Source: Anaerolineae bacterium
GTDB taxonomy: Bacteria > Chloroflexota > Anaerolineae > JAAYZQ01
NCBI GenBank assembly: GCA_016929795.1
Contig: JAFGIA010000445.1
Span: 1 to 48,190, forward strand
Direction: 5' to 3'
Length of the DNA: 48,190 bases
In this document: positions 1-48,190 of the stretch, one piece after another
How positions within the stretch are numbered: position 1 is the stretch's first letter
Layout of the letters: every line of letters starts with the position of its first letter
Program-made: the position numbers and the translations under genes
The notes under the pieces: generated by a model
The model's input: only the letters and a program-made list of their open reading frames with translations
What the model was told of the DNA's origin: nothing
The model's database searches: none

Positions 1-35
1 CCACCCCGCGCTTCTATTCATTCTTTTTTTTGTTT

Positions 36-52
36 CCCCCCCCCCCCCCCCC
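36..52. repeat. 17-nt poly-C homopolymer tract
   Basis: A run of 17 consecutive C follows a T-rich stretch (eight T, one G, three T). It lies about 80 nt upstream of the moxR promoter. Such tracts are prone to slippage, in cells or during sequencing, so its exact length should not be trusted. The rest of 1-133 shows no gene that I can support. Confidence 0.8.
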
Positions 53-133
53 TGTAATCGCTGCAGAGTCAAAGAGTAGACCTCGCCGCCTCACCTCTAC
101 GCATAAAGGATCTACCGGGTGGTATGCAGGCAG

Positions 134-162
134 TTGACAGGCAGGCAGCCGTGTTGTACAAT
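134..162 (+). promoter_or_regulatory. sigma-70-type promoter for the moxR operon
   Basis: The -35 box TTGACA (134-139) is a perfect consensus match. After a 17-bp spacer comes TACAAT (157-162), five of six matches to the -10 consensus. Transcription would begin near 169, leaving an untranslated leader of about 90 nt before the preferred ATG at 257. Confidence 0.75.
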
Positions 163-256
163 TGCCCTTGTCGAATGACGAAAATCTCTCTCTGCCCATC
201 CCGGATCACACCCCGGCATGAGCAGAGAGAAGAAAGTAGTTTCGAGGGTGCGGCCC

Positions 257-1210
257 ATGGAGCCACGCGAGATACAGCAGTTCGCGGCGCAGGTGATCGA
301 CAACATAGAGCGCGTGATCGTCGGCAAGCGCGAGACGATCGAGCTGGTGATGGTAGCGCTCCTGTGCGAGGGGCACATCCTCATCGAGGATGTGCCCGGC
401 ACGGGCAAGACAATGCTGGCGCGTGCAGTCGCCGCCTCGCTCGGCCTGTCATTCAAGCGCCTGCAGTGTACCCCCGACCTGCTGCCGAACGACATCACCG
501 GTGTGTCGGTATACAACCAGCACTCCGGCCAGTTCGAGTTCCGCCCGGGGCCGGCCTTCTCACACCTGCTCCTCGCCGACGAGGTGAACCGGGCAACCCC
601 CCGCACCCAGAGCGCCCTGCTGGAGGCGATGGGCGAGGGGCAGGTCACAATCGACGGCGTGACCCACCAGCTCAACCGCCCCTTCCTGGTCATGGCCACA
701 CAGAACCCGATCGAGTACGAGGGCACCTTCCCCCTGCCCGAGGCACAGCTCGACCGCTTTTTACTCAAGCTCTCCGTGGGCTATCCCTCGCCGGCAGAAG
801 AATCGCAGATCCTGCTCAACCTCCAGCGCGAGCACCCCATCCAGGCCATCGGGCAGGTAGTAGAGGGTCAGCGGCTGCTCGACCTGCAGCGGCTGGTGTG
901 GGAAGTGCACGTGGACGACACCGTGCGCAACTACGCCGTGCGCCTGGTGCACGCGACGCGCACGCACCACGACCTGGCACTCGGCGCCAGCCCTCGCGGC
1001 AGCCTGGCCCTCTTCAAATGTGCCCAGGCGCGTGCCGCGCTGCACGGGCGCGATTACGTGCTGCCCGACGACGTCAAGGCGCTTGCCGTGCCCGCACTGG
1101 CGCACAGGCTGATCGTCCGTGCCGAGAGTGCGCTGCGCGGCTACCAGCCCGAGCGCCTGGTGGCCGATCTGATCGAGAGCACGCCGCTCGACGTCGGCGA
1201 GTTGGGGTAA
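257..1210 (+). CDS. MoxR-family AAA+ ATPase
   Basis: A cytosolic AAA+ ATPase of the MoxR family, proteins that act as chaperones for assembly or maturation of partners, usually encoded beside DUF58 proteins. Walker A is visible as VPGTGKT about 50 residues in, Walker B as LLLADEVNRA, and the sensor region as ATQNPIEYEGTFPLPEAQLDRF. The 317-residue length from ATG 257 suits the family. An in-frame ATG at 218 would add 13 residues, but 257 has a GAGGG sequence eight bases upstream while 218 has none. The DUF58 gene starts 6 bp downstream, so the two are almost certainly cotranscribed. The physiological target is unknown. Confidence 0.93.
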   Translation: MEPREIQQFAAQVIDNIERVIVGKRETIELVMVALLCEGHILIEDVPGTGKTMLARAVAASLGLSFKRLQCTPDLLPNDITGVSVYNQHSGQFEFRPGPAFSHLLLADEVNRATPRTQSALLEAMGEGQVTIDGVTHQLNRPFLVMATQNPIEYEGTFPLPEAQLDRFLLKLSVGYPSPAEESQILLNLQREHPIQAIGQVVEGQRLLDLQRLVWEVHVDDTVRNYAVRLVHATRTHHDLALGASPRGSLALFKCAQARAALHGRDYVLPDDVKALAVPALAHRLIVRAESALRGYQPERLVADLIESTPLDVGELG

Positions 1211-1216
1211 CACAAG

Positions 1217-2449
1217 ATGGGCCGCATCCTGCCTTTCCTGGCAGCGCTCACCGCGGCCGCCTTTTTCACTGGCGCCGACTTCTTCTTTTACCTGCTCTAC
1301 GCCCTCTTTGGCATCTATCTGCTCAGCCGCTGGTGGGCGCGCCGCTCGCTGCGCGCCGTCATCGTCGAGCGCCGGCACGACGAGCGCGTGATGCTGGGTG
1401 CCAGGTTCGACGTGGTGGTAGAGGTGCGCAACCAGGGCTGGCTGCCCCTGCTCTGGATGCGCCTTGCCGACACAGTGCCTTCCGACCTGACCAGCGGCGG
1501 ACCCTTTCGCCGCATCCTCTCACTGCTGCCCAAAGAGCATCTGCGGCTGAGCTACACACTGGTAGGACGGCGGCGTGGTTACTATCCCGTTGGGCCGTTC
1601 GTGATGTTGGGGGGCGACCTGCTTGGCACGGCGAAATATGAATCGCAGCAAGGTGAAGGCGGGATTGTAATCGTCTATCCCAAGATCCTCCCCCTGCACG
1701 AGCTGGGCCTGCCGTCGTTGATGCCCGTGGGCGTGCTGCCGCGGCACGAGCGCCTGTTCGAGGACCCGAGCCGCATCCAGGGCGTGCGCGACTATCAGCC
1801 CGGCGACTCCTTGCGGCGCATGGACTGGAAAACCACGGCGCGGGTCGGCACACTCCAGGTGCGGCGCTACGAGCCGGCGATTGCCATCGAGACAGCCATC
1901 CTGTTGAACCTGGCCGCCGAGGAATACCCACAGGCGCACCGCTACGAGGCGACAGAACTCGGCATCATAGTCGCCGCCTCGGCAGCCGCGCACCTGGTAG
2001 AGATGCGGCAGGCGGTGGGGCTCGCCTGCAACGGGCGCGATCCGCTGGCTGGTGAGCGCGATACGGCGGCAGGCAGGCGCCAGCCGGGCGTGGGCGCGCT
2101 CCTCCCCGCGCTGCCCGTGCGCAAGGGGCGAGAGCACCTGGCGCACCTGCTCGACCTCTTGGCGCGGGTCGAGGTGGCGCCCGCAGGGCAGATGCCCGCC
2201 TCCTACCGTGAGCTGCTCAATCTAAAGAGCCTGGCGCTGCCGTGGGGCAGCACGGTCCTCGCCATCACATCGCACGAGACAGAAGGCCTTCTCGACTCAC
2301 TGTTGCTGCTCCGGCGCCGCGGCCTCTCTGTCACACTGGTGCTCACCAGCCCCGATCCCGGTTTCACGTCACTCGCGCGGCGAGCGGGCCAGATCGGCGT
2401 GCAAACAGTGCGTTTGTGGCGCGAGCAGGACATGGAAGTGTGGCAATGA
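1217..2449 (+). CDS. DUF58 domain-containing membrane protein
   Basis: A 410-residue protein with two hydrophobic segments at the N-terminus (about residues 5-35) followed by a soluble region. The DUF58 signature is clear near residues 192-208 (DYQPGDSLRRMDWKTTA), and a von Willebrand A-like fold usually follows. DUF58 proteins are standard partners of MoxR ATPases. The gene sits 6 bp after moxR, and its stop overlaps the next start as ATGA (2446-2449), so translation of all three genes is probably coupled. The molecular role of the family is not settled; cell-envelope or protein-assembly functions have been suggested. Confidence 0.9.
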   Translation: MGRILPFLAALTAAAFFTGADFFFYLLYALFGIYLLSRWWARRSLRAVIVERRHDERVMLGARFDVVVEVRNQGWLPLLWMRLADTVPSDLTSGGPFRRILSLLPKEHLRLSYTLVGRRRGYYPVGPFVMLGGDLLGTAKYESQQGEGGIVIVYPKILPLHELGLPSLMPVGVLPRHERLFEDPSRIQGVRDYQPGDSLRRMDWKTTARVGTLQVRRYEPAIAIETAILLNLAAEEYPQAHRYEATELGIIVAASAAAHLVEMRQAVGLACNGRDPLAGERDTAAGRRQPGVGALLPALPVRKGREHLAHLLDLLARVEVAPAGQMPASYRELLNLKSLALPWGSTVLAITSHETEGLLDSLLLLRRRGLSVTLVLTSPDPGFTSLARRAGQIGVQTVRLWREQDMEVWQ

Positions 2450-4044
2450 CCGCAGACCAGGAGAGGAGTGGCTGGCGCGAGCGCCTCTTCCGTGCCGTGC
2501 TGATCGCCGGGATGCTGGTGTGCGTGGCGTCGCCTGCAGCCAAGTTCCTCGAGTGGCTGATGCCTGGCTGGAACGCCCTGCCCTTTCTCTGGTTCCTCTT
2601 TTTCGCCAGCCTGGAAGGCATCCTATCAGAGCAGGTGCTTGCCCGGCGCCGGATCAGCGGCTGGGCCTACCTGGTGTCGCGGCTGGCCGAGGCGCTGCTG
2701 ATCGCACTCGTGCTCAAGTTCGTCAACTATTTGTCACTGGGCCTCGATCAACTCTGGACCGACGCTGCCACGTGGATCGACCATCCGGCGCAGTTTTTCA
2801 CCAGCATCGACGCCCTGACCATACTCCTGTTCGTGCCCTTGTGGGCCGAGTCGATCCTGGTGGCGCGCCAGGCAGCCGAGATGGAAGCCGACTCACTCGC
2901 CCTCAGTCCCCCGCCAGACAAAACGTCGCCCGAGTACTACCTGTGGGTCACGCAGCCGTCGGCGATGCGCGACCGCCAGGAGCAATTCAACAGCCTGGCC
3001 GAGAACTTTGTGTGGGGCGGACTCGTGCTGCTCGCGGGCTCGGTCGTAATCCACGCCTTTGTAACCTCGGTACAGGCCCTCGCGCTGCCGATCCTCCTCT
3101 ACTTTGCCCTCGGCATCGCGCTCCTCAGCCACGCCCACTACACGCTGCTCAACACTGGCTGGCGTGTGCAGGGCATCCCCGTGCGCTCAGGGACTGGGCG
3201 CCGCTGGCTGGGCTGGGTCGCCCTATTTCTGATCGTCGTCGCACTGCTCGCCCTGCTACTGCCGACCCGCTACGCCATGGGCCCGCTGACCGCCATCATC
3301 GGCCTGGTCTTCATGCTGCTCCAGATCCTGGGGGTCATCGCCGGGTTGCTTTTCTACCTGCTCGCCTGGCTCCTCTGGCTGCTGGTGCCAGGCAGCGAGC
3401 AGCCAGAGCCCCCGGCCATGCCCCAGCAGCCGCTGCCCACCCCCGTGCCTGCAGAGATGGGGGGGGCGGACGCCACATATCCCTGGCTGCAGGTCCTGGG
3501 GTCGGCCCTCTTCTGGATCACCATCCTGGCCATCCTCGGCTACACACTCATCCGCTTCGTGCGCGACCGGTTCGGCATGGATGATCACGAGATCCAAAAA
3601 GGGGCAGGGTGGCGTGCACGGCTGGTGGCGTGGCTGCGTGCCCTGTGGCGCCGGTTCCGCGGATGGGGCCAGGAGGCACAGGCGCGCCTGGCCCATCGTC
3701 TGGTACAGCGCAGAGTAGCTGTGGAGCTGCCGGGCCGGCGGACGGGGCTCCGCCTCCTGCGCGGCCTGTCACCACGCGCCCTGGTGCGCTACTTCTACCT
3801 GTCGGCGCTGCACCGCGCGGCACAGGCTGGCATGGCGCGCCGGCCGGCGCAGACGCCGTACGAGTACCGGCGCGTCCTCGACGAGCGCTTTCCCGATCTC
3901 GAGCCCGATCTGGAGGCACTGACCGAAGCCTTTGTCGTCGCGCGCTACAGCCGGCAGGCCGTAGACAGGGCCGAAGCCGAGGCCGTCCGCCCGCTATGGC
4001 AGCGCATCAAAGCCGCCCTCCGCCGCAAGCGCGTCACCGGGTGA
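2446..4044 (+). CDS. Polytopic membrane protein with C-terminal DUF4129-like domain
   Basis: A 532-residue membrane protein. The ATG at 2446 overlaps the DUF58 stop, and I prefer it to an in-frame ATG at 2242 that would run through DUF58 coding sequence. Several hydrophobic helices fill the first 400 residues, including a run rich in Leu/Val/Ile around residues 255-320. A proline-rich loop (QPEPPAMPQQPLPTPVP) precedes one more membrane helix. The C-terminal 80 or so residues (YEYRRVLDERFPDLEPDLEAL, ending in Arg/Lys-rich sequence) match the DUF4129 pattern often found with MoxR and DUF58. I infer it is the third member of a MoxR-associated membrane module. Its function is unknown. Confidence 0.85.
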   Translation: MTADQERSGWRERLFRAVLIAGMLVCVASPAAKFLEWLMPGWNALPFLWFLFFASLEGILSEQVLARRRISGWAYLVSRLAEALLIALVLKFVNYLSLGLDQLWTDAATWIDHPAQFFTSIDALTILLFVPLWAESILVARQAAEMEADSLALSPPPDKTSPEYYLWVTQPSAMRDRQEQFNSLAENFVWGGLVLLAGSVVIHAFVTSVQALALPILLYFALGIALLSHAHYTLLNTGWRVQGIPVRSGTGRRWLGWVALFLIVVALLALLLPTRYAMGPLTAIIGLVFMLLQILGVIAGLLFYLLAWLLWLLVPGSEQPEPPAMPQQPLPTPVPAEMGGADATYPWLQVLGSALFWITILAILGYTLIRFVRDRFGMDDHEIQKGAGWRARLVAWLRALWRRFRGWGQEAQARLAHRLVQRRVAVELPGRRTGLRLLRGLSPRALVRYFYLSALHRAAQAGMARRPAQTPYEYRRVLDERFPDLEPDLEALTEAFVVARYSRQAVDRAEAEAVRPLWQRIKAALRRKRVTG

Positions 4045-4060
4045 GCTACCCAAGGAGGTA

Positions 4061-4135
4061 TCATTGCGAGAGAGCGCCAGCGACTGAAGCAATCCCCAGC
4101 GTGGATCAAAGAGGGGATCGCTTTCAAATGTGACA
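4061..4135. repeat. Degenerate REP-like palindromic element
   Basis: The sequence begins TCATTGCGAG and contains GAAGCAATCCCC (4086-4097), which pairs imperfectly with GGGGATCGCTTT (4113-4124). This matches the style of the widely scattered 'TCATTGCGAG...GAAGCAATC' interspersed repeats of many bacterial genomes. It fills most of the gap between the DUF4129 gene and the radical SAM gene. No clear promoter for the latter was found in the gap. Confidence 0.55.
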
Positions 4136-4167
4136 TTTCCAACCAATAGCACTGGAAACGGACGACG

Positions 4168-5028
4168 ATGACAACGGAACTCGAATCCAAGTTGCAGCGT
4201 GCCTGGCAGATACGGAAGCAGCATTTCGCCGACGAGATCACGTGGTCGTATCCCCTCGATACCGCCGTGCTGAGCCTGACCGGGCCGCACTGCGCCCTCA
4301 ACTGCGCCCACTGCGGCGGCCACTACCTGAAAGGCATGCGCCCCATCTGGCAGACCGAACCCGACCGCGCCGACAGCGTGCTCCTCTCCGGCGGGTGCGA
4401 CAGCCGTGGACGGGTGCCCGTGCTCGCCCACGGCCAGCACGTCCGCGCCTGGCGCACCGGGCGGCTGATGAACTGGCACGTCGGGTTTGTGTCGGAAGCC
4501 GAGATGGCAGCGATCGCGCCCTTGGTCGACGTCATATCGTTCGATTTCGTGGGCGACGACGAGACAGCGCGCGAGGTATATGGCCTCGACGTGTCTGTCG
4601 ACGACTACGAGGCAACCTACCGCCTGCTGCGTCGCTACGCGCGCACCATCCCACACGTCACGATCGGCCTGCGCGGCGGCGTGCTGGGCCACGAGCTGCC
4701 GGCGCTCGAGCGGCTGCAAGCGTTGGGCGTGGACGGATTGGTCCTGCTCGTGTTCATGCCCACGCCGGGCACGCGCTACGCCAGCCGGCAGCCGCCGGCA
4801 CCCGACCTCGTGGCCGGCGTAGCGGCAGAGGCGCGCCAGCGCTTCCCCGCCGTGCCGATCTACCTCGGCTGCATGCGGCCCAAAGGCGCCTACCGCGAGG
4901 TAGTCGATCCCCTCGCCGTGCGTGCCGGCCTGAACGTGATCGTCAGCCCGTCACGCGCTGCCCGCCGGGCCGCCCAGGAGCTTGGCTTGACGGCGCGCAA
5001 AATGCGGCGGTGCTGCGTGTTCCAGTGA
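4168..5028 (+). CDS. Radical SAM protein, LipS2-like candidate (biotin synthase-related)
   Basis: A 286-residue radical SAM enzyme. The cluster motif CX3CX2C is at residues 42-49 (CALNCAHC) and is followed by GGHYLKGM. LSGGCDSRGRVPV follows. From memory, this pattern is that of the biotin synthase-related family containing LipS2, one half of the LipS1/LipS2 lipoyl synthase known from Thermococcus kodakarensis; I could not run a search. The protein ends in CCVFQ. Context supports a lipoylation role: the next gene, 150 bp downstream, is gcvH, whose product carries lipoyl-lysine. The partner LipS1 is not in the window. The ribosome site before ATG 4168 is weak. Another radical SAM function is possible. 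Confidence 0.8.
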   Translation: MTTELESKLQRAWQIRKQHFADEITWSYPLDTAVLSLTGPHCALNCAHCGGHYLKGMRPIWQTEPDRADSVLLSGGCDSRGRVPVLAHGQHVRAWRTGRLMNWHVGFVSEAEMAAIAPLVDVISFDFVGDDETAREVYGLDVSVDDYEATYRLLRRYARTIPHVTIGLRGGVLGHELPALERLQALGVDGLVLLVFMPTPGTRYASRQPPAPDLVAGVAAEARQRFPAVPIYLGCMRPKGAYREVVDPLAVRAGLNVIVSPSRAARRAAQELGLTARKMRRCCVFQ

Positions 5029-5032
5029 AAGA

Positions 5033-5077
5033 TTGGAAGGTTGGAAGGTGGGTCTGACCCACCTTCCAACCTTCCAA
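5033..5077. repeat. Perfect 22-bp inverted repeat built of TTGGAAGG units
   Basis: Two 22-bp arms (5033-5054 and 5056-5077) are exact reverse complements around a single T. Each arm contains TTGGAAGG twice. It begins 5 bp after the radical SAM stop. It could fold as a strong hairpin and slow or end transcription, but no good U-tract follows on either strand. Related TTCCAATC units recur at 10043-10072. Confidence 0.8.
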
Positions 5078-5083
5078 CCGAGT

Positions 5084-5112
5084 TTGTCACCTTGAGTCTT
5101 ACATGCTACAAT
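5084..5112 (+). promoter_or_regulatory. Promoter for the gcvH-gcvPA-gcvPB operon
   Basis: TTGTCA (5084-5089) matches the -35 consensus at five of six positions. A 17-bp spacer ends in TGC, giving an extended -10, and TACAAT (5107-5112) follows. The leader of about 60 nt contains two short hairpins (GGGG/CCCC at 5117-5129 and GGCGG/CCGCC at 5131-5145) before the GGAGG at 5172-5178 region that serves gcvH. Confidence 0.7.
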
Positions 5113-5178
5113 GGAAGGGGTATTTCCCCAGGCGGATTTGCCGCCCGGCAATCACAAAAAAGGAGGTCCAGGGAGGAG

Positions 5179-5568
5179 ATGAAGGTCAATCCCAATCTCA
5201 GGTACGACGAAGAACACGAATGGGTCCGCGTGGAGGGCAAGGAAGCGGTCATTGGCATCAGCGACTATGCCCAGGACCAGCTTTCAGATGTAGTGTACGT
5301 CGAGCTGCCAGAAGTGGGCGACACCTTTGAAAAGGGGGACGTCTTTGCCGTCGTCGAGTCGGTCAAGGCCGCTTCAGACGTGTACATGCCGGTAGATGGC
5401 GAGATCCTCGAGGTCAACGCCAGGCTGGAGGACTCGCCCGAGCTGGTGAACCAGGACCCGTACGGTGAGGCGTGGTTCGTGCGTATCGCGCTCGACGACC
5501 CATCTCAGGTGGACGAGATGATGGATGCCGGCGCGTACGAGGCTTTTCTGGCAGGGCTGGAGGACTAA
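5179..5568 (+). CDS. gcvH: Glycine cleavage system H protein
   Basis: The 129-residue lipoyl carrier of the glycine cleavage system, which shuttles the methylamine intermediate between P, T and L proteins in the cytosol. The lipoylation site is Lys63 in ESVKAASDVYMP, and the N-terminal RYDEEHEWVRVEG and ISDYAQDQLSDVVYVELPEVG are typical of the family. The start at ATG 5179 is fixed by the preceding purine-rich AGGAGG/GGAGGAG region and by family length; an in-frame ATG at 5041 would read through the inverted repeat and the promoter. gcvPA begins 15 bp after the stop. No gcvT is in this operon. Confidence 0.96.
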   Translation: MKVNPNLRYDEEHEWVRVEGKEAVIGISDYAQDQLSDVVYVELPEVGDTFEKGDVFAVVESVKAASDVYMPVDGEILEVNARLEDSPELVNQDPYGEAWFVRIALDDPSQVDEMMDAGAYEAFLAGLED

Positions 5569-5583
5569 TTCCCGGAGGGTAGA

Positions 5584-6960
5584 ATGGACTACGTTCCGCA
5601 CACACAGGCGGACCGGGAAGCGATGCTGGCCGCCGTCGGGGTGGAACAGGTGGCGGACCTGTTTGACCCCGTGCCGGCGGCTTACCGTTTCCCCGAGCTG
5701 ACACTCCCGGACCCATTGTCCGAGATGGAGCTCATGGCCCTGCTGCAGGCCATGAGCGAAGAAAACCTGGATACGAGCCACTTTCCCAGCTTCTTGGGGG
5801 CCGGCGCGTACAATCACTACATCCCGCGCATCGTCGATGCCGTGATCAGCCGCAACGAGTTCTACACCGCCTACACCCCCTACCAACCCGAGATCAGCCA
5901 GGGCACCTTGCAGGCCACATTCGAATACCAGAGCATGATCTGCGCCTTGACAGGCATGGAGGTCTCGAACGCGTCGCACTATGACGGAGCAACGGCCACC
6001 GCCGAAGGCGTGATCATGGCGCTGAACGCCACGCGCGGCAAACGGCGCAAGGTCATCCTGTCGCCCACACTCCACCCCGAATACCGGGCCGTGGTGCGCA
6101 CCTACCTGCAGGGCATGGATGTCCAGATCGTAGGCGACGAGGTAGCCGGCCTGGACATGGCGGCGCTCGAAGGTGCCACCTCGCGCCTGGTCGACCTGGT
6201 CGACAAGAACACGGCGTGCCTGGTGGTGCAGACACCCGGTTTCCTGGGGCAGATCGAGAACCTGGCCGGCATAGCCGACAGAGTACACGCGGCTGGCGCC
6301 ATGCTCGTCGTCGTCACCAACCCCGTCGCGCTCGGCTTGCTCAAGGCACCGGGCGACCTGGGTGCCGATATCGTGGCCGGCGAGGGACAGGCACTGGGCA
6401 ACGGCCTGAATTATGGGGGGCCGTACCTGGGCTTTTTCGCATGCCTGAAAAAAGATGTGCGCAAAATGGCTGGTCGCCTGGTGGGGCAGACAGTCGACAC
6501 GGAAGGGCGACGCGGCTTTGTGCTGACGCTCTCGACACGCGAGCAGCACATCCGGCGCGAGCGGGCCACGTCCAACATCTGCACCAACCAGGCCCTGATG
6601 GCGCTCGCCATGGCCACACACATGGCTGCCCTCGGGCCCAAGGGCATCCGCCGGCTGGCAGAGCTTTGTTACCACAAGGCACATTATGCCGCCAGCCAGA
6701 TTGGGGCACTCGATGCCTATCAGGTGGTAAACAGCGCGCCCTTCTTCCACGAGTTTGTCGTGCGCTGCCCCCACAGTGTCAAGGCCGTGAACGAGTACCT
6801 GCTGGAAGAGTGGGGCATCATGGGCGGCTACGACCTGGGGCGCGACTATCCGGCGCTGGAGAATCACATGCTGGTATGCGTGACCGAAGTCATCGCCAGG
6901 GAAGAGATCGATGCCCTGGTGACGGCGCTCGACGAGGCGGCGACGGAGGTGGTGCGATGA
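5584..6960 (+). CDS. gcvPA: Glycine dehydrogenase (decarboxylating) subunit 1
   Basis: The N-terminal half of the two-subunit P protein. With GcvPB it decarboxylates glycine and passes aminomethyl to lipoylated GcvH. At 458 residues it has the usual length. Family sequence is evident in FLGAGAYNHYIPRIVD, YTPYQPEISQGTLQ, NASHYDGATATAEG and the C-terminal GGYDLGRDYPALENHMLVCVTE. A ribosome site (GGAGGG) precedes the ATG. The stop overlaps the gcvPB start as ATGA, indicating translational coupling of the two subunits in an expected one-to-one ratio. Confidence 0.97.
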   Translation: MDYVPHTQADREAMLAAVGVEQVADLFDPVPAAYRFPELTLPDPLSEMELMALLQAMSEENLDTSHFPSFLGAGAYNHYIPRIVDAVISRNEFYTAYTPYQPEISQGTLQATFEYQSMICALTGMEVSNASHYDGATATAEGVIMALNATRGKRRKVILSPTLHPEYRAVVRTYLQGMDVQIVGDEVAGLDMAALEGATSRLVDLVDKNTACLVVQTPGFLGQIENLAGIADRVHAAGAMLVVVTNPVALGLLKAPGDLGADIVAGEGQALGNGLNYGGPYLGFFACLKKDVRKMAGRLVGQTVDTEGRRGFVLTLSTREQHIRRERATSNICTNQALMALAMATHMAALGPKGIRRLAELCYHKAHYAASQIGALDAYQVVNSAPFFHEFVVRCPHSVKAVNEYLLEEWGIMGGYDLGRDYPALENHMLVCVTEVIAREEIDALVTALDEAATEVVR

Positions 6961-8507
6961 AGGCAGAGTTTGGAGTCCGTTGTTCCGGTGTCGAGCCCAT
7001 CATCTACGAGCTGAGCAAGCCCGGGCGCTCGGCGGCGAGCCTGCCCGACCTGGATGTGCCCGAGGCGGCGCTGCCCGCGAGCGATATGCTGCGCGAGGGC
7101 GTCGACCTGCCCGAGGTGAGCGAGCTCGACCTGATGCGTCACTATGTGCGCCTCAGCCAGCTCAACTGGGCCATCGACGTTGGCTTTTACCCCCTCGGAT
7201 CTTGCACCATGAAGTACAACCCAAAGGTGAACGAGGCCGCGGCGCGTTTGCCCGGCTTTGCGCTCACCCACCCTTACCAGGACACTCACACCGTGCAGGG
7301 CAATCTGCGCCTGATGTTCGAGCTTCAAGAGATGCTCAAAGAGATCTCTGGGTTTGCCGGTGTGACGCTCCAACCCTCTGCCGGCGCCCAGGGCGAGCTG
7401 ACGGGCATCCTGATCATGCGCGCCTATCACCTCGACAGGGGCGACACACAACGTACGCGCGTCATCGTGCCCGATAGCGCCCACGGCACCAACCCGGCGA
7501 CGACGAGCATGAGCGGCCTGGAGGTCATCGAGGTGCCTTCTGACGAGCGTGGCAACGTCGACCTGGAAGCGCTCAAGGCCGTGTGCGACGAGCGCGTCGT
7601 CGGGCTGATGCTCACCAATCCCAACACCCTCGGCCTCTTCGAAGAGCACCTCCTACAGGTGCTCGACTTGGTCCACGGCTGCGGCGGATTAGTATATGGC
7701 GACGGCGCGAACATGAACGCCATCCTGGGCATCGCCAGGCCAGGCGATCTCGGGTTCGACGTGCTCCACTTCAACTTGCACAAGACCTTCTCCACCCCGC
7801 ACGGCGGCGGCGGGCCGGGCGCCGGGCCTGTGGCCGTGACCGACAAGCTGGTGCCCTTCCTGCCAGGGCCGATCGCCGAGTTGTGCACGTGCGCAGAGGC
7901 CGGGTGCGACTGCGAGTGCGCAGGCGGCGCCGTGCAAGAGATCGGCGAGGACGACCTCTGCTTCCACCTCGTCATGCCTGAAAAGAGCATCGGCCAGGTC
8001 AAAAGCTTTTACGGCAATTTTGGCATCCTGGTGCGCACCTACACCTACATCCGCGCCCTCGGTGCCGAGGGGCTGCGGCGCGTGGGAGAGATGGCCGTGC
8101 TGAACGCCAACTATCTAAAGAGCCGGGTCAAGGGCACGCTGCCAGTCACCCACGTCGACCGCACGCACATGCACGAGTTTGTCGCCAAAGGGATCATTCC
8201 CGAGGCACCCGACGTGCACGCCCTCGATATCGCCAAGCGGCTGATCGACTATGGCTTCCATCCCCCCACGAACTACTTTCCGCTCATCGTGCCCGAGGCA
8301 CTGATGATCGAGCCGACAGAGACAGAGAGCAAAGAGACACTCGACGCGTTTGCCGACGCGCTGGCGGCCATTCGCCAGGAGGCGATCGACGACCCCGAGA
8401 TCCTCCATGGCGCACCGCATAACGCACCCGTGCGCCGGCTCGACGAGGTGCGCGCAGCCCGTGAGCCGATCTTTTGTTGGCAATCAAGCCCGGAGGCGGG
8501 CACTTGA
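6957..8507 (+). CDS. gcvPB: Glycine dehydrogenase (decarboxylating) subunit 2
   Basis: The PLP-binding half of the split P protein, 516 residues from the ATGA overlap at 6957. The PLP lysine is Lys276 in HFNLHKTFSTPHGGGGPGAGP, and LGSCTMKYNPKVNE and the glycine-rich loop after the lysine are typical. One oddity is a cysteine-rich stretch at residues 310-321 (CTCAEAGCDCEC) where relatives usually have a short hydrophobic/charged segment before PKSIG-like sequence (here EKSIGQVKSFYGNFG). The insertion might bind metal or be a surface loop. The operon ends at the hairpin terminator near 8600. Confidence 0.96.
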   Translation: MKAEFGVRCSGVEPIIYELSKPGRSAASLPDLDVPEAALPASDMLREGVDLPEVSELDLMRHYVRLSQLNWAIDVGFYPLGSCTMKYNPKVNEAAARLPGFALTHPYQDTHTVQGNLRLMFELQEMLKEISGFAGVTLQPSAGAQGELTGILIMRAYHLDRGDTQRTRVIVPDSAHGTNPATTSMSGLEVIEVPSDERGNVDLEALKAVCDERVVGLMLTNPNTLGLFEEHLLQVLDLVHGCGGLVYGDGANMNAILGIARPGDLGFDVLHFNLHKTFSTPHGGGGPGAGPVAVTDKLVPFLPGPIAELCTCAEAGCDCECAGGAVQEIGEDDLCFHLVMPEKSIGQVKSFYGNFGILVRTYTYIRALGAEGLRRVGEMAVLNANYLKSRVKGTLPVTHVDRTHMHEFVAKGIIPEAPDVHALDIAKRLIDYGFHPPTNYFPLIVPEALMIEPTETESKETLDAFADALAAIRQEAIDDPEILHGAPHNAPVRRLDEVRAAREPIFCWQSSPEAGT

Positions 8508-8599
8508 CCGGCGGCAGCGCCCCGGGAACAAGGCGGCGGCCTCGCCTGTATTAAGATCGGGTGGCGCCGCTGGAAGCTGGAAGAGGGTTGATACACTAC

Positions 8600-8636
8600 G
8601 CCCCATGCCGCCCATCGCGGCGTGGGGCTCTTTTTG
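8600..8636 (+). terminator. Intrinsic terminator after the gcv operon
   Basis: A 12-bp stem (8600-8611 with 8617-8628, one G-T wobble) has a 5-nt loop and is followed by TCTTTTT. It lies 92 bp after gcvPB and directly before the next gene's ribosome site. A weak extended -10 (TGATACACT, 8589-8597) just upstream raises the alternative that the hairpin is in the leader of the downstream gene. Confidence 0.75.
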
Positions 8637-8651
8637 TCGTAGGAGAGGCGA

Positions 8652-9980
8652 ATGAGACGCAGACGAACCGTTCTCTGGTTGGCAGGGGCTCTGGTGTTTG
8701 CCGCCGCCTCCCTCGCCGCCGTGGGCTCGATCTGGCCCGAGTCGTGGGTTGGGCAGCTCCTATCGGGCGCGGGAGTGCACCTCGAGCAGGAGCCCGACGT
8801 GTTCCCGGCCGAGCACGTCGTCCCTGCCGGCGTGGCGCTCGACATGCAGTCCCTGGACAGCGAGCAGCCGGGCACAACCGTGACGTTCCACGGACTGTTG
8901 AGTGGCTGGTGCACAGTGTATGGCACCGATCCCGCTCACCCTGACGGAACAGAGTACTATGCGGGCACGCTGCGCATCGAAATCGAGAGTCAGGAATACG
9001 CCAGCTACTGCATCGACCTGGCCCGCACGCTCGAGACGGGCGATTCCTACCAGGCCAGGATACGCGTGCCTGCCGGCGACGAACTGTGCCCCGTCTACTG
9101 GATCCTCGACACCTATCACTACGAACAGCCTGGCGCCGGCCTGAACAGCCGCGAAGAGGGCGCGGCGATCCAGGTGGCGATCTGGCACTATCTTGACGGG
9201 TTCCAACCCGGCTGGGATTCCGGCTGTTGGTGCTACAAGCAGGCCGTCTACGATAGAGCCGTAGAGATCATCGAGGCTGCGCGCGGTCAGTGCACAGCCC
9301 TCCCCGACACCCTGTCGCTCGCCGCCACCGCCACGACTGCCCCGCTGGGCGCGGCGATCGACCTGGTCGCCACCCTCACCGATTCCGCCGGGCAGCCGCT
9401 GGCGGACAGGCAGGTAGTGTTTAGCACCGAGATTGGCGAGCTGGTTCAGGCAGCCGGCCCGAGCGATGCGCAAGGACAGGTCAGGGGCCAGGTTCGATCA
9501 GACACCGCCGGCCTGGGGCGCGTGACCGCGCTGGCGCGCGGCAACTTTGCGTTCGGCGCCGTGGTGCCCCTTGACTTCTCCAGGCAGCCCCTGTTGATCC
9601 AGAATCCAACGTCATATTATCTGACCGACGGGCAGACCCTGACCTGGGTTGAAGCATCACTCGACGTGGAGGTCGAGTCCTTCGCCGCGGCCCTGATCGG
9701 GCACGCCACACAGGTGCAGTGGCGGACGACGCGCGAGGTGGCGGTGAGTGGCTTCAACCTCTACCACAGGACAGATACATCGAGCAGTTGGACCAGACTG
9801 AACGAGACACCGATTGCCAGCCGGGGCCAAGACGGCGGAGAGTACGAATGGGTGCACGCCGAGATCAACCCGGCGGCCGAGCATTTTTACCTGCTTGAGG
9901 CCGCAAGTCCTGCAGCAGGCAAGCAGTTTGGGCCGGTGTTGGCCGCGCACAGGATATTCTTGCCCCTCTGCGCGCGCTGA
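8652..9980 (+). CDS. Secreted thioester-domain protein with Ig-like domain and [FY]LPL tail
   Basis: A 442-residue exported protein. The signal peptide or anchor is MRRRRTVLWLAGALVFAAAS. Residues about 75-215 resemble a thioester (TQXA-type) domain: Cys120 in YCIDLA and Gln174 in AAIQVAIW occupy the positions that form the Cys-Gln bond in Gram-positive adhesins. Residues about 220-320 look like an invasin-type Big_1 Ig domain (TLTDSAGQPLADRQVVFSTEIGELV begins there). A fibronectin-like stretch follows (VQWRTTREVAVSGFNLYHR), and the protein ends HRIFLPLCAR, a tail style common in Chloroflexota secreted proteins. A good ribosome site (AGGAGAGGCGA) fixes the ATG. I infer a covalent surface adhesin or matrix protein. 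Confidence 0.8.
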   Translation: MRRRRTVLWLAGALVFAAASLAAVGSIWPESWVGQLLSGAGVHLEQEPDVFPAEHVVPAGVALDMQSLDSEQPGTTVTFHGLLSGWCTVYGTDPAHPDGTEYYAGTLRIEIESQEYASYCIDLARTLETGDSYQARIRVPAGDELCPVYWILDTYHYEQPGAGLNSREEGAAIQVAIWHYLDGFQPGWDSGCWCYKQAVYDRAVEIIEAARGQCTALPDTLSLAATATTAPLGAAIDLVATLTDSAGQPLADRQVVFSTEIGELVQAAGPSDAQGQVRGQVRSDTAGLGRVTALARGNFAFGAVVPLDFSRQPLLIQNPTSYYLTDGQTLTWVEASLDVEVESFAAALIGHATQVQWRTTREVAVSGFNLYHRTDTSSSWTRLNETPIASRGQDGGEYEWVHAEINPAAEHFYLLEAASPAAGKQFGPVLAAHRIFLPLCAR

Positions 9981-10016
9981 TGCGGGAAGAATAGGAGGCT
10001 ATCCAGCCTTGTAGGA

Positions 10017-10072
10017 GCGGGGTCACCCCGCCCAACACCCCATCCTTCCAATCCTCCAATCTTCCAATCTTG
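10017..10072. repeat. Short intergenic repeats: GC hairpin plus TTCCAATC tandem units
   Basis: GCGGGGT and ACCCCGC (10017-10031) form a palindrome around one C. Next, 10043-10072 holds imperfect tandem units of the form CTTCCAATC. The latter are the same unit as in the 5033-5077 inverted repeat, read on the other strand. The gap 9981-10118 otherwise holds only the promoter-like sequence for the next gene. Confidence 0.6.
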
Positions 10073-10084
10073 GCACTTTTCCTG

Positions 10085-10090
10085 TATAAT
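10085..10090 (+). promoter_or_regulatory. -10 box for the zinc-ribbon gene
   Basis: TATAAT is a perfect -10 hexamer 28 bp before the ATG at 10119. The sequence 17 bp upstream (TTCCAA, 10062-10067) is a poor -35 and belongs to the repeat tract, so the promoter is only partly convincing. Confidence 0.45.
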
Positions 10091-10118
10091 AAGACCGGAT
10101 GCGATAGGAGAAGCCAAG

Positions 10119-10340
10119 ATGGACTGCCCAAATTGCGGTGTGTACAATCCAGAGGATCGCACGGTCTGCTGGCGGTGTGACCAGGAGTTGCCCAGGCCGA
10201 AAGAGACCAAGAAGCAACAAAAAGACCCGGCAGCACTCCAGCGCAGGATGTGGATCCTGGTGGCGGTAGCCGTGATCCTGTGGCTCCTGCTCACATGGGT
10301 GGTGATGCCGCTCTTTTTCGGTGGGGCCTCGGCGCCCTGA
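10119..10340 (+). CDS. Small zinc-ribbon membrane protein
   Basis: A 73-residue protein with an N-terminal zinc ribbon (MDCPNCG, then CWRCDQE, two CX2C knuckles about 14 residues apart), a charged Lys-rich linker, and one C-terminal membrane helix (WILVAVAVILWLLLTWVVM). The ATG has a well-spaced TAGGAG site. The layout places the zinc ribbon on one face of the membrane with a single anchor. Such proteins are common in Chloroflexota and of unknown function. It converges on ilvD, 34 bp away. Confidence 0.8.
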   Translation: MDCPNCGVYNPEDRTVCWRCDQELPRPKETKKQQKDPAALQRRMWILVAVAVILWLLLTWVVMPLFFGGASAP

Positions 10341-10374
10341 GAGGGGGGGCGAAAAACGGCCCCATCCGCGCACT

Positions 10375-12045
10375 CTAGAGATCGTGCCGGATGATTGCCC
10401 CTTTATCGGCCGATTCGGCCAGCCGCGCGTACAACGCCAAATAGCCCCTCTCAAATTTGGGCGCCGGCCGCTGCCAGCCAGCCAGCCGGGCCTGGATCTC
10501 GGCGTCTGAAAGGTGCAGGTCCAGCCTCCGGTTCGGGATATCCACCGTGATCAGGTCACCGTCTCGCACAATGGCCAACGGCCCCCCTTCAGCCGCCTCC
10601 GGTGAAATGTGTCCTACAAAACAGCCGCTGTTTGTTCCAGAAAAGCGGCCATCGGTCACCAGCGCCGTCTTGAGGGCCAGTCCGCGTCCATAGAGGAGCT
10701 TCATTGCAATGTACATCTCGCGCATGCCGGGGCCGCCCTTCGGCCCTTCGTAGCGAATGACGACCACCTCCCCTTCGCCCACCTCTCCCTTCAGGATCGC
10801 CTCGTTCGCGGCTTCTTCGGCGTCAAAGCAGTGTGCCCTGCCCGTAAAGGTATGCATTTCAGGCTTGATGGCTGCGGGCTTGGTGATCGCCGAATTGGGG
10901 GCCAGGTTGCCCCACAGCACCGCCAGTCCACCGCCCCGTGCCCACGGTTCCTCGCAGCTCCTGATGATCCGCCTGTCGCGGGCCACCGCCCCGCGCACAT
11001 TCTCTGCCACCGTTTTGCCTGTCACAGTCAGCGCATCTCCATGCAACAGAGCAAGGATCTCGTGCATCACTGCCGGCACACCCCCTGCCGCGTCGAAATC
11101 AGGGACATTGGGTGCTGCGGCCGGGTTCACCCGCGCGATGTGCGGCGTTGTCCTGCTCATCTCTTCAAAGTCTTGCATCGTCAGCCCGACGCCTGCCTCA
11201 TAGGCCACCGCCAGCAGGTGGAGGACCGCGTTCGTCGAGCCCCCGATCGCGGCGTTCACGCGCACGGCATTCTCCACTGCCTTCCGGGTGATGACGTCAC
11301 GCGCCACCAGCCCCTGGTGCACCATCTCCACGATCCGCCGCCCCGACTCCTGGGCAACGCGCAGCCGGTCCGCCCTTGTGGCCGGGATCGTCGCGCTCCC
11401 GGGCAGGCTCATGCCCAGGGCTTCGGCCAGGCAGCACATCGTATTTGCTGTCCCCAGGAACGAGCACGATCCACACGTCGGGGCGGCGCAATCTTCCAGG
11501 CGATCGTAGGTCTCCCGGTCGAGCGTCCCCGTCTGGAGCATAGCCAGCCCTTCGGTGAGCGAGGTCGTGTCGGCGGCGCGGCCATCGAACGCGCAGCCCC
11601 CCTCCGCCGGCCCCCCGACCACCAGGATCGCCGGAACATCGAGGCGCGCCGCTGCCATCAGCATCCCCGGCACAATCTTGTCGCACGACCCGAGCAGCAC
11701 CACTGCATCCAGCCGGTGCGCCTCGACCATCGTCTCTACGTCGTTGGCGATCAGCTCCCGACTGGGCAGAATAAAATGCATCCCCGCGTGCCCGTTGGCG
11801 ATCCCATCACACGCCGCAATCAGGCCAAACTCCACCGGCGTCCCCCCCGCCTGGGCGATGCCCTGTCGCACGTAATCCGATACGAGCCCCAGGTTGTAAT
11901 GCCCCGGCACCACCCGGTTCCACGAATTGGCCACCCCAATCAGCGGCCTGGACAGGTCATAATCACTATAGCCCATCGACTTGAACAAGGCCCGTTGCAT
12001 GGACCACTCGGGCCTTGACAGGATATCCACGCTGCGCCACGTCAT
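10375..12045 (-). CDS. ilvD: Dihydroxy-acid dehydratase
   Basis: Catalyses the dehydration of 2,3-dihydroxy-3-methyl acids to 2-oxo acids in valine, leucine and isoleucine synthesis; an Fe-S enzyme of the cytosol. At 556 residues it has family length. Signatures include GVANSWNRVVPGH, ACDGIANGHAGMHFILPSRELIANDVE, GSCDKIVPGMLMAAARL and CGSCSFLGTANTMCCLAEALGMSLPG. The first cluster-ligand position is PGH as in the E. coli-type enzymes, so this is not a defect. An AAGGAG site sits eight bases before the ATG. Other ilv/leu genes are absent here. A sugar-acid dehydratase relative is possible but less likely. Confidence 0.92.
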   Translation of the reverse strand: MTWRSVDILSRPEWSMQRALFKSMGYSDYDLSRPLIGVANSWNRVVPGHYNLGLVSDYVRQGIAQAGGTPVEFGLIAACDGIANGHAGMHFILPSRELIANDVETMVEAHRLDAVVLLGSCDKIVPGMLMAAARLDVPAILVVGGPAEGGCAFDGRAADTTSLTEGLAMLQTGTLDRETYDRLEDCAAPTCGSCSFLGTANTMCCLAEALGMSLPGSATIPATRADRLRVAQESGRRIVEMVHQGLVARDVITRKAVENAVRVNAAIGGSTNAVLHLLAVAYEAGVGLTMQDFEEMSRTTPHIARVNPAAAPNVPDFDAAGGVPAVMHEILALLHGDALTVTGKTVAENVRGAVARDRRIIRSCEEPWARGGGLAVLWGNLAPNSAITKPAAIKPEMHTFTGRAHCFDAEEAANEAILKGEVGEGEVVVIRYEGPKGGPGMREMYIAMKLLYGRGLALKTALVTDGRFSGTNSGCFVGHISPEAAEGGPLAIVRDGDLITVDIPNRRLDLHLSDAEIQARLAGWQRPAPKFERGYLALYARLAESADKGAIIRHDL

Positions 12046-12083
12046 TGTCTCTGCTCCTTCTGCGGATTCGTCGTGACAATCAT

Positions 12084-12151
12084 CTCAATAAAGAGGGGAA
12101 AAGTTGGGGTGTGTGCGGTACCCGCACACACCCCAACCCCCGGTTATTGAG
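12084..12151 (-). terminator. Large hairpin terminator after the DAO-family gene
   Basis: A perfect 16-bp stem (12103-12118 with 12122-12137, 3-nt loop) lies inside an outer inverted repeat CTCAATAA/TTATTGAG (12084-12091 and 12144-12151). On the minus strand the stem is followed by TTTTCCCCTCTTTATT, so it can end transcription of the gene whose stop is at 12159. Its fully symmetrical build also suggests a small repeat element. Confidence 0.6.
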
Positions 12152-12158
12152 CAGATAC

Positions 12159-13298
12159 TTACAAACCATCCATGGCGTTCAGGAAGCGGGTGACGAGGAA
12201 GGGTGTTGGGTCGAGCGAAGTCGGCTCGCCGTCCACAATCCATTCCGACAGCAGCAGCCCGCCGCCGGGCGCGTGCATGATGCCGTGACCACCCCAGCCA
12301 CAGTCGTTGAAAAAGCCGGCCAGGTGGGGCACCGGCCCCAGGATCGGATCGTCGTCGGGCGTGAGTGGCCGCAGGCCAGCCCAGCCCGACTTGACCCCCG
12401 CCTCCTCGAGCGCGGGCGCGCGGTGCAGCGACTGCTCGATCACTGCCTCCAGAAACCCCCAATCCACCTGCGGGTCCTCCTCGTCGCTCTCCACCGAGCC
12501 CATGCCGATGATCAGCCCTGGCCCCTCGCGGCGCATGTACCACGGCGGCTCCACCTGGTAAGTAAAGGGGATCGACGCCGCATAGGCGCGCACCGGGCCA
12601 GTACAGAAAATATGCCGCTTCCTGTTCGAGATCGGCAGATCCAGGCCCACCCAGGCGGCCACCTGGCGCGCGCCAAAGCCGGCAGCGTTCACAACGCACC
12701 CTGTCGCGATGGTGCCCGCCGTCGTGCGCACACCACAGACACGGCCACCGGTCACCTCGAGGCCGACAGCACGCACCCCCTCGACAAGAGACACCCCCTG
12801 CCGCCGCGCATAGGCCGCGTAGGCCATCATGATCGAGTGCGGATCGATCCCACCCTCGCGTGCATTATACAGCCCCACCTCGATATCCGACAGGTTGAGG
12901 CCAGGCGTGAGGCGGTCGATGTCGTCGGGCACCAGCAACGCACTGTCGACGCCCATCTGCCGCAGCAGCGCGTGGCGCCGGCGCAGGGTAGGCGCCTCGC
13001 ATGGCCCGGCGAGGACCAGGCAGCCGATCGGCTCGTAACCCGGCTCGGCGCCCACCTCCCCTTCAAAGCGCATCCATGCATGGAACGACAGGTCGACGAG
13101 AGGCAGGCACTTTTCCGAGACGAACGGGTAGCCGACGATCGCGGCCGACCGGCCCGACGACCCGCTGCCCAGCTCCTTCATTTCCAACAGGCACACATCC
13201 GTCACCCCGCGCCGCGCCAGGTGATAGGCCAAACTCAGCCCCTGGATGCCCCCGCCAATGATCACGACATCTGCCGACGACAATCGATCCTGGCTCAA
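12159..13298 (-). CDS. FAD-dependent oxidoreductase, DAO family
   Basis: A 379-residue flavoprotein of the D-amino acid/glycine/sarcosine oxidase family. The N-terminal dinucleotide motif is DVVIIGGGIQGLSLAYHLARRG, followed by SGRSAAIVG, and a second FAD-contacting stretch is GCVVNAAGFGARQVA. The C-terminal GWGGHGIMHAPGGG is typical. The TTG at 13298 is chosen because GGAGG lies seven bases upstream. The substrate cannot be told; amine or amino acid oxidation or a dehydrogenase role are likely. It precedes ilvD on the same strand, but a terminator-like hairpin separates them, so the two are probably independent. Confidence 0.85.
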   Translation of the reverse strand: MSQDRLSSADVVIIGGGIQGLSLAYHLARRGVTDVCLLEMKELGSGSSGRSAAIVGYPFVSEKCLPLVDLSFHAWMRFEGEVGAEPGYEPIGCLVLAGPCEAPTLRRRHALLRQMGVDSALLVPDDIDRLTPGLNLSDIEVGLYNAREGGIDPHSIMMAYAAYARRQGVSLVEGVRAVGLEVTGGRVCGVRTTAGTIATGCVVNAAGFGARQVAAWVGLDLPISNRKRHIFCTGPVRAYAASIPFTYQVEPPWYMRREGPGLIIGMGSVESDEEDPQVDWGFLEAVIEQSLHRAPALEEAGVKSGWAGLRPLTPDDDPILGPVPHLAGFFNDCGWGGHGIMHAPGGGLLLSEWIVDGEPTSLDPTPFLVTRFLNAMDGL

Positions 13299-13334
13299 AG
13301 CTTTGCCTCCACTCCGCTACATCGTGCTATCTTG

Positions 13335-13363
13335 ATTATACCACGAGGCGAGTACCATAGCAA
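13335..13363 (-). promoter_or_regulatory. Promoter for the DAO-family gene
   Basis: On the minus strand, TTGCTA (13363-13358) is followed by a 17-bp spacer and a perfect TATAAT (13340-13335). The leader would be about 30 nt and contains the GGAGG used by the TTG start at 13298. Confidence 0.65.
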
Positions 13364-13386
13364 AGAGAGGCCTGAAGAGACAAAAG

Positions 13387-13508
13387 CGGTGCATCCCACT
13401 TGTGTAGGGTGTGTCAGCCCGATTTATCGGGCGCTGCTCCGTAGACGGGGCACTTCATGCCCCGTCGTTCGTGCGGCCACGATGTCCCTACAAACAAGGG
13501 ATGCACCG
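13387..13508. mobile_element. 122-bp MITE-like element with target-site duplication
   Basis: The ends CGGTGCATCCC (13387-13397) and GGGATGCACCG (13498-13508) are perfect 11-bp inverted repeats, and similarity continues inward to TGTAGGG/CCCTACA (13403-13409 and 13486-13492). The flanks carry the direct repeat AGACAAAAG (13378-13386 and 13509-13517), a 9-bp target duplication (10 bp if the neighbouring G is counted). Inside are two hairpins, GCCCGA/TCGGGC (13417-13432) and GACGGGGCA/TGCCCCGTC (13444-13466). There is no transposase, so it would need one in trans; 9-10 bp duplications occur with IS1- and IS4-type elements. Confidence 0.8.
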
Positions 13509-13524
13509 AGACAAAAGGGTGTTC

Positions 13525-13553
13525 TTGCAGCCAGGTAGCTTTTGGAGTAGAAT
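13525..13553 (+). promoter_or_regulatory. Probable promoter for the debranching enzyme gene
   Basis: TTGCAG (13525-13530), a 17-bp spacer and TAGAAT (13548-13553, five of six matches) lie 17 bp right of the MITE's right end. The -35 is weak. The leader to the ATG at 13589 is about 30 nt. Confidence 0.45.
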
Positions 13554-13588
13554 GAGCCAGGGATCATCTCCTGCCAGAGGTAGGCACA

Positions 13589-15604
13589 ATGCTTGATTTT
13601 GAGCGCGATCTCGGTTCGGATCTGCACTTCTCAGCCAGCCGTGAATGGCTGGTAACGAACGGCATCGGTGGCTATGCGTGCGGCACGCTCTCGGGCGTGC
13701 TGACCCGCCACTACCACGGGCTCCTCGTCGCCGCACTCCAGCCCCCCGTGGGACGAACCCTGCTGCTGACCAAGCTCGACGAAACAGCCATCTACCGGGA
13801 TCAGGCCTACGACCTCTACGCCAACCGCTGGGCAGAGGACGAGATAGCCCCACGCGGGTTCGTCCACCTGGAGCGCTTTCACCTCGATGGCACAACGCCC
13901 GTGTGGACCTACGCCATGTCGGATGCGCTGCTCGAAAAGCGCGTCTGGATGCAACCCGGCAGCAACACCACGTACGTTCATTATCACCTGCCGCGTGCCG
14001 GTGCTCCCGTCACACTGACACTGCGGGTGATCGTGAATCACCGAGATCACCACCAGAGCACGCGATCGTGCGCCGGGATGCCGACCCTTTCTGTTGAACC
14101 GGTGCGTCGAGGGCTGCGCATCCGGGCTGGGGCCGGCACGCCCCCCCTCTTTTTGCTGAGCGCAGACGCCAGAGCGACGTTGCGCCACGAGTGGCGCCCC
14201 AACTTTTACCTGAGCTTGGAAGCGTACCGCGGCATCGACCCGCTCGACGACAACCTGTACGCCGGCTTTTTCGAAACCACGCTCCAGCCTGGCGGCTCGG
14301 CGACGATCGTGGCCAGCACCGACGAATCGCCTGCTCTGGATGGCACTGCGGCCTACCGCGCCCGCCAGGAGCACGAGAACGACCTGCGCAGGCGTGCTGT
14401 GCGCCTGCTCGATACAGCGCCATCCGACATGGACCACCTCGTGCTCGCGGCCGACCAATTCATCGTCGATCGACCGCTGCCCCCGGTAGCTGGCAAGGGA
14501 CGCCCCCAGGTGGTACGCGGGCAGTCGGTGATTGCCGGGTATCCCTGGTTCGGCGACTGGGGGCGCGACACAATGATCAGCCTGCCGGGGCTGACCCTGG
14601 CCACAGGCCGGGCGGAGGTCGCTGGCAGCATCCTGCGCACCTTTGCACACCATGTCGACCAGGGAATGCTGCCGAACCGCTTCCCCGACGCCGGGCAGGC
14701 ACCCGAGTACAACACCGTGGACGCGACCCTCTGGTACTTTGAGGCGATCCGCGCCTACTACCAGGCAACAGGCGATCAGGATCTGGTGCGCGAGCTCCTG
14801 CCAGTTTTGCGTGAAATCATCGCTTGGCACCTGCGGGGCACGCGTTACGGCATCGGTGTGGACACAGACGATGGGCTGCTGCGCGCCGGGGAAGAGGGTG
14901 TGCAGCTCACCTGGATGGATGCCAAGGTGGATGACTGGGTCGTCACGCCCAGGATCGGCAAGCCGGTAGAGATCAATGCCCTCTGGTACAACGCCTTGCG
15001 CATCATGGCCGCTCTGGAAGAAATCGTTGGCCAGGCGCCGGGCACCTATGAGTGTATGGCCGCCCGCGTGTTGTTGGGCTTTCAGCGTTTCTGGAACCAC
15101 GCCCGGGGCTATTGTTACGATGTCATCGATGGGCCAGGAGGGGCCGATCCGGCGCTGCGCCCCAACCAGCTCCTCGCCGTGTCGCTGCCGCACAGCGCCT
15201 TGGCACCCGATCGGCAGCGGGCGGTGGTCGATGCCTGCGCGCGGCACCTGCTGGCGTCACATGGGCTGCGCAGCCTGGCGCCCGCCGAGGAGGGCTACAT
15301 CGGGCACTATGGCGGCGACCGCCGCACACGCGATGCGGCCTATCACCAGGGCACGGTGTGGGGCTGGCTGATCGGGCCGTTCGTGCGCGCCCACCTGCGC
15401 GTGTATGGCCAGCCCCAGGCAGCGCGATCCTTCCTCTACCCCCTGCTTCGCCAACTGCGCAGCCACGGGGTCGGCACCCTGAGCGAGATCTTTGACGGCG
15501 ACGCCCCCTTCACACCGCGCGGTTGTTTTGCCCAGGCGTGGACCGTGGCCGAGGTATTGGCCGCGTGGCAGGCGACGATAGATGCGGAGGTGACAGGTGG
15601 CTAG
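13589..15604 (+). CDS. Glycogen debranching enzyme (amylo-alpha-1,6-glucosidase type)
   Basis: A 671-residue enzyme expected to hydrolyse alpha-1,6 branch stubs of glycogen or limit dextrin. The N-terminal domain (REWLVTNGIGGYACGTLSG, LTRHYHGLLVAAL) is typical of the archaeal/bacterial debranching family, and the C-terminal (alpha/alpha)6 domain has GYPWFGDWGRDTMISLPGL, LPNRFPD, YNTVDATLWYFEA and AYHQGTVWGWLIGPFVRAH. Start: ATG with AGAGGTAGG upstream. It overlaps the next gene by 8 bp. No other glycogen gene is present in the window. Confidence 0.93.
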   Translation: MLDFERDLGSDLHFSASREWLVTNGIGGYACGTLSGVLTRHYHGLLVAALQPPVGRTLLLTKLDETAIYRDQAYDLYANRWAEDEIAPRGFVHLERFHLDGTTPVWTYAMSDALLEKRVWMQPGSNTTYVHYHLPRAGAPVTLTLRVIVNHRDHHQSTRSCAGMPTLSVEPVRRGLRIRAGAGTPPLFLLSADARATLRHEWRPNFYLSLEAYRGIDPLDDNLYAGFFETTLQPGGSATIVASTDESPALDGTAAYRARQEHENDLRRRAVRLLDTAPSDMDHLVLAADQFIVDRPLPPVAGKGRPQVVRGQSVIAGYPWFGDWGRDTMISLPGLTLATGRAEVAGSILRTFAHHVDQGMLPNRFPDAGQAPEYNTVDATLWYFEAIRAYYQATGDQDLVRELLPVLREIIAWHLRGTRYGIGVDTDDGLLRAGEEGVQLTWMDAKVDDWVVTPRIGKPVEINALWYNALRIMAALEEIVGQAPGTYECMAARVLLGFQRFWNHARGYCYDVIDGPGGADPALRPNQLLAVSLPHSALAPDRQRAVVDACARHLLASHGLRSLAPAEEGYIGHYGGDRRTRDAAYHQGTVWGWLIGPFVRAHLRVYGQPQAARSFLYPLLRQLRSHGVGTLSEIFDGDAPFTPRGCFAQAWTVAEVLAAWQATIDAEVTGG

Positions 15605-16034
15605 AGTGCACGAGCGACCGGCGGTGACAATCGACGTGGCGGTCGTCGCGCCGCGCGGCGAGGGCTGGCAGGTATTGCTGATACAGCGCGGGCACGCGCC
15701 GTTCGAGGGACAGTGGGCGCTGCCCGGGGGATACGTCGAGCCGATCGAGCCGCTCGAGGCAGCCGCCCGCCGCGAGCTCCAGGAAGAGACGGGCATCGAG
15801 CCCGCACACCTGGAGCAGGTCCACACCTTTGGCGCGCCGGGCCGCGACCCACGCGGGTGGACCATCAGCGTGGCCTACCTGGCGCGGGTGAACGCGGCGG
15901 AGGCTGCCGCGTGGCAGCCGCGCGCGGGCAGCGACGCGGCCGGCATCGGCTGGTTCGACCTGGAGGCGCTGCCGGCGCTGGCCTTCGACCACGCCGAGAT
16001 CTTGGCAACCATTCGCCACAGGCTGGGTTGTTGA
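15597..16034 (+). CDS. NUDIX hydrolase
   Basis: A 145-residue hydrolase of nucleoside diphosphate-linked compounds. The NUDIX box is complete: GGYVEPIEPLEAAARRELQEETGIE. The architecture and LLIQRGHAPFEGQWALPGGY resemble ADP-ribose/ADP-sugar pyrophosphatases. The GTG at 15597 lies within the end of the debranching gene, implying coupled translation; an ADP-sugar substrate would fit glycogen metabolism, but this is inference. It ends 8 bp from the convergent membrane protein gene. Confidence 0.9.
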   Translation: MARVHERPAVTIDVAVVAPRGEGWQVLLIQRGHAPFEGQWALPGGYVEPIEPLEAAARRELQEETGIEPAHLEQVHTFGAPGRDPRGWTISVAYLARVNAAEAAAWQPRAGSDAAGIGWFDLEALPALAFDHAEILATIRHRLGC

Positions 16035-16042
16035 TCCGGCGG

Positions 16043-17074
16043 TTATTTCACCTTCCGGCTGGTTAGCCAACTCAATGCCAGCGCCCACACCATCTCGCTC
16101 GCCGTCACCACCAGCCGGAAGCCGATCGCAGCCACAATAGCCACGGGCACTGGCACGATCTGCCCGAGGAGAGCGCCAATCGTAATCTCGCGGATGCCAA
16201 GGCCACCCACCAATACCCCAGCCACCATCCCCACAGCACCCGCCAACCCCCAGGCCGCGATCACGGCAGGTGCCGCAGCCACTTCCAGGGGAAAAACAGC
16301 ATTGATCACCAGCCACAGGATCCCACCGCCCACAGCCCACGCCACCCCGATCGCCCCATACAAGACCACGACGTCCACAGCACGCACTGATCCACTCGAC
16401 AACCCCAGCTTTTTCCCTGCGCCCTCGACGAGGCGGTTCAGCACGGCAGGCAGCGCCACCGCCGACACCGCTGCACCAACGCCGCCGAGGATCTGCAGCC
16501 CTGGTGTAAGCAAAGCATAGACGATCAGGCCAGAAACGACGACAATCGTGTTTTCCCACACCGAGGCGATGACAATCTGGTACGCCGGCACGCCCCGGTC
16601 GCGATACCAGTAGGCACGGCCAGCGATGTGCCAGATGCCTCCTGGCACGTAGCGACCAAGGCTCGACAGGAAATAAATGTGTGCGTTTGCGCGTGCCCCT
16701 TGCTGCGTGCTCACCCGCGAAATGATCCGGTGCCAGCACCAGGCGTTGGGCAAGTAAGCCAGAGGAAAGGTGACCAGGGCCAGCAGGGGATAACGCACAT
16801 CGGCGCGCCACTCGTACGCTTGCAGCTCGCTCCAGTTTTGATAGACCGCCAACCCGATAAAGGTGACAAAGATCGACACGATGGCGATCTGCGCCCTGCG
16901 TCGAAAACCGGGGCTGCGTGTCGCTTGCAACACAGATTGGGCACGCCGGCTCGCGGCAACGCGCGACCTCCACCGTCCGAGCACGGGCCAGGTGGCGCAC
17001 GCTGCGCTGACCAGATCGAGAGTCTGCTGCCGGTCCTCGTCCATCGATCCCGGCGCGTCTTCCGCGTGCTGCAT
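16043..17074 (-). CDS. YbhN/LPG synthase-like integral membrane protein
   Basis: A 343-residue polytopic protein similar to the membrane half of lysylphosphatidylglycerol synthase (YbhN, UPF0104 group). Family features are FLSSLGRYVPGGIWHIAGRAYWYRDRGV and GGLGIREITIGALLG, with about seven further hydrophobic helices. ATG 17074 starts two bases after the upstream stop; ATG 17044 is an alternative 10 residues in. Members act as lipid or glycolipid translocators or modifiers. It is the last gene of the minus-strand operon with a radical SAM protein and a large membrane protein. Confidence 0.8.
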   Translation of the reverse strand: MQHAEDAPGSMDEDRQQTLDLVSAACATWPVLGRWRSRVAASRRAQSVLQATRSPGFRRRAQIAIVSIFVTFIGLAVYQNWSELQAYEWRADVRYPLLALVTFPLAYLPNAWCWHRIISRVSTQQGARANAHIYFLSSLGRYVPGGIWHIAGRAYWYRDRGVPAYQIVIASVWENTIVVVSGLIVYALLTPGLQILGGVGAAVSAVALPAVLNRLVEGAGKKLGLSSGSVRAVDVVVLYGAIGVAWAVGGGILWLVINAVFPLEVAAAPAVIAAWGLAGAVGMVAGVLVGGLGIREITIGALLGQIVPVPVAIVAAIGFRLVVTASEMVWALALSWLTSRKVK

Positions 17075-17076
17075 CT

Positions 17077-18135
17077 TTACGCGTAGAGCCGGTAGCAGCA
17101 GCGCTGGCAAAAGCCGGACGGCAGGCCATCCTTGCGGCGAATCGCCCGGGCAATGATCTCGCGGTGCCGCGTGAGCGTCTCCCCCCGCCAGATCTCGTCG
17201 AACGGCGTCTCCAGCGCATTCCCGGCAACGGGGCTGAAACAAAAGAGAACGTCGCCGTTAGTCAGGACGCTTGCCGCAAGCCATGGCTCCACACAGCGCA
17301 GAGGATCGCCCGCCAGCGATCCGGTATAATAGCGCCTCAACTGGTCGGCGGGCACATAGGGATAGAGCTGCGTGGCGAACCCTCGCGCCTGGGCAGCACT
17401 CTGCACCCCTTCTAATTGCTCGGCCAACTGCTCGATCTCGTCGATCCCGTGATCGGCAAAGGGGGTGCCTTCTACGTAGAGCAGTTGCTGGATCGTCAAA
17501 CAGTCGCCGCCCACCTCCTGCGCCAGTCCCGGCATCTCGACCAGGCGGCGATAGTTGTGCCTGGTGACGACGCAGTTCAGGGTGATTGCCGGCCGCTCCG
17601 CCCCGGCACCCTCCCGCGCGGCGCGAACGGCATCCGCGCTGGCGACCACGCGCGCATAGCTGTCCTGCCTGCCGCGGATGCGGTTGTGCACCTCCTCAGG
17701 CCCGTCCAGCGACAACGTGATATTGTGCACCCCCAGCGCCACCAGTTCCTCTGCCATCTTTTCGATCAGCGCGCCGTTCGAGGTCACCGTGGTCACAAAC
17801 CCCCGGCCGGTGGCCTCCGAGACCATCTCCACAAACTGGGGATGGATCGATGGCTCGCCGCCTGTGAGGTGCAGTCGCGGCTTGACCGGCAACGACCGCT
17901 CCAGGTTGTCCAGAATCCCAACATAATCCGCAAGCCGCATGTGCTGGGTATAGCTTCCCAGCAACGGCTCATTCTGCTGCTGGCAGCACATCTCGCACCG
18001 CAGGTTGCATGCCATCGTGACGTGGATCGAGACCGACAGCGGGAAGGGGCTGTAGCCACGCAGGAGCCAGGTGGCGGGTAGTGCATAGCGGCGCCAGGTA
18101 CGCCATTTGTGGTGATTGAACCTTAATAGTTGCAT
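17077..18135 (-). CDS. Radical SAM/SPASM-domain protein
   Basis: A 352-residue radical SAM enzyme. The SAM-cluster motif is CX3CX2C at Cys43, Cys47 and Cys50 (CNLRCEMC), with LTGGEPSIHPQFVEM next and a C-terminal SPASM-like cysteine region (CVEPWLAASVLTNGDVLFC and CQRCCYRLYA) for auxiliary clusters. It fits the pattern of radical SAM proteins near glycan or lipid genes, whose substrates are mostly unknown. Nothing like a precursor peptide is visible beside it. It is 44 bp downstream of the large membrane protein and 2 bp from the YbhN-like gene, so cotranscription is likely. Confidence 0.88.
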   Translation of the reverse strand: MQLLRFNHHKWRTWRRYALPATWLLRGYSPFPLSVSIHVTMACNLRCEMCCQQQNEPLLGSYTQHMRLADYVGILDNLERSLPVKPRLHLTGGEPSIHPQFVEMVSEATGRGFVTTVTSNGALIEKMAEELVALGVHNITLSLDGPEEVHNRIRGRQDSYARVVASADAVRAAREGAGAERPAITLNCVVTRHNYRRLVEMPGLAQEVGGDCLTIQQLLYVEGTPFADHGIDEIEQLAEQLEGVQSAAQARGFATQLYPYVPADQLRRYYTGSLAGDPLRCVEPWLAASVLTNGDVLFCFSPVAGNALETPFDEIWRGETLTRHREIIARAIRRKDGLPSGFCQRCCYRLYA

Positions 18136-18179
18136 CTATCTACCTTTGCGCTGGTGGATTGTACAGAGAAACGACCTTC

Positions 18180-20135
18180 TCACGGGTGGACCACCTCGAA
18201 CACCCAGGGCCCCGGCCTGTTCGCCGGCGCGGCATAGACGATCCGGTAGTAAGGGCTTTCCTGGAGCTTGGTGGCGTCGAGAAGTGGCCCGCCCTTTTCT
18301 CCGATAAAGACATGCGTAATGCCCTCATCCTCGAGGTAGCGTACAGTGGCTGGGTCGCCGAGGTCGACGTCGTACAGGTGGCGGGTCATCTCGTTGACCC
18401 GCATCATATAGCCTGGGTCGGGGCCAGCCTCGGCGCCATAGTTCAGCGGCGGCACCGTATTTTGCCGTCCCGCCAGCAGAGGCAGCCACCAACCGGCATC
18501 CGATCCCACGATCAGGCTGTCGCCGTAGGCAAAAAATGCGTTTGCCAGAAACCGCGCTTCTTGGGGCGTGTTCTCCCGCACCCACGCCAGGGCTGCCTCA
18601 TCGGCGGGCGTCACCAGTTGGTAGGTATCGTCGAGGATGTGTGCATGGTCCCCCACCCCCAGCCCCGCGGCGGCGGCCACCAGCAGCCCTGCCGCCATGG
18701 CAGGCGCCGGGTGCAAGCGCACAAAGCGGTGCTGGCTCACATCGATCAAGGACACGACGAAATCGGCCGCCAGGATGCTGACCGGAATGTAGAGTGACAG
18801 CTCCACAGTAAAGTTTGTGATCACGCCCGTTCCTGGCAGGCCCAGCCAGTGAGGGTTCGAGACAAGAAACTGTGTCCCTGTCCAGATCAGCAGCAGGCCG
18901 GTTGCGCGTCGGCGCGCCAGGGCCCATAACCCACCCACCACCGCCATCGCCACGAGATAGAGTGGCACGAAATCAGCCAGCGGATAGAACAGGTTCTCGG
19001 TGGCGATGTGCTCTGCCGCAGCCCTGCCTTGCACAAACCCGGTCAGAGTCTGTGGCAACAGCCCCTCCAGGATGCGACCGGCCCACGGCACAACCAGCAC
19101 CAGGGCCACAGCGCCGATGGCGGCGGTGCGCAAGATTGTCTCTTTCCATTGCGCCGGCCGCGATTGTTGCGGCCGCGACCGTTGCGGCCACAGCCGCCAC
19201 CCGGCCAGAACAGCGACCAGGAGCACGTAAAAGGCCAGCACAAAGTAGTGGGTGAGAGCCAGTCCTGCAGCCGCCAACAGGGCAGGCAGCAAGCGGCGAA
19301 CGTCACGGCGCGGCGCTTCGACCGCCTCCAGAAAGAACCAGGCCGCCGCCAGCAGGATGGCCTGCCCGCACAACTGCGTGTAGCGCCCCCAGTTCACGTA
19401 ATGCATCGGCATCGGCGTCAGCAATCCCGCGATCGTGACGACGACCACGCCGGTCCACCGGCTGCCGCCGCTCAGCCGGACGGTGAGGGGGTAGAGCATC
19501 ACGACGGCGAGGACATTCAGAAATTGCCCCATCAGTACCACCGTGCGTGGCGTAGGATTGCCTGTCAGCCAGCCGCTCGCTGCCTGAAAAAGCGCCACGT
19601 TGCTGTGAAACCCAAAGTGATAACTGAACGACGTCAGTGGCGCGTACGGCTCCCAGGAGCTGAACAGGCCACCATTGTCGAGGATCAACTGGGTCATGAG
19701 GGTATGCTGGTAGGAATCACCCCAAAACCCGACGTTGATGCCCCGCACCACCCACAGCCGCACGCCGAGGATCGCCAAGATCGTGAGCGCCAGGGCCACC
19801 TGCGGCCCATCCGGTCTCGGCAGCCGCTGTCGCAGCGCCGCATACCAGGCTCGCCCGCGCCGCCAGAACAGCACGGCGGCGCTCGCCGCGAGATAAATCA
19901 GCACGGCCAACCCACCCACCCGCACGCCGAGCAGGTCCAGATAGAGCAACGCCAATGGCGTCAGCGCCAGCGTCAGGCTGGCAGCCAGCATTGCCTCGAC
20001 CACGAGTTCTGTATGGCGCCCCTGCCCAAACGTCTCTGCCGGCAGCAGCAAGCTGAGCAGCGCCCAACCGGGCAGCAAAAAGACAAATGGGGCGACCAGC
20101 ACCGCCGTGGCCGTCCCCCAGGTGATCTCGCCCAA
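18180..20135 (-). CDS. Large polytopic membrane protein, possible glycosyltransferase-like (DUF6541-like)
   Basis: A 651-residue protein with an estimated dozen membrane helices and a soluble C-terminal region ending PGPWVFEVVHP. The segment VGFWGDSYQHTLMTQLILDNG, with SYHFGFHSNVALFQ, resembles GT-C-type enzymes or DUF6541 proteins. I choose TTG 20135 because a GAGGAGGG site precedes it and because the minus promoter begins transcription near 20172; the ATG at 20243 is upstream of that promoter. A 15-bp tandem repeat encodes a basic loop (WPQRSRPQQSRPAQW). Sugar transfer on the outer face is the likely role, but this is not proven. Confidence 0.75.
   Translation of the reverse strand: MGEITWGTATAVLVAPFVFLLPGWALLSLLLPAETFGQGRHTELVVEAMLAASLTLALTPLALLYLDLLGVRVGGLAVLIYLAASAAVLFWRRGRAWYAALRQRLPRPDGPQVALALTILAILGVRLWVVRGINVGFWGDSYQHTLMTQLILDNGGLFSSWEPYAPLTSFSYHFGFHSNVALFQAASGWLTGNPTPRTVVLMGQFLNVLAVVMLYPLTVRLSGGSRWTGVVVVTIAGLLTPMPMHYVNWGRYTQLCGQAILLAAAWFFLEAVEAPRRDVRRLLPALLAAAGLALTHYFVLAFYVLLVAVLAGWRLWPQRSRPQQSRPAQWKETILRTAAIGAVALVLVVPWAGRILEGLLPQTLTGFVQGRAAAEHIATENLFYPLADFVPLYLVAMAVVGGLWALARRRATGLLLIWTGTQFLVSNPHWLGLPGTGVITNFTVELSLYIPVSILAADFVVSLIDVSQHRFVRLHPAPAMAAGLLVAAAAGLGVGDHAHILDDTYQLVTPADEAALAWVRENTPQEARFLANAFFAYGDSLIVGSDAGWWLPLLAGRQNTVPPLNYGAEAGPDPGYMMRVNEMTRHLYDVDLGDPATVRYLEDEGITHVFIGEKGGPLLDATKLQESPYYRIVYAAPANRPGPWVFEVVHP
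19155..19199. repeat. Three 15-bp tandem repeats in the membrane protein gene
   Basis: Units at 19155-19169, 19170-19184 and 19185-19199 begin CGGCCGCGATTGTTG, CGGCCGCGACCGTTG and CGGCCACAGCCGCCA. On the minus strand they encode the pentads WPQRS, RPQQS and RPAQW, a basic loop between helices. Being a multiple of three, changes in copy number would keep the frame. Confidence 0.75.
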
Positions 20136-20178
20136 GCGTCCGGGTCCCTCCTCTGTGATTCGGACGAAAGCCTGGCCT

Positions 20179-20207
20179 ATCTTACACGAAGGCCCTTCTT
20201 TTGCCAA
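20179..20207 (-). promoter_or_regulatory. Minus-strand promoter of the divergent pair
   Basis: On the minus strand TTGGCA (20207-20202) is followed by a 17-bp spacer and TAAGAT (20184-20179). The -35 lies inside the left arm of an 11-bp inverted repeat (20200-20210). Confidence 0.55.
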
Positions 20208-20264
20208 ATCGCCCCGCCAAGCTGGATATTGGCCCGGGCGCATACTGGGGCCTGATTTGGCAAA
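20200..20264. promoter_or_regulatory. Inverted repeat holding both divergent -35 boxes
   Basis: TTTGCCAAATC (20200-20210) and GATTTGGCAAA (20254-20264) are exact reverse complements 43 bp apart. Each arm contains the TTGGCA of one outward promoter. A regulator bound to both arms would control both glycan operons, though a coincidence of two promoters of the same strength is possible. Confidence 0.6.
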
Positions 20265-20286
20265 GAGGGACTCCTCGTGGTAGGAT
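20257..20286 (+). promoter_or_regulatory. Plus-strand promoter of the divergent pair
   Basis: TTGGCA (20257-20262), an 18-bp spacer ending in TGG, and TAGGAT (20281-20286) form a plausible extended -10 promoter for the glycosyltransferase operon. The -35 is in the right arm of the inverted repeat. Confidence 0.55.
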
Positions 20287-20343
20287 AGGAAACCTGGAAA
20301 AAAGATGCCTAAGGAGCGAGGAAGCATTCGAGGTGCTGGCACC

Positions 20344-21477
20344 ATGAAGTTCTGCGTCGTAGGGCCAACGTATCCGTTCAAAGGGGGCATTGCACACTTT
20401 ACGACGATGCTCGTCGAGCAGCTCCGCCGCGATCACGATGTGGCCTTCATCTCATTCAAGCGCCAGTACCCGCGCCTCCTCTTTCCCGGCAACTCGGACC
20501 CCGATCCGAGCAATCACGCGCTGCACTGCGAATGCGAATACCTGCTCGACCCGATGAACCCGCTGACGTGGCTGCTCACCTTCCGACGCATCCGGCAGAT
20601 CCTGCCCGACGTGCTCATCCTCCAATGGTGGACACCCTTCTGGACGCCGACGCTGGCCGTGCTCGCGACCCTGGTCAAACGCTACACGTCTGTGCGTATC
20701 CTCTTTTTGTGCCACCACATTACGCCGCCCGACGGCGGTGTGTTCGACCTGAGCCTGGCGCGCACCGTGCTGAGCCGCGGCGACGAGTTCATCGTCCTGT
20801 CAGAAGACGACTATGCCGACTTGCGCGGCGCGCTGCCCGGTGCCTCGATCCACCTGGCCAGGCATCCGACGTACGAAGTATTTAACGCCCGCACCGCTAC
20901 ACGCGAGTCCGCCCGATCGCTCCTTGGCTATGCCGACGGCGATCACCTGATGCTTTTTTTCGGCTTTGTGCGGCGCTACAAGGGACTGGGCCACCTGCTG
21001 CGCGCGCTGCCCCTCGTCCCCGCCGATCTTGATGTCAAGCTGCTCATAGTCGGCGAGTTCTGGGAGGCCGAGAGCGAGTACAGGCGGTTGGCGGAAGAGG
21101 TGGGTGTCGCTGATCGCGTACAAATGATCAACCGCTACGTGCCCAACGAAGAGATGGGCGTCTATTTCTCCGCGGCCGATGTCGTCGTCTTGCCCTATCT
21201 CCAGGCGACACAGAGTGGCGTGGTGCAGATCGCCTTTGGCTTTGAGGTGCCGGTCATCACAACCAGCGTGGGCGGGCTACCCGAGACGGTGCGCGACGGC
21301 GACCTCGGGCTGGTGGTGCCGCCCCACGACGAGCAGCTCCTGGCCGAGGCCATCGACCGCTTTTTCCGGCAGGACCTGGGGCCTCGCTTTCGCGCCAACA
21401 TCTGCACCGAACGCGACGTCTTTTCGTGGGAGCGGCTCGTGACCCTGATGGCAGAGATCCTGGCGGCAGGACGGTGA
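20344..21477 (+). CDS. Glycosyltransferase, GT4-like (GT-B fold)
   Basis: A 377-residue cytosolic or membrane-associated sugar transferase. The N-terminal MKFCVVGPTYPFKGGIAHFTTML is the usual donor/acceptor-side start, and the C-terminal half has FFGFVRRYKGLGHLLRALPLV, LLIVGEF and the GT4 acidic motif region QSGVVQIAFGFEVPVITTSVGGLPE. ATG 20344 is preferred to ATG 20305 because of the GAGGTG site eight bases upstream and the homology start. The stop overlaps the next start (GTGA). It is the first gene of a six-gene glycan operon; donor and acceptor sugars are unknown. Confidence 0.9.
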   Translation: MKFCVVGPTYPFKGGIAHFTTMLVEQLRRDHDVAFISFKRQYPRLLFPGNSDPDPSNHALHCECEYLLDPMNPLTWLLTFRRIRQILPDVLILQWWTPFWTPTLAVLATLVKRYTSVRILFLCHHITPPDGGVFDLSLARTVLSRGDEFIVLSEDDYADLRGALPGASIHLARHPTYEVFNARTATRESARSLLGYADGDHLMLFFGFVRRYKGLGHLLRALPLVPADLDVKLLIVGEFWEAESEYRRLAEEVGVADRVQMINRYVPNEEMGVYFSAADVVVLPYLQATQSGVVQIAFGFEVPVITTSVGGLPETVRDGDLGLVVPPHDEQLLAEAIDRFFRQDLGPRFRANICTERDVFSWERLVTLMAEILAAGR

Positions 21478-22682
21478 AGCTCCTCTTCCTTCTCACGCAG
21501 AGCCTCGACTACCCTTCCGGGGTCGGGCGCTATTGGCCTCTGGCGCGCGAGCTGGCACACCTGGGCCACGAGGTCGAGGTGGTAGCCCTGCACCCTGCCC
21601 TCAACTCCCTGCCCGAGCGCGCGGCGTGGCACGAGGGCGTGCGTGTGCACTACGCCGGCCCAATGCACGTGCGCCAGGTCGGCAGCGAACGGCACTATTA
21701 CAGCCTCGCCGGATTGGGCTGGGCCGTCACACGCGGCACCGGTGGCCTCGCGTGGCATGCGCTCCTATCGCGTGCCGACGCAGTGCACGTGTGCAAGCCT
21801 CACCCCATGAATGGTCTGGCCGGCCTGCTGGCGCGTGCCCTGCGCGGCCGACGGCTCTATCTCGACTGCGACGATTACGAGGCCGAGTCAAACCGCTACG
21901 CGGCAGCCAGCGGCGGGTGGCAAAAGCGAGTCGTGGCGGCGTGGGAAGACGGCCTGCCCTCCTTTGCGCGTGGCATCACTACCAATACCCGCTCTACTGC
22001 GCACCGGATTGCCGCCGGGGGCTATGACCAGGATCGCATCGTCTATGTGCCGAACGGCATCGACCGCCGGCGCTTTTCGGGCCTCGATCTGGCGCGCCTG
22101 CCTGCACTGCGCAGCCAGCTTGGTTTGGACGCTGGCCCCATCGTGGTGTATGTGGGCAGCCTGAGCAGCACCAGCCATCCGATCGATCTGCTGCTCGATG
22201 CATGCCCACGACTATTCCAGGAGCGCCCCAACACACATCTGCTCGTCGTCGGCGGCGGCGAAGACTATGCCGCCACGAACCGCCAGGTGGTGGCCCGTGG
22301 ACTCGCAGGACACGTGATCCTCACCGGCAGGGTGCCCGCTGCCGATGTGCCCTACTACTATCTGCTCGGTGATGTGTCTGTCGACCCCGTGCACGATGAC
22401 CTGACAGCCCGCGCTCGATCGCCACTCAAGCTCTTCGAGTCGATGGCCCTGGGCATCCCTGTTGTCACAGGCGACGTCGGAGATAGGCGCGAGCACCTCG
22501 GCGACGGCCAGGCTGGTCTGCTCGTTGCCCCGGGCTCGGCGCAGGCGCTGGCCGATGGATTGCTGGCACTGCTCGACGATGCCGGCCTGCGCCAATCGAT
22601 GGGTGAGTGTGGGCGAGTGCTCGCCGAGCGCTACTACTGGGACGTGCAGGTGCACGAGTTTGCGCGGGTCTATGACCTCTGA
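21474..22682 (+). CDS. Glycosyltransferase, GT4 family
   Basis: A 402-residue GT-B transferase from GTG 21474, coupled to the previous gene by the GTGA overlap. The N-terminus KLLFLLTQSLDYPSGVGRYW and the C-terminal ESMALGIPVVTGDVGDRREHLG and VYVGSLSSTSHPIDLLLDACPRLF are characteristic of GT4. VKLLF at the very start and no signal sequence suggest a cytosolic enzyme. The coding end overlaps the GT2 gene by 11 bp, so it is a link in the chain of coupled cistrons. Confidence 0.92.
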   Translation: MKLLFLLTQSLDYPSGVGRYWPLARELAHLGHEVEVVALHPALNSLPERAAWHEGVRVHYAGPMHVRQVGSERHYYSLAGLGWAVTRGTGGLAWHALLSRADAVHVCKPHPMNGLAGLLARALRGRRLYLDCDDYEAESNRYAAASGGWQKRVVAAWEDGLPSFARGITTNTRSTAHRIAAGGYDQDRIVYVPNGIDRRRFSGLDLARLPALRSQLGLDAGPIVVYVGSLSSTSHPIDLLLDACPRLFQERPNTHLLVVGGGEDYAATNRQVVARGLAGHVILTGRVPAADVPYYYLLGDVSVDPVHDDLTARARSPLKLFESMALGIPVVTGDVGDRREHLGDGQAGLLVAPGSAQALADGLLALLDDAGLRQSMGECGRVLAERYYWDVQVHEFARVYDL

Positions 22683-23571
22683 GCGGACGTGCGTCGTCAT
22701 CCTGAATTGGAACCGGCGCGAGGAGACGTTGGGTTGCCTCGCCTCCGTGCGGCGGATGGAGCCCCCTCCCGACAGAGTGATCCTGATCGATAACGCATCC
22801 GTCGATGGCACCCCTCAGGCGGTCACAGCCGAGTATCCCCAGGTTGACATCGTGGTGAACGAGGCCAACCTCGGCTTTGCAGGCGGGATGAACGTCGGGC
22901 TGCGCGCTGCCCTCGAGGAAGGCGCAGCCTACATCCTGGCTCTCAACAACGACACGCTGGTCGCCCCAGACCTGCTCGCTGCCCTCATGGATGGGTTTCA
23001 GTACGGGCCGGACGTCGGCATAGTCGTGCCCAAGATCTATTACACCGAGCCTCCCGATCACATCTGGTACGCGGGGGCGATGCGCCGCCGCTGGTTCCCC
23101 GGATTTGCCTTTCCCGGTTACGGCCAGCGCGATGCGCCGCGCTACGACAGGCCGCGCAATGTCGACTATGCCACGGGCTGTGGAATGCTGGTGCGCGCCA
23201 GCGCCCTCGAAACCGTTGGCTTCTTTGACGAGACAACCTTTTTCATGTATCATGAGGATCTGGATCTGTCGGAGCGGGTGCGGCGCGCTGGATACCGGAT
23301 CCTCTACAAACCCGACGCGCGCATGTGGCACGCCGAGTCTGCCAGCACTGCGCCCGATGCGCCGATCAAGTGGTACTACCTGGCGCGTTACATCGTACCC
23401 TTTTTCCGGCGCTACTACCGGCTGCCGGCAGTTTCACTTGCACTCTACACACTCTACGTCGTGGTGCGCGAATCGCTCAAGGGCAGCCCGCAGCACGTGG
23501 CCCCGTTCCTGCACGGCATCCGGGACGGTGTTCACCACGGCGAGGCGAGGGATAGAACGGACCGTGGATAG
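22672..23571 (+). CDS. Glycosyltransferase, GT2 family
   Basis: A 299-residue GT-A enzyme. Family marks are VVILNWNRREETLGCLASV, VILIDNASVDGTPQAV, NLGFAGGMNVGL and the metal/nucleotide-binding region ILALNNDTLV. The later MLVRASALETVGFFDETTFFMYHEDLDLSERVRRAGYR resembles rhamnosyltransferase-like members. The ATG at 22672 overlaps the previous stop and its own stop overlaps the GTG of the methyltransferase. It probably adds a residue to a lipid-linked or surface glycan. Confidence 0.92.
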   Translation: MTSERTCVVILNWNRREETLGCLASVRRMEPPPDRVILIDNASVDGTPQAVTAEYPQVDIVVNEANLGFAGGMNVGLRAALEEGAAYILALNNDTLVAPDLLAALMDGFQYGPDVGIVVPKIYYTEPPDHIWYAGAMRRRWFPGFAFPGYGQRDAPRYDRPRNVDYATGCGMLVRASALETVGFFDETTFFMYHEDLDLSERVRRAGYRILYKPDARMWHAESASTAPDAPIKWYYLARYIVPFFRRYYRLPAVSLALYTLYVVVRESLKGSPQHVAPFLHGIRDGVHHGEARDRTDRG

Positions 23572-24538
23572 ATCGGTGGATGAATACCAGCCCGGACAGA
23601 GCGTCGAGGTGGTCTCGACGTCATGCCACTCCTGTGGTGCCGACGATGCCAGTTTCCTCTTTGAGGGCTGGGACCGGCTGCATGGGCAGCCGGGGCGCTT
23701 TCGTGTTGTTGGCTGCCGCCAGTGTGGGTTGATCTATCTGAATCCACGTCCCACGCCGGCCGAGATCGGGCGCTACTACCCTCAAGATTACAGACCATAC
23801 ATCGCCCCAGTACGCGCCGCCAGCAAGCGCGTGACCCGCTGGGACGCGCGCTACGGGCTGTACAAGCGCCTGCGTGTCGTATCGGCCCGCCAGCCTGGCG
23901 GCCGGCTGCTCGACGTCGGCTGCGCCACTGGCGATTTCCTCGCCTTTGCGCACGAACATGGCTGGGAAACGCACGGCGTCGAGCTGGTCGAGTCAGCCGC
24001 CGCCTACTGCCGCGACATCCTCGGCCTCCACGTGGTGACGGGCGACCTGCTCGATGCTGCCTATCCCGACGATCACTTTGACGTCATCACGCTCTGGAAC
24101 GTGTTCGAGCACCTCTACGCTCCAGCAGCCACCCTGCACGAGCTAAAGCGGATCGTCAAGCCGGGTGGCTGGCTGGTGATGGCCGTCCCCAATCCGGACA
24201 GCCTCGATGCACACCTGTTCGGCCCGGCGTGGGCGGGCTACGATGTCCCGCGCCACCTCTACACCTTTCCCACACGTGTGCTCCACCAACTGCTCTCCCG
24301 AGAAGGATTCAAGGTCGTGGATCGGCGGTGCGTCGACAGCAGCCACTTTATCTTTTTCCTGAGCCTTCGCTTCTGGCTGATGGACCACCCAGCCTGGGCA
24401 CGGCTTGTGAGTTGGGCGCAGCGCCTTGAGCAATCCCGGGTCGTGCGGCTGTTGACCGCGCCCTACTTTCGCCTGGTCGACATCCTCGGCCAAGGCCCCG
24501 TGGTGACCGTGGTCGCGCGCCAGGAGGACAGCGCGTGA
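23564..24538 (+). CDS. SAM-dependent methyltransferase with N-terminal zinc knuckles
   Basis: A 324-residue class I methyltransferase. The N-terminal pair CHSCGADDASFLF and CRQCGLIYLNPRPTPAE is a zinc-binding motif typical of sugar and cofactor methyltransferases of this type. The SAM-binding motif I is LLDVGCATGDFLAFA, with FDVITLWNVFEHLYAP as motif II. There is no ATG; GTG 23564 overlaps the upstream stop, and GTG 23576 is a near alternative. In this glycan operon methylation of a sugar residue is likely. Confidence 0.88.
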   Translation: MDRSVDEYQPGQSVEVVSTSCHSCGADDASFLFEGWDRLHGQPGRFRVVGCRQCGLIYLNPRPTPAEIGRYYPQDYRPYIAPVRAASKRVTRWDARYGLYKRLRVVSARQPGGRLLDVGCATGDFLAFAHEHGWETHGVELVESAAAYCRDILGLHVVTGDLLDAAYPDDHFDVITLWNVFEHLYAPAATLHELKRIVKPGGWLVMAVPNPDSLDAHLFGPAWAGYDVPRHLYTFPTRVLHQLLSREGFKVVDRRCVDSSHFIFFLSLRFWLMDHPAWARLVSWAQRLEQSRVVRLLTAPYFRLVDILGQGPVVTVVARQEDSA

Positions 24539-26001
24539 GGCGACACCGGCACCTATACACGGCTCTGATCATCCTCCTGCTCGCCGGCGCCCTGCGCATC
24601 GTCGGCCTGGATCGGACGGGCCTCGAGATCGATGAGGCATTTTCCATCCAGCTTGCGGCACTGTCGCCGGCCGCTATCGTGCGTGGCACGGCTGCCGACG
24701 TGCACCCTCCGCTCTACTACCTGATCCTCCACATCTGGCTCCTCGTCGTGGGAAACAGCGTGTTTGCAGTACGCCTGCTCTCTGCGCTGCTCGGTTGGCT
24801 GGCGGTCGCCCTCGTCTACACGGTGGGCAGGCATCTCTCACCCGTCGTGGGATTGCTCGGCGCAGCGCTGCTTGCCATCTCGCCGCCACACCTCTGGTAT
24901 TCCCAGCAGGCACGCCAATATGCACTCCTCATCCTCCTGATCGTGGCCTCCACCTGGCTCGCCTGGCGCTGGTGGTCGAGCGCGACAGCCAGGGAGGGCG
25001 CGATTCCCGTCTGGTACGTGCTCGCCACGCTGGCGGCCCTCTACACCCACACCTTCGCCATCTTTTTACTGGCCGCTCAGACGGCAGCCGGCATACTCCT
25101 CTGGCAGCAGCGCGCGGGCCAGGAGCGTCCGGGAATGCTGCCGCGCTGGATCGCCCTACAAGTGCTGGTGCTCCTCGGATTCGCACCCTGGCTGCCCGTG
25201 CTGGTGGACCAGGCACTGAACCACAAAGCTTCGTGGATTCCCGATCTGAGCTGGCCCCTGGTGCGCAGCAGTTGGCTCTTTATGCTGTCTGGGCGTGACT
25301 GGGTCGGGCACATGGGCGACCATGCCGTCGCCCTCCTCGGCCTCGGCCTTCTTTTCCTGGCGCTGCCATCCACGGGGCGCAGGCCGTGGAATGGCCGTCT
25401 CCTGGCCTGGATCGCCCTCTGGTTCGCACTTCCCATCCTGCTCGCCATCACGATCTCCCTCTTCACGCCCATCTATCAGAACAAGCAGCTCTTGATCGTC
25501 GTGCCGGCACTGGTTTTGCTACTCGCCGCCGGCTGCCTGCGCCCCAAGTCACGGCTGGTGCAGGTTCTGTTGGCGGCGGCTCTGTTCGCGTCGCTGGCCC
25601 TTGCCCGCTACCAACAATATATCGAGCCGTACCACGAGTCGTGGGACGAGGTGGCAGCATACCTCGACGCCAACGCGTTGCCCGGAGATCTGCTCTACCT
25701 GAACGCGGCCTCAGCCAGGCTTGCCCTTGACTACTATCTGGAGTCGGACCTCGACGTGGCAGGTTATCCGGTCGACTATCAGTTCAGTCGCGGCGGTTGG
25801 TATGGCGACATCGCGACAGCCAGTGCGGTCGATGCCCGGCTTGTCCCCCTCACGGCACAACACAGCCGGGTTTGGCTGCTCGAGTTCGTTCCCTATTTCT
25901 GGGACCCTCAAGGGTTCATCCAGGCGTGGTTTCACGCTCACTACCCTTCGGCGCAGCAGATCCAGATCAGAGATCTGTCGCTCTGGTTATTCGCGCGATG
26001 A
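24535..26001 (+). CDS. GT39-like membrane glycosyltransferase
   Basis: A 488-residue polytopic protein similar to the ArnT/dolichol-phosphate mannosyltransferase superfamily (GT39/GT83). The acidic N-terminal loop is DRTGLEIDEAFSIQLAALSP, followed by VHPPLYYLILHIWLLVVGNSVFAVRLLSALLG, the classic motif of the family, and 10 or more membrane helices. These enzymes transfer sugars from polyprenyl phosphates on the outer face. GTG 24535 overlaps the methyltransferase stop, and its stop overlaps the next ATG (ATGA). Confidence 0.85.
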   Translation: MRRHRHLYTALIILLLAGALRIVGLDRTGLEIDEAFSIQLAALSPAAIVRGTAADVHPPLYYLILHIWLLVVGNSVFAVRLLSALLGWLAVALVYTVGRHLSPVVGLLGAALLAISPPHLWYSQQARQYALLILLIVASTWLAWRWWSSATAREGAIPVWYVLATLAALYTHTFAIFLLAAQTAAGILLWQQRAGQERPGMLPRWIALQVLVLLGFAPWLPVLVDQALNHKASWIPDLSWPLVRSSWLFMLSGRDWVGHMGDHAVALLGLGLLFLALPSTGRRPWNGRLLAWIALWFALPILLAITISLFTPIYQNKQLLIVVPALVLLLAAGCLRPKSRLVQVLLAAALFASLALARYQQYIEPYHESWDEVAAYLDANALPGDLLYLNAASARLALDYYLESDLDVAGYPVDYQFSRGGWYGDIATASAVDARLVPLTAQHSRVWLLEFVPYFWDPQGFIQAWFHAHYPSAQQIQIRDLSLWLFAR

Positions 26002-27635
26002 GCAGCTTGGTTGGTCGAGTCGGGCGAGCGCGGTTGCTCGGCGCCGGAATCATCCTGACAGTGACGTCCGCACTGGTTGCCTGGTACCTGGTGCCGGCCT
26101 GGGGGCGTAGCGGGCCAGGCTTCCCCTACGACGACGCGTGGATCCACGCCGTGTTCGCCCGCAACCTCGTGCAGCACCACACGATTGGGTTTTATCCGGC
26201 GCAATGGACGGGGGGAACGAGCAGCTTTCTGTGGGTCCTGGCCCTGGCGATCGGGCTGGCAGCCGGCCTGGACCCACCGGCAGCGGCTGCCCTGCTCGGC
26301 ACAGCGGCGTCTGTCGTGACCGGGATCGTTTTCTTTTTCTTGCTCGCCTCGGAGCTGGAAAACCACGCGGCCGCGCTCTTTTGGGCACTCCTTGCCGTCG
26401 CACTCGGCCCCACCATCTACCTTGCTCTCTCTGGCATGGAAACGCTATTCTTTGTCGCGCTGGCACTGCTGTCGGTAGCTTTGTTCGTCAAGGCCAACTA
26501 CCCCGGAGCAGGTCTGCTGCTGGCTCTACTTGTTTTGACCCGTATCGAGGCACTCGCGCTCGCCGGCGTTCTTGGCCTCGCCGCCTTGATCCGTCACAGG
26601 CGGCAAGCACTGCAACCCATTCTTTGGACCTCGGTTCCGCCCCTGGTTACCTTGTTCGTCTTTGCTGTGTACAACCTGGCGGTGACGGACACTCTTTTGC
26701 CGACGACGATGGCGGGCCGCAAATGGCTGTGGGGCCTGCCCGATGCGACGGTCACACTCACCCCCACGGCGCTCGTCTCCTATCTCGACACGTGGCGGCT
26801 CTACGTCGAGGGCTGGCTCTTTCACGCTCATACACTTCCCGATCCGTTGCGCTTCCTATATCGCCTCTTGATCTGGAGCTCCCTGGCCACCGGGGCGTGG
26901 CTCCTGATCCGGGCGACAGTCAGATCGGCTCGTGAGCGGCAGGTTACGGCGGCGCCCCTTCTCTTCTGGTGGGCGCTCGCCCACAACGGGATCTACCTCT
27001 TCCTCTCTCCCATGCCCTCGATCCGGCACCAGGTGCCCAACCTGTTGCTGGTGATCCTTTTGCTGGCCGTGGTGTGGCAAGCAGCCACTACCCGCTTGCG
27101 CACGCGCGGGGTTACTCTGCGCGCGCTGCCCCTTGCATTCCTTTTACTGGTAGCGATTGGTTTAATTCCGACGTCGTGGGAATGGCGCCAGGCATATTCT
27201 GACCACGTGGCGCACATCAACCGGGTGCACGCGGCGGCAGGACGCTGGATCGACGCCAACTTGCCCGTCGATGCCCGCCTCGCCGCGTTTGACATCGGTG
27301 CGTTGGCCTACTTTGGAAACCGCGAGGTGTTGGACCTGGGCGGGCTGGTCGAGCACGATTTCGCCCGGCGCTACCTCTACCCGCGCCGGGTGGACCAATA
27401 CCTGATCGAGCGCGAGGTCGATTACCTCGCACTGCCCGAGGAAGACGCCATCCTCAGCGGCCTCGCGCAGCGCCTCGGCCTGGACAGGGGGGCACAGCTC
27501 GGGTTCACGCTCGAGCCGGTCGCAAGCTTTGCTGTCGAGGTCCAGACACCGCCCCCCTTCGACGTCCTGCCCTACTACTACTATATTCCTGCTCTGTGGC
27601 ACATGCGCATCTATCATCTTGCCGTGAGCCAGTAG
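25998..27635 (+). CDS. GT39-like polytopic membrane protein
   Basis: A 545-residue membrane protein from the ATGA overlap at 25998; the longer reading frame from 25797 would run through the previous gene. After one helix, the loop PGFPYDDAWIHAVFARNLVQH, with GFYPAQWTGGTSSFLWVLALA, is related to the acidic first loop of GT-C transferases. About ten helices follow, and the C-terminal 150 residues look soluble (DLGGLVEHDFARRYLYPRRVDQ). It is the last gene of the operon and probably a polyprenyl-phosphate sugar-dependent transferase. Confidence 0.8.
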   Translation: MSSLVGRVGRARLLGAGIILTVTSALVAWYLVPAWGRSGPGFPYDDAWIHAVFARNLVQHHTIGFYPAQWTGGTSSFLWVLALAIGLAAGLDPPAAAALLGTAASVVTGIVFFFLLASELENHAAALFWALLAVALGPTIYLALSGMETLFFVALALLSVALFVKANYPGAGLLLALLVLTRIEALALAGVLGLAALIRHRRQALQPILWTSVPPLVTLFVFAVYNLAVTDTLLPTTMAGRKWLWGLPDATVTLTPTALVSYLDTWRLYVEGWLFHAHTLPDPLRFLYRLLIWSSLATGAWLLIRATVRSARERQVTAAPLLFWWALAHNGIYLFLSPMPSIRHQVPNLLLVILLLAVVWQAATTRLRTRGVTLRALPLAFLLLVAIGLIPTSWEWRQAYSDHVAHINRVHAAAGRWIDANLPVDARLAAFDIGALAYFGNREVLDLGGLVEHDFARRYLYPRRVDQYLIEREVDYLALPEEDAILSGLAQRLGLDRGAQLGFTLEPVASFAVEVQTPPPFDVLPYYYYIPALWHMRIYHLAVSQ

Positions 27636-27669
27636 ATCAGCCTCGCGAGGCCACACGGGAGCAAGGCAA

Positions 27670-27690
27670 GGGCTCGGCCCGATCGAGCCC
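27670..27690. repeat. Short palindrome after the glycan operon
   Basis: GGGCTCG and CGAGCCC (7-bp arms) flank a 7-nt loop, 34 bp after the operon's last stop. It has no T-tract on the plus strand, so it is only a weak candidate for ending that transcript. Confidence 0.4.
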
Positions 27691-27692
27691 AA

Positions 27693-27731
27693 CAATAAAA
27701 AGAAAGAGCCACCGGGGAACCCCGGTGGCTC
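27693..27731 (-). terminator. Intrinsic terminator for the four-repeat secreted protein
   Basis: A perfect 12-bp GC-rich stem (27706-27717 with 27720-27731) with a 2-nt centre lies 25 bp after the stop on the minus strand. It is followed, reading on that strand, by TTTCTTTTTATTG. Both parts of a rho-independent terminator are present. Confidence 0.88.
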
Positions 27732-27755
27732 TGTGATGAACAACTACTGATCGGA

Positions 27756-29177
27756 CTACTGGCTAAAGCCGTTGTAGCTCATCGACCAGTCGCCCGTGCC
27801 AGCGCTCTGGCCAGGCCCCATCGTCTCGTTGGCGATGCAGGCAATGTTCGCGCCGGTTGCCGTAACCGTCGCGGCGAACAGGCCGGTATTCGCATCAAGG
27901 TCATCCGGCTGGTAGACCGACTTGGCCTCGCCGGGCGCCAGGGTGAACGAGCAACCAGGATAGACCGGGCCAGCCGGGCAGCCGAGGCCGGCATAGCTGT
28001 AGGTCAGGGTCGCCGTGCCTGCGTCAGACACGTTCTGGCAGACAAAGGCCGTATCCCAGTCATAGTACTTGTTCATGATGACGGGGAGACCGACTTCCGC
28101 CGCGCCCTGAGTCTGAACGAACCCACCGTAGGTCTGCGCCTGGCCGGCCGGGTTGGCTGCGTTGGACACTGCGACGACATCCGTGTCCGTCGACGTCACT
28201 TTGGCGCCAACGATCTTGTCGGTCGCGCTCGCGCAACCCCACACTGCCCAGTCGTCGGGCAAGTAGTGGTAGAGGGCCTGCTGCGGCTGGATCGTCTCGG
28301 CCGGAACTGCACAGGTGCCGCCGCCTTCAATCATGTACGTGACTGCGATGTCGGTTTCCACCGCGCCGATGTTCTGCACCTTCAGGCTGGCGCCCCAGGT
28401 GTAGTAGCTGGTGTAGAGGGCCGGCGCAAAGAGCGTCTGGCCGCCAACCAGGAAGCCGTTGTACGACTGGGTAAACCCGCCGGCCGCCGTCTGGTTATCG
28501 ACGGCGACGCAGGCACCCGTGCACGCGACCATGGCCGAACCGTTCAGCATGTCCGCCAGGCCAAGCGGGTCGGCCTCAAAGTCGACGTGGACCGACGAGA
28601 AGGCCGGGATATCTTCGTACAAGAACGAGTCGACCTCGACACCGTCTTCGTCGTACACATGGAGCGTGGCGTCGATGGCGCTGCCGCTCACGTTCTGGAT
28701 CGAGATCAGGCTGTACCAGCCATAGAAATTGTGCTGGGTCGACGGGAAGTAGACATTCATGTCACCTGCGGGGAAGCCAGAGTAGGAGCCGTTGTAGAAG
28801 GTGGCTCCGCCGCCCTGGTCGCCGATCAAGTTGGCGATCACGCCCAACGGCTCGGTCGCCTCAATGACGACAGAGTAGCGGCCATCCGCCAGCCCGCAGA
28901 CGTTGGGCATATAGATCTCTTGCTTCGCGCCATTCGCGCCCAGCGGGAAGGGGTTCGGCAGGGCGTCCGCATCGGCACAAGTACCACCAGTGCCCGGCAG
29001 AATGGGATTCGGCGTTACGGCAGCGCCCAACTCATCATAGAAGGTGACAGTGACGCTGGCTTCCATCGTGCCCAGGTTCTGGATCACGAAACTCGAGTTG
29101 TCGACATCGCCTAGCTGAGCATAGGCTGGCACTGCGACGACCATTGCGAGGATTACCAAGACTGCAAGCTTTTTCAT
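27756..29177 (-). CDS. Secreted four-repeat protein of unknown function
   Basis: A 473-residue exported protein. I choose ATG 29177 (MKKLAVLVIL) with an AAAGGAGAG site, over the ATG at 29213; the signal peptide is cut around AYA-Q. The mature part holds four divergent repeats of about 105 residues: 28-135, 141-242, 249-353 and 363-471. Each opens with a QN motif (FVIQNLG, LISIQNV, LKVQNIG, FVCQNVS), is beta-strand-rich, and closes with YNGSYSGF, QSYNGF, QTYGGF or SYNGF. Repeats 2-4 begin with an aromatic YYxW-type stretch. Several Cys occur in pairs. A strong promoter and terminator suggest high expression. Function is unknown; a surface or matrix protein fits. Confidence 0.85.
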   Translation of the reverse strand: MKKLAVLVILAMVVAVPAYAQLGDVDNSSFVIQNLGTMEASVTVTFYDELGAAVTPNPILPGTGGTCADADALPNPFPLGANGAKQEIYMPNVCGLADGRYSVVIEATEPLGVIANLIGDQGGGATFYNGSYSGFPAGDMNVYFPSTQHNFYGWYSLISIQNVSGSAIDATLHVYDEDGVEVDSFLYEDIPAFSSVHVDFEADPLGLADMLNGSAMVACTGACVAVDNQTAAGGFTQSYNGFLVGGQTLFAPALYTSYYTWGASLKVQNIGAVETDIAVTYMIEGGGTCAVPAETIQPQQALYHYLPDDWAVWGCASATDKIVGAKVTSTDTDVVAVSNAANPAGQAQTYGGFVQTQGAAEVGLPVIMNKYYDWDTAFVCQNVSDAGTATLTYSYAGLGCPAGPVYPGCSFTLAPGEAKSVYQPDDLDANTGLFAATVTATGANIACIANETMGPGQSAGTGDWSMSYNGFSQ

Positions 29178-29343
29178 TTTTCGATACCTCTCCTTTGTTC
29201 GGACTTGTTGCATGTTGCCAAAACTACTAATTGGTGTGCTGTTGAGCTAGTAACTTTGCTTGGCCCTCCTTTCCGCTCGGTGGGTGATGTCGCAAGCTCC
29301 AAGCGCACCCACAGGTCGAAAGTGCTCGTCTCAATCTGTTCCC

Positions 29344-29371
29344 ATTCTACCATACCCTCGCCCCAAGTCAA
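29344..29371 (-). promoter_or_regulatory. Promoter for the four-repeat secreted protein
   Basis: On the minus strand TTGACT (29371-29366), a 16-bp spacer ending in TGG, and TAGAAT (29349-29344) give an extended -10 promoter. The leader would be about 160 nt, long for this window. The 389 bp between 29178 and 29566 hold only this leader and the two divergent promoters. Confidence 0.6.
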
Positions 29372-29483
29372 TAGCCCCTCTGGGTAGTTTTTCTTCTGCA
29401 CCTGGCAGAAACGGTCGCAAACCTTCCTTACCAGGGTAATCCACTTGGGTTATTTACCATAAACAAGCGGTGTGCCAGGATGC

Positions 29484-29512
29484 TTGCTTCTCGTCACAAA
29501 CTGTGATATAAT
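29484..29512 (+). promoter_or_regulatory. Promoter for the beta-propeller-like secreted protein, with overlapping dyad
   Basis: TTGCTT (29484-29489), a 17-bp spacer and TATAAT (29507-29512) preceded by TGA form an extended -10 promoter. The dyad TCACA-AAC-TGTGA (29494-29506) occupies the spacer up to the -10, a position where a bound protein would block RNA polymerase. Confidence 0.7.
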
Positions 29513-29566
29513 CAGGTCCATAGCCCTGCCCAAGCTGATCCAATTGCGAGTTGAAAGGACGAACAG

Positions 29567-30883
29567 GTGAAAGACAGGACGTTGGTTTTACGATCTACCC
29601 TCCGCGCCGTAGGAGCAGCGCTCTTGATAGCCACGACGATGCTCGTGGCTCCGCTCGCCGCAGACACGGCACAATGGACGGAGCCGGTCAACCTTTCCGC
29701 CCTGCCAGGCCGGTCGACGCTAGTTAGCACGCTCGGCGACCCTGCCACCGGGGATATCCTGGTGGTCTGGATGGATGACGGGGTCGCCGACTTGGAAAGG
29801 ATCTTGCTCCGGCGCTACGATGCCACCACCGGCTTCTGGCTGCCGGTAGAAAACCTGTCGACAGCCGCCCCGGCCTGGGCGCACGACCGCGGCGCACTGC
29901 TCGTCCGGGACAGCTCGGGTCTCATCCTGGCTGTGTGGACACGCACCTACCAGGCGTCAGGTGGTGCGCCTGCCGACGGCTACGACATCGTGTCGCGGGC
30001 GTGGGACGGCACTGCGTGGTCACAAGAGCAAATCATCCTGCACGAGAACGCCTACCTACCCGGCAGCTACAATCTAGTCCCTGCCGAGACGACCGGCGGC
30101 ACACTCCTCTTCCTGGGCTGGGGCTACGAGCACCGGCTGACGAGATTCCAGGGCGGAGCGTGGCTGGAGCCGGGCCCTTGGATGGACCTTGGTGTCGAGC
30201 TGGCGCAAGTCATCGTCGACGCTCAGGGCACACTGCACGCGAGCGCTTTTGGGCCAAACAGCACCACCTGGGGTGCAAACGGCCTCTTCTCCGACGCCTA
30301 CTATCTCACATCTCAAACAGGTGAATCGTGGTCGACTGCGGTGAACGTCTCCTCGTTCGATGGGGTGACAAACAGCGTCGGTCTGGCCTTCGATGCACAG
30401 GGGCGCCTCCATTTTCTGTGGTCGGATCCACACTATCTGGCGTCTGTCGAGTCAACCGTTTCGGCGATCTGGGAGCGTGTGCTCGACAGCGGCGAATGGG
30501 GACCGAACGTCGATATCACCGGCGCCAGTGAGGATCTGGCGATCAATTCCCTGTCACTGGCCGCTGACGAGCAGGGAGCATTCCACCTCGGGTGGAGCGA
30601 AGGAACGTGGTCTGATGGCAGCCATCTCGATCTGGACATCTACTACCGCCCGGGAGATGGCGACACGTGGGGTTCCCCAACGCAGGTCCATACCTCGACC
30701 CTCGACAGCCGCTACCCCCTGATCGTCCTGAACGAGCGACACCCCTACCTGGTGTGGGAAGAGATCGACGCCAGCCCAGGACCTGGCGTGCGAGGCAGCG
30801 ACGTGTACTATTCTCACCCTGACACTCGGCCGCCGCCCCCGCCACCTCTGTTCAACTATTATCTGCCCCTCGTGGCATGGTAA
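29567..30883 (+). CDS. Secreted beta-propeller-like protein with LPL tail
   Basis: A 438-residue exported protein. The GTG at 29567 is preceded by GAAAGGAC; the signal peptide is near residues 10-32 (LRAVGAALLIATTMLVAPLAA). The mature sequence repeats strands such as TGDILVVWMDDG, SGLILAVWTRTY, QGTLHASAFG, QGRLHFLWSD, QGAFHLGWSE and HPYLVWEE, spaced as in sialidase/BNR-type beta-propellers of about six blades. It ends in a proline run and NYYLPLVAW, the same tail type as the thioester protein at 8652-9980. No catalytic residues can be assigned. A cell-surface or extracellular binding role is likely. Confidence 0.75.
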   Translation: MKDRTLVLRSTLRAVGAALLIATTMLVAPLAADTAQWTEPVNLSALPGRSTLVSTLGDPATGDILVVWMDDGVADLERILLRRYDATTGFWLPVENLSTAAPAWAHDRGALLVRDSSGLILAVWTRTYQASGGAPADGYDIVSRAWDGTAWSQEQIILHENAYLPGSYNLVPAETTGGTLLFLGWGYEHRLTRFQGGAWLEPGPWMDLGVELAQVIVDAQGTLHASAFGPNSTTWGANGLFSDAYYLTSQTGESWSTAVNVSSFDGVTNSVGLAFDAQGRLHFLWSDPHYLASVESTVSAIWERVLDSGEWGPNVDITGASEDLAINSLSLAADEQGAFHLGWSEGTWSDGSHLDLDIYYRPGDGDTWGSPTQVHTSTLDSRYPLIVLNERHPYLVWEEIDASPGPGVRGSDVYYSHPDTRPPPPPPLFNYYLPLVAW

Positions 30884-30920
30884 CACCCGCCCGCGCCGCG
30901 TGCCAACCGCCATGACTGGC

Positions 30921-30949
30921 TTGCCCCTTCTGTTGGCGCGTGTTATAAT
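30921..30949 (+). promoter_or_regulatory. Promoter of the suc-kor-hdr gene cluster
   Basis: TTGCCC (30921-30926), a 17-bp spacer and a perfect TATAAT (30944-30949) with TG at -14/-15 (TGTTATAAT) form an extended -10 promoter. No other good promoter was seen between here and 48190, so one long transcript is possible. The leader to sucC is about 160 nt. Confidence 0.7.
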
Positions 30950-30983
30950 GACACTCGATTTCAGTGCAAAGGGGCCACAGTCA

Positions 30984-31091
30984 ATGAACGACTCTGGGCA
31001 AGGCGACACCTGGCCCAGTAGCGAGGAGCCAGTCGCGTCACCCCCTCCCACCCCGGGGGCGGGTGTCGTGCCTGGCTTTGTGTTGTGTTGA
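30984..31091 (+). CDS. Possible 35-residue leader ORF upstream of sucC
   Basis: An ATG at 30984, nine bases after GGGG, opens a reading frame for [20 protein letters not shown] and a further proline/glycine-rich stretch, ending FVLC at a TGA 25 bp before sucC. It lies entirely in the leader of the predicted transcript. It may be a translated leader, the remnant of a proline-rich membrane protein's N-terminus, or noise. Confidence 0.3.
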
Positions 31092-31116
31092 CTGGCCCGC
31101 TACCTCAGGAGGCAAA

Positions 31117-32304
31117 ATGAAACTGCACGAGTACCAGTCGAAGCGGATTTTTGCCAGGTATGGCGTCCCCATTCCTCAAGGAGACGTGGCAACAACACCC
31201 GATGAGGCGCGCCGCATCGCGGCACGTCTTGGCAAGCGCGTGGTCGTCAAGTCCCAGGTACTGGTGGGCGGCCGCGGCAAGGCCGGCGGCATCCGCCTGG
31301 CCAGCCATCCCGACGAGGTCGAACAAGTCGCCGACGCTATCCTCGGCATGGACATCAAGGGCCTGACCGTGAAAAAGGTCCTCGTCGACGAGGCGGCCGA
31401 CATCGACACCGAGATCTATCTCGGGATCGTCATCGATCGCGCACAACACAAGCCAGTCATGATGGCCTCGGCCGAGGGCGGCGTCGAGATCGAGGAAGTG
31501 GCGCGCGTCACCCCCGAGCGCATCGTCAAGGTCACCGTCGATCCCTTCCTCGGCTTGCAGCCTCACCAGGCGCGTGAGCTTGCCTTTGGCATCGGCCTCA
31601 AAAAAGAGCTGGTGAGTGACTTTGCGCGTGTCGCCTCTGGCCTCTACCAGGCCTTCGTCGAGAACGATGCCTCGCTCGCAGAGATCAATCCCCTCGTCGT
31701 CACCGGCGACGGCAAGCTCCTGGCCGTGGATGGCAAGATGCTCATCGACGACAACGCCCTCTTTCGTCACTTTGATCTGGCCGAGATGCGCGACGCCGAT
31801 GTCGAGACACCGGAGGAGGAAGAAGCCCGCCGCCACGGCCTCAGCTACGTCAAGCTCGACGGCAACATCGGCTGCATGGTCAACGGAGCGGGCCTGGCCA
31901 TGGCCACCATGGACATTGTCAAGCTCTATGGTGGTGAGCCGGCCAACTTTCTCGACATCGGAGGAGGTGCCCAGTCCGACAAGGTGGCGGCCGCCTTGCG
32001 CATCATCCTCTCCGACCCGAATGTCGAGGCCGTCCTCTTTAACATCTTTGGCGGCATCACCCGCTGCGACGAGGTGGCCCGTGGCATCCTGGCAGCACTC
32101 GACCAGGTCCACACCAGCGTGCCCATGGTCGCACGCCTCGTCGGTACCAACGATGAGGAGGGCAGGCGGATCCTGGCGGAGGCAGAAATGATGACGGCCA
32201 GTACATTGGCCGACGCCGCCGAGAAGGCGGTCGCAGCGCAAAAGGCTGTGAGCATGGCGAAAGGTTTGGCGCATAGCCAATCAGTGGCCGCAGGGAGGGT
32301 CTAG
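31117..32304 (+). CDS. sucC: Succinate-CoA ligase (ADP-forming) beta subunit
   Basis: The nucleotide-binding subunit of succinyl-CoA synthetase: succinyl-CoA + ADP (or GDP) + phosphate to succinate + CoA + ATP (or GTP), reversible. The 395-residue length fits. [37 protein letters not shown] (ATP-grasp), [21 protein letters not shown] and [19 protein letters not shown] are standard. ATG 31117 follows an AGGAGG site and matches the family start; the ATG at 31063 would add 18 unrelated residues. sucD starts 1 bp later, then the Kor genes, tying it to 2-oxoglutarate metabolism. Confidence 0.97.
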
Positions 32305-32305
32305 C

Positions 32306-33175
32306 ATGAGCATCCTCGTCGACAAAGATACCCGTCTCCTCATCCAGGGCATCACCGGCCGCGAGGGCGAGTTCCACACACGCCAGATGATCGAGTACGG
32401 CACCCCGGTCGTTGCCGGCGTCACACCGGGCAAGGGTGGGGGCTGGATCGCAGGTGTGCCCGTGTTCGACACTGTGCGTGAGGCGGTCGAGGCCACCGGC
32501 GCGAACGCCTCGATCATCTACGTCCCGGCGCGCTTTGCTGCCGACGCCATCCTCGAAGCCGCCGGTGCCGGGCTCAAGGTGATCGTGTGCATCACTGAGG
32601 GCATCCCCGTCATTGACATGATCAAGGTCTATGCGCACCTCCGCTGCATGGACACCCATCTCATTGGCCCGAACTGCCCTGGACTCATCACCCCGGGCGA
32701 GGCCAAAGTGGGGATCATGCCTGGTCACATCCACACCCCTGGCCCCGTCGGCGTCGTGTCGCGCAGCGGCACCCTGACTTATGAGGTGGTTCACGCCCTC
32801 ACCCAGCGTGGCCTCGGGCAGTCCACCGCCGTGGGTATTGGCGGCGATCCGATCATCGGCACCGATTTCATCGACGTCCTGGAAATGTTCGAGGGCGACT
32901 CACAGACCAGCCAGGTTGTCCTCATCGGCGAGATCGGCGGCACCGACGAGCAGCGCGCCGCCGCCTGGATCGCGCGCCACATGTCCAAGCCCGTCACCGC
33001 CTTCGTCGCCGGCCAGACAGCGCCCCCTGGCAAGCGAATGGGCCATGCAGGAGCCATCATCCAGGGGGGTGAAGGCACGGCCGCCGAAAAGATCGCAGCC
33101 TTTGAGGCCGTTGGCGTGCGCGTTGCCCGCCACCCAGGCGAGATTGCCGAGATGGTTGAGGAGTTGGCGCGGTAA
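32306..33175 (+). CDS. sucD: Succinate-CoA ligase alpha subunit
   Basis: The CoA-binding and phosphohistidine subunit, 289 residues. The phosphorylated His is His247 in [11 protein letters not shown], and the CoA-binding [13 protein letters not shown] and [14 protein letters not shown] are evident. A GGGAGG sequence lies before the ATG. The gene is one base after sucC, and the ferredoxin subunit of the oxoacid oxidoreductase follows after 44 bp. The pair converts the succinyl-CoA made or used by Kor. Confidence 0.97.
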
Positions 33176-33219
33176 GTGTGGCGGAGAAACCCGGTTTCTG
33201 AAACCTGACAGGAGGGACT

Positions 33220-33528
33220 GTGAGTTATTGGAGACAGCCACTGGATCGAGAACGTGTCCAGGTGCCGACAGGCATCGTGCACATTATCGACGAGCGGTGC
33301 AAGGGTTGCGGTTTCTGTGTCGAGTTTTGTCCCCAGCGTGTCCTCGTCATGTCACACCGGATCAATGCCAAAGGCTACCACCCCCCCGAATTGATCGCCG
33401 TGGGGCAATGCGTGAACTGCGGCCTGTGCGCCCTGCTCTGTCCCGACTTTGCCATCTATGTCGACGACGGCGGGATGCACATCCCCGATCAGGTGCGCCC
33501 CATCCACCGTGACGAGGTGCAGAAATGA
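33220..33528 (+). CDS. korD: 2-oxoglutarate:ferredoxin oxidoreductase, delta (ferredoxin) subunit
   Basis: A 102-residue two-cluster ferredoxin. Cys27, 30, 33 and 37 (CKGCGFCVEFCP) and Cys64, 67, 70 and 74 (CVNCGLCALLCP) bind two [4Fe-4S] clusters. Start is GTG 33220, after GGAGGG. The position before korA (overlap ATGA at 33525) identifies it as the delta subunit, passing electrons from the TPP-enzyme core to ferredoxin or to the Hdr proteins downstream. Confidence 0.92.
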   Translation: MSYWRQPLDRERVQVPTGIVHIIDERCKGCGFCVEFCPQRVLVMSHRINAKGYHPPELIAVGQCVNCGLCALLCPDFAIYVDDGGMHIPDQVRPIHRDEVQK

Positions 33529-34814
33529 CCGATCCGCAACCATCTAATCCACGCGGCCTGCTGACGGGCGAGCACTTTATGCTGGGCGACCACGCGGCTA
33601 CCGAGGGCGCCATTCTCGCCGGCTGCCGCTTCTTTGCCGGCTACCCCATCACACCGGCTACCGAGATCGCCGAGCGTGCCTCGGTGCGCATGCCCCAGGT
33701 GGGCGGCGTCTACATCCAGATGGAAGATGAGCTGGCTTCGATGAATGCCATCCTGGGTGCATCGTGGGCCGGCATCAAGTCGATGACGGCGACCAGCGGC
33801 CCCGGCTTTTCATTAATGATGGAGAACCTGGGTCTCGGCATCATGCTCGAGACCCCCTGCGTCCTGATCAACGTCCAGCGCGGCGGGCCCTCCACCGGCC
33901 TGCCCACCCTCGTCGGCCAGCAGGACATGATGCAGGCACGCTGGGGCTCGCATGGCGACTATGAGATCATTGCCCTTAGCCCCACCTCGCCGCAAGAACT
34001 GTTCGACCTGACGATCCGCGCCTTTAACCTGTCAGAAAAGTACCGGACGCCCGTCCTCGTCATGACCGATGCCGAAGTGGGCCACATGACCGAAAAGGTC
34101 GTCATCCCGGCACCCGACCAGGTCGAGATCATCAACCGGTGGCAGGTGCGGCGTGGCGACGTCGAGCCGGATCATTTTCGCATCTTTCGTGACAGCCAGG
34201 CAGGAAACGGACATGGTCATGAAATCATTGCTGGCTATGTGTCGCCCATGGTCGCCGCTGGTGAGGGGTACCGCATCCATGTCACCGGCCTGACCCATGA
34301 CGAGCGTGGCTATCCTGTGATGAACGCGCAGGCGAACGAGTGGAACGTCACACGCCTGGTCGACAAGGTGCGTATGCACCGTGCCGACATCATCCAGGTG
34401 GAAGAACAGCACCTGGATGATGCGGAGGTCGTCGTCGTATCGTATGGCATTTCGGCACGCACATCGCTGTGGCCCATCGAGCAAGCGCGCCAAGAGGGCA
34501 TCCGCGTTGGCTACCTGAGGCTGATCACCGTTTGGCCCTTCCCCGATGAGCGTATCCGCGAGGTGGCCAGAGACATTCGCGCCTTTGTCGTGCCCGAGAT
34601 CAATATGGGCCAAATCGTGCGCGAGGTCGAGCGCGCTGCCGCCGGACAGGCACACGTGTTGGGCGTCCACCGCGCAGGTGGCGACATTCTGGAATCGGAC
34701 TATGTTCTTGACGTGATCCGCCTGGCAGCAGGCCGTGAGCCGTCGATGACACCTGCCCAGCACAGGCAACGGCTTCGCGGCGCTACGGGGGCGGCGGAAG
34801 ATACCGGGGAGTGA
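33525..34814 (+). CDS. korA: 2-oxoglutarate:ferredoxin oxidoreductase, alpha subunit
   Basis: A 429-residue subunit of the 2-oxoacid:ferredoxin oxidoreductase superfamily. The region GDHAATEGAILAGCRFFAGYPITPATEIAE is the pyrimidine-binding domain, and MTATSGPGFSLMMENLGLGIMLETPCVLINVQRGGPSTGLPT is typical of KorA. No gamma domain is attached at the N-terminus; here gamma is fused to beta instead. The 2-oxoglutarate assignment comes from family resemblance and from sucCD; a different 2-oxo acid cannot be excluded. Confidence 0.92.
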   Translation: MTDPQPSNPRGLLTGEHFMLGDHAATEGAILAGCRFFAGYPITPATEIAERASVRMPQVGGVYIQMEDELASMNAILGASWAGIKSMTATSGPGFSLMMENLGLGIMLETPCVLINVQRGGPSTGLPTLVGQQDMMQARWGSHGDYEIIALSPTSPQELFDLTIRAFNLSEKYRTPVLVMTDAEVGHMTEKVVIPAPDQVEIINRWQVRRGDVEPDHFRIFRDSQAGNGHGHEIIAGYVSPMVAAGEGYRIHVTGLTHDERGYPVMNAQANEWNVTRLVDKVRMHRADIIQVEEQHLDDAEVVVVSYGISARTSLWPIEQARQEGIRVGYLRLITVWPFPDERIREVARDIRAFVVPEINMGQIVREVERAAAGQAHVLGVHRAGGDILESDYVLDVIRLAAGREPSMTPAQHRQRLRGATGAAEDTGE

Positions 34815-34821
34815 GAAAGAC

Positions 34822-36396
34822 ATGACCGACACCGAAATGCGACGCAGCGAGCGTCTACAGCACATGGGCTACGAGCCGCCCGACGAGAGCGACTGGGTCA
34901 CCGGGTTGCACCCGATGGATGAGCTCCTCCGCGGCGAGCGGCTGCCCCACATCTGGTGCCAGGGGTGTGGCCTGGGCACCGCGCTCACCACCTTTATCAG
35001 CGCGCTGCAGTGGCTCGAAAAGAACCGTGGTTGGGACCTCGACAAGGTCGCCGTCGTCTCGGGCATCGGCTGCACGGGGCGCATCGCCGGCTACGTCCGG
35101 CTCGACTCTTTCCATACCACCCATGGCCGCGCCATCCCCTTTGCCACAGGGCTCAAGCTGGCCAACCCCGATCTCAAAGTCATCATCCTGTCAGGTGACG
35201 GCGACATCGCCGGCATCGGTGGCAACCACTTTATCCACGCCGCGCGGCGCAACCTCGACATCACCCTCGTGTGCGTCAACAACTTTAACTATGGCATGAC
35301 CGGCGGGCAGGTCGGCCCCACGACCCCCCACGAGGCCCGGGCGGTCACCAGCCAGTACGGCAACTTTGAGTATCCCTTCAATCTGCCCTACCTGGCCGCA
35401 GCCAGCGGCGCCTCGTTCGTTGCCCGTTGGACCGTGCTGCACGCGCGCCGCCTCGAGTGGACGCTGCGTGAGGCGATGGAACATCCCGGCTTTTCCTTCG
35501 TCGAGGTGATCGCCCCCTGCTCCACAGCCTACGCCCGCTGGAACCGCGAAGGCACGGGCCTCGACCCGGAAAAACTGCGCAGGCGTGGCCTCGAAGTACT
35601 TAAATACTACCAGCAAGTGGGCCGTATCGCCCACGGCACCCATCCCAAAGACGCCGGCATTGAAGTAGACGACAAGGGACAGTTGACCTCCATCGTAGAG
35701 GGCAAATTCCTCGACGATCCCAAACCGGACCTGCAGCAGGCCCTCGATGCCCTGGCTGCCAGGGGAGAAAAGTGGTGGCAGGAGGAGAAAAAAGCGCTTG
35801 ACGAGCGCGTCGTGACACCCAGGCGCACCGACCATGTGCCACGCACCGAAGTACAGCTGGGCGGCTTTGGGGGGCAGGGCATCATCAGCGCCGGTACGAT
35901 CATTGGCCAGGCCGCGGCGCTTTACGATGGGCTCGAAGCCTGCTTCACCCAGAGTTATGGCCCCGAGGCGCGTGGTGGCTCTGCCGGCTCCCAGGTCGTC
36001 ATCGCCAGCGCCCCGATCCACCACCCACACGTCATCGAGCCGGCGAGTGCCATCATCATGTCACAGGGGGCGTATGCCAAGTATGCACCCCAGTTGGCCG
36101 CGGGCGGCATACTCCTCATCGACGATGGCCTGGTGCAGCTCGGGGACGATCATCGCACCGACATCACAACTTACGGCCTGCCGGCCACCGAGATCGCCGA
36201 AAAACTCGGCAACAACCGCGCTGCCAACACGGTCATGCTCGGCTTTTGGACCGCCATTGTCGGCGCCGTCAGCGAGCCGGCCATGCGTGAATCGATCCGC
36301 GAATCCGTCCCGCCCAGAACCGTCGACGTCAACATGAAAGCGTTCGCTGCCGGATACCAGGCCGGACTGAAGGAGGTTGGAGTTGAGCGAACCTAG
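34822..36396 (+). CDS. korB: 2-oxoglutarate:ferredoxin oxidoreductase, fused beta-gamma subunit
   Basis: A 524-residue fusion. Residues about 1-320 are the TPP-binding beta subunit: CQGCGLGTALTTFI supplies a conserved CxxC, and GDGDIAGIGGNHFIHAARRN (from residue 125) and VCVNNFNYGMTGGQ bind Mg-TPP. Residues about 345-524 are the gamma subunit: EVQLGGFGGQGIISAGTIIG, SYGPEARGGSAGSQVVIA and NTVMLGFWTAI. Between them is a Lys/Glu-rich linker (WWQEEKKALDERV). Gamma is usually a separate gene or fused to alpha. The HdrA-GltD gene's TTG start lies within its end (36383), so translation is likely coupled. Confidence 0.93.
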   Translation: MTDTEMRRSERLQHMGYEPPDESDWVTGLHPMDELLRGERLPHIWCQGCGLGTALTTFISALQWLEKNRGWDLDKVAVVSGIGCTGRIAGYVRLDSFHTTHGRAIPFATGLKLANPDLKVIILSGDGDIAGIGGNHFIHAARRNLDITLVCVNNFNYGMTGGQVGPTTPHEARAVTSQYGNFEYPFNLPYLAAASGASFVARWTVLHARRLEWTLREAMEHPGFSFVEVIAPCSTAYARWNREGTGLDPEKLRRRGLEVLKYYQQVGRIAHGTHPKDAGIEVDDKGQLTSIVEGKFLDDPKPDLQQALDALAARGEKWWQEEKKALDERVVTPRRTDHVPRTEVQLGGFGGQGIISAGTIIGQAAALYDGLEACFTQSYGPEARGGSAGSQVVIASAPIHHPHVIEPASAIIMSQGAYAKYAPQLAAGGILLIDDGLVQLGDDHRTDITTYGLPATEIAEKLGNNRAANTVMLGFWTAIVGAVSEPAMRESIRESVPPRTVDVNMKAFAAGYQAGLKEVGVERT

Positions 36397-39300
36397 CGGT
36401 TCCAGGGGCGGCGCCCTCGTCGTCGGCGGGACCATCGCCGGCATCCAGGCCGCACTCGATCTCGCCAACTCGGGTGTGCAAGTTCACCTGGTCGAGCCAT
36501 CCCCCTTTCTCGGAAATGAAAGCACCAGTGCCAACAGTGTTGTACACCATGCCCGGGGGATACTCGAGCCCGCCTTGCAGCTACCCACACCGGCAGCCGG
36601 CGAACCAGCCCCCACTGGGGATACCATCCCGCTCCATCGCCACCTGCTGAACACCCGCTTGCTGGAGATTGCCAAGAACCCCCACGTGACACTCTGGACA
36701 AATGCGCGCATCAACCGCGCCGATGGAGAGGCCGGCCGGTTTCGAATCGAGCTGCGCCAGCACCCACGCTACGTCGACCTGAACAAGTGCACCGCGTGCA
36801 AGGACTGTATCGAGGTCTGCCCAGTCACCGTGCCGGGCACCGATCATAAAGCCATCTACCTGGTAGAAGATGGGCAGCCTGGTTGCGCGGTGATTGAAAA
36901 GGTGGGCAAGGCGCCCTGTGCCAACACCTGCCCGGGGGGCATTCACGTCCAGGGGTACATCGCCCTCATCGCCCAGGGCCGCTTTCGAGAGGCCCTGGCC
37001 CTGATCCGGCAAGCCATCCCCTTCCCTGGCATCTGCGGCCGCATCTGCACCCACCCATGCGAGATCAACTGTCGCCGCGCCGAGGTGGACGAGGCAGTGT
37101 CGATCCGCCTCCTCAAGCGCTTTGTCGCCGACTGGGAGCTGCACCATCCAGAGGAAATGGCTGACGACAACCTGCCACCGCCCCCGCCCCCCGACGCGCC
37201 CCAGGTCGCCGTCATCGGCGCCGGGCCGGCGGGCATGGCTGTCGCGAACAGCCTCGTGCGCCGCGGATACCGTGTCACCGTGTTCGAGGCGCTGCCCGTC
37301 GTCGGGGGCATGATGATGCTCGGCATCCCCTCCTACCGCCTACCCCGTGAGGTGATCCAACGCGAGATCGGGCGCATCGAGCGCAACGGGGTAGAGATCC
37401 GCCTCAATACCCGCATCGGCCCCGACGGCGAGTACACGATCGACGACCTGTTCGAGATGGGGTACCGGGCCATGTTCATTGGCGTGGGCGCGCACCAGGC
37501 CCACAACTTGCGTATTCCCGGCGAGAGCCATGGCGGAGAGCCGCTCAAGGGCGTCGTATCGGGCATCGAGCTGCTCAAGGCCATCAACCTGTCGCACCAG
37601 ACCGATGATCCACGCTGGCAGATGAAGGTCCTCAGCTACTTGTTGGGTGGCGTGGCCACGCGCGTGGCGATCATTGGCGGCGGGAACACGGCCATCGATG
37701 TCGCGCGCTCGCTCAAGCGCCTCGGCGTCGAGGATGTGCGCATCCTTTACCGCCGCACTCGCGCCGAGATGCCCGCCCTACCCGAAGAGATCGAAGAGGC
37801 GGAGCACGAAGGCGTGCCGATCGAATTCCTCGTCTCACCCGTGCGTGTCCTGGGTGATGAGCGCGGCCGCGTCGTCGCCCTCGAGTGTGTCCGCATGAAG
37901 CTGGGCGAGCCCGATCATTCCGGCCGTCGCCGGCCAGTGCCCATCGCCGGCAGCGAGTTCACCCTTGAACTCGACATGATTGTACCTGCCATCGGCCAGT
38001 CGCCCGATCTCACTTTTCTTGGAGATAGCCATTCATTTGCCATCACGCGCGAGGGCACCTTCAACATCGACCGCGTGTCGTACATGACCAACCGCCCCGG
38101 TGTTTTTGCCGCCGGCGACGCCATCACCCAGCCCGTGTCAGTGATCGACGCCATCGGCTCGGCCAAGCAGGCGGCAGCGGGAATCGACGCCTACCTGCAG
38201 GGCGTCGAGATAGAGGATCTGCCCGTGTCCGCGCGCGAGGTGCCCATCGCGCGGCGCCAGCTTCTGCCTGAGGATCTGGTGCCCAAGCCTCGCCACCGCT
38301 CCCCCTCCATCTCGATGGCGCGTCGCCTGAACAGCCATGCCGAGGTAGAGCTGGGCTACGACGCCGAGACCGCGATCGCTGAGGCACAGCGTTGCCTGCA
38401 GTGTGGTCCCTGCTCCGAGTGCCTGGCATGTGAGGCCGTGTGCGAGCCCAAGGCCATCATCCACGACGGGGTCGAGCGGTTCGAGCAGATCGAGGTCGGA
38501 GCCATCGTCTGGGCGAGCCCCACCCTCCCCTCCCCCCGTGGAGGGACACCGGTCTCCACCCCCTCGAGGGGGTGGCAGGAGGGGCGTGAAATCTCACCCG
38601 TCGTCGATCCTTCCATCTTGCACGTGAACCTCGGCGCGCCGGTGTCCAGCACCGCCAACGGCCAGCCTGGAATCTATCACGTCCGCCCCGATGATCCACT
38701 TGCCGGCTCGGCTGCGGCCGCGCGCGTCATGATGGAACTGTTCACCGAGCGTGAGCCGAGTGAGGCACCCGTGCGCCCGATCGGTACAGCCGGCGTGGCG
38801 CGCATCGGCGTCTTTGTGTGCCAGTGCAATGGCCAGATCTCCGATATTGTGGACACTGCGTCGGTAGAAGCCGAAGCGACAGGGCGCAAAGGCGTTGTCT
38901 ATACCCAGGTGCTTGCCCAGTCGTGCTCGCCCGAGGCAGCCGATGCCATCTACCAGGCCGTCACAGATCACAACCTGAACCGCGTTGTGCTGGCTGCGTG
39001 CTCCTGCTGCTCTGTCGACCAGGTATGCTATAGCTGCACCTACCAGCGCGTCCGCTGCAAGGATAATCTCCTCGGCCGCCACTTTGACCGCGGCAACCCC
39101 CTGTTCGAATTCGTCAACATCCGCGAGCAGGCCGCCTGGGCGCACGAAGACGACCCCCCGGCAGCCACCGCAGCCGCTTCCGCCATGATCGCCGCCGCAG
39201 TCGCCAAAACACGCCTGTCAGTTGTCCGGCCGCGTGCATCACTGCCGCTGGAAAAGACCGTCCTCATCGTGGGCAATGGCACGGCCGCCACGATCTGCCA

Positions 39301-39904
39301 GGGGGCTTTGTCGGCGCAGCGCATCCAGGCACTGCGGCTGCGCAGCGTGCCGGGAGAGATCCGGCAAACGCCGAGCCACTTTACAGTCACCAGTGGTGGT
39401 TCCCACGACGCTTCTCGCCTGTGGAAAGGATCAGCCCTCGTCCTCGCGCCACGCAACCAAGAGGAACGAGCCGTGATAAACGAGTCATTTGGCACGCCAG
39501 GGCGCCAGCCACGCACCCAATCGACATGGGGCTGTGCCGACACGCATCGCCCTGGCATCTTTGTCTGTGAGCCAACCGTCGATCCGATGATCGCGGGCAT
39601 GGCGGCGGCTGCGCGCGTCGCGGCCTGGCTCGGTCAGGAGCAGTCCTGGCCCGGCGCGTTGGCTGCCAGGGTCGACCCTGACCGCTGTCGCGGCTGTGGC
39701 GACTGTGAGCAAGTGTGCGAGTTTGGCGCCATCCAATTGCAGCCCGCAGCCCACGGCAGCGAGACAGGCGTCGTGGCCTGGATCGACCCGGCCATCTGTT
39801 GTGGCGGGGGCATCTGCGCCGCTCACTGCCCTGCCGGCGCCATCATCACCGGCCACCCGACCAGCGCGCAGATTGAAGCCATGCTCGAAGCCATCCTTGC
39901 ATAA
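36383..39904 (+). CDS. HdrA-GltD-HdrA fusion flavoprotein
   Basis: A 1173-residue Fe-S flavoprotein. (1) Residues 1-150: partial HdrA-like FAD motif (GGTIAGIQAALDLANSG) and ferredoxin ligands Cys136, 139, 142, 146. (2) About 165-690: a GltD (glutamate synthase small subunit) module with CANTCPGGIHVQGYIALIAQ, AVIGAGPAGMAVANSL (near 275) and AIIGGGNTAIDVARSL (near 427), the usual NAD(P)H and FAD sites. (3) About 807-1173: HdrA N-domain (IGVFVCQCNG), a vestigial Rossmann (VLIVGNGTAATICQGAL) and two C-terminal ferredoxin motifs from Cys1102. TTG 36383 is six bases after AGGAGG; TTG 36377 abuts it. Residues near 712-737 come from a palindromic repeat. I infer it links NAD(P) to the Hdr/Kor chain. 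Confidence 0.85.
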   Translation: MSEPSGSRGGALVVGGTIAGIQAALDLANSGVQVHLVEPSPFLGNESTSANSVVHHARGILEPALQLPTPAAGEPAPTGDTIPLHRHLLNTRLLEIAKNPHVTLWTNARINRADGEAGRFRIELRQHPRYVDLNKCTACKDCIEVCPVTVPGTDHKAIYLVEDGQPGCAVIEKVGKAPCANTCPGGIHVQGYIALIAQGRFREALALIRQAIPFPGICGRICTHPCEINCRRAEVDEAVSIRLLKRFVADWELHHPEEMADDNLPPPPPPDAPQVAVIGAGPAGMAVANSLVRRGYRVTVFEALPVVGGMMMLGIPSYRLPREVIQREIGRIERNGVEIRLNTRIGPDGEYTIDDLFEMGYRAMFIGVGAHQAHNLRIPGESHGGEPLKGVVSGIELLKAINLSHQTDDPRWQMKVLSYLLGGVATRVAIIGGGNTAIDVARSLKRLGVEDVRILYRRTRAEMPALPEEIEEAEHEGVPIEFLVSPVRVLGDERGRVVALECVRMKLGEPDHSGRRRPVPIAGSEFTLELDMIVPAIGQSPDLTFLGDSHSFAITREGTFNIDRVSYMTNRPGVFAAGDAITQPVSVIDAIGSAKQAAAGIDAYLQGVEIEDLPVSAREVPIARRQLLPEDLVPKPRHRSPSISMARRLNSHAEVELGYDAETAIAEAQRCLQCGPCSECLACEAVCEPKAIIHDGVERFEQIEVGAIVWASPTLPSPRGGTPVSTPSRGWQEGREISPVVDPSILHVNLGAPVSSTANGQPGIYHVRPDDPLAGSAAAARVMMELFTEREPSEAPVRPIGTAGVARIGVFVCQCNGQISDIVDTASVEAEATGRKGVVYTQVLAQSCSPEAADAIYQAVTDHNLNRVVLAACSCCSVDQVCYSCTYQRVRCKDNLLGRHFDRGNPLFEFVNIREQAAWAHEDDPPAATAAASAMIAAAVAKTRLSVVRPRASLPLEKTVLIVGNGTAATICQGALSAQRIQALRLRSVPGEIRQTPSHFTVTSGGSHDASRLWKGSALVLAPRNQEERAVINESFGTPGRQPRTQSTWGCADTHRPGIFVCEPTVDPMIAGMAAAARVAAWLGQEQSWPGALAARVDPDRCRGCGDCEQVCEFGAIQLQPAAHGSETGVVAWIDPAICCGGGICAAHCPAGAIITGHPTSAQIEAMLEAILA
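38519..38590. repeat. REP-like palindrome inserted in frame in the fusion gene
   Basis: CCCCTCC (38527-38533) and GGAGGGG (38578-38584) flank a perfect 20-bp palindrome (38556-38575, centred on CTCGAG). The encoded peptide is SPTLPSPRGGTPVSTPSRG and onward, low in complexity and unlike HdrA or GltD sequence on either side (VGAIVWAS before, ILHVNLG after). The composition matches the intergenic palindromes at 39909-39958 and 40377-40412. Confidence 0.75.
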
Positions 39905-39908
39905 CCCT

Positions 39909-39958
39909 TCCCTCTCCCCCTGCCAGCGAAGGTCGCTTCGCTGGCAGGGGGAGAGGGA
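39909..39958. repeat. 22-bp stem palindrome between the fusion gene and mvhD-like gene
   Basis: Arms 39909-39930 and 39937-39958 are exact 22-bp reverse complements with a 6-nt loop (GGTCGC). No U-tract follows, so it may instead be a REP-type element or an mRNA stabilising structure within the operon. Sequence after it reads GGGGTGAGGGAGG, supplying the next ribosome site. Confidence 0.85.
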
Positions 39959-39994
39959 GCTGGCCAACGGCCGGTTGGGGTGAGGGAGGAAAAC

Positions 39995-40426
39995 GTGGAG
40001 CGAGAGCCGAAATTCGTCATTTTTACGTGCAACTGGAACGCGCACGAGAGCCTGCAAGAAGCGGGCAAGCAGCGCCTGCATTATCCTGCCGGCGCCCGAC
40101 CGCTGAAAGTAGACTGCCTGGGCCAGGTCAGCGCCAGCGTCATCCTGAAAGCGTTCGAAAAAGGCGCCGATGGCGTCATGCTCGTCGGCTGCTCGCCCCA
40201 AGAGTGCCACTACGAATTCGGCAGCCGTCGCGCCGCCGAGCTCTTCGCCGAGATACGAAAACTGTCCAAGCTCCTCGGCTTCCGCGAGGAGCAGCTCGCG
40301 TTCCACCAGGTCCATGCCGGTGACAGCGAGGCCCTGATTGAGCAGGTCCGCTCCTTCGCCGCCCGGCTCACTGCCATCTCCCCTCCCTTGAGGGGGGGGG
40401 CAAGGGGAGGTGAAACCGATGAATAA
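39995..40426 (+). CDS. MvhD-like electron transfer protein, divergent copy
   Basis: A 143-residue MvhD/FlpD-family protein, expected to carry a [2Fe-2S] cluster and to pass electrons to HdrA. GTG 39995 follows a GGAGG site; GTG 39980 is less likely. Family sequence: IFTCNWNAHES, VDCLGQVSASVILKAFEKGADGVMLVGCSPQECHYEFGSRRAAELF. The usual CNWC is CNWN here, so one potential ligand is lost. The last residues ISPPLRGGARGGETDE come from a palindromic repeat (40377-40412), not from family sequence. The stop overlaps the next start by 8 bp. Confidence 0.85.
   Translation: MEREPKFVIFTCNWNAHESLQEAGKQRLHYPAGARPLKVDCLGQVSASVILKAFEKGADGVMLVGCSPQECHYEFGSRRAAELFAEIRKLSKLLGFREEQLAFHQVHAGDSEALIEQVRSFAARLTAISPPLRGGARGGETDE
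40377..40412. repeat. REP-like element at the end of the first mvhD-like gene
   Basis: CCCCTCCCTTG (40380-40390), a run of nine or more G, and CAAGGGGAGG (40401-40410) make an imperfect hairpin. It encodes the tail ISPPLRGGARGG and also furnishes the GGGGAGG ribosome site for ATG 40419. Confidence 0.7.
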
Positions 40427-41735
40427 TGTCCTCGTCATCGGCGCCGGCATTGCCGGCATCCAGGCCTCCCTCGACCTCGCCGAGCAGGGCTTGCGTGTGC
40501 ACCTGGTGGAACGCTTGCCGAGCATCGGCGGCCGCATGGCTCAGCTTGACAAGACCTTTCCCACCAACGACTGCTCGACCTGCATCCTGGCGCCCAAGAT
40601 GGTTGACTGCGCGCGCCATCCCAACATCGTGCTGCACACCTACAGCCAGGTAGAAGCCGTTGCTGGCGAGGCAGGCCACTTTGACGTGAGCGTGCTCAAG
40701 CGCGCGCGTTACGTCGACGAGACCAAGTGCACCGGTTGCGGCGAGTGCGCGAGCAAATGCCCACGCAAGGTACCTGATGCGTTCAACCTCGGCCTGAACC
40801 AGCGGCGCGCGATCTATCTCTACTTCCCACAAGCCGTGCCCATGGTTATGACCATCGATCCCGAGCACTGCACCTACCTGCAGCGCGGCAAGTGTGGATT
40901 GTGCGCCCAGGTGTGTGAAGCGGGCGCCATCGACTTTGAGCAGCAAGACCGCGTGATCGATCTCCAGGTGGATGCCATCGTCGTCGCCACCGGCTTTGAT
41001 TTCTTTGATCCGGCGCCGCTGACTCAGTATGGTTACCAGCGTTACCCTAACGTGATCACCGCGCTCGAGTACGAACGCCTGATCAGCGCCTCCGGGCCAA
41101 CGGGGGGGCACCTGCTTCGCCCCTCCGATGGACAACCGGCGAAAAAGATCGGTTTCGTGCAGTGTACCGGCTCGCGCCACGTGCACCACAACCGTTACTG
41201 CTCAACCGTGTGCTGCGTGCACGCCATCAAAGAAGCCACACTCGCCTGGGAGCACGACCACGACGCCGATTCGTACGTCTTTTACACCGATCTCCGCGGC
41301 TCGGGTAAGGGCTTCCGCGAGTACATGGACCGGGCCAGCCGTGCCTATGGCGTCACCTACGTGCACGGCCGCGTGGCCCAGATTTTCGAGATGGGACCTG
41401 GCGCCGCCAGCGCCGGCGAGGCACACAGCCCGGTCATCCGCTACGAAGACGCCGCCACGGGGCGGGTGGCAGAGATGGTGTTCGACTTGGCAGTGCTCGC
41501 CACCAGCCTGGTGCCTGCGCGCGATGCACCGGCGCTCGCTGGCATACTCGGGATCGAGCTGGACGAGTACGGTTTTGTCAAAACCGAACCCTTCAGCCCG
41601 GCCGACACGACCCGTCCTGGCATCGTTGCCTGTGGCTGCTGCCTTGGGCCGGCGGACATCCCCCAGTCGGTTGCGCAGGCCAGTGCGGCGGCTGCACGCG
41701 CCGCCGAGATTGCCTGGCACAAAGAGAAGGGATAG
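40419..41735 (+). CDS. hdrA: HdrA-like FAD/Fe-S oxidoreductase, short form
   Basis: A 438-residue heterodisulfide reductase subunit A-like protein lacking the extra N-terminal domain of the long paralogues. It has the FAD motif NVLVIGAGIAGIQASLDLAEQG, IGGRMAQLDKTFPTNDCSTC (Cys52, Cys55), ferredoxin ligands Cys104, 107, 110, 114 and Cys151, 159, 162, 166. CTGSRHVHHNRYCSTVCCVHAIKEA is typical HdrA. C-terminally PGIVACGCCLGPADIPQSV. ATG 40419 follows GGGGAGG at eight bases. It probably forms a complex with the long HdrA encoded 7 bp downstream, as two-FAD-protein assemblies do in QmoAB-type systems. Confidence 0.92.
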   Translation: MNNVLVIGAGIAGIQASLDLAEQGLRVHLVERLPSIGGRMAQLDKTFPTNDCSTCILAPKMVDCARHPNIVLHTYSQVEAVAGEAGHFDVSVLKRARYVDETKCTGCGECASKCPRKVPDAFNLGLNQRRAIYLYFPQAVPMVMTIDPEHCTYLQRGKCGLCAQVCEAGAIDFEQQDRVIDLQVDAIVVATGFDFFDPAPLTQYGYQRYPNVITALEYERLISASGPTGGHLLRPSDGQPAKKIGFVQCTGSRHVHHNRYCSTVCCVHAIKEATLAWEHDHDADSYVFYTDLRGSGKGFREYMDRASRAYGVTYVHGRVAQIFEMGPGAASAGEAHSPVIRYEDAATGRVAEMVFDLAVLATSLVPARDAPALAGILGIELDEYGFVKTEPFSPADTTRPGIVACGCCLGPADIPQSVAQASAAAARAAEIAWHKEKG

Positions 41736-41742
41736 GCGCGTC

Positions 41743-43617
41743 ATGGATGGATTTGAAAACCGCCGGCCACAGCGCGTCGCGCAACGCCGGCCGTGGTCCA
41801 TCACACAGCAAGAAAACGGAAAGGGGGTGGGCGACACTCCGCGCATCGGGGTGTTCATCTGCCACTGTGGGCACAACATCGCTGGTTACCTCGACGTGCC
41901 GGCGCTCGTCGCATCGGCCCGCAACCTGCCGCACGTCGTCGTCACACAGGACAGCCTCTTCATCTGCTCTGACGCCGGGCTGAACCAGATCCGCGCCGCC
42001 ATTGCCCAATACGGCTTGAACCGCGTCGTCGTCGCCTCCTGTACGCCCCGCACGCACGAGCCTCTTTTTCAAGCAACGTGTGACGAAGCGGGGCTAAACC
42101 GCTACCTGTTCGAGTTCGTCAACATCCGCGACCAGTGCTCTTGGGTGCATATGGAGGATCGCGAGCGTGCGACGCATAAAGCATGCGACCTCATTCGCAT
42201 GGGTGTCGCCAGGGCCGCCCTACTCCAGCCCCTTGTCGAGACCGAGCTAGCGGTCCAGCCCGCAGCAGCCGTCATCGGCGGCGGCATGGCAGGCATGACC
42301 GCTGCCGTCAGCCTGGCGCGTCGCGGCTTTGCCGTCACCCTCATCGAGCGTGAGGCAGCACTGGGCGGCAGCGTGCGCCACCTCGACACCCTCTATCCCA
42401 ACCGGGCAAGCGCGCGCAAGCTGGTGGAAGCCCAAGTCGCCGAGGTATGCGCGGAGCCGCAGATCGAAATCCTCACCTCGGCAGAAGTGACAGCCGTCCG
42501 TGGCTCTGTCGGTCACTTTGAGCTGCAGGTCGAGAGCCGTCAGTACAGGATGAAACTGCCCGTGCAGGCCGGCGTGGTAGTGGTAGCGACAGGCGCCGAG
42601 GAGTGGAAGCCAGCAGACAAGTACGGCTATGGACACGATCCCACCGTCATCACGCAGCAGGAGCTGGAAGAGCGCTTGTCAGCGGGCGATCTGCCGCCTG
42701 ACTTGCGCTCAGTCGTAACGATCCAATGTGTCGGCGCGCGCGACGCGCAACACCCATACTGCGGCCGCACCTGCTGCCTGGTTGCCATGAAAAACGCCAT
42801 GATCCTCAAAGAGCGGAATCCAGGCTGCCAGGTGCACGTTCTATATCGTGACATCGAGGCCTATGGCACCCATTTCGAAGACTATTACGCACAGGCGCGA
42901 GAGATGGGCGTCGTCTTTACACGCTATTCACCAGACCACAAGCCAGAGATTCATGCTGGCCGGGGCGCGGCCGGCGACAGGCGCGTGCTCGTCTACGATG
43001 AGTTGCTCGGCGCCACACTGGCCATCCCCTACGACCTGCTCGTGTTGTCGACCCCGCTGGTGCCTCGGCCGGGAGCACGCGAGCTGGCCCAGATGCTCAA
43101 GGTCCCCGTCGACGAGCACGGCTTTTTCCTCGAAGCCCACGTCAAGCTCCGTCCCCTCGATTTTGCCACCGACGGCATCTACCTGTGTGGTAGCGCTCAC
43201 TGGCCCGCGCACCTCGACGAGGCCATCGGCCAGGCACTGGGGGCAGCCGCCCGCGCCGCGACCGTGCTGTCGAAAGAGCAGATTCGCTCATCCGGCGTCG
43301 TATCCCGTGTAGAAGAGTCGCTGTGCCGCGGGTGCGAGCGGTGCGTGGCAGTGTGCGAATATAGTGCCATCGACCTGGTCGACGTCACAAAGAGCGTTGA
43401 ATTTCTCCACCAACCCATGGCCCGCGGGCAAGAGACAGTGCACGTCAAGGTGGCGCGAGTGAACCCCATGTTGTGCAAGGGCTGTGGCGCGTGCGCCGTC
43501 GTGTGTCCGACGAGTGCCATGGTCGCGTCACACTTTACCGGCGACCAGGTGGCAGCCATGATCCGGGCAGCGTTCGAGGTGCCTGCAGCGATGGGAGAAG
43601 ATCATGGAACCCTTTGA
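41743..43617 (+). CDS. hdrA: HdrA-like FAD/Fe-S oxidoreductase, long form
   Basis: A 624-residue HdrA homologue. Its N-terminal domain (IGVFICHCGHNIAGYLDV, then CTPRTHEPLFQATCDEAGLN) is the same type as in the fusion and in the gene at 47601. The FAD-binding core has AVIGGGMAGMTAAVSLARRG near 176, HVLYRDIEAYGTHFEDYY follows, and the C-terminus has ferredoxins from Cys528 (CRGCERCVAVCEYSAI) and Cys578 (CKGCGACAVVCPTSAM). ATG 41743 is the homology start although its ribosome site is weak. In methanogens HdrA bifurcates electrons; here the acceptor is not known. Its end overlaps the second MvhD gene. Confidence 0.93.
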   Translation: MDGFENRRPQRVAQRRPWSITQQENGKGVGDTPRIGVFICHCGHNIAGYLDVPALVASARNLPHVVVTQDSLFICSDAGLNQIRAAIAQYGLNRVVVASCTPRTHEPLFQATCDEAGLNRYLFEFVNIRDQCSWVHMEDRERATHKACDLIRMGVARAALLQPLVETELAVQPAAAVIGGGMAGMTAAVSLARRGFAVTLIEREAALGGSVRHLDTLYPNRASARKLVEAQVAEVCAEPQIEILTSAEVTAVRGSVGHFELQVESRQYRMKLPVQAGVVVVATGAEEWKPADKYGYGHDPTVITQQELEERLSAGDLPPDLRSVVTIQCVGARDAQHPYCGRTCCLVAMKNAMILKERNPGCQVHVLYRDIEAYGTHFEDYYAQAREMGVVFTRYSPDHKPEIHAGRGAAGDRRVLVYDELLGATLAIPYDLLVLSTPLVPRPGARELAQMLKVPVDEHGFFLEAHVKLRPLDFATDGIYLCGSAHWPAHLDEAIGQALGAAARAATVLSKEQIRSSGVVSRVEESLCRGCERCVAVCEYSAIDLVDVTKSVEFLHQPMARGQETVHVKVARVNPMLCKGCGACAVVCPTSAMVASHFTGDQVAAMIRAAFEVPAAMGEDHGTL

Positions 43618-44029
43618 GCCTACAATTCTCGCCTTTGCCTGCAATTGGTGCTCGTACGCAGGAGCCGACCTTGCAGGCGTGAGCCGCATCCAATACCCAC
43701 CTACCACGCGCGTCATCCGCGTCATGTGCTCCGGGCGGGTCAGTCCGGCGTTCATCCTGGCGGCATTGCGCCAGGGAGCCGACGGCGTCCTGGTGACAGG
43801 CTGCCATCCGGGCGACTGCCACTACCTGTCGGGCAACGAAAAAGCGGTTCAAAACGTGCAGGTGGCTCACTCCTTGATCCAGCTTCTCGGCATCGAGCCG
43901 GCGCGGCTGCGCCTTGAGTGGATCTCGGCAGCCGAAGGGAACCGGTTCGCGCAGGTAGTCACCGAGTTCACAGATCACTTGCGCGAACTGGGCGCAAACC
44001 CACTACGCAATGGGCAAATGAGCAGATGA
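43604..44029 (+). CDS. mvhD: MvhD-like electron transfer protein, canonical copy
   Basis: A 141-residue MvhD/FlpD homologue with intact cysteines: FACNWCSYAGADLAG, VMCSGRVSPAFIL and VTGCHPGDCHYLSGN. It should bind a [2Fe-2S] cluster and feed HdrA. The ATG lies inside the end of the HdrA gene, indicating coupling. The last six codons come from an 8-bp tandem repeat (44012-44035). This one is complete, unlike the copy at 39995, so the two may connect different partners. Confidence 0.93.
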   Translation: MEPFEPTILAFACNWCSYAGADLAGVSRIQYPPTTRVIRVMCSGRVSPAFILAALRQGADGVLVTGCHPGDCHYLSGNEKAVQNVQVAHSLIQLLGIEPARLRLEWISAAEGNRFAQVVTEFTDHLRELGANPLRNGQMSR

Positions 44030-44035
44030 GCAAAT
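44012..44035. repeat. Three 8-bp tandem repeats at the mvhD stop
   Basis: GGGCAAAT, GAGCAGAT and GAGCAAAT stand head to tail and include the TGA stop at 44027-44029. They encode the terminal NGQMSR of MvhD. The 54 bp between this stop and the next start hold nothing else I can identify. Confidence 0.65.
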
Positions 44036-44083
44036 CGGCACCTTGCCCTTGGCAGCTTGCATCTTGAAAGGAAGCCTTGTTTG

Positions 44084-45214
44084 ATGAACTACCAACCGAT
44101 CATCGAGAGGACACGCGCTTATCTCTGCCTCGACTGCGGCAAGTGCACGGGGAGTTGTCCGCTGGCCCGCGTCGACCTAGACTATTCCCCGCGCCGCATC
44201 GTCGAGCGCGTCATCTCGGGCGAGGCTGAGGCAGTGATGGCCGATCCCCAGCTATGGAGCTGCATGACGTGTGGCATGTGCAGCGCGCGCTGTCCATCGA
44301 ACGTCGACTTTGCACGCTTTATCATCCAGATGCGTGCCGAAGCATTCAGGCTCGGCGAGCGCGGGATCTATGCGCACAATGGCATCCTGCAAGAGATCAT
44401 GCGTATCCAGACGCTGGACGTACATCAGGATCGCACCGGTTGGCTAACAGACGACATGCAGGTATCTCCAGAGAGCGACACCCTCTACTTTGTCGGCTGC
44501 CTGCCCTTCTTTGACGTCATCTTTGATGACCTTGACGTGGAAGCGACCGAGATCGCGCGCAGCGCTGTGCGCTTGCTGAACCGGGCTGGCATCGTGCCCA
44601 ATGTCAGCAACGACGAGCGATGCTGTGGTGCCGACCTGCTGCTTGCCGGAGATGCCGACAGCTTCCGGCGGCTGGCAGAGCTTAACGTGAAGACAATCTC
44701 ACAGAGTGGTGCGAAACGGGTCGTCTTTACGTGTGCCGAGTGCTACAACGCGTTCAAGAACGATTACCCTGAATACGTCGGTGCCCTGCCCTTTGAGGTC
44801 ACCCACCTCACCGAGCTGCTCGCCGGGTGCCTCGACACCGGCGGTCTGGCCTTTGAACCACTCCCCGGCTTGGTCACTTACCACGACCCGTGCCGCATGG
44901 CGCGCTACCTCAAAGTGCACGAGCCGCCTCGCCAACTCATCAACAGTGTGCCACAGGCCCAACTTGTAGAAATGGAGGACAACCGCGAGCGATCAATGTG
45001 CTGCGGCTCCACAGCGTGGGTGAACTGCAGTGGCTGCTCCAAGCTGATCCAGCGCGAAAAACTTGCCCAGGCGCGCGACACCGGCTCGCGCCTGATGCTC
45101 ACCACCTGCCCCAAGTGCCAGATCCACCTGCGCTGTGCATCGCGCGACCTGGATGCGGAAGAGAAGGTGCGGGTCGAGGACGTGACAAGCTGGCTGGCAC
45201 GGGCGATCCTGTGA
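44084..45214 (+). CDS. HdrC-HdrB fusion, CCG-domain Fe-S protein (HdrD-like)
   Basis: A 376-residue protein. The N-terminal HdrC part has two [4Fe-4S] motifs: Cys15, 18, 21, 25 (CLDCGKCTGSCP) and a second (CMTCGMCSARCP). The C-terminal HdrB part has two CCG domains: GCLPFFDVIFDD ... NDERCCGADLLLAGD and HDPCRMARYLKVHEPPRQL ... RSMCCGSTAWVNCSGC. In methanogens the CCG clusters bind the heterodisulfide. A bacterium of this kind lacks CoM/CoB, so the true disulfide or other acceptor is unknown; GlpC-, DsrK- and lactate-utilisation-type relatives exist. The ATG at 44084 matches the family and follows AAGGAAG. Confidence 0.9.
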   Translation: MNYQPIIERTRAYLCLDCGKCTGSCPLARVDLDYSPRRIVERVISGEAEAVMADPQLWSCMTCGMCSARCPSNVDFARFIIQMRAEAFRLGERGIYAHNGILQEIMRIQTLDVHQDRTGWLTDDMQVSPESDTLYFVGCLPFFDVIFDDLDVEATEIARSAVRLLNRAGIVPNVSNDERCCGADLLLAGDADSFRRLAELNVKTISQSGAKRVVFTCAECYNAFKNDYPEYVGALPFEVTHLTELLAGCLDTGGLAFEPLPGLVTYHDPCRMARYLKVHEPPRQLINSVPQAQLVEMEDNRERSMCCGSTAWVNCSGCSKLIQREKLAQARDTGSRLMLTTCPKCQIHLRCASRDLDAEEKVRVEDVTSWLARAIL

Positions 45215-45248
45215 CGATCGAATCGACCTGCCAGGTGGAGCAAAAAGG

Positions 45249-47033
45249 ATGATGCCAAAAGCAGAGCCGATGCAGTGTAGGGAACCAAGCGTGGCAGACC
45301 TGGAAACAGCCAGCACCACGACCGACACTGCCTTTCTGCAGAGCACGGTCGCGCAAGCCGCACTCCTCCTCCGCGCTTCAGGCTGCGCTTTCTATCTGTG
45401 CACGCCCGGAGTGGAGGAGATGACCCTCGCCGCCAGTCAGGGTATGGAGTCCGTGCCGTGCGACCAACAGATCCTGCACCGTGCATGCCTGGCAGCCGAG
45501 AGTGTTTCAACCCTGTTTCCCGGTGGCCCAGCCGTGCTCGCCATCCCCTGCTTCTTCCATGACTTGGTGATGGGCGTGCTTCTGATCGCCGATAAGAATC
45601 CGGAGCGTGCCTTTGACCAGCACGACATCTCGACAATCCAACCCCTGGCGGACCTGGCGGCCGCGATGCTCCATCAGGCCAGACGGCTGCAGCGGATGAC
45701 CGCCCAGTTCCGCGCGCTGCATACCATCGACATCGCCCTCACCTCGAGCCTGCAGCTCGACCGCGTGTTGAGACTGATTCTGGAAAAAGCCGTCGACCTT
45801 GTCCGCGCCGAGCACGGCTCGCTACGGCTCTACAACCCGGACACGGGCGAGCTGGTGCTCAAAGCCTACTTAGGCGAGGGGTGGACACCGGAGGTACGCG
45901 CCTACGTTTTTAGCCGTGGGACAGGGCTCTGTGGATGGGTGGCGGAAGAGCACAAGCCCTACCTCTGTCTTGACACGCACAGCGATCCACGCTACGTCAT
46001 GCTGTTTGACAAGATGCGATCCGCCGTGGCCGTCCCACTCCTGACCCATGGGCGAAACGATCTGTCAGACGATGAGCTGCTCGGCGTACTCCTCCTGGAG
46101 AGCGCGCGCCCGGGCGCGTTTGGGCATCAGGATGTGGAGCTGCTCTCGGCAATGGCGCAGGAGGCCGTACTCGCGATCCAGAACGCCACCCAACATGAAA
46201 AGCTGCAGGTCATGCACCAGGCACTGCAAGACGAGCAGGAACGGCGCGTCGCTGCGGAAAAGTGGACAGTGATGGGTCAGGCGGCGACAGCCCTGGCACA
46301 CAGGATCAACAACCTCGTGGGCATCGTCCCCGCCAGCGCCTCCGAGATCCGGCGCACCCTGTCGGCACTCACCATCCCGGCCGCCGATCGTGAATGGATC
46401 AAAGACAACCTGGGGCGCATTGAGCGCAACAGTGCGTTTGTGCTGCGCTTGGCGAACGCCCTCTTTCGCCCATTCCAGGATGCGGGGCCCAAGGGGCAAT
46501 TTGACGTGAATCAAGTCCTGAACGAAGCACTGCAAGCGGCAAACCTGGCGCCTGATGTGCAGGTGATCTGCGATTATGCCCCGGTTCTACCACGCGTGGA
46601 AAGTAGCTCGCTCCTCGTCGACATCTTTCTCGAGCTCATCACCAACGCGTGCAAGGCGATGGAGCACCAGCCACGCAAATGGCTCGAACTGCAGACGCGC
46701 GTGGAGCCGGGAGAATTCGAAACCGGCGGCGGCCCTGCCGGTTCTGCGAGCGGTGAAAGCGCCGCCGGAAACGACTATCCCATTGCTGGCGAGAGTGGAC
46801 AGTGGGCCGTCGTTGAGGTACGTGATACGGGAACAGGCATTCCCCCAGAGCGGCTGCCACACCTGTGGGAGATGTTTCAAGTAAGCTCGGATGGGCTCGG
46901 CTTTGGCTTGTGGTGGGTGCGCACCTTCATCGAGCGCCAGGGCGGCACGATTGCGTGCCACAGCCGGCCAGGTGAGGGCACCACATTCACAATTCGTCTG
47001 CCGGCTGGTAACACCAACCAGCCATCTCCGTAG
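45249..47033 (+). CDS. Soluble sensor histidine kinase with two GAF domains
   Basis: A 594-residue kinase without membrane helices. Residues about 20-140 and 155-320 are GAF domains (ASGCAFYLCTPGVEEMTL; DRVLRLILEKAVDLVRAEHGSLRLYNPDTGEL), then a short coiled linker and a phosphoacceptor His351 in ALAHRINNLVG. The ATPase domain has an N box (ELITNACKAM) near 462-471 and G box DTGTGIPPERLPHLWEMF, with GFGLWWVRTFIERQGG. A Gly/Ala/Ser-rich stretch (GGGPAGSASGESAAGND) interrupts it. It follows HdrCB by 34 bp and is followed by a receiver, so it likely senses a cytosolic signal, such as redox state or a ligand, tied to the Hdr system. Confidence 0.9.
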   Translation: MMPKAEPMQCREPSVADLETASTTTDTAFLQSTVAQAALLLRASGCAFYLCTPGVEEMTLAASQGMESVPCDQQILHRACLAAESVSTLFPGGPAVLAIPCFFHDLVMGVLLIADKNPERAFDQHDISTIQPLADLAAAMLHQARRLQRMTAQFRALHTIDIALTSSLQLDRVLRLILEKAVDLVRAEHGSLRLYNPDTGELVLKAYLGEGWTPEVRAYVFSRGTGLCGWVAEEHKPYLCLDTHSDPRYVMLFDKMRSAVAVPLLTHGRNDLSDDELLGVLLLESARPGAFGHQDVELLSAMAQEAVLAIQNATQHEKLQVMHQALQDEQERRVAAEKWTVMGQAATALAHRINNLVGIVPASASEIRRTLSALTIPAADREWIKDNLGRIERNSAFVLRLANALFRPFQDAGPKGQFDVNQVLNEALQAANLAPDVQVICDYAPVLPRVESSSLLVDIFLELITNACKAMEHQPRKWLELQTRVEPGEFETGGGPAGSASGESAAGNDYPIAGESGQWAVVEVRDTGTGIPPERLPHLWEMFQVSSDGLGFGLWWVRTFIERQGGTIACHSRPGEGTTFTIRLPAGNTNQPSP

Positions 47034-47109
47034 ATTCGAAATCGCAGCCAAGGCCAAACGCGCGCCATGGCGTGCTACAAACGCTGAAGGAGAAATTTGA
47101 GAAAAAAAG

Positions 47110-47580
47110 ATGCGAGGCAAAATACTCATCGTAGAAGACTTTGGCGATTGGCGTGACCTGTTGGTCGGGCTGTTGCAGCGTGAAGGGCACACAGTCAAAG
47201 CCGTTTCGACAGCCCAGGAAGCACGCGCCTATCTAAAGGAAGTGCAGCACCTCGACCTGACCATCCTCGACATTCGCCTGGTAGAGACTGATGACACAAA
47301 TGAAGATGGCATGCAACTGCTGGCCGAGATCGACGATCACCAACCCTTTACCAGGGTGATCATGATCACGGGCCATGGAACAATGGAGCTGCAGCGACGT
47401 GCCTTTCGCCAGTTCCACGCCTTTGACTTTTTTCGCAAAGAAGAGTTCGACTCGGAAGAGTTCCGGCGCGCCGTGCGCGAAGCGGTGGAGGAAGCCGCAC
47501 GCCAGCGCAAGGCTGCCCAAGACCACGACTATATGCGCAGCCATCGCTATGAAACGTGGCAGCGTGAACAAAACAAATAA
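47110..47580 (+). CDS. Stand-alone response regulator receiver
   Basis: A 156-residue CheY-like protein. Asp54 in LTILDIRLVE is the phosphorylation site; Glu9-Asp10 bind Mg; Thr87 (MITGHG) and Lys110 (FFRKEEF) complete the receiver. After residue 125 there is only a short charged tail (AARQRKAAQDHDYMRSH), so it has no DNA-binding or enzyme domain. It may act by protein contact, like CheY or Spo0F, or on the Hdr proteins beside it. The upstream ribosome site is uncertain (AGGAG is 17 bases before the ATG). Confidence 0.92.
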   Translation: MRGKILIVEDFGDWRDLLVGLLQREGHTVKAVSTAQEARAYLKEVQHLDLTILDIRLVETDDTNEDGMQLLAEIDDHQPFTRVIMITGHGTMELQRRAFRQFHAFDFFRKEEFDSEEFRRAVREAVEEAARQRKAAQDHDYMRSHRYETWQREQNK

Positions 47581-47600
47581 CGGTAGGAGAGGAGGACACC

Positions 47601-48190
47601 TTGCCTGCAGATAATAGCCGTGAACGACACGGCATGCGCATCGGCGTGTTCGTGTGCGACTGTGGATCGAACATCGCCGGGGCGGTAGACACAGAAGCGG
47701 TGCGCGAATATGCTGCCACCCTGCCCGACGTCGTCGCCGCGATTCGCAACAAGTACACGTGCGCCGATCCAGGCCAGCAAGAGATCCAGAAAGCGATCTA
47801 TGAGTACAACCTGAACCGGGTTGTCGTCGCTTCCTGCTCCCCGGCCTCCTATGAGGCCGTCTTTCGCCAGTGCATCGTAGGCGCGGGGCTCAACCCCTAC
47901 CTGCTCGAAATGGCAAACCTGCGCGAGCACTGCTCCTGGGTCACCCCCGGCGACCGCGCCGCGGCTACGCGCAAAGCGAAGGATCTTGTCAAGGTCGCGG
48001 TGGCCCGCGCGCACTGGCTCTACCCTCAGGATGAGGAGCAGATCCCTGTCACCAACGCCGCGCTGGTCATCGGCGGCGGCATCGCGGGCATGCAGGCAGC
48101 CCTCGACTTGGCCGATGCGGGACACCCCGTCTACCTGGTCGAGAGAAAAGCGTCGATCGGCGGCATCATGGCCCAACTCGACAAGGTGTA
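47601..48190 (+). CDS. hdrA: HdrA-like protein, third copy, 3' end beyond window
   Basis: A partial gene: TTG 47601 follows a GGAGAGGAGG site by six bases and reads 196 codons to the window edge. The start is MPADNSRERHGMRIGVFVCDCGSNIAGAVD, then SCSPASYEAVFRQCIVGAGLNPYLLEMANLREHCSWV and the FAD motif ALVIGGGIAGMQAALDLADAG with IGGIMAQLDKV. It belongs to the long HdrA type, like the gene at 41743. Its position 20 bp after the receiver shows that the signalling pair lies inside the Hdr cluster, not at its end. Confidence 0.9.
   Translation, partial: MPADNSRERHGMRIGVFVCDCGSNIAGAVDTEAVREYAATLPDVVAAIRNKYTCADPGQQEIQKAIYEYNLNRVVVASCSPASYEAVFRQCIVGAGLNPYLLEMANLREHCSWVTPGDRAAATRKAKDLVKVAVARAHWLYPQDEEQIPVTNAALVIGGGIAGMQAALDLADAGHPVYLVERKASIGGIMAQLDKV

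Follow-up and report, generated by a model that had tools for sequence, protein, structure and literature searches.

Of the redox steps in the TCA cycle, the one catalysed by Kor is the hardest. Few tests have addressed how anaerobes make it run forwards or backwards, or how its ferredoxin is supplied or drained. Two arrangements in which a low-potential enzyme is wired to other redox parts are the class II benzoyl-CoA reductase Bam complex, which uses HdrA/MvhD-like parts for a different substrate, and the 2-oxoglutarate:NADP+ oxidoreductase of Azoarcus, which uses an FAD/NADP subunit and has no Hdr parts.

Among the closest described systems is the HdrABC-MvhD-MetVF complex of Moorella thermoacetica and the marine Chloroflexi DscP3, in which HdrA, HdrBC and MvhD cluster with one central-metabolism enzyme and, in the Chloroflexi version, HdrC and HdrB are fused (PMC5736913). 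Its client, however, is methylene-THF reductase and not Kor, and a GltD chimera is not mentioned in the available portion of that paper. The same source describes korAB-bzdV of deep-sea Chloroflexi, where Kor also serves as low-potential electron source but is coupled to benzoyl-CoA reductase, Hdr and MvhD not being named in that portion. HdrL of Desulfobacterium autotrophicum, an HdrA/glutamate-synthase fusion followed by mvhD, lies instead near dsrABC or formate dehydrogenase genes, and selenocysteine occurs in some HdrA and HdrL (PMC2702500); the word "oxoglutarate" was not found in the main text of that paper. Finally, type III HdrA of methane-metabolising archaea has a GltD insertion close to the ferredoxin that is itself inserted in HdrA (PMC12054007).

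Gene content and layout of the cluster

The window, that is, the whole 48,190-nucleotide stretch of Anaerolineae DNA analysed here, contains sucC, sucD, korD, korA, a korB-korC fusion, an HdrA/GltD chimera, two mvhD genes, three further hdrA genes (the last truncated at the window end) and an hdrC-hdrB fusion, all on the + strand and separated by anything between a 20-base overlap and a 76-base gap (Table 1). Profile matches and ORF coordinates thus bear out the gene content, order, strand and overlaps given in the first-pass annotation, and the same order seen in other genomes argues against chance.

Table 1. Positions of the cluster features in the window and the matches that identify them.
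Feature	Position	Strand	Evidence
Promoter-like site 5' of sucC	30921..30949	+	10/12 consensus matches, TG before second hexamer; consensus match only
sucC, succinyl-CoA synthetase beta	31117..32304	+	NF001913 543.7 bits, cut-off 370
sucD, succinyl-CoA synthetase alpha	32306..33175	+	NF004230 452.1, cut-off 336
korD, delta ferredoxin subunit	33220..33528	+	top NCBIfam match OGOR_delta (under its cut-off); Fer4 domains
korA, alpha subunit	33525..34814	+	NF006412 546.3, cut-off 411
korB-korC (beta-gamma) fusion	34822..36396	+	TPP_enzyme_C 91-229, POR 350-513
HdrA/GltD chimera	36377..39904	+	Pfam, NCBIfam and PDB matches; alignment
mvhD1	39980..40426	+	PF02662
Short HdrA (core only)	40410..41735	+	alignment to 5odc_A: Glu222, Lys274 = E356, K409
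Long HdrA without inserted ferredoxin	about 41776..43617, start uncertain	+	alignment: Glu298, Lys339 kept
mvhD2	43604..44029	+	PF02662 185.8 bits
hdrC-hdrB fusion	44057..45214	+	PF02754, Fer4; complete CCG motifs at 148-229, 279-354
GAF-domain sensor histidine kinase	45249..47033	+	PF01590, PF02518
Receiver-only response regulator	47110..47580	+	PF00072
hdrA3, N-terminal part	47601..48190 (window end)	+	90% identity to L001 over 182 residues

An alternative start of sucC is possible at 31063. A single convincing promoter had been claimed for the cluster; the site upstream of sucC was indeed found, but the scan yields seven sites of this kind, against 2.8 expected by chance, and two weaker ones lie on the + strand at 47097 and 47686, so that a single promoter is no more than plausible from consensus matching. 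Scanning the window for Rfam families and for tRNA genes gave no matches.

Between hdrCB and the last hdrA lie two genes absent from the first-pass annotation, one for a sensor histidine kinase with a GAF domain and one for a response regulator of the receiver-only type; the kinase gene also follows hdrCB in the related loci L001, L002 and L004, and the regulator gene is also found in L001 and L002.

All parts of Kor (alpha, beta, gamma and delta, with their TPP and Fe-S domains) are present, and its specificity for 2-oxoglutarate is putative, read from the sequence and the sucCD context. It is highly improbable that this Kor-like enzyme uses a different 2-oxoacid, even though KorD and the KorB part do not reach the curated cut-offs that NCBIfam sets for its 2-oxoglutarate-specific models, the alpha model NF006412 covers 2-oxoacids generally and the best solved relative of KorA, 1yd7_A, is a 2-keto acid enzyme; 8ys5, annotated as a 2-oxoglutarate enzyme, provides both the best solved relative of the KorB part (8ys5_C) and the second of KorA (8ys5_A, listed with 6n2n_A), and sucC and sucD adjoin in six related loci. 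Since this linkage holds in only six of the 26 evaluable loci, plus one with sucD alone, sucCD is not core to the cluster.

The HdrA/GltD chimera and its redox partners

The chimera begins with the front half of the HdrA FAD domain carrying an inserted ferredoxin (about 13-152), followed by GltD (177-610), the HdrA N-terminal domain (about 809-971) and a C-terminal 2[4Fe-4S] ferredoxin, its matches to HdrA covering no more than the first 262 or so HdrA residues, the N-terminal domain and the C-terminal ferredoxin. GltD is not simply inserted in an otherwise complete HdrA: the second half of the FAD domain is missing and the N-terminal domain is displaced. The residues taken as the test of bifurcation are E356 and K409 at the FAD of 5odc_A, as named in PMC12054007. 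Profile and PDB matches and a motif scan found neither an equivalent of this pair in the chimera, where the region is missing, nor a CC....K motif. Lacking the segment that would hold both key residues, the chimera is unlikely to bifurcate at its own HdrA flavin, and it was rejected as the bifurcating HdrA of the cluster. In contrast, alignments place the pair in both complete HdrA proteins of the window and in the Sec-type HdrA of L001.

The GltD domain has its nearest relatives in GltD-like chains, those of NfnABC, StnABC and NfnI, and carries the motifs GGGNTA and YRR, so that it looks to be of the NADP(H) type. An AlphaFold model of the chimera built from an 18-sequence alignment was poor (mean pLDDT 60.5, pTM 0.39), and from it we used only the GltD match, which the sequence search also gives. 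MvhD adjoins the chimera or is fused to it, the former in the window (mvhD1) and the latter in seven of 31 loci.

The hdrC-hdrB fusion contains both hallmarks of HdrBC, a pair of [4Fe-4S] motifs and a pair of CCG motifs, and hdrCB is located 3' of the chimera in 26 of the 27 loci having at least 2.5 kb there. Its acceptor is probably a disulfide. DsrC is a known bacterial partner of HdrB-like proteins, and PMC10553843 cites a title that says as much; it was found in only 8 of the 31 host genomes (those of the related loci, the window's own genome not being among them) and not found in the other 23, making it unlikely as the general partner of HdrCB.

The window ends eight codons before the position in hdrA3 that corresponds to the predicted selenocysteine site of its relatives. 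The third-HdrA match in L003 is a long HdrA, not of the Sec type, and was not counted. An in-frame TGA occupies the Cys position of the last HdrA in 21 of 21 relatives, all seven pairs of a downstream hairpin are kept in 20 of these 21, and SelB is above cut-off in 25 of the 31 host genomes. In four sequences, the folding energy of the SECIS region did not stand out from that of shuffled versions (z -1.47 to 0.18), and in L020 the best fold differs from the expected hairpin; the selenoprotein reading is based on the conserved TGA position and the changes in hairpin pairs, not on folding energy. By homology to these relatives, hdrA3 of the window probably encodes a selenoprotein.

Conservation of the kor-chimera pair

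Among related loci of Chloroflexota and Deltaproteobacteria, 26 extend far enough upstream of the chimera to be evaluated, and 25 of these have kor genes at a distance of 0.6 kb or less on that side. Two further Chloroflexota genomes (L035 and L036) also have kor beside the chimera; in L014 the chimera is present with no kor within 10 kb. The search for synteny in relatives proposed in the first-pass annotation is thus answered positively and gives good support to the claim that these parts form a set.

A quite improbable reading is that this neighbourhood reflects co-regulation only, the Hdr part being a general NADP(H)/ferredoxin/disulfide complex that serves all of the cell's ferredoxin and is not a direct partner of Kor; the genes would then be neighbours because low-potential electrons are handled by both. 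KorD is ferredoxin-like, so a shared ferredoxin pool might be where it gives or takes electrons, and HdrA/GltD proteins of the classic build (mostly about 1500 residues) are common without kor, matches of any build occurring in 33 of 400 Chloroflexota genomes at 1e-150 and in 85 of 395 genomes of the phylum of L006 at 1e-200. However, none of 50 classic loci had kor in the examined flanks of up to 1.5 kb (four with one flank largely cut), whereas the window-type chimera lacks kor just once in 26 evaluable loci. On this control and the architecture, the idea that the chimera loci are simply HdrL was also rejected. Moreover, the linkage outlived an exchange of partners: the KorA and chimera trees are discordant (AU p 3.3e-5 for KorA and 0.004 for the chimera), and L011 and L029 have a fused-type Kor, yet their chimeras group with those of L019, L021 and L023, indicating that the kor-chimera pair stayed together though one part was exchanged.

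Proposed electron flow and comparison with known systems

The cluster suggests a dedicated route either to power the 2-oxoglutarate reaction with ordinary reductant or to collect its electrons. Our main reading, with a probability of roughly 0.58, is that an HdrA-type module, either bifurcating or confurcating and dedicated to this task, links the ferredoxin electrons of Kor to NADP(H) and to the partner of HdrCB. Gene content, order, conservation, motifs and the in-frame TGA of relatives are seen directly; from these we infer complex formation, electron path, acceptor and direction as follows. Kor would interconvert 2-oxoglutarate plus CoA and succinyl-CoA plus CO2, exchanging ferredoxin-level electrons via KorD, and SucCD would connect succinyl-CoA to succinate and ATP. 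The chimera would be the NADP(H) port, passing hydride to the GltD flavin and electrons through iron-sulfur clusters to MvhD and on to the HdrA proteins proper (the short, the long and the Sec-type one), where the FAD with its Glu/Lys pair may split or merge electrons between ferredoxin on the Kor side and HdrCB with a higher-potential acceptor. No hydrogenase or formate dehydrogenase was evident by eye in the reading frames of parts of 11 related loci, and NAD(P)H is therefore the likely mid-potential partner. In reductive mode, NADPH and the acceptor would yield low-potential electrons for the reductive carboxylation of succinyl-CoA.

OGDH E1 is absent from 15 of the 16 host genomes tested, which makes Kor the likely 2-oxoglutarate route. 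The same absence suits a serious though rather doubtful reading in which Kor is a catabolic 2-oxoglutarate oxidase (in the TCA cycle or glutamate fermentation), the Hdr part a confurcating or downhill ferredoxin:NADP+ oxidoreductase recycling its ferredoxin, and SucCD a source of ATP. Kor oxidation requires a ferredoxin sink, and in deep-sea Chloroflexi korAB with bzdV has been named as regenerating ferredoxin for benzoyl-CoA reductase (PMC5736913). Six hosts have a full-length citrate synthase, which also fits the oxidative direction; the closest host is one of them, and there an isocitrate-dehydrogenase-like gene lies beside it (judged by eye). On the other hand, downhill transfer from ferredoxin to NADP+ requires no bifurcating HdrA, Sec-HdrA or HdrCB, and citryl-CoA lyase is more frequent in hosts (9 of 31 above cut-off) than in a phylum draw (9 of 400, one of the nine being a host), the Fisher tests across genomes ignoring kinship and being descriptive only.

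The presence of this lyase is a hint that Anaerolineae may make 2-oxoglutarate reductively. Its enrichment is weaker at E <= 1e-40, since 45 of 400 phylum genomes then match against 9 of 31 hosts; because of these counts, and because no match was found in Deltaproteobacteria or Dehalococcoidales hosts, a reductive TCA role cannot be general. An ATP-citrate-lyase domain was set aside as a mark of this cycle, being found in just one of 31 hosts. We lean very slightly towards the reductive direction in the sucCD-linked Anaerolineae. A more specific form of our module reading is tentative and, we think, unlikely: a bifurcating 2-oxoglutarate synthase in which NADPH enters via the chimera and Sec-HdrA splits electrons to the HdrCB acceptor and Kor, driving CO2 fixation onto succinyl-CoA in a reductive TCA cycle of anaerobic Anaerolineae that cleave citrate with a citryl-CoA synthetase-like/citryl-CoA lyase operon.

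To our knowledge, which includes the literature searched, bifurcation coupled directly to a reductive-TCA carboxylase has not been described. The exact Suc-Kor-Hdr set was likewise not found in that literature, and the earlier statement that no such system is described holds within it. The components are known already, namely HdrL and type III HdrA, Sec-HdrA, HdrABC-MvhD-MetVF, and Kor as ferredoxin source (korAB with bzdV). If the module reading is true, a conserved Kor-dedicated HdrA module in uncultured Chloroflexota and in Deltaproteobacteria would answer concretely how Kor is run, would offer an energy-coupling site that can be tested, and would mean one more client enzyme for HdrA-type bifurcation; the chimera beside korC may serve as a marker to find such organisms in metagenomes. 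Unlike type III HdrA, which, in the portion of its description available, has an NAD-type motif, GXGXXG, and in other respects the domain pattern of HdrA (PMC12054007), the window chimera carries GGGNTA and has lost or rearranged the rest of HdrA. Its GltD domain has its closest relatives in the bifurcating transhydrogenases NfnI, NfnABC and StnABC, but the genes of the window cluster include no NfnS or NuoF-like partner.

Recurrence of the kor-chimera gene order

On the forward strand of the window, sucC and sucD are followed by korD, korA and a korB-korC (gamma) fusion, encoding 2-oxoglutarate:ferredoxin oxidoreductase (Kor), by the gene for an HdrA/GltD fusion protein of 1175 residues (the chimera) and by mvhD1; then come genes for a short and a long HdrA, mvhD2, an hdrC-hdrB fusion, a GAF sensor kinase, a receiver-only response regulator and a third HdrA (hdrA3), whose first 196 residues lie in the window. 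Neighbouring genes overlap by up to 20 bases or are separated by up to 76. The first-pass annotation had regarded the suc, kor, mvhD and hdr genes as one unit with a single convincing promoter; the promoter-like site is indeed present, and a single promoter is plausible, but the site proves little, because the scan gave seven of this kind where 2.8 would be expected.

Positions of the features discussed, in the window and in related loci (L003-L015) and citryl-CoA lyase loci (L064-L073)
Locus	Position	Strand	Feature
Window	5584-6960		glycine cleavage P-protein
Window	10375-12045	-	dihydroxy-acid dehydratase family
Window	13589-15604		glycogen debranching enzyme
Window	27756-29213	-	open frame, 485 residues, adjoins cluster, no Pfam match
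Window	29567-30883	+	open frame, 438 residues, adjoins cluster, no Pfam match
Window	30921-30949		promoter-like site
Window	36377-39904	+	chimera
Window	40410-43617	+	short and long HdrA
Window	45249-47580	+	GAF sensor histidine kinase and receiver-only response regulator, within redox cluster
L003	9813-12976		short and long HdrA
L013	3282-9902		tandem pair of HdrA/GltD chimeras after kor
L014	9968-13207		HdrA/GltD/MvhD fusion; hdrCB present
L015	17174-19606		methylmalonyl-CoA epimerase and mutase-like genes (by eye), just downstream of cluster
L064	1466-5119		SucC-like, SucD-like, citryl-CoA lyase
L066	1344-4954		SucC-like, SucD-like, citryl-CoA lyase
L067	1856-5185		SucC-like, SucD-like, citryl-CoA lyase
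L068	920-5091		SucC-like, SucD-like, citryl-CoA lyase
L071	5232-8495	reverse	SucC-like, SucD-like, citryl-CoA lyase
L073	2262-5657		SucC-like, SucD-like, citryl-CoA lyase

An alignment search of the GTDB genome set (chimera alignment: the window and 17 relatives picked among the 120 matches listed of 5388) gave 33 loci, of which 31 were kept, L032 and L033 being set aside for a match of 40 residues only. The synteny check proposed in the first-pass annotation bore out the kor-chimera order in Chloroflexota and Deltaproteobacteria hosts: kor lies at most 0.6 kb upstream of the chimera in 25 of the 26 loci evaluable for it, that is, with at least 1.3 kb upstream (L028, among the 25, was judged separately), and the largest gap among 24 of these is 578 bases (L001). 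The sole exception is L014, in which kor is absent within 10 kb of the chimera. On the downstream side, 27 loci extend for at least 2.5 kb, and 26 of them have hdrCB; it is missing in L003, where the contig ends. Six of the 26 evaluable loci have both sucC and sucD upstream, and L007 has sucD only. A chimera fused to MvhD occurs in 7/31, and the kinase recurs downstream of hdrCB in L001, L002 and L004, the response regulator in L001 and L002. By name, 22 of the 31 hosts belong to Chloroflexota, many to Anaerolineae; among the rest are Deltaproteobacteria, Desulfobacteraceae or Desulfobacterales, and one Nitrospinae, whose locus (L030) begins inside the chimera and is not counted for kor.

As a control we considered HdrA/GltD proteins of other, classic build. 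Matches of any build were found in 33 of 400 Chloroflexota genomes at 1e-150 and in 85 of 395 genomes from L006's phylum at 1e-200, the latter mostly proteins of about 1500 residues aligned at positions 5-670 only. Window-type chimeras were seen in three of these Chloroflexota genomes (G003, G060, and G193 over positions 1-916 of 1093), each adjoining korC and korB. Among 55 control loci, kor was present in all five of window type (L034-L036, L081, L091, of which L034, L081 and L091 repeat L003, L006 and L024) and in 0 of the 50 of classic build, within flanks of up to 1.5 kb, one flank being short by more than 1.2 kb in L082, L090, L092 and L100. These counts underrate the window type, because control loci are best-scoring matches only, with two candidates scored per genome; for G020 and G025, which have kor-linked chimeras (L020, L025), the control search gave the classic protein only.

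Trees of KorA and of the chimera comprised 23 rows each (the window and 22 of the 31 loci), the other nine loci having no full KorA, a cut chimera, or both. The set with fused korB-korC (window, L001-L004, L006, L011, L029) forms a clade in the KorA tree (100/100), whereas L011 and L029 join L019, L021 and L023 in the tree of the chimera (100/100). Constraining either group to stay together in the other tree was rejected (p 3.3e-5 and 0.004, from quick trees); the groups were chosen with the trees already in view, and L029 and L021 sit on long branches of the chimera tree. At face value, one partner has been exchanged with its neighbours still side by side, which argues for a working link.

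Build of the chimera and of its companion HdrA proteins

Residues 13-152 of the chimera resemble HdrA 145-262, the first part of the FAD domain with the inserted ferredoxin; residues 177-610 are GltD, 809-971 resemble the HdrA N-terminal domain, and the C-terminal end is a 2[4Fe-4S] ferredoxin. PMC12054007 gives E356 and K409 of HdrA as residues for bifurcation, and by sequence comparison the chimera has no counterpart of the stretch bearing them; their equivalents are kept in the short HdrA (Glu222, Lys274), the long HdrA (Glu298, Lys339) and the selenocysteine HdrA of L001 (both). The short HdrA consists of the core, with no end domains; the long HdrA is without the inserted ferredoxin. This pair was found among the 31 loci only in L003, and the complementary pieces resemble split type II HdrA. 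The closest relatives of the GltD domain are GltD-like chains from NfnABC, StnABC and NfnI, and its motifs GGGNTA (434) and YRR (458), invariant or nearly so across the 18 alignment rows, point to NADP(H) under the GXGXXA rule quoted in PMC12054007.

The last hdrA carries an in-frame TGA in all 21 loci where it was found (DCSI-TGA-ILGPKM or ECSI-TGA-ILGPKM), with a GGATGTC-GGTC-GACATCC-like hairpin 3' of it, the seven pairs of which are all kept in 20 of 21 (one is broken in L027); in L005 and L021 one T-A pair is replaced by C-G. The folding energy of the hairpin was not unusual in the four sequences tried, and that of L020 is predicted to fold otherwise. SelB scored over cut-off in 25 of the 31 host genomes, and 9sfi_A has at the aligned position an X that we read as selenocysteine. 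The window hdrA3, 90% identical to its L001 counterpart over 182 residues, breaks off after LDKV and two further bases, which leaves it eight codons short of the site; we infer that it too would contain selenocysteine.

Direction of Kor

Kor could work reductively in 2-oxoglutarate synthesis, which we tentatively favour by a small margin for the sucCD-linked Anaerolineae, or oxidatively as a 2-oxoglutarate oxidase, the somewhat less likely reading. NADPH, at about -0.32 V, can drive Kor backwards only with help, for example bifurcation, since 2-oxoglutarate oxidation lies at about -0.5 V; the forward reaction needs only an electron sink. It can be argued, as reasoning and not as a result, that several bifurcation-competent HdrAs make more sense for the reductive direction.

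In the host genomes of the related loci, MAGs whose incompleteness makes absences weak, OGDH E1 was absent in 15 of the 16 searched (16 of 31), the match being G002; DsrC was found in 8/31 and an ATP-citrate-lyase domain in 1/31. Citryl-CoA lyase (NF004869) scored over cut-off in 9/31 hosts against 9/400 phylum genomes (one being host G003), and at E <= 1e-40 in 9/31 against 45/400. This looser count favours the oxidative direction a little, as does the precedent of korAB with bzdV as ferredoxin regeneration in PMC5736913, and full-length citrate synthase in six hosts (G002, G003, G004, G006, G011, G030) allows it.

As to the reductive direction, the host lyase adjoins SucC-like and SucD-like genes in 6 of 9 cases (not in L065, L070 and L072), against one (L076) of six background loci, out of eight over cut-off. 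The neighbours scanned (SucD-like in L064, SucC-like in L066 and L068) score under succinyl-CoA synthetase cut-offs, and the best solved relative of the L068 lyase is the 6hxp citryl-CoA lyase. Two-step citrate cleavage by these gene products is possible in Anaerolineae and kin, and the citryl-CoA lyase findings make a reductive TCA cycle possible in these Anaerolineae. An incomplete reductive branch that serves to synthesise 2-oxoglutarate, reported for some methanogens and ANME in PMC9012536, would also fit.

Relation to described systems

Kor with HdrA is not described in the available portions of PMC2702500, PMC5109826, PMC5736913, PMC12054007, PMC6085437, PMC10553843, PMC11650866, PMC5296606, PMC9802188, PMC5459899, PMC12142623, PMC9012536 and PMC11237513, and in the open-licence literature neither a title nor the opening of an abstract dealt with a Kor-Hdr complex among the best 6 to 20 matches listed for each search. 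The same portions describe HdrL and Sec-HdrA (PMC2702500), HdrABC-MvhD-MetVF (PMC5736913), korB-korC fusions in Archaea (PMC11237513) and type III HdrA (PMC12054007). The archaeal type III HdrA proteins of PMC12054007 have GXGXXG, whereas the window chimera has GGGNTA.
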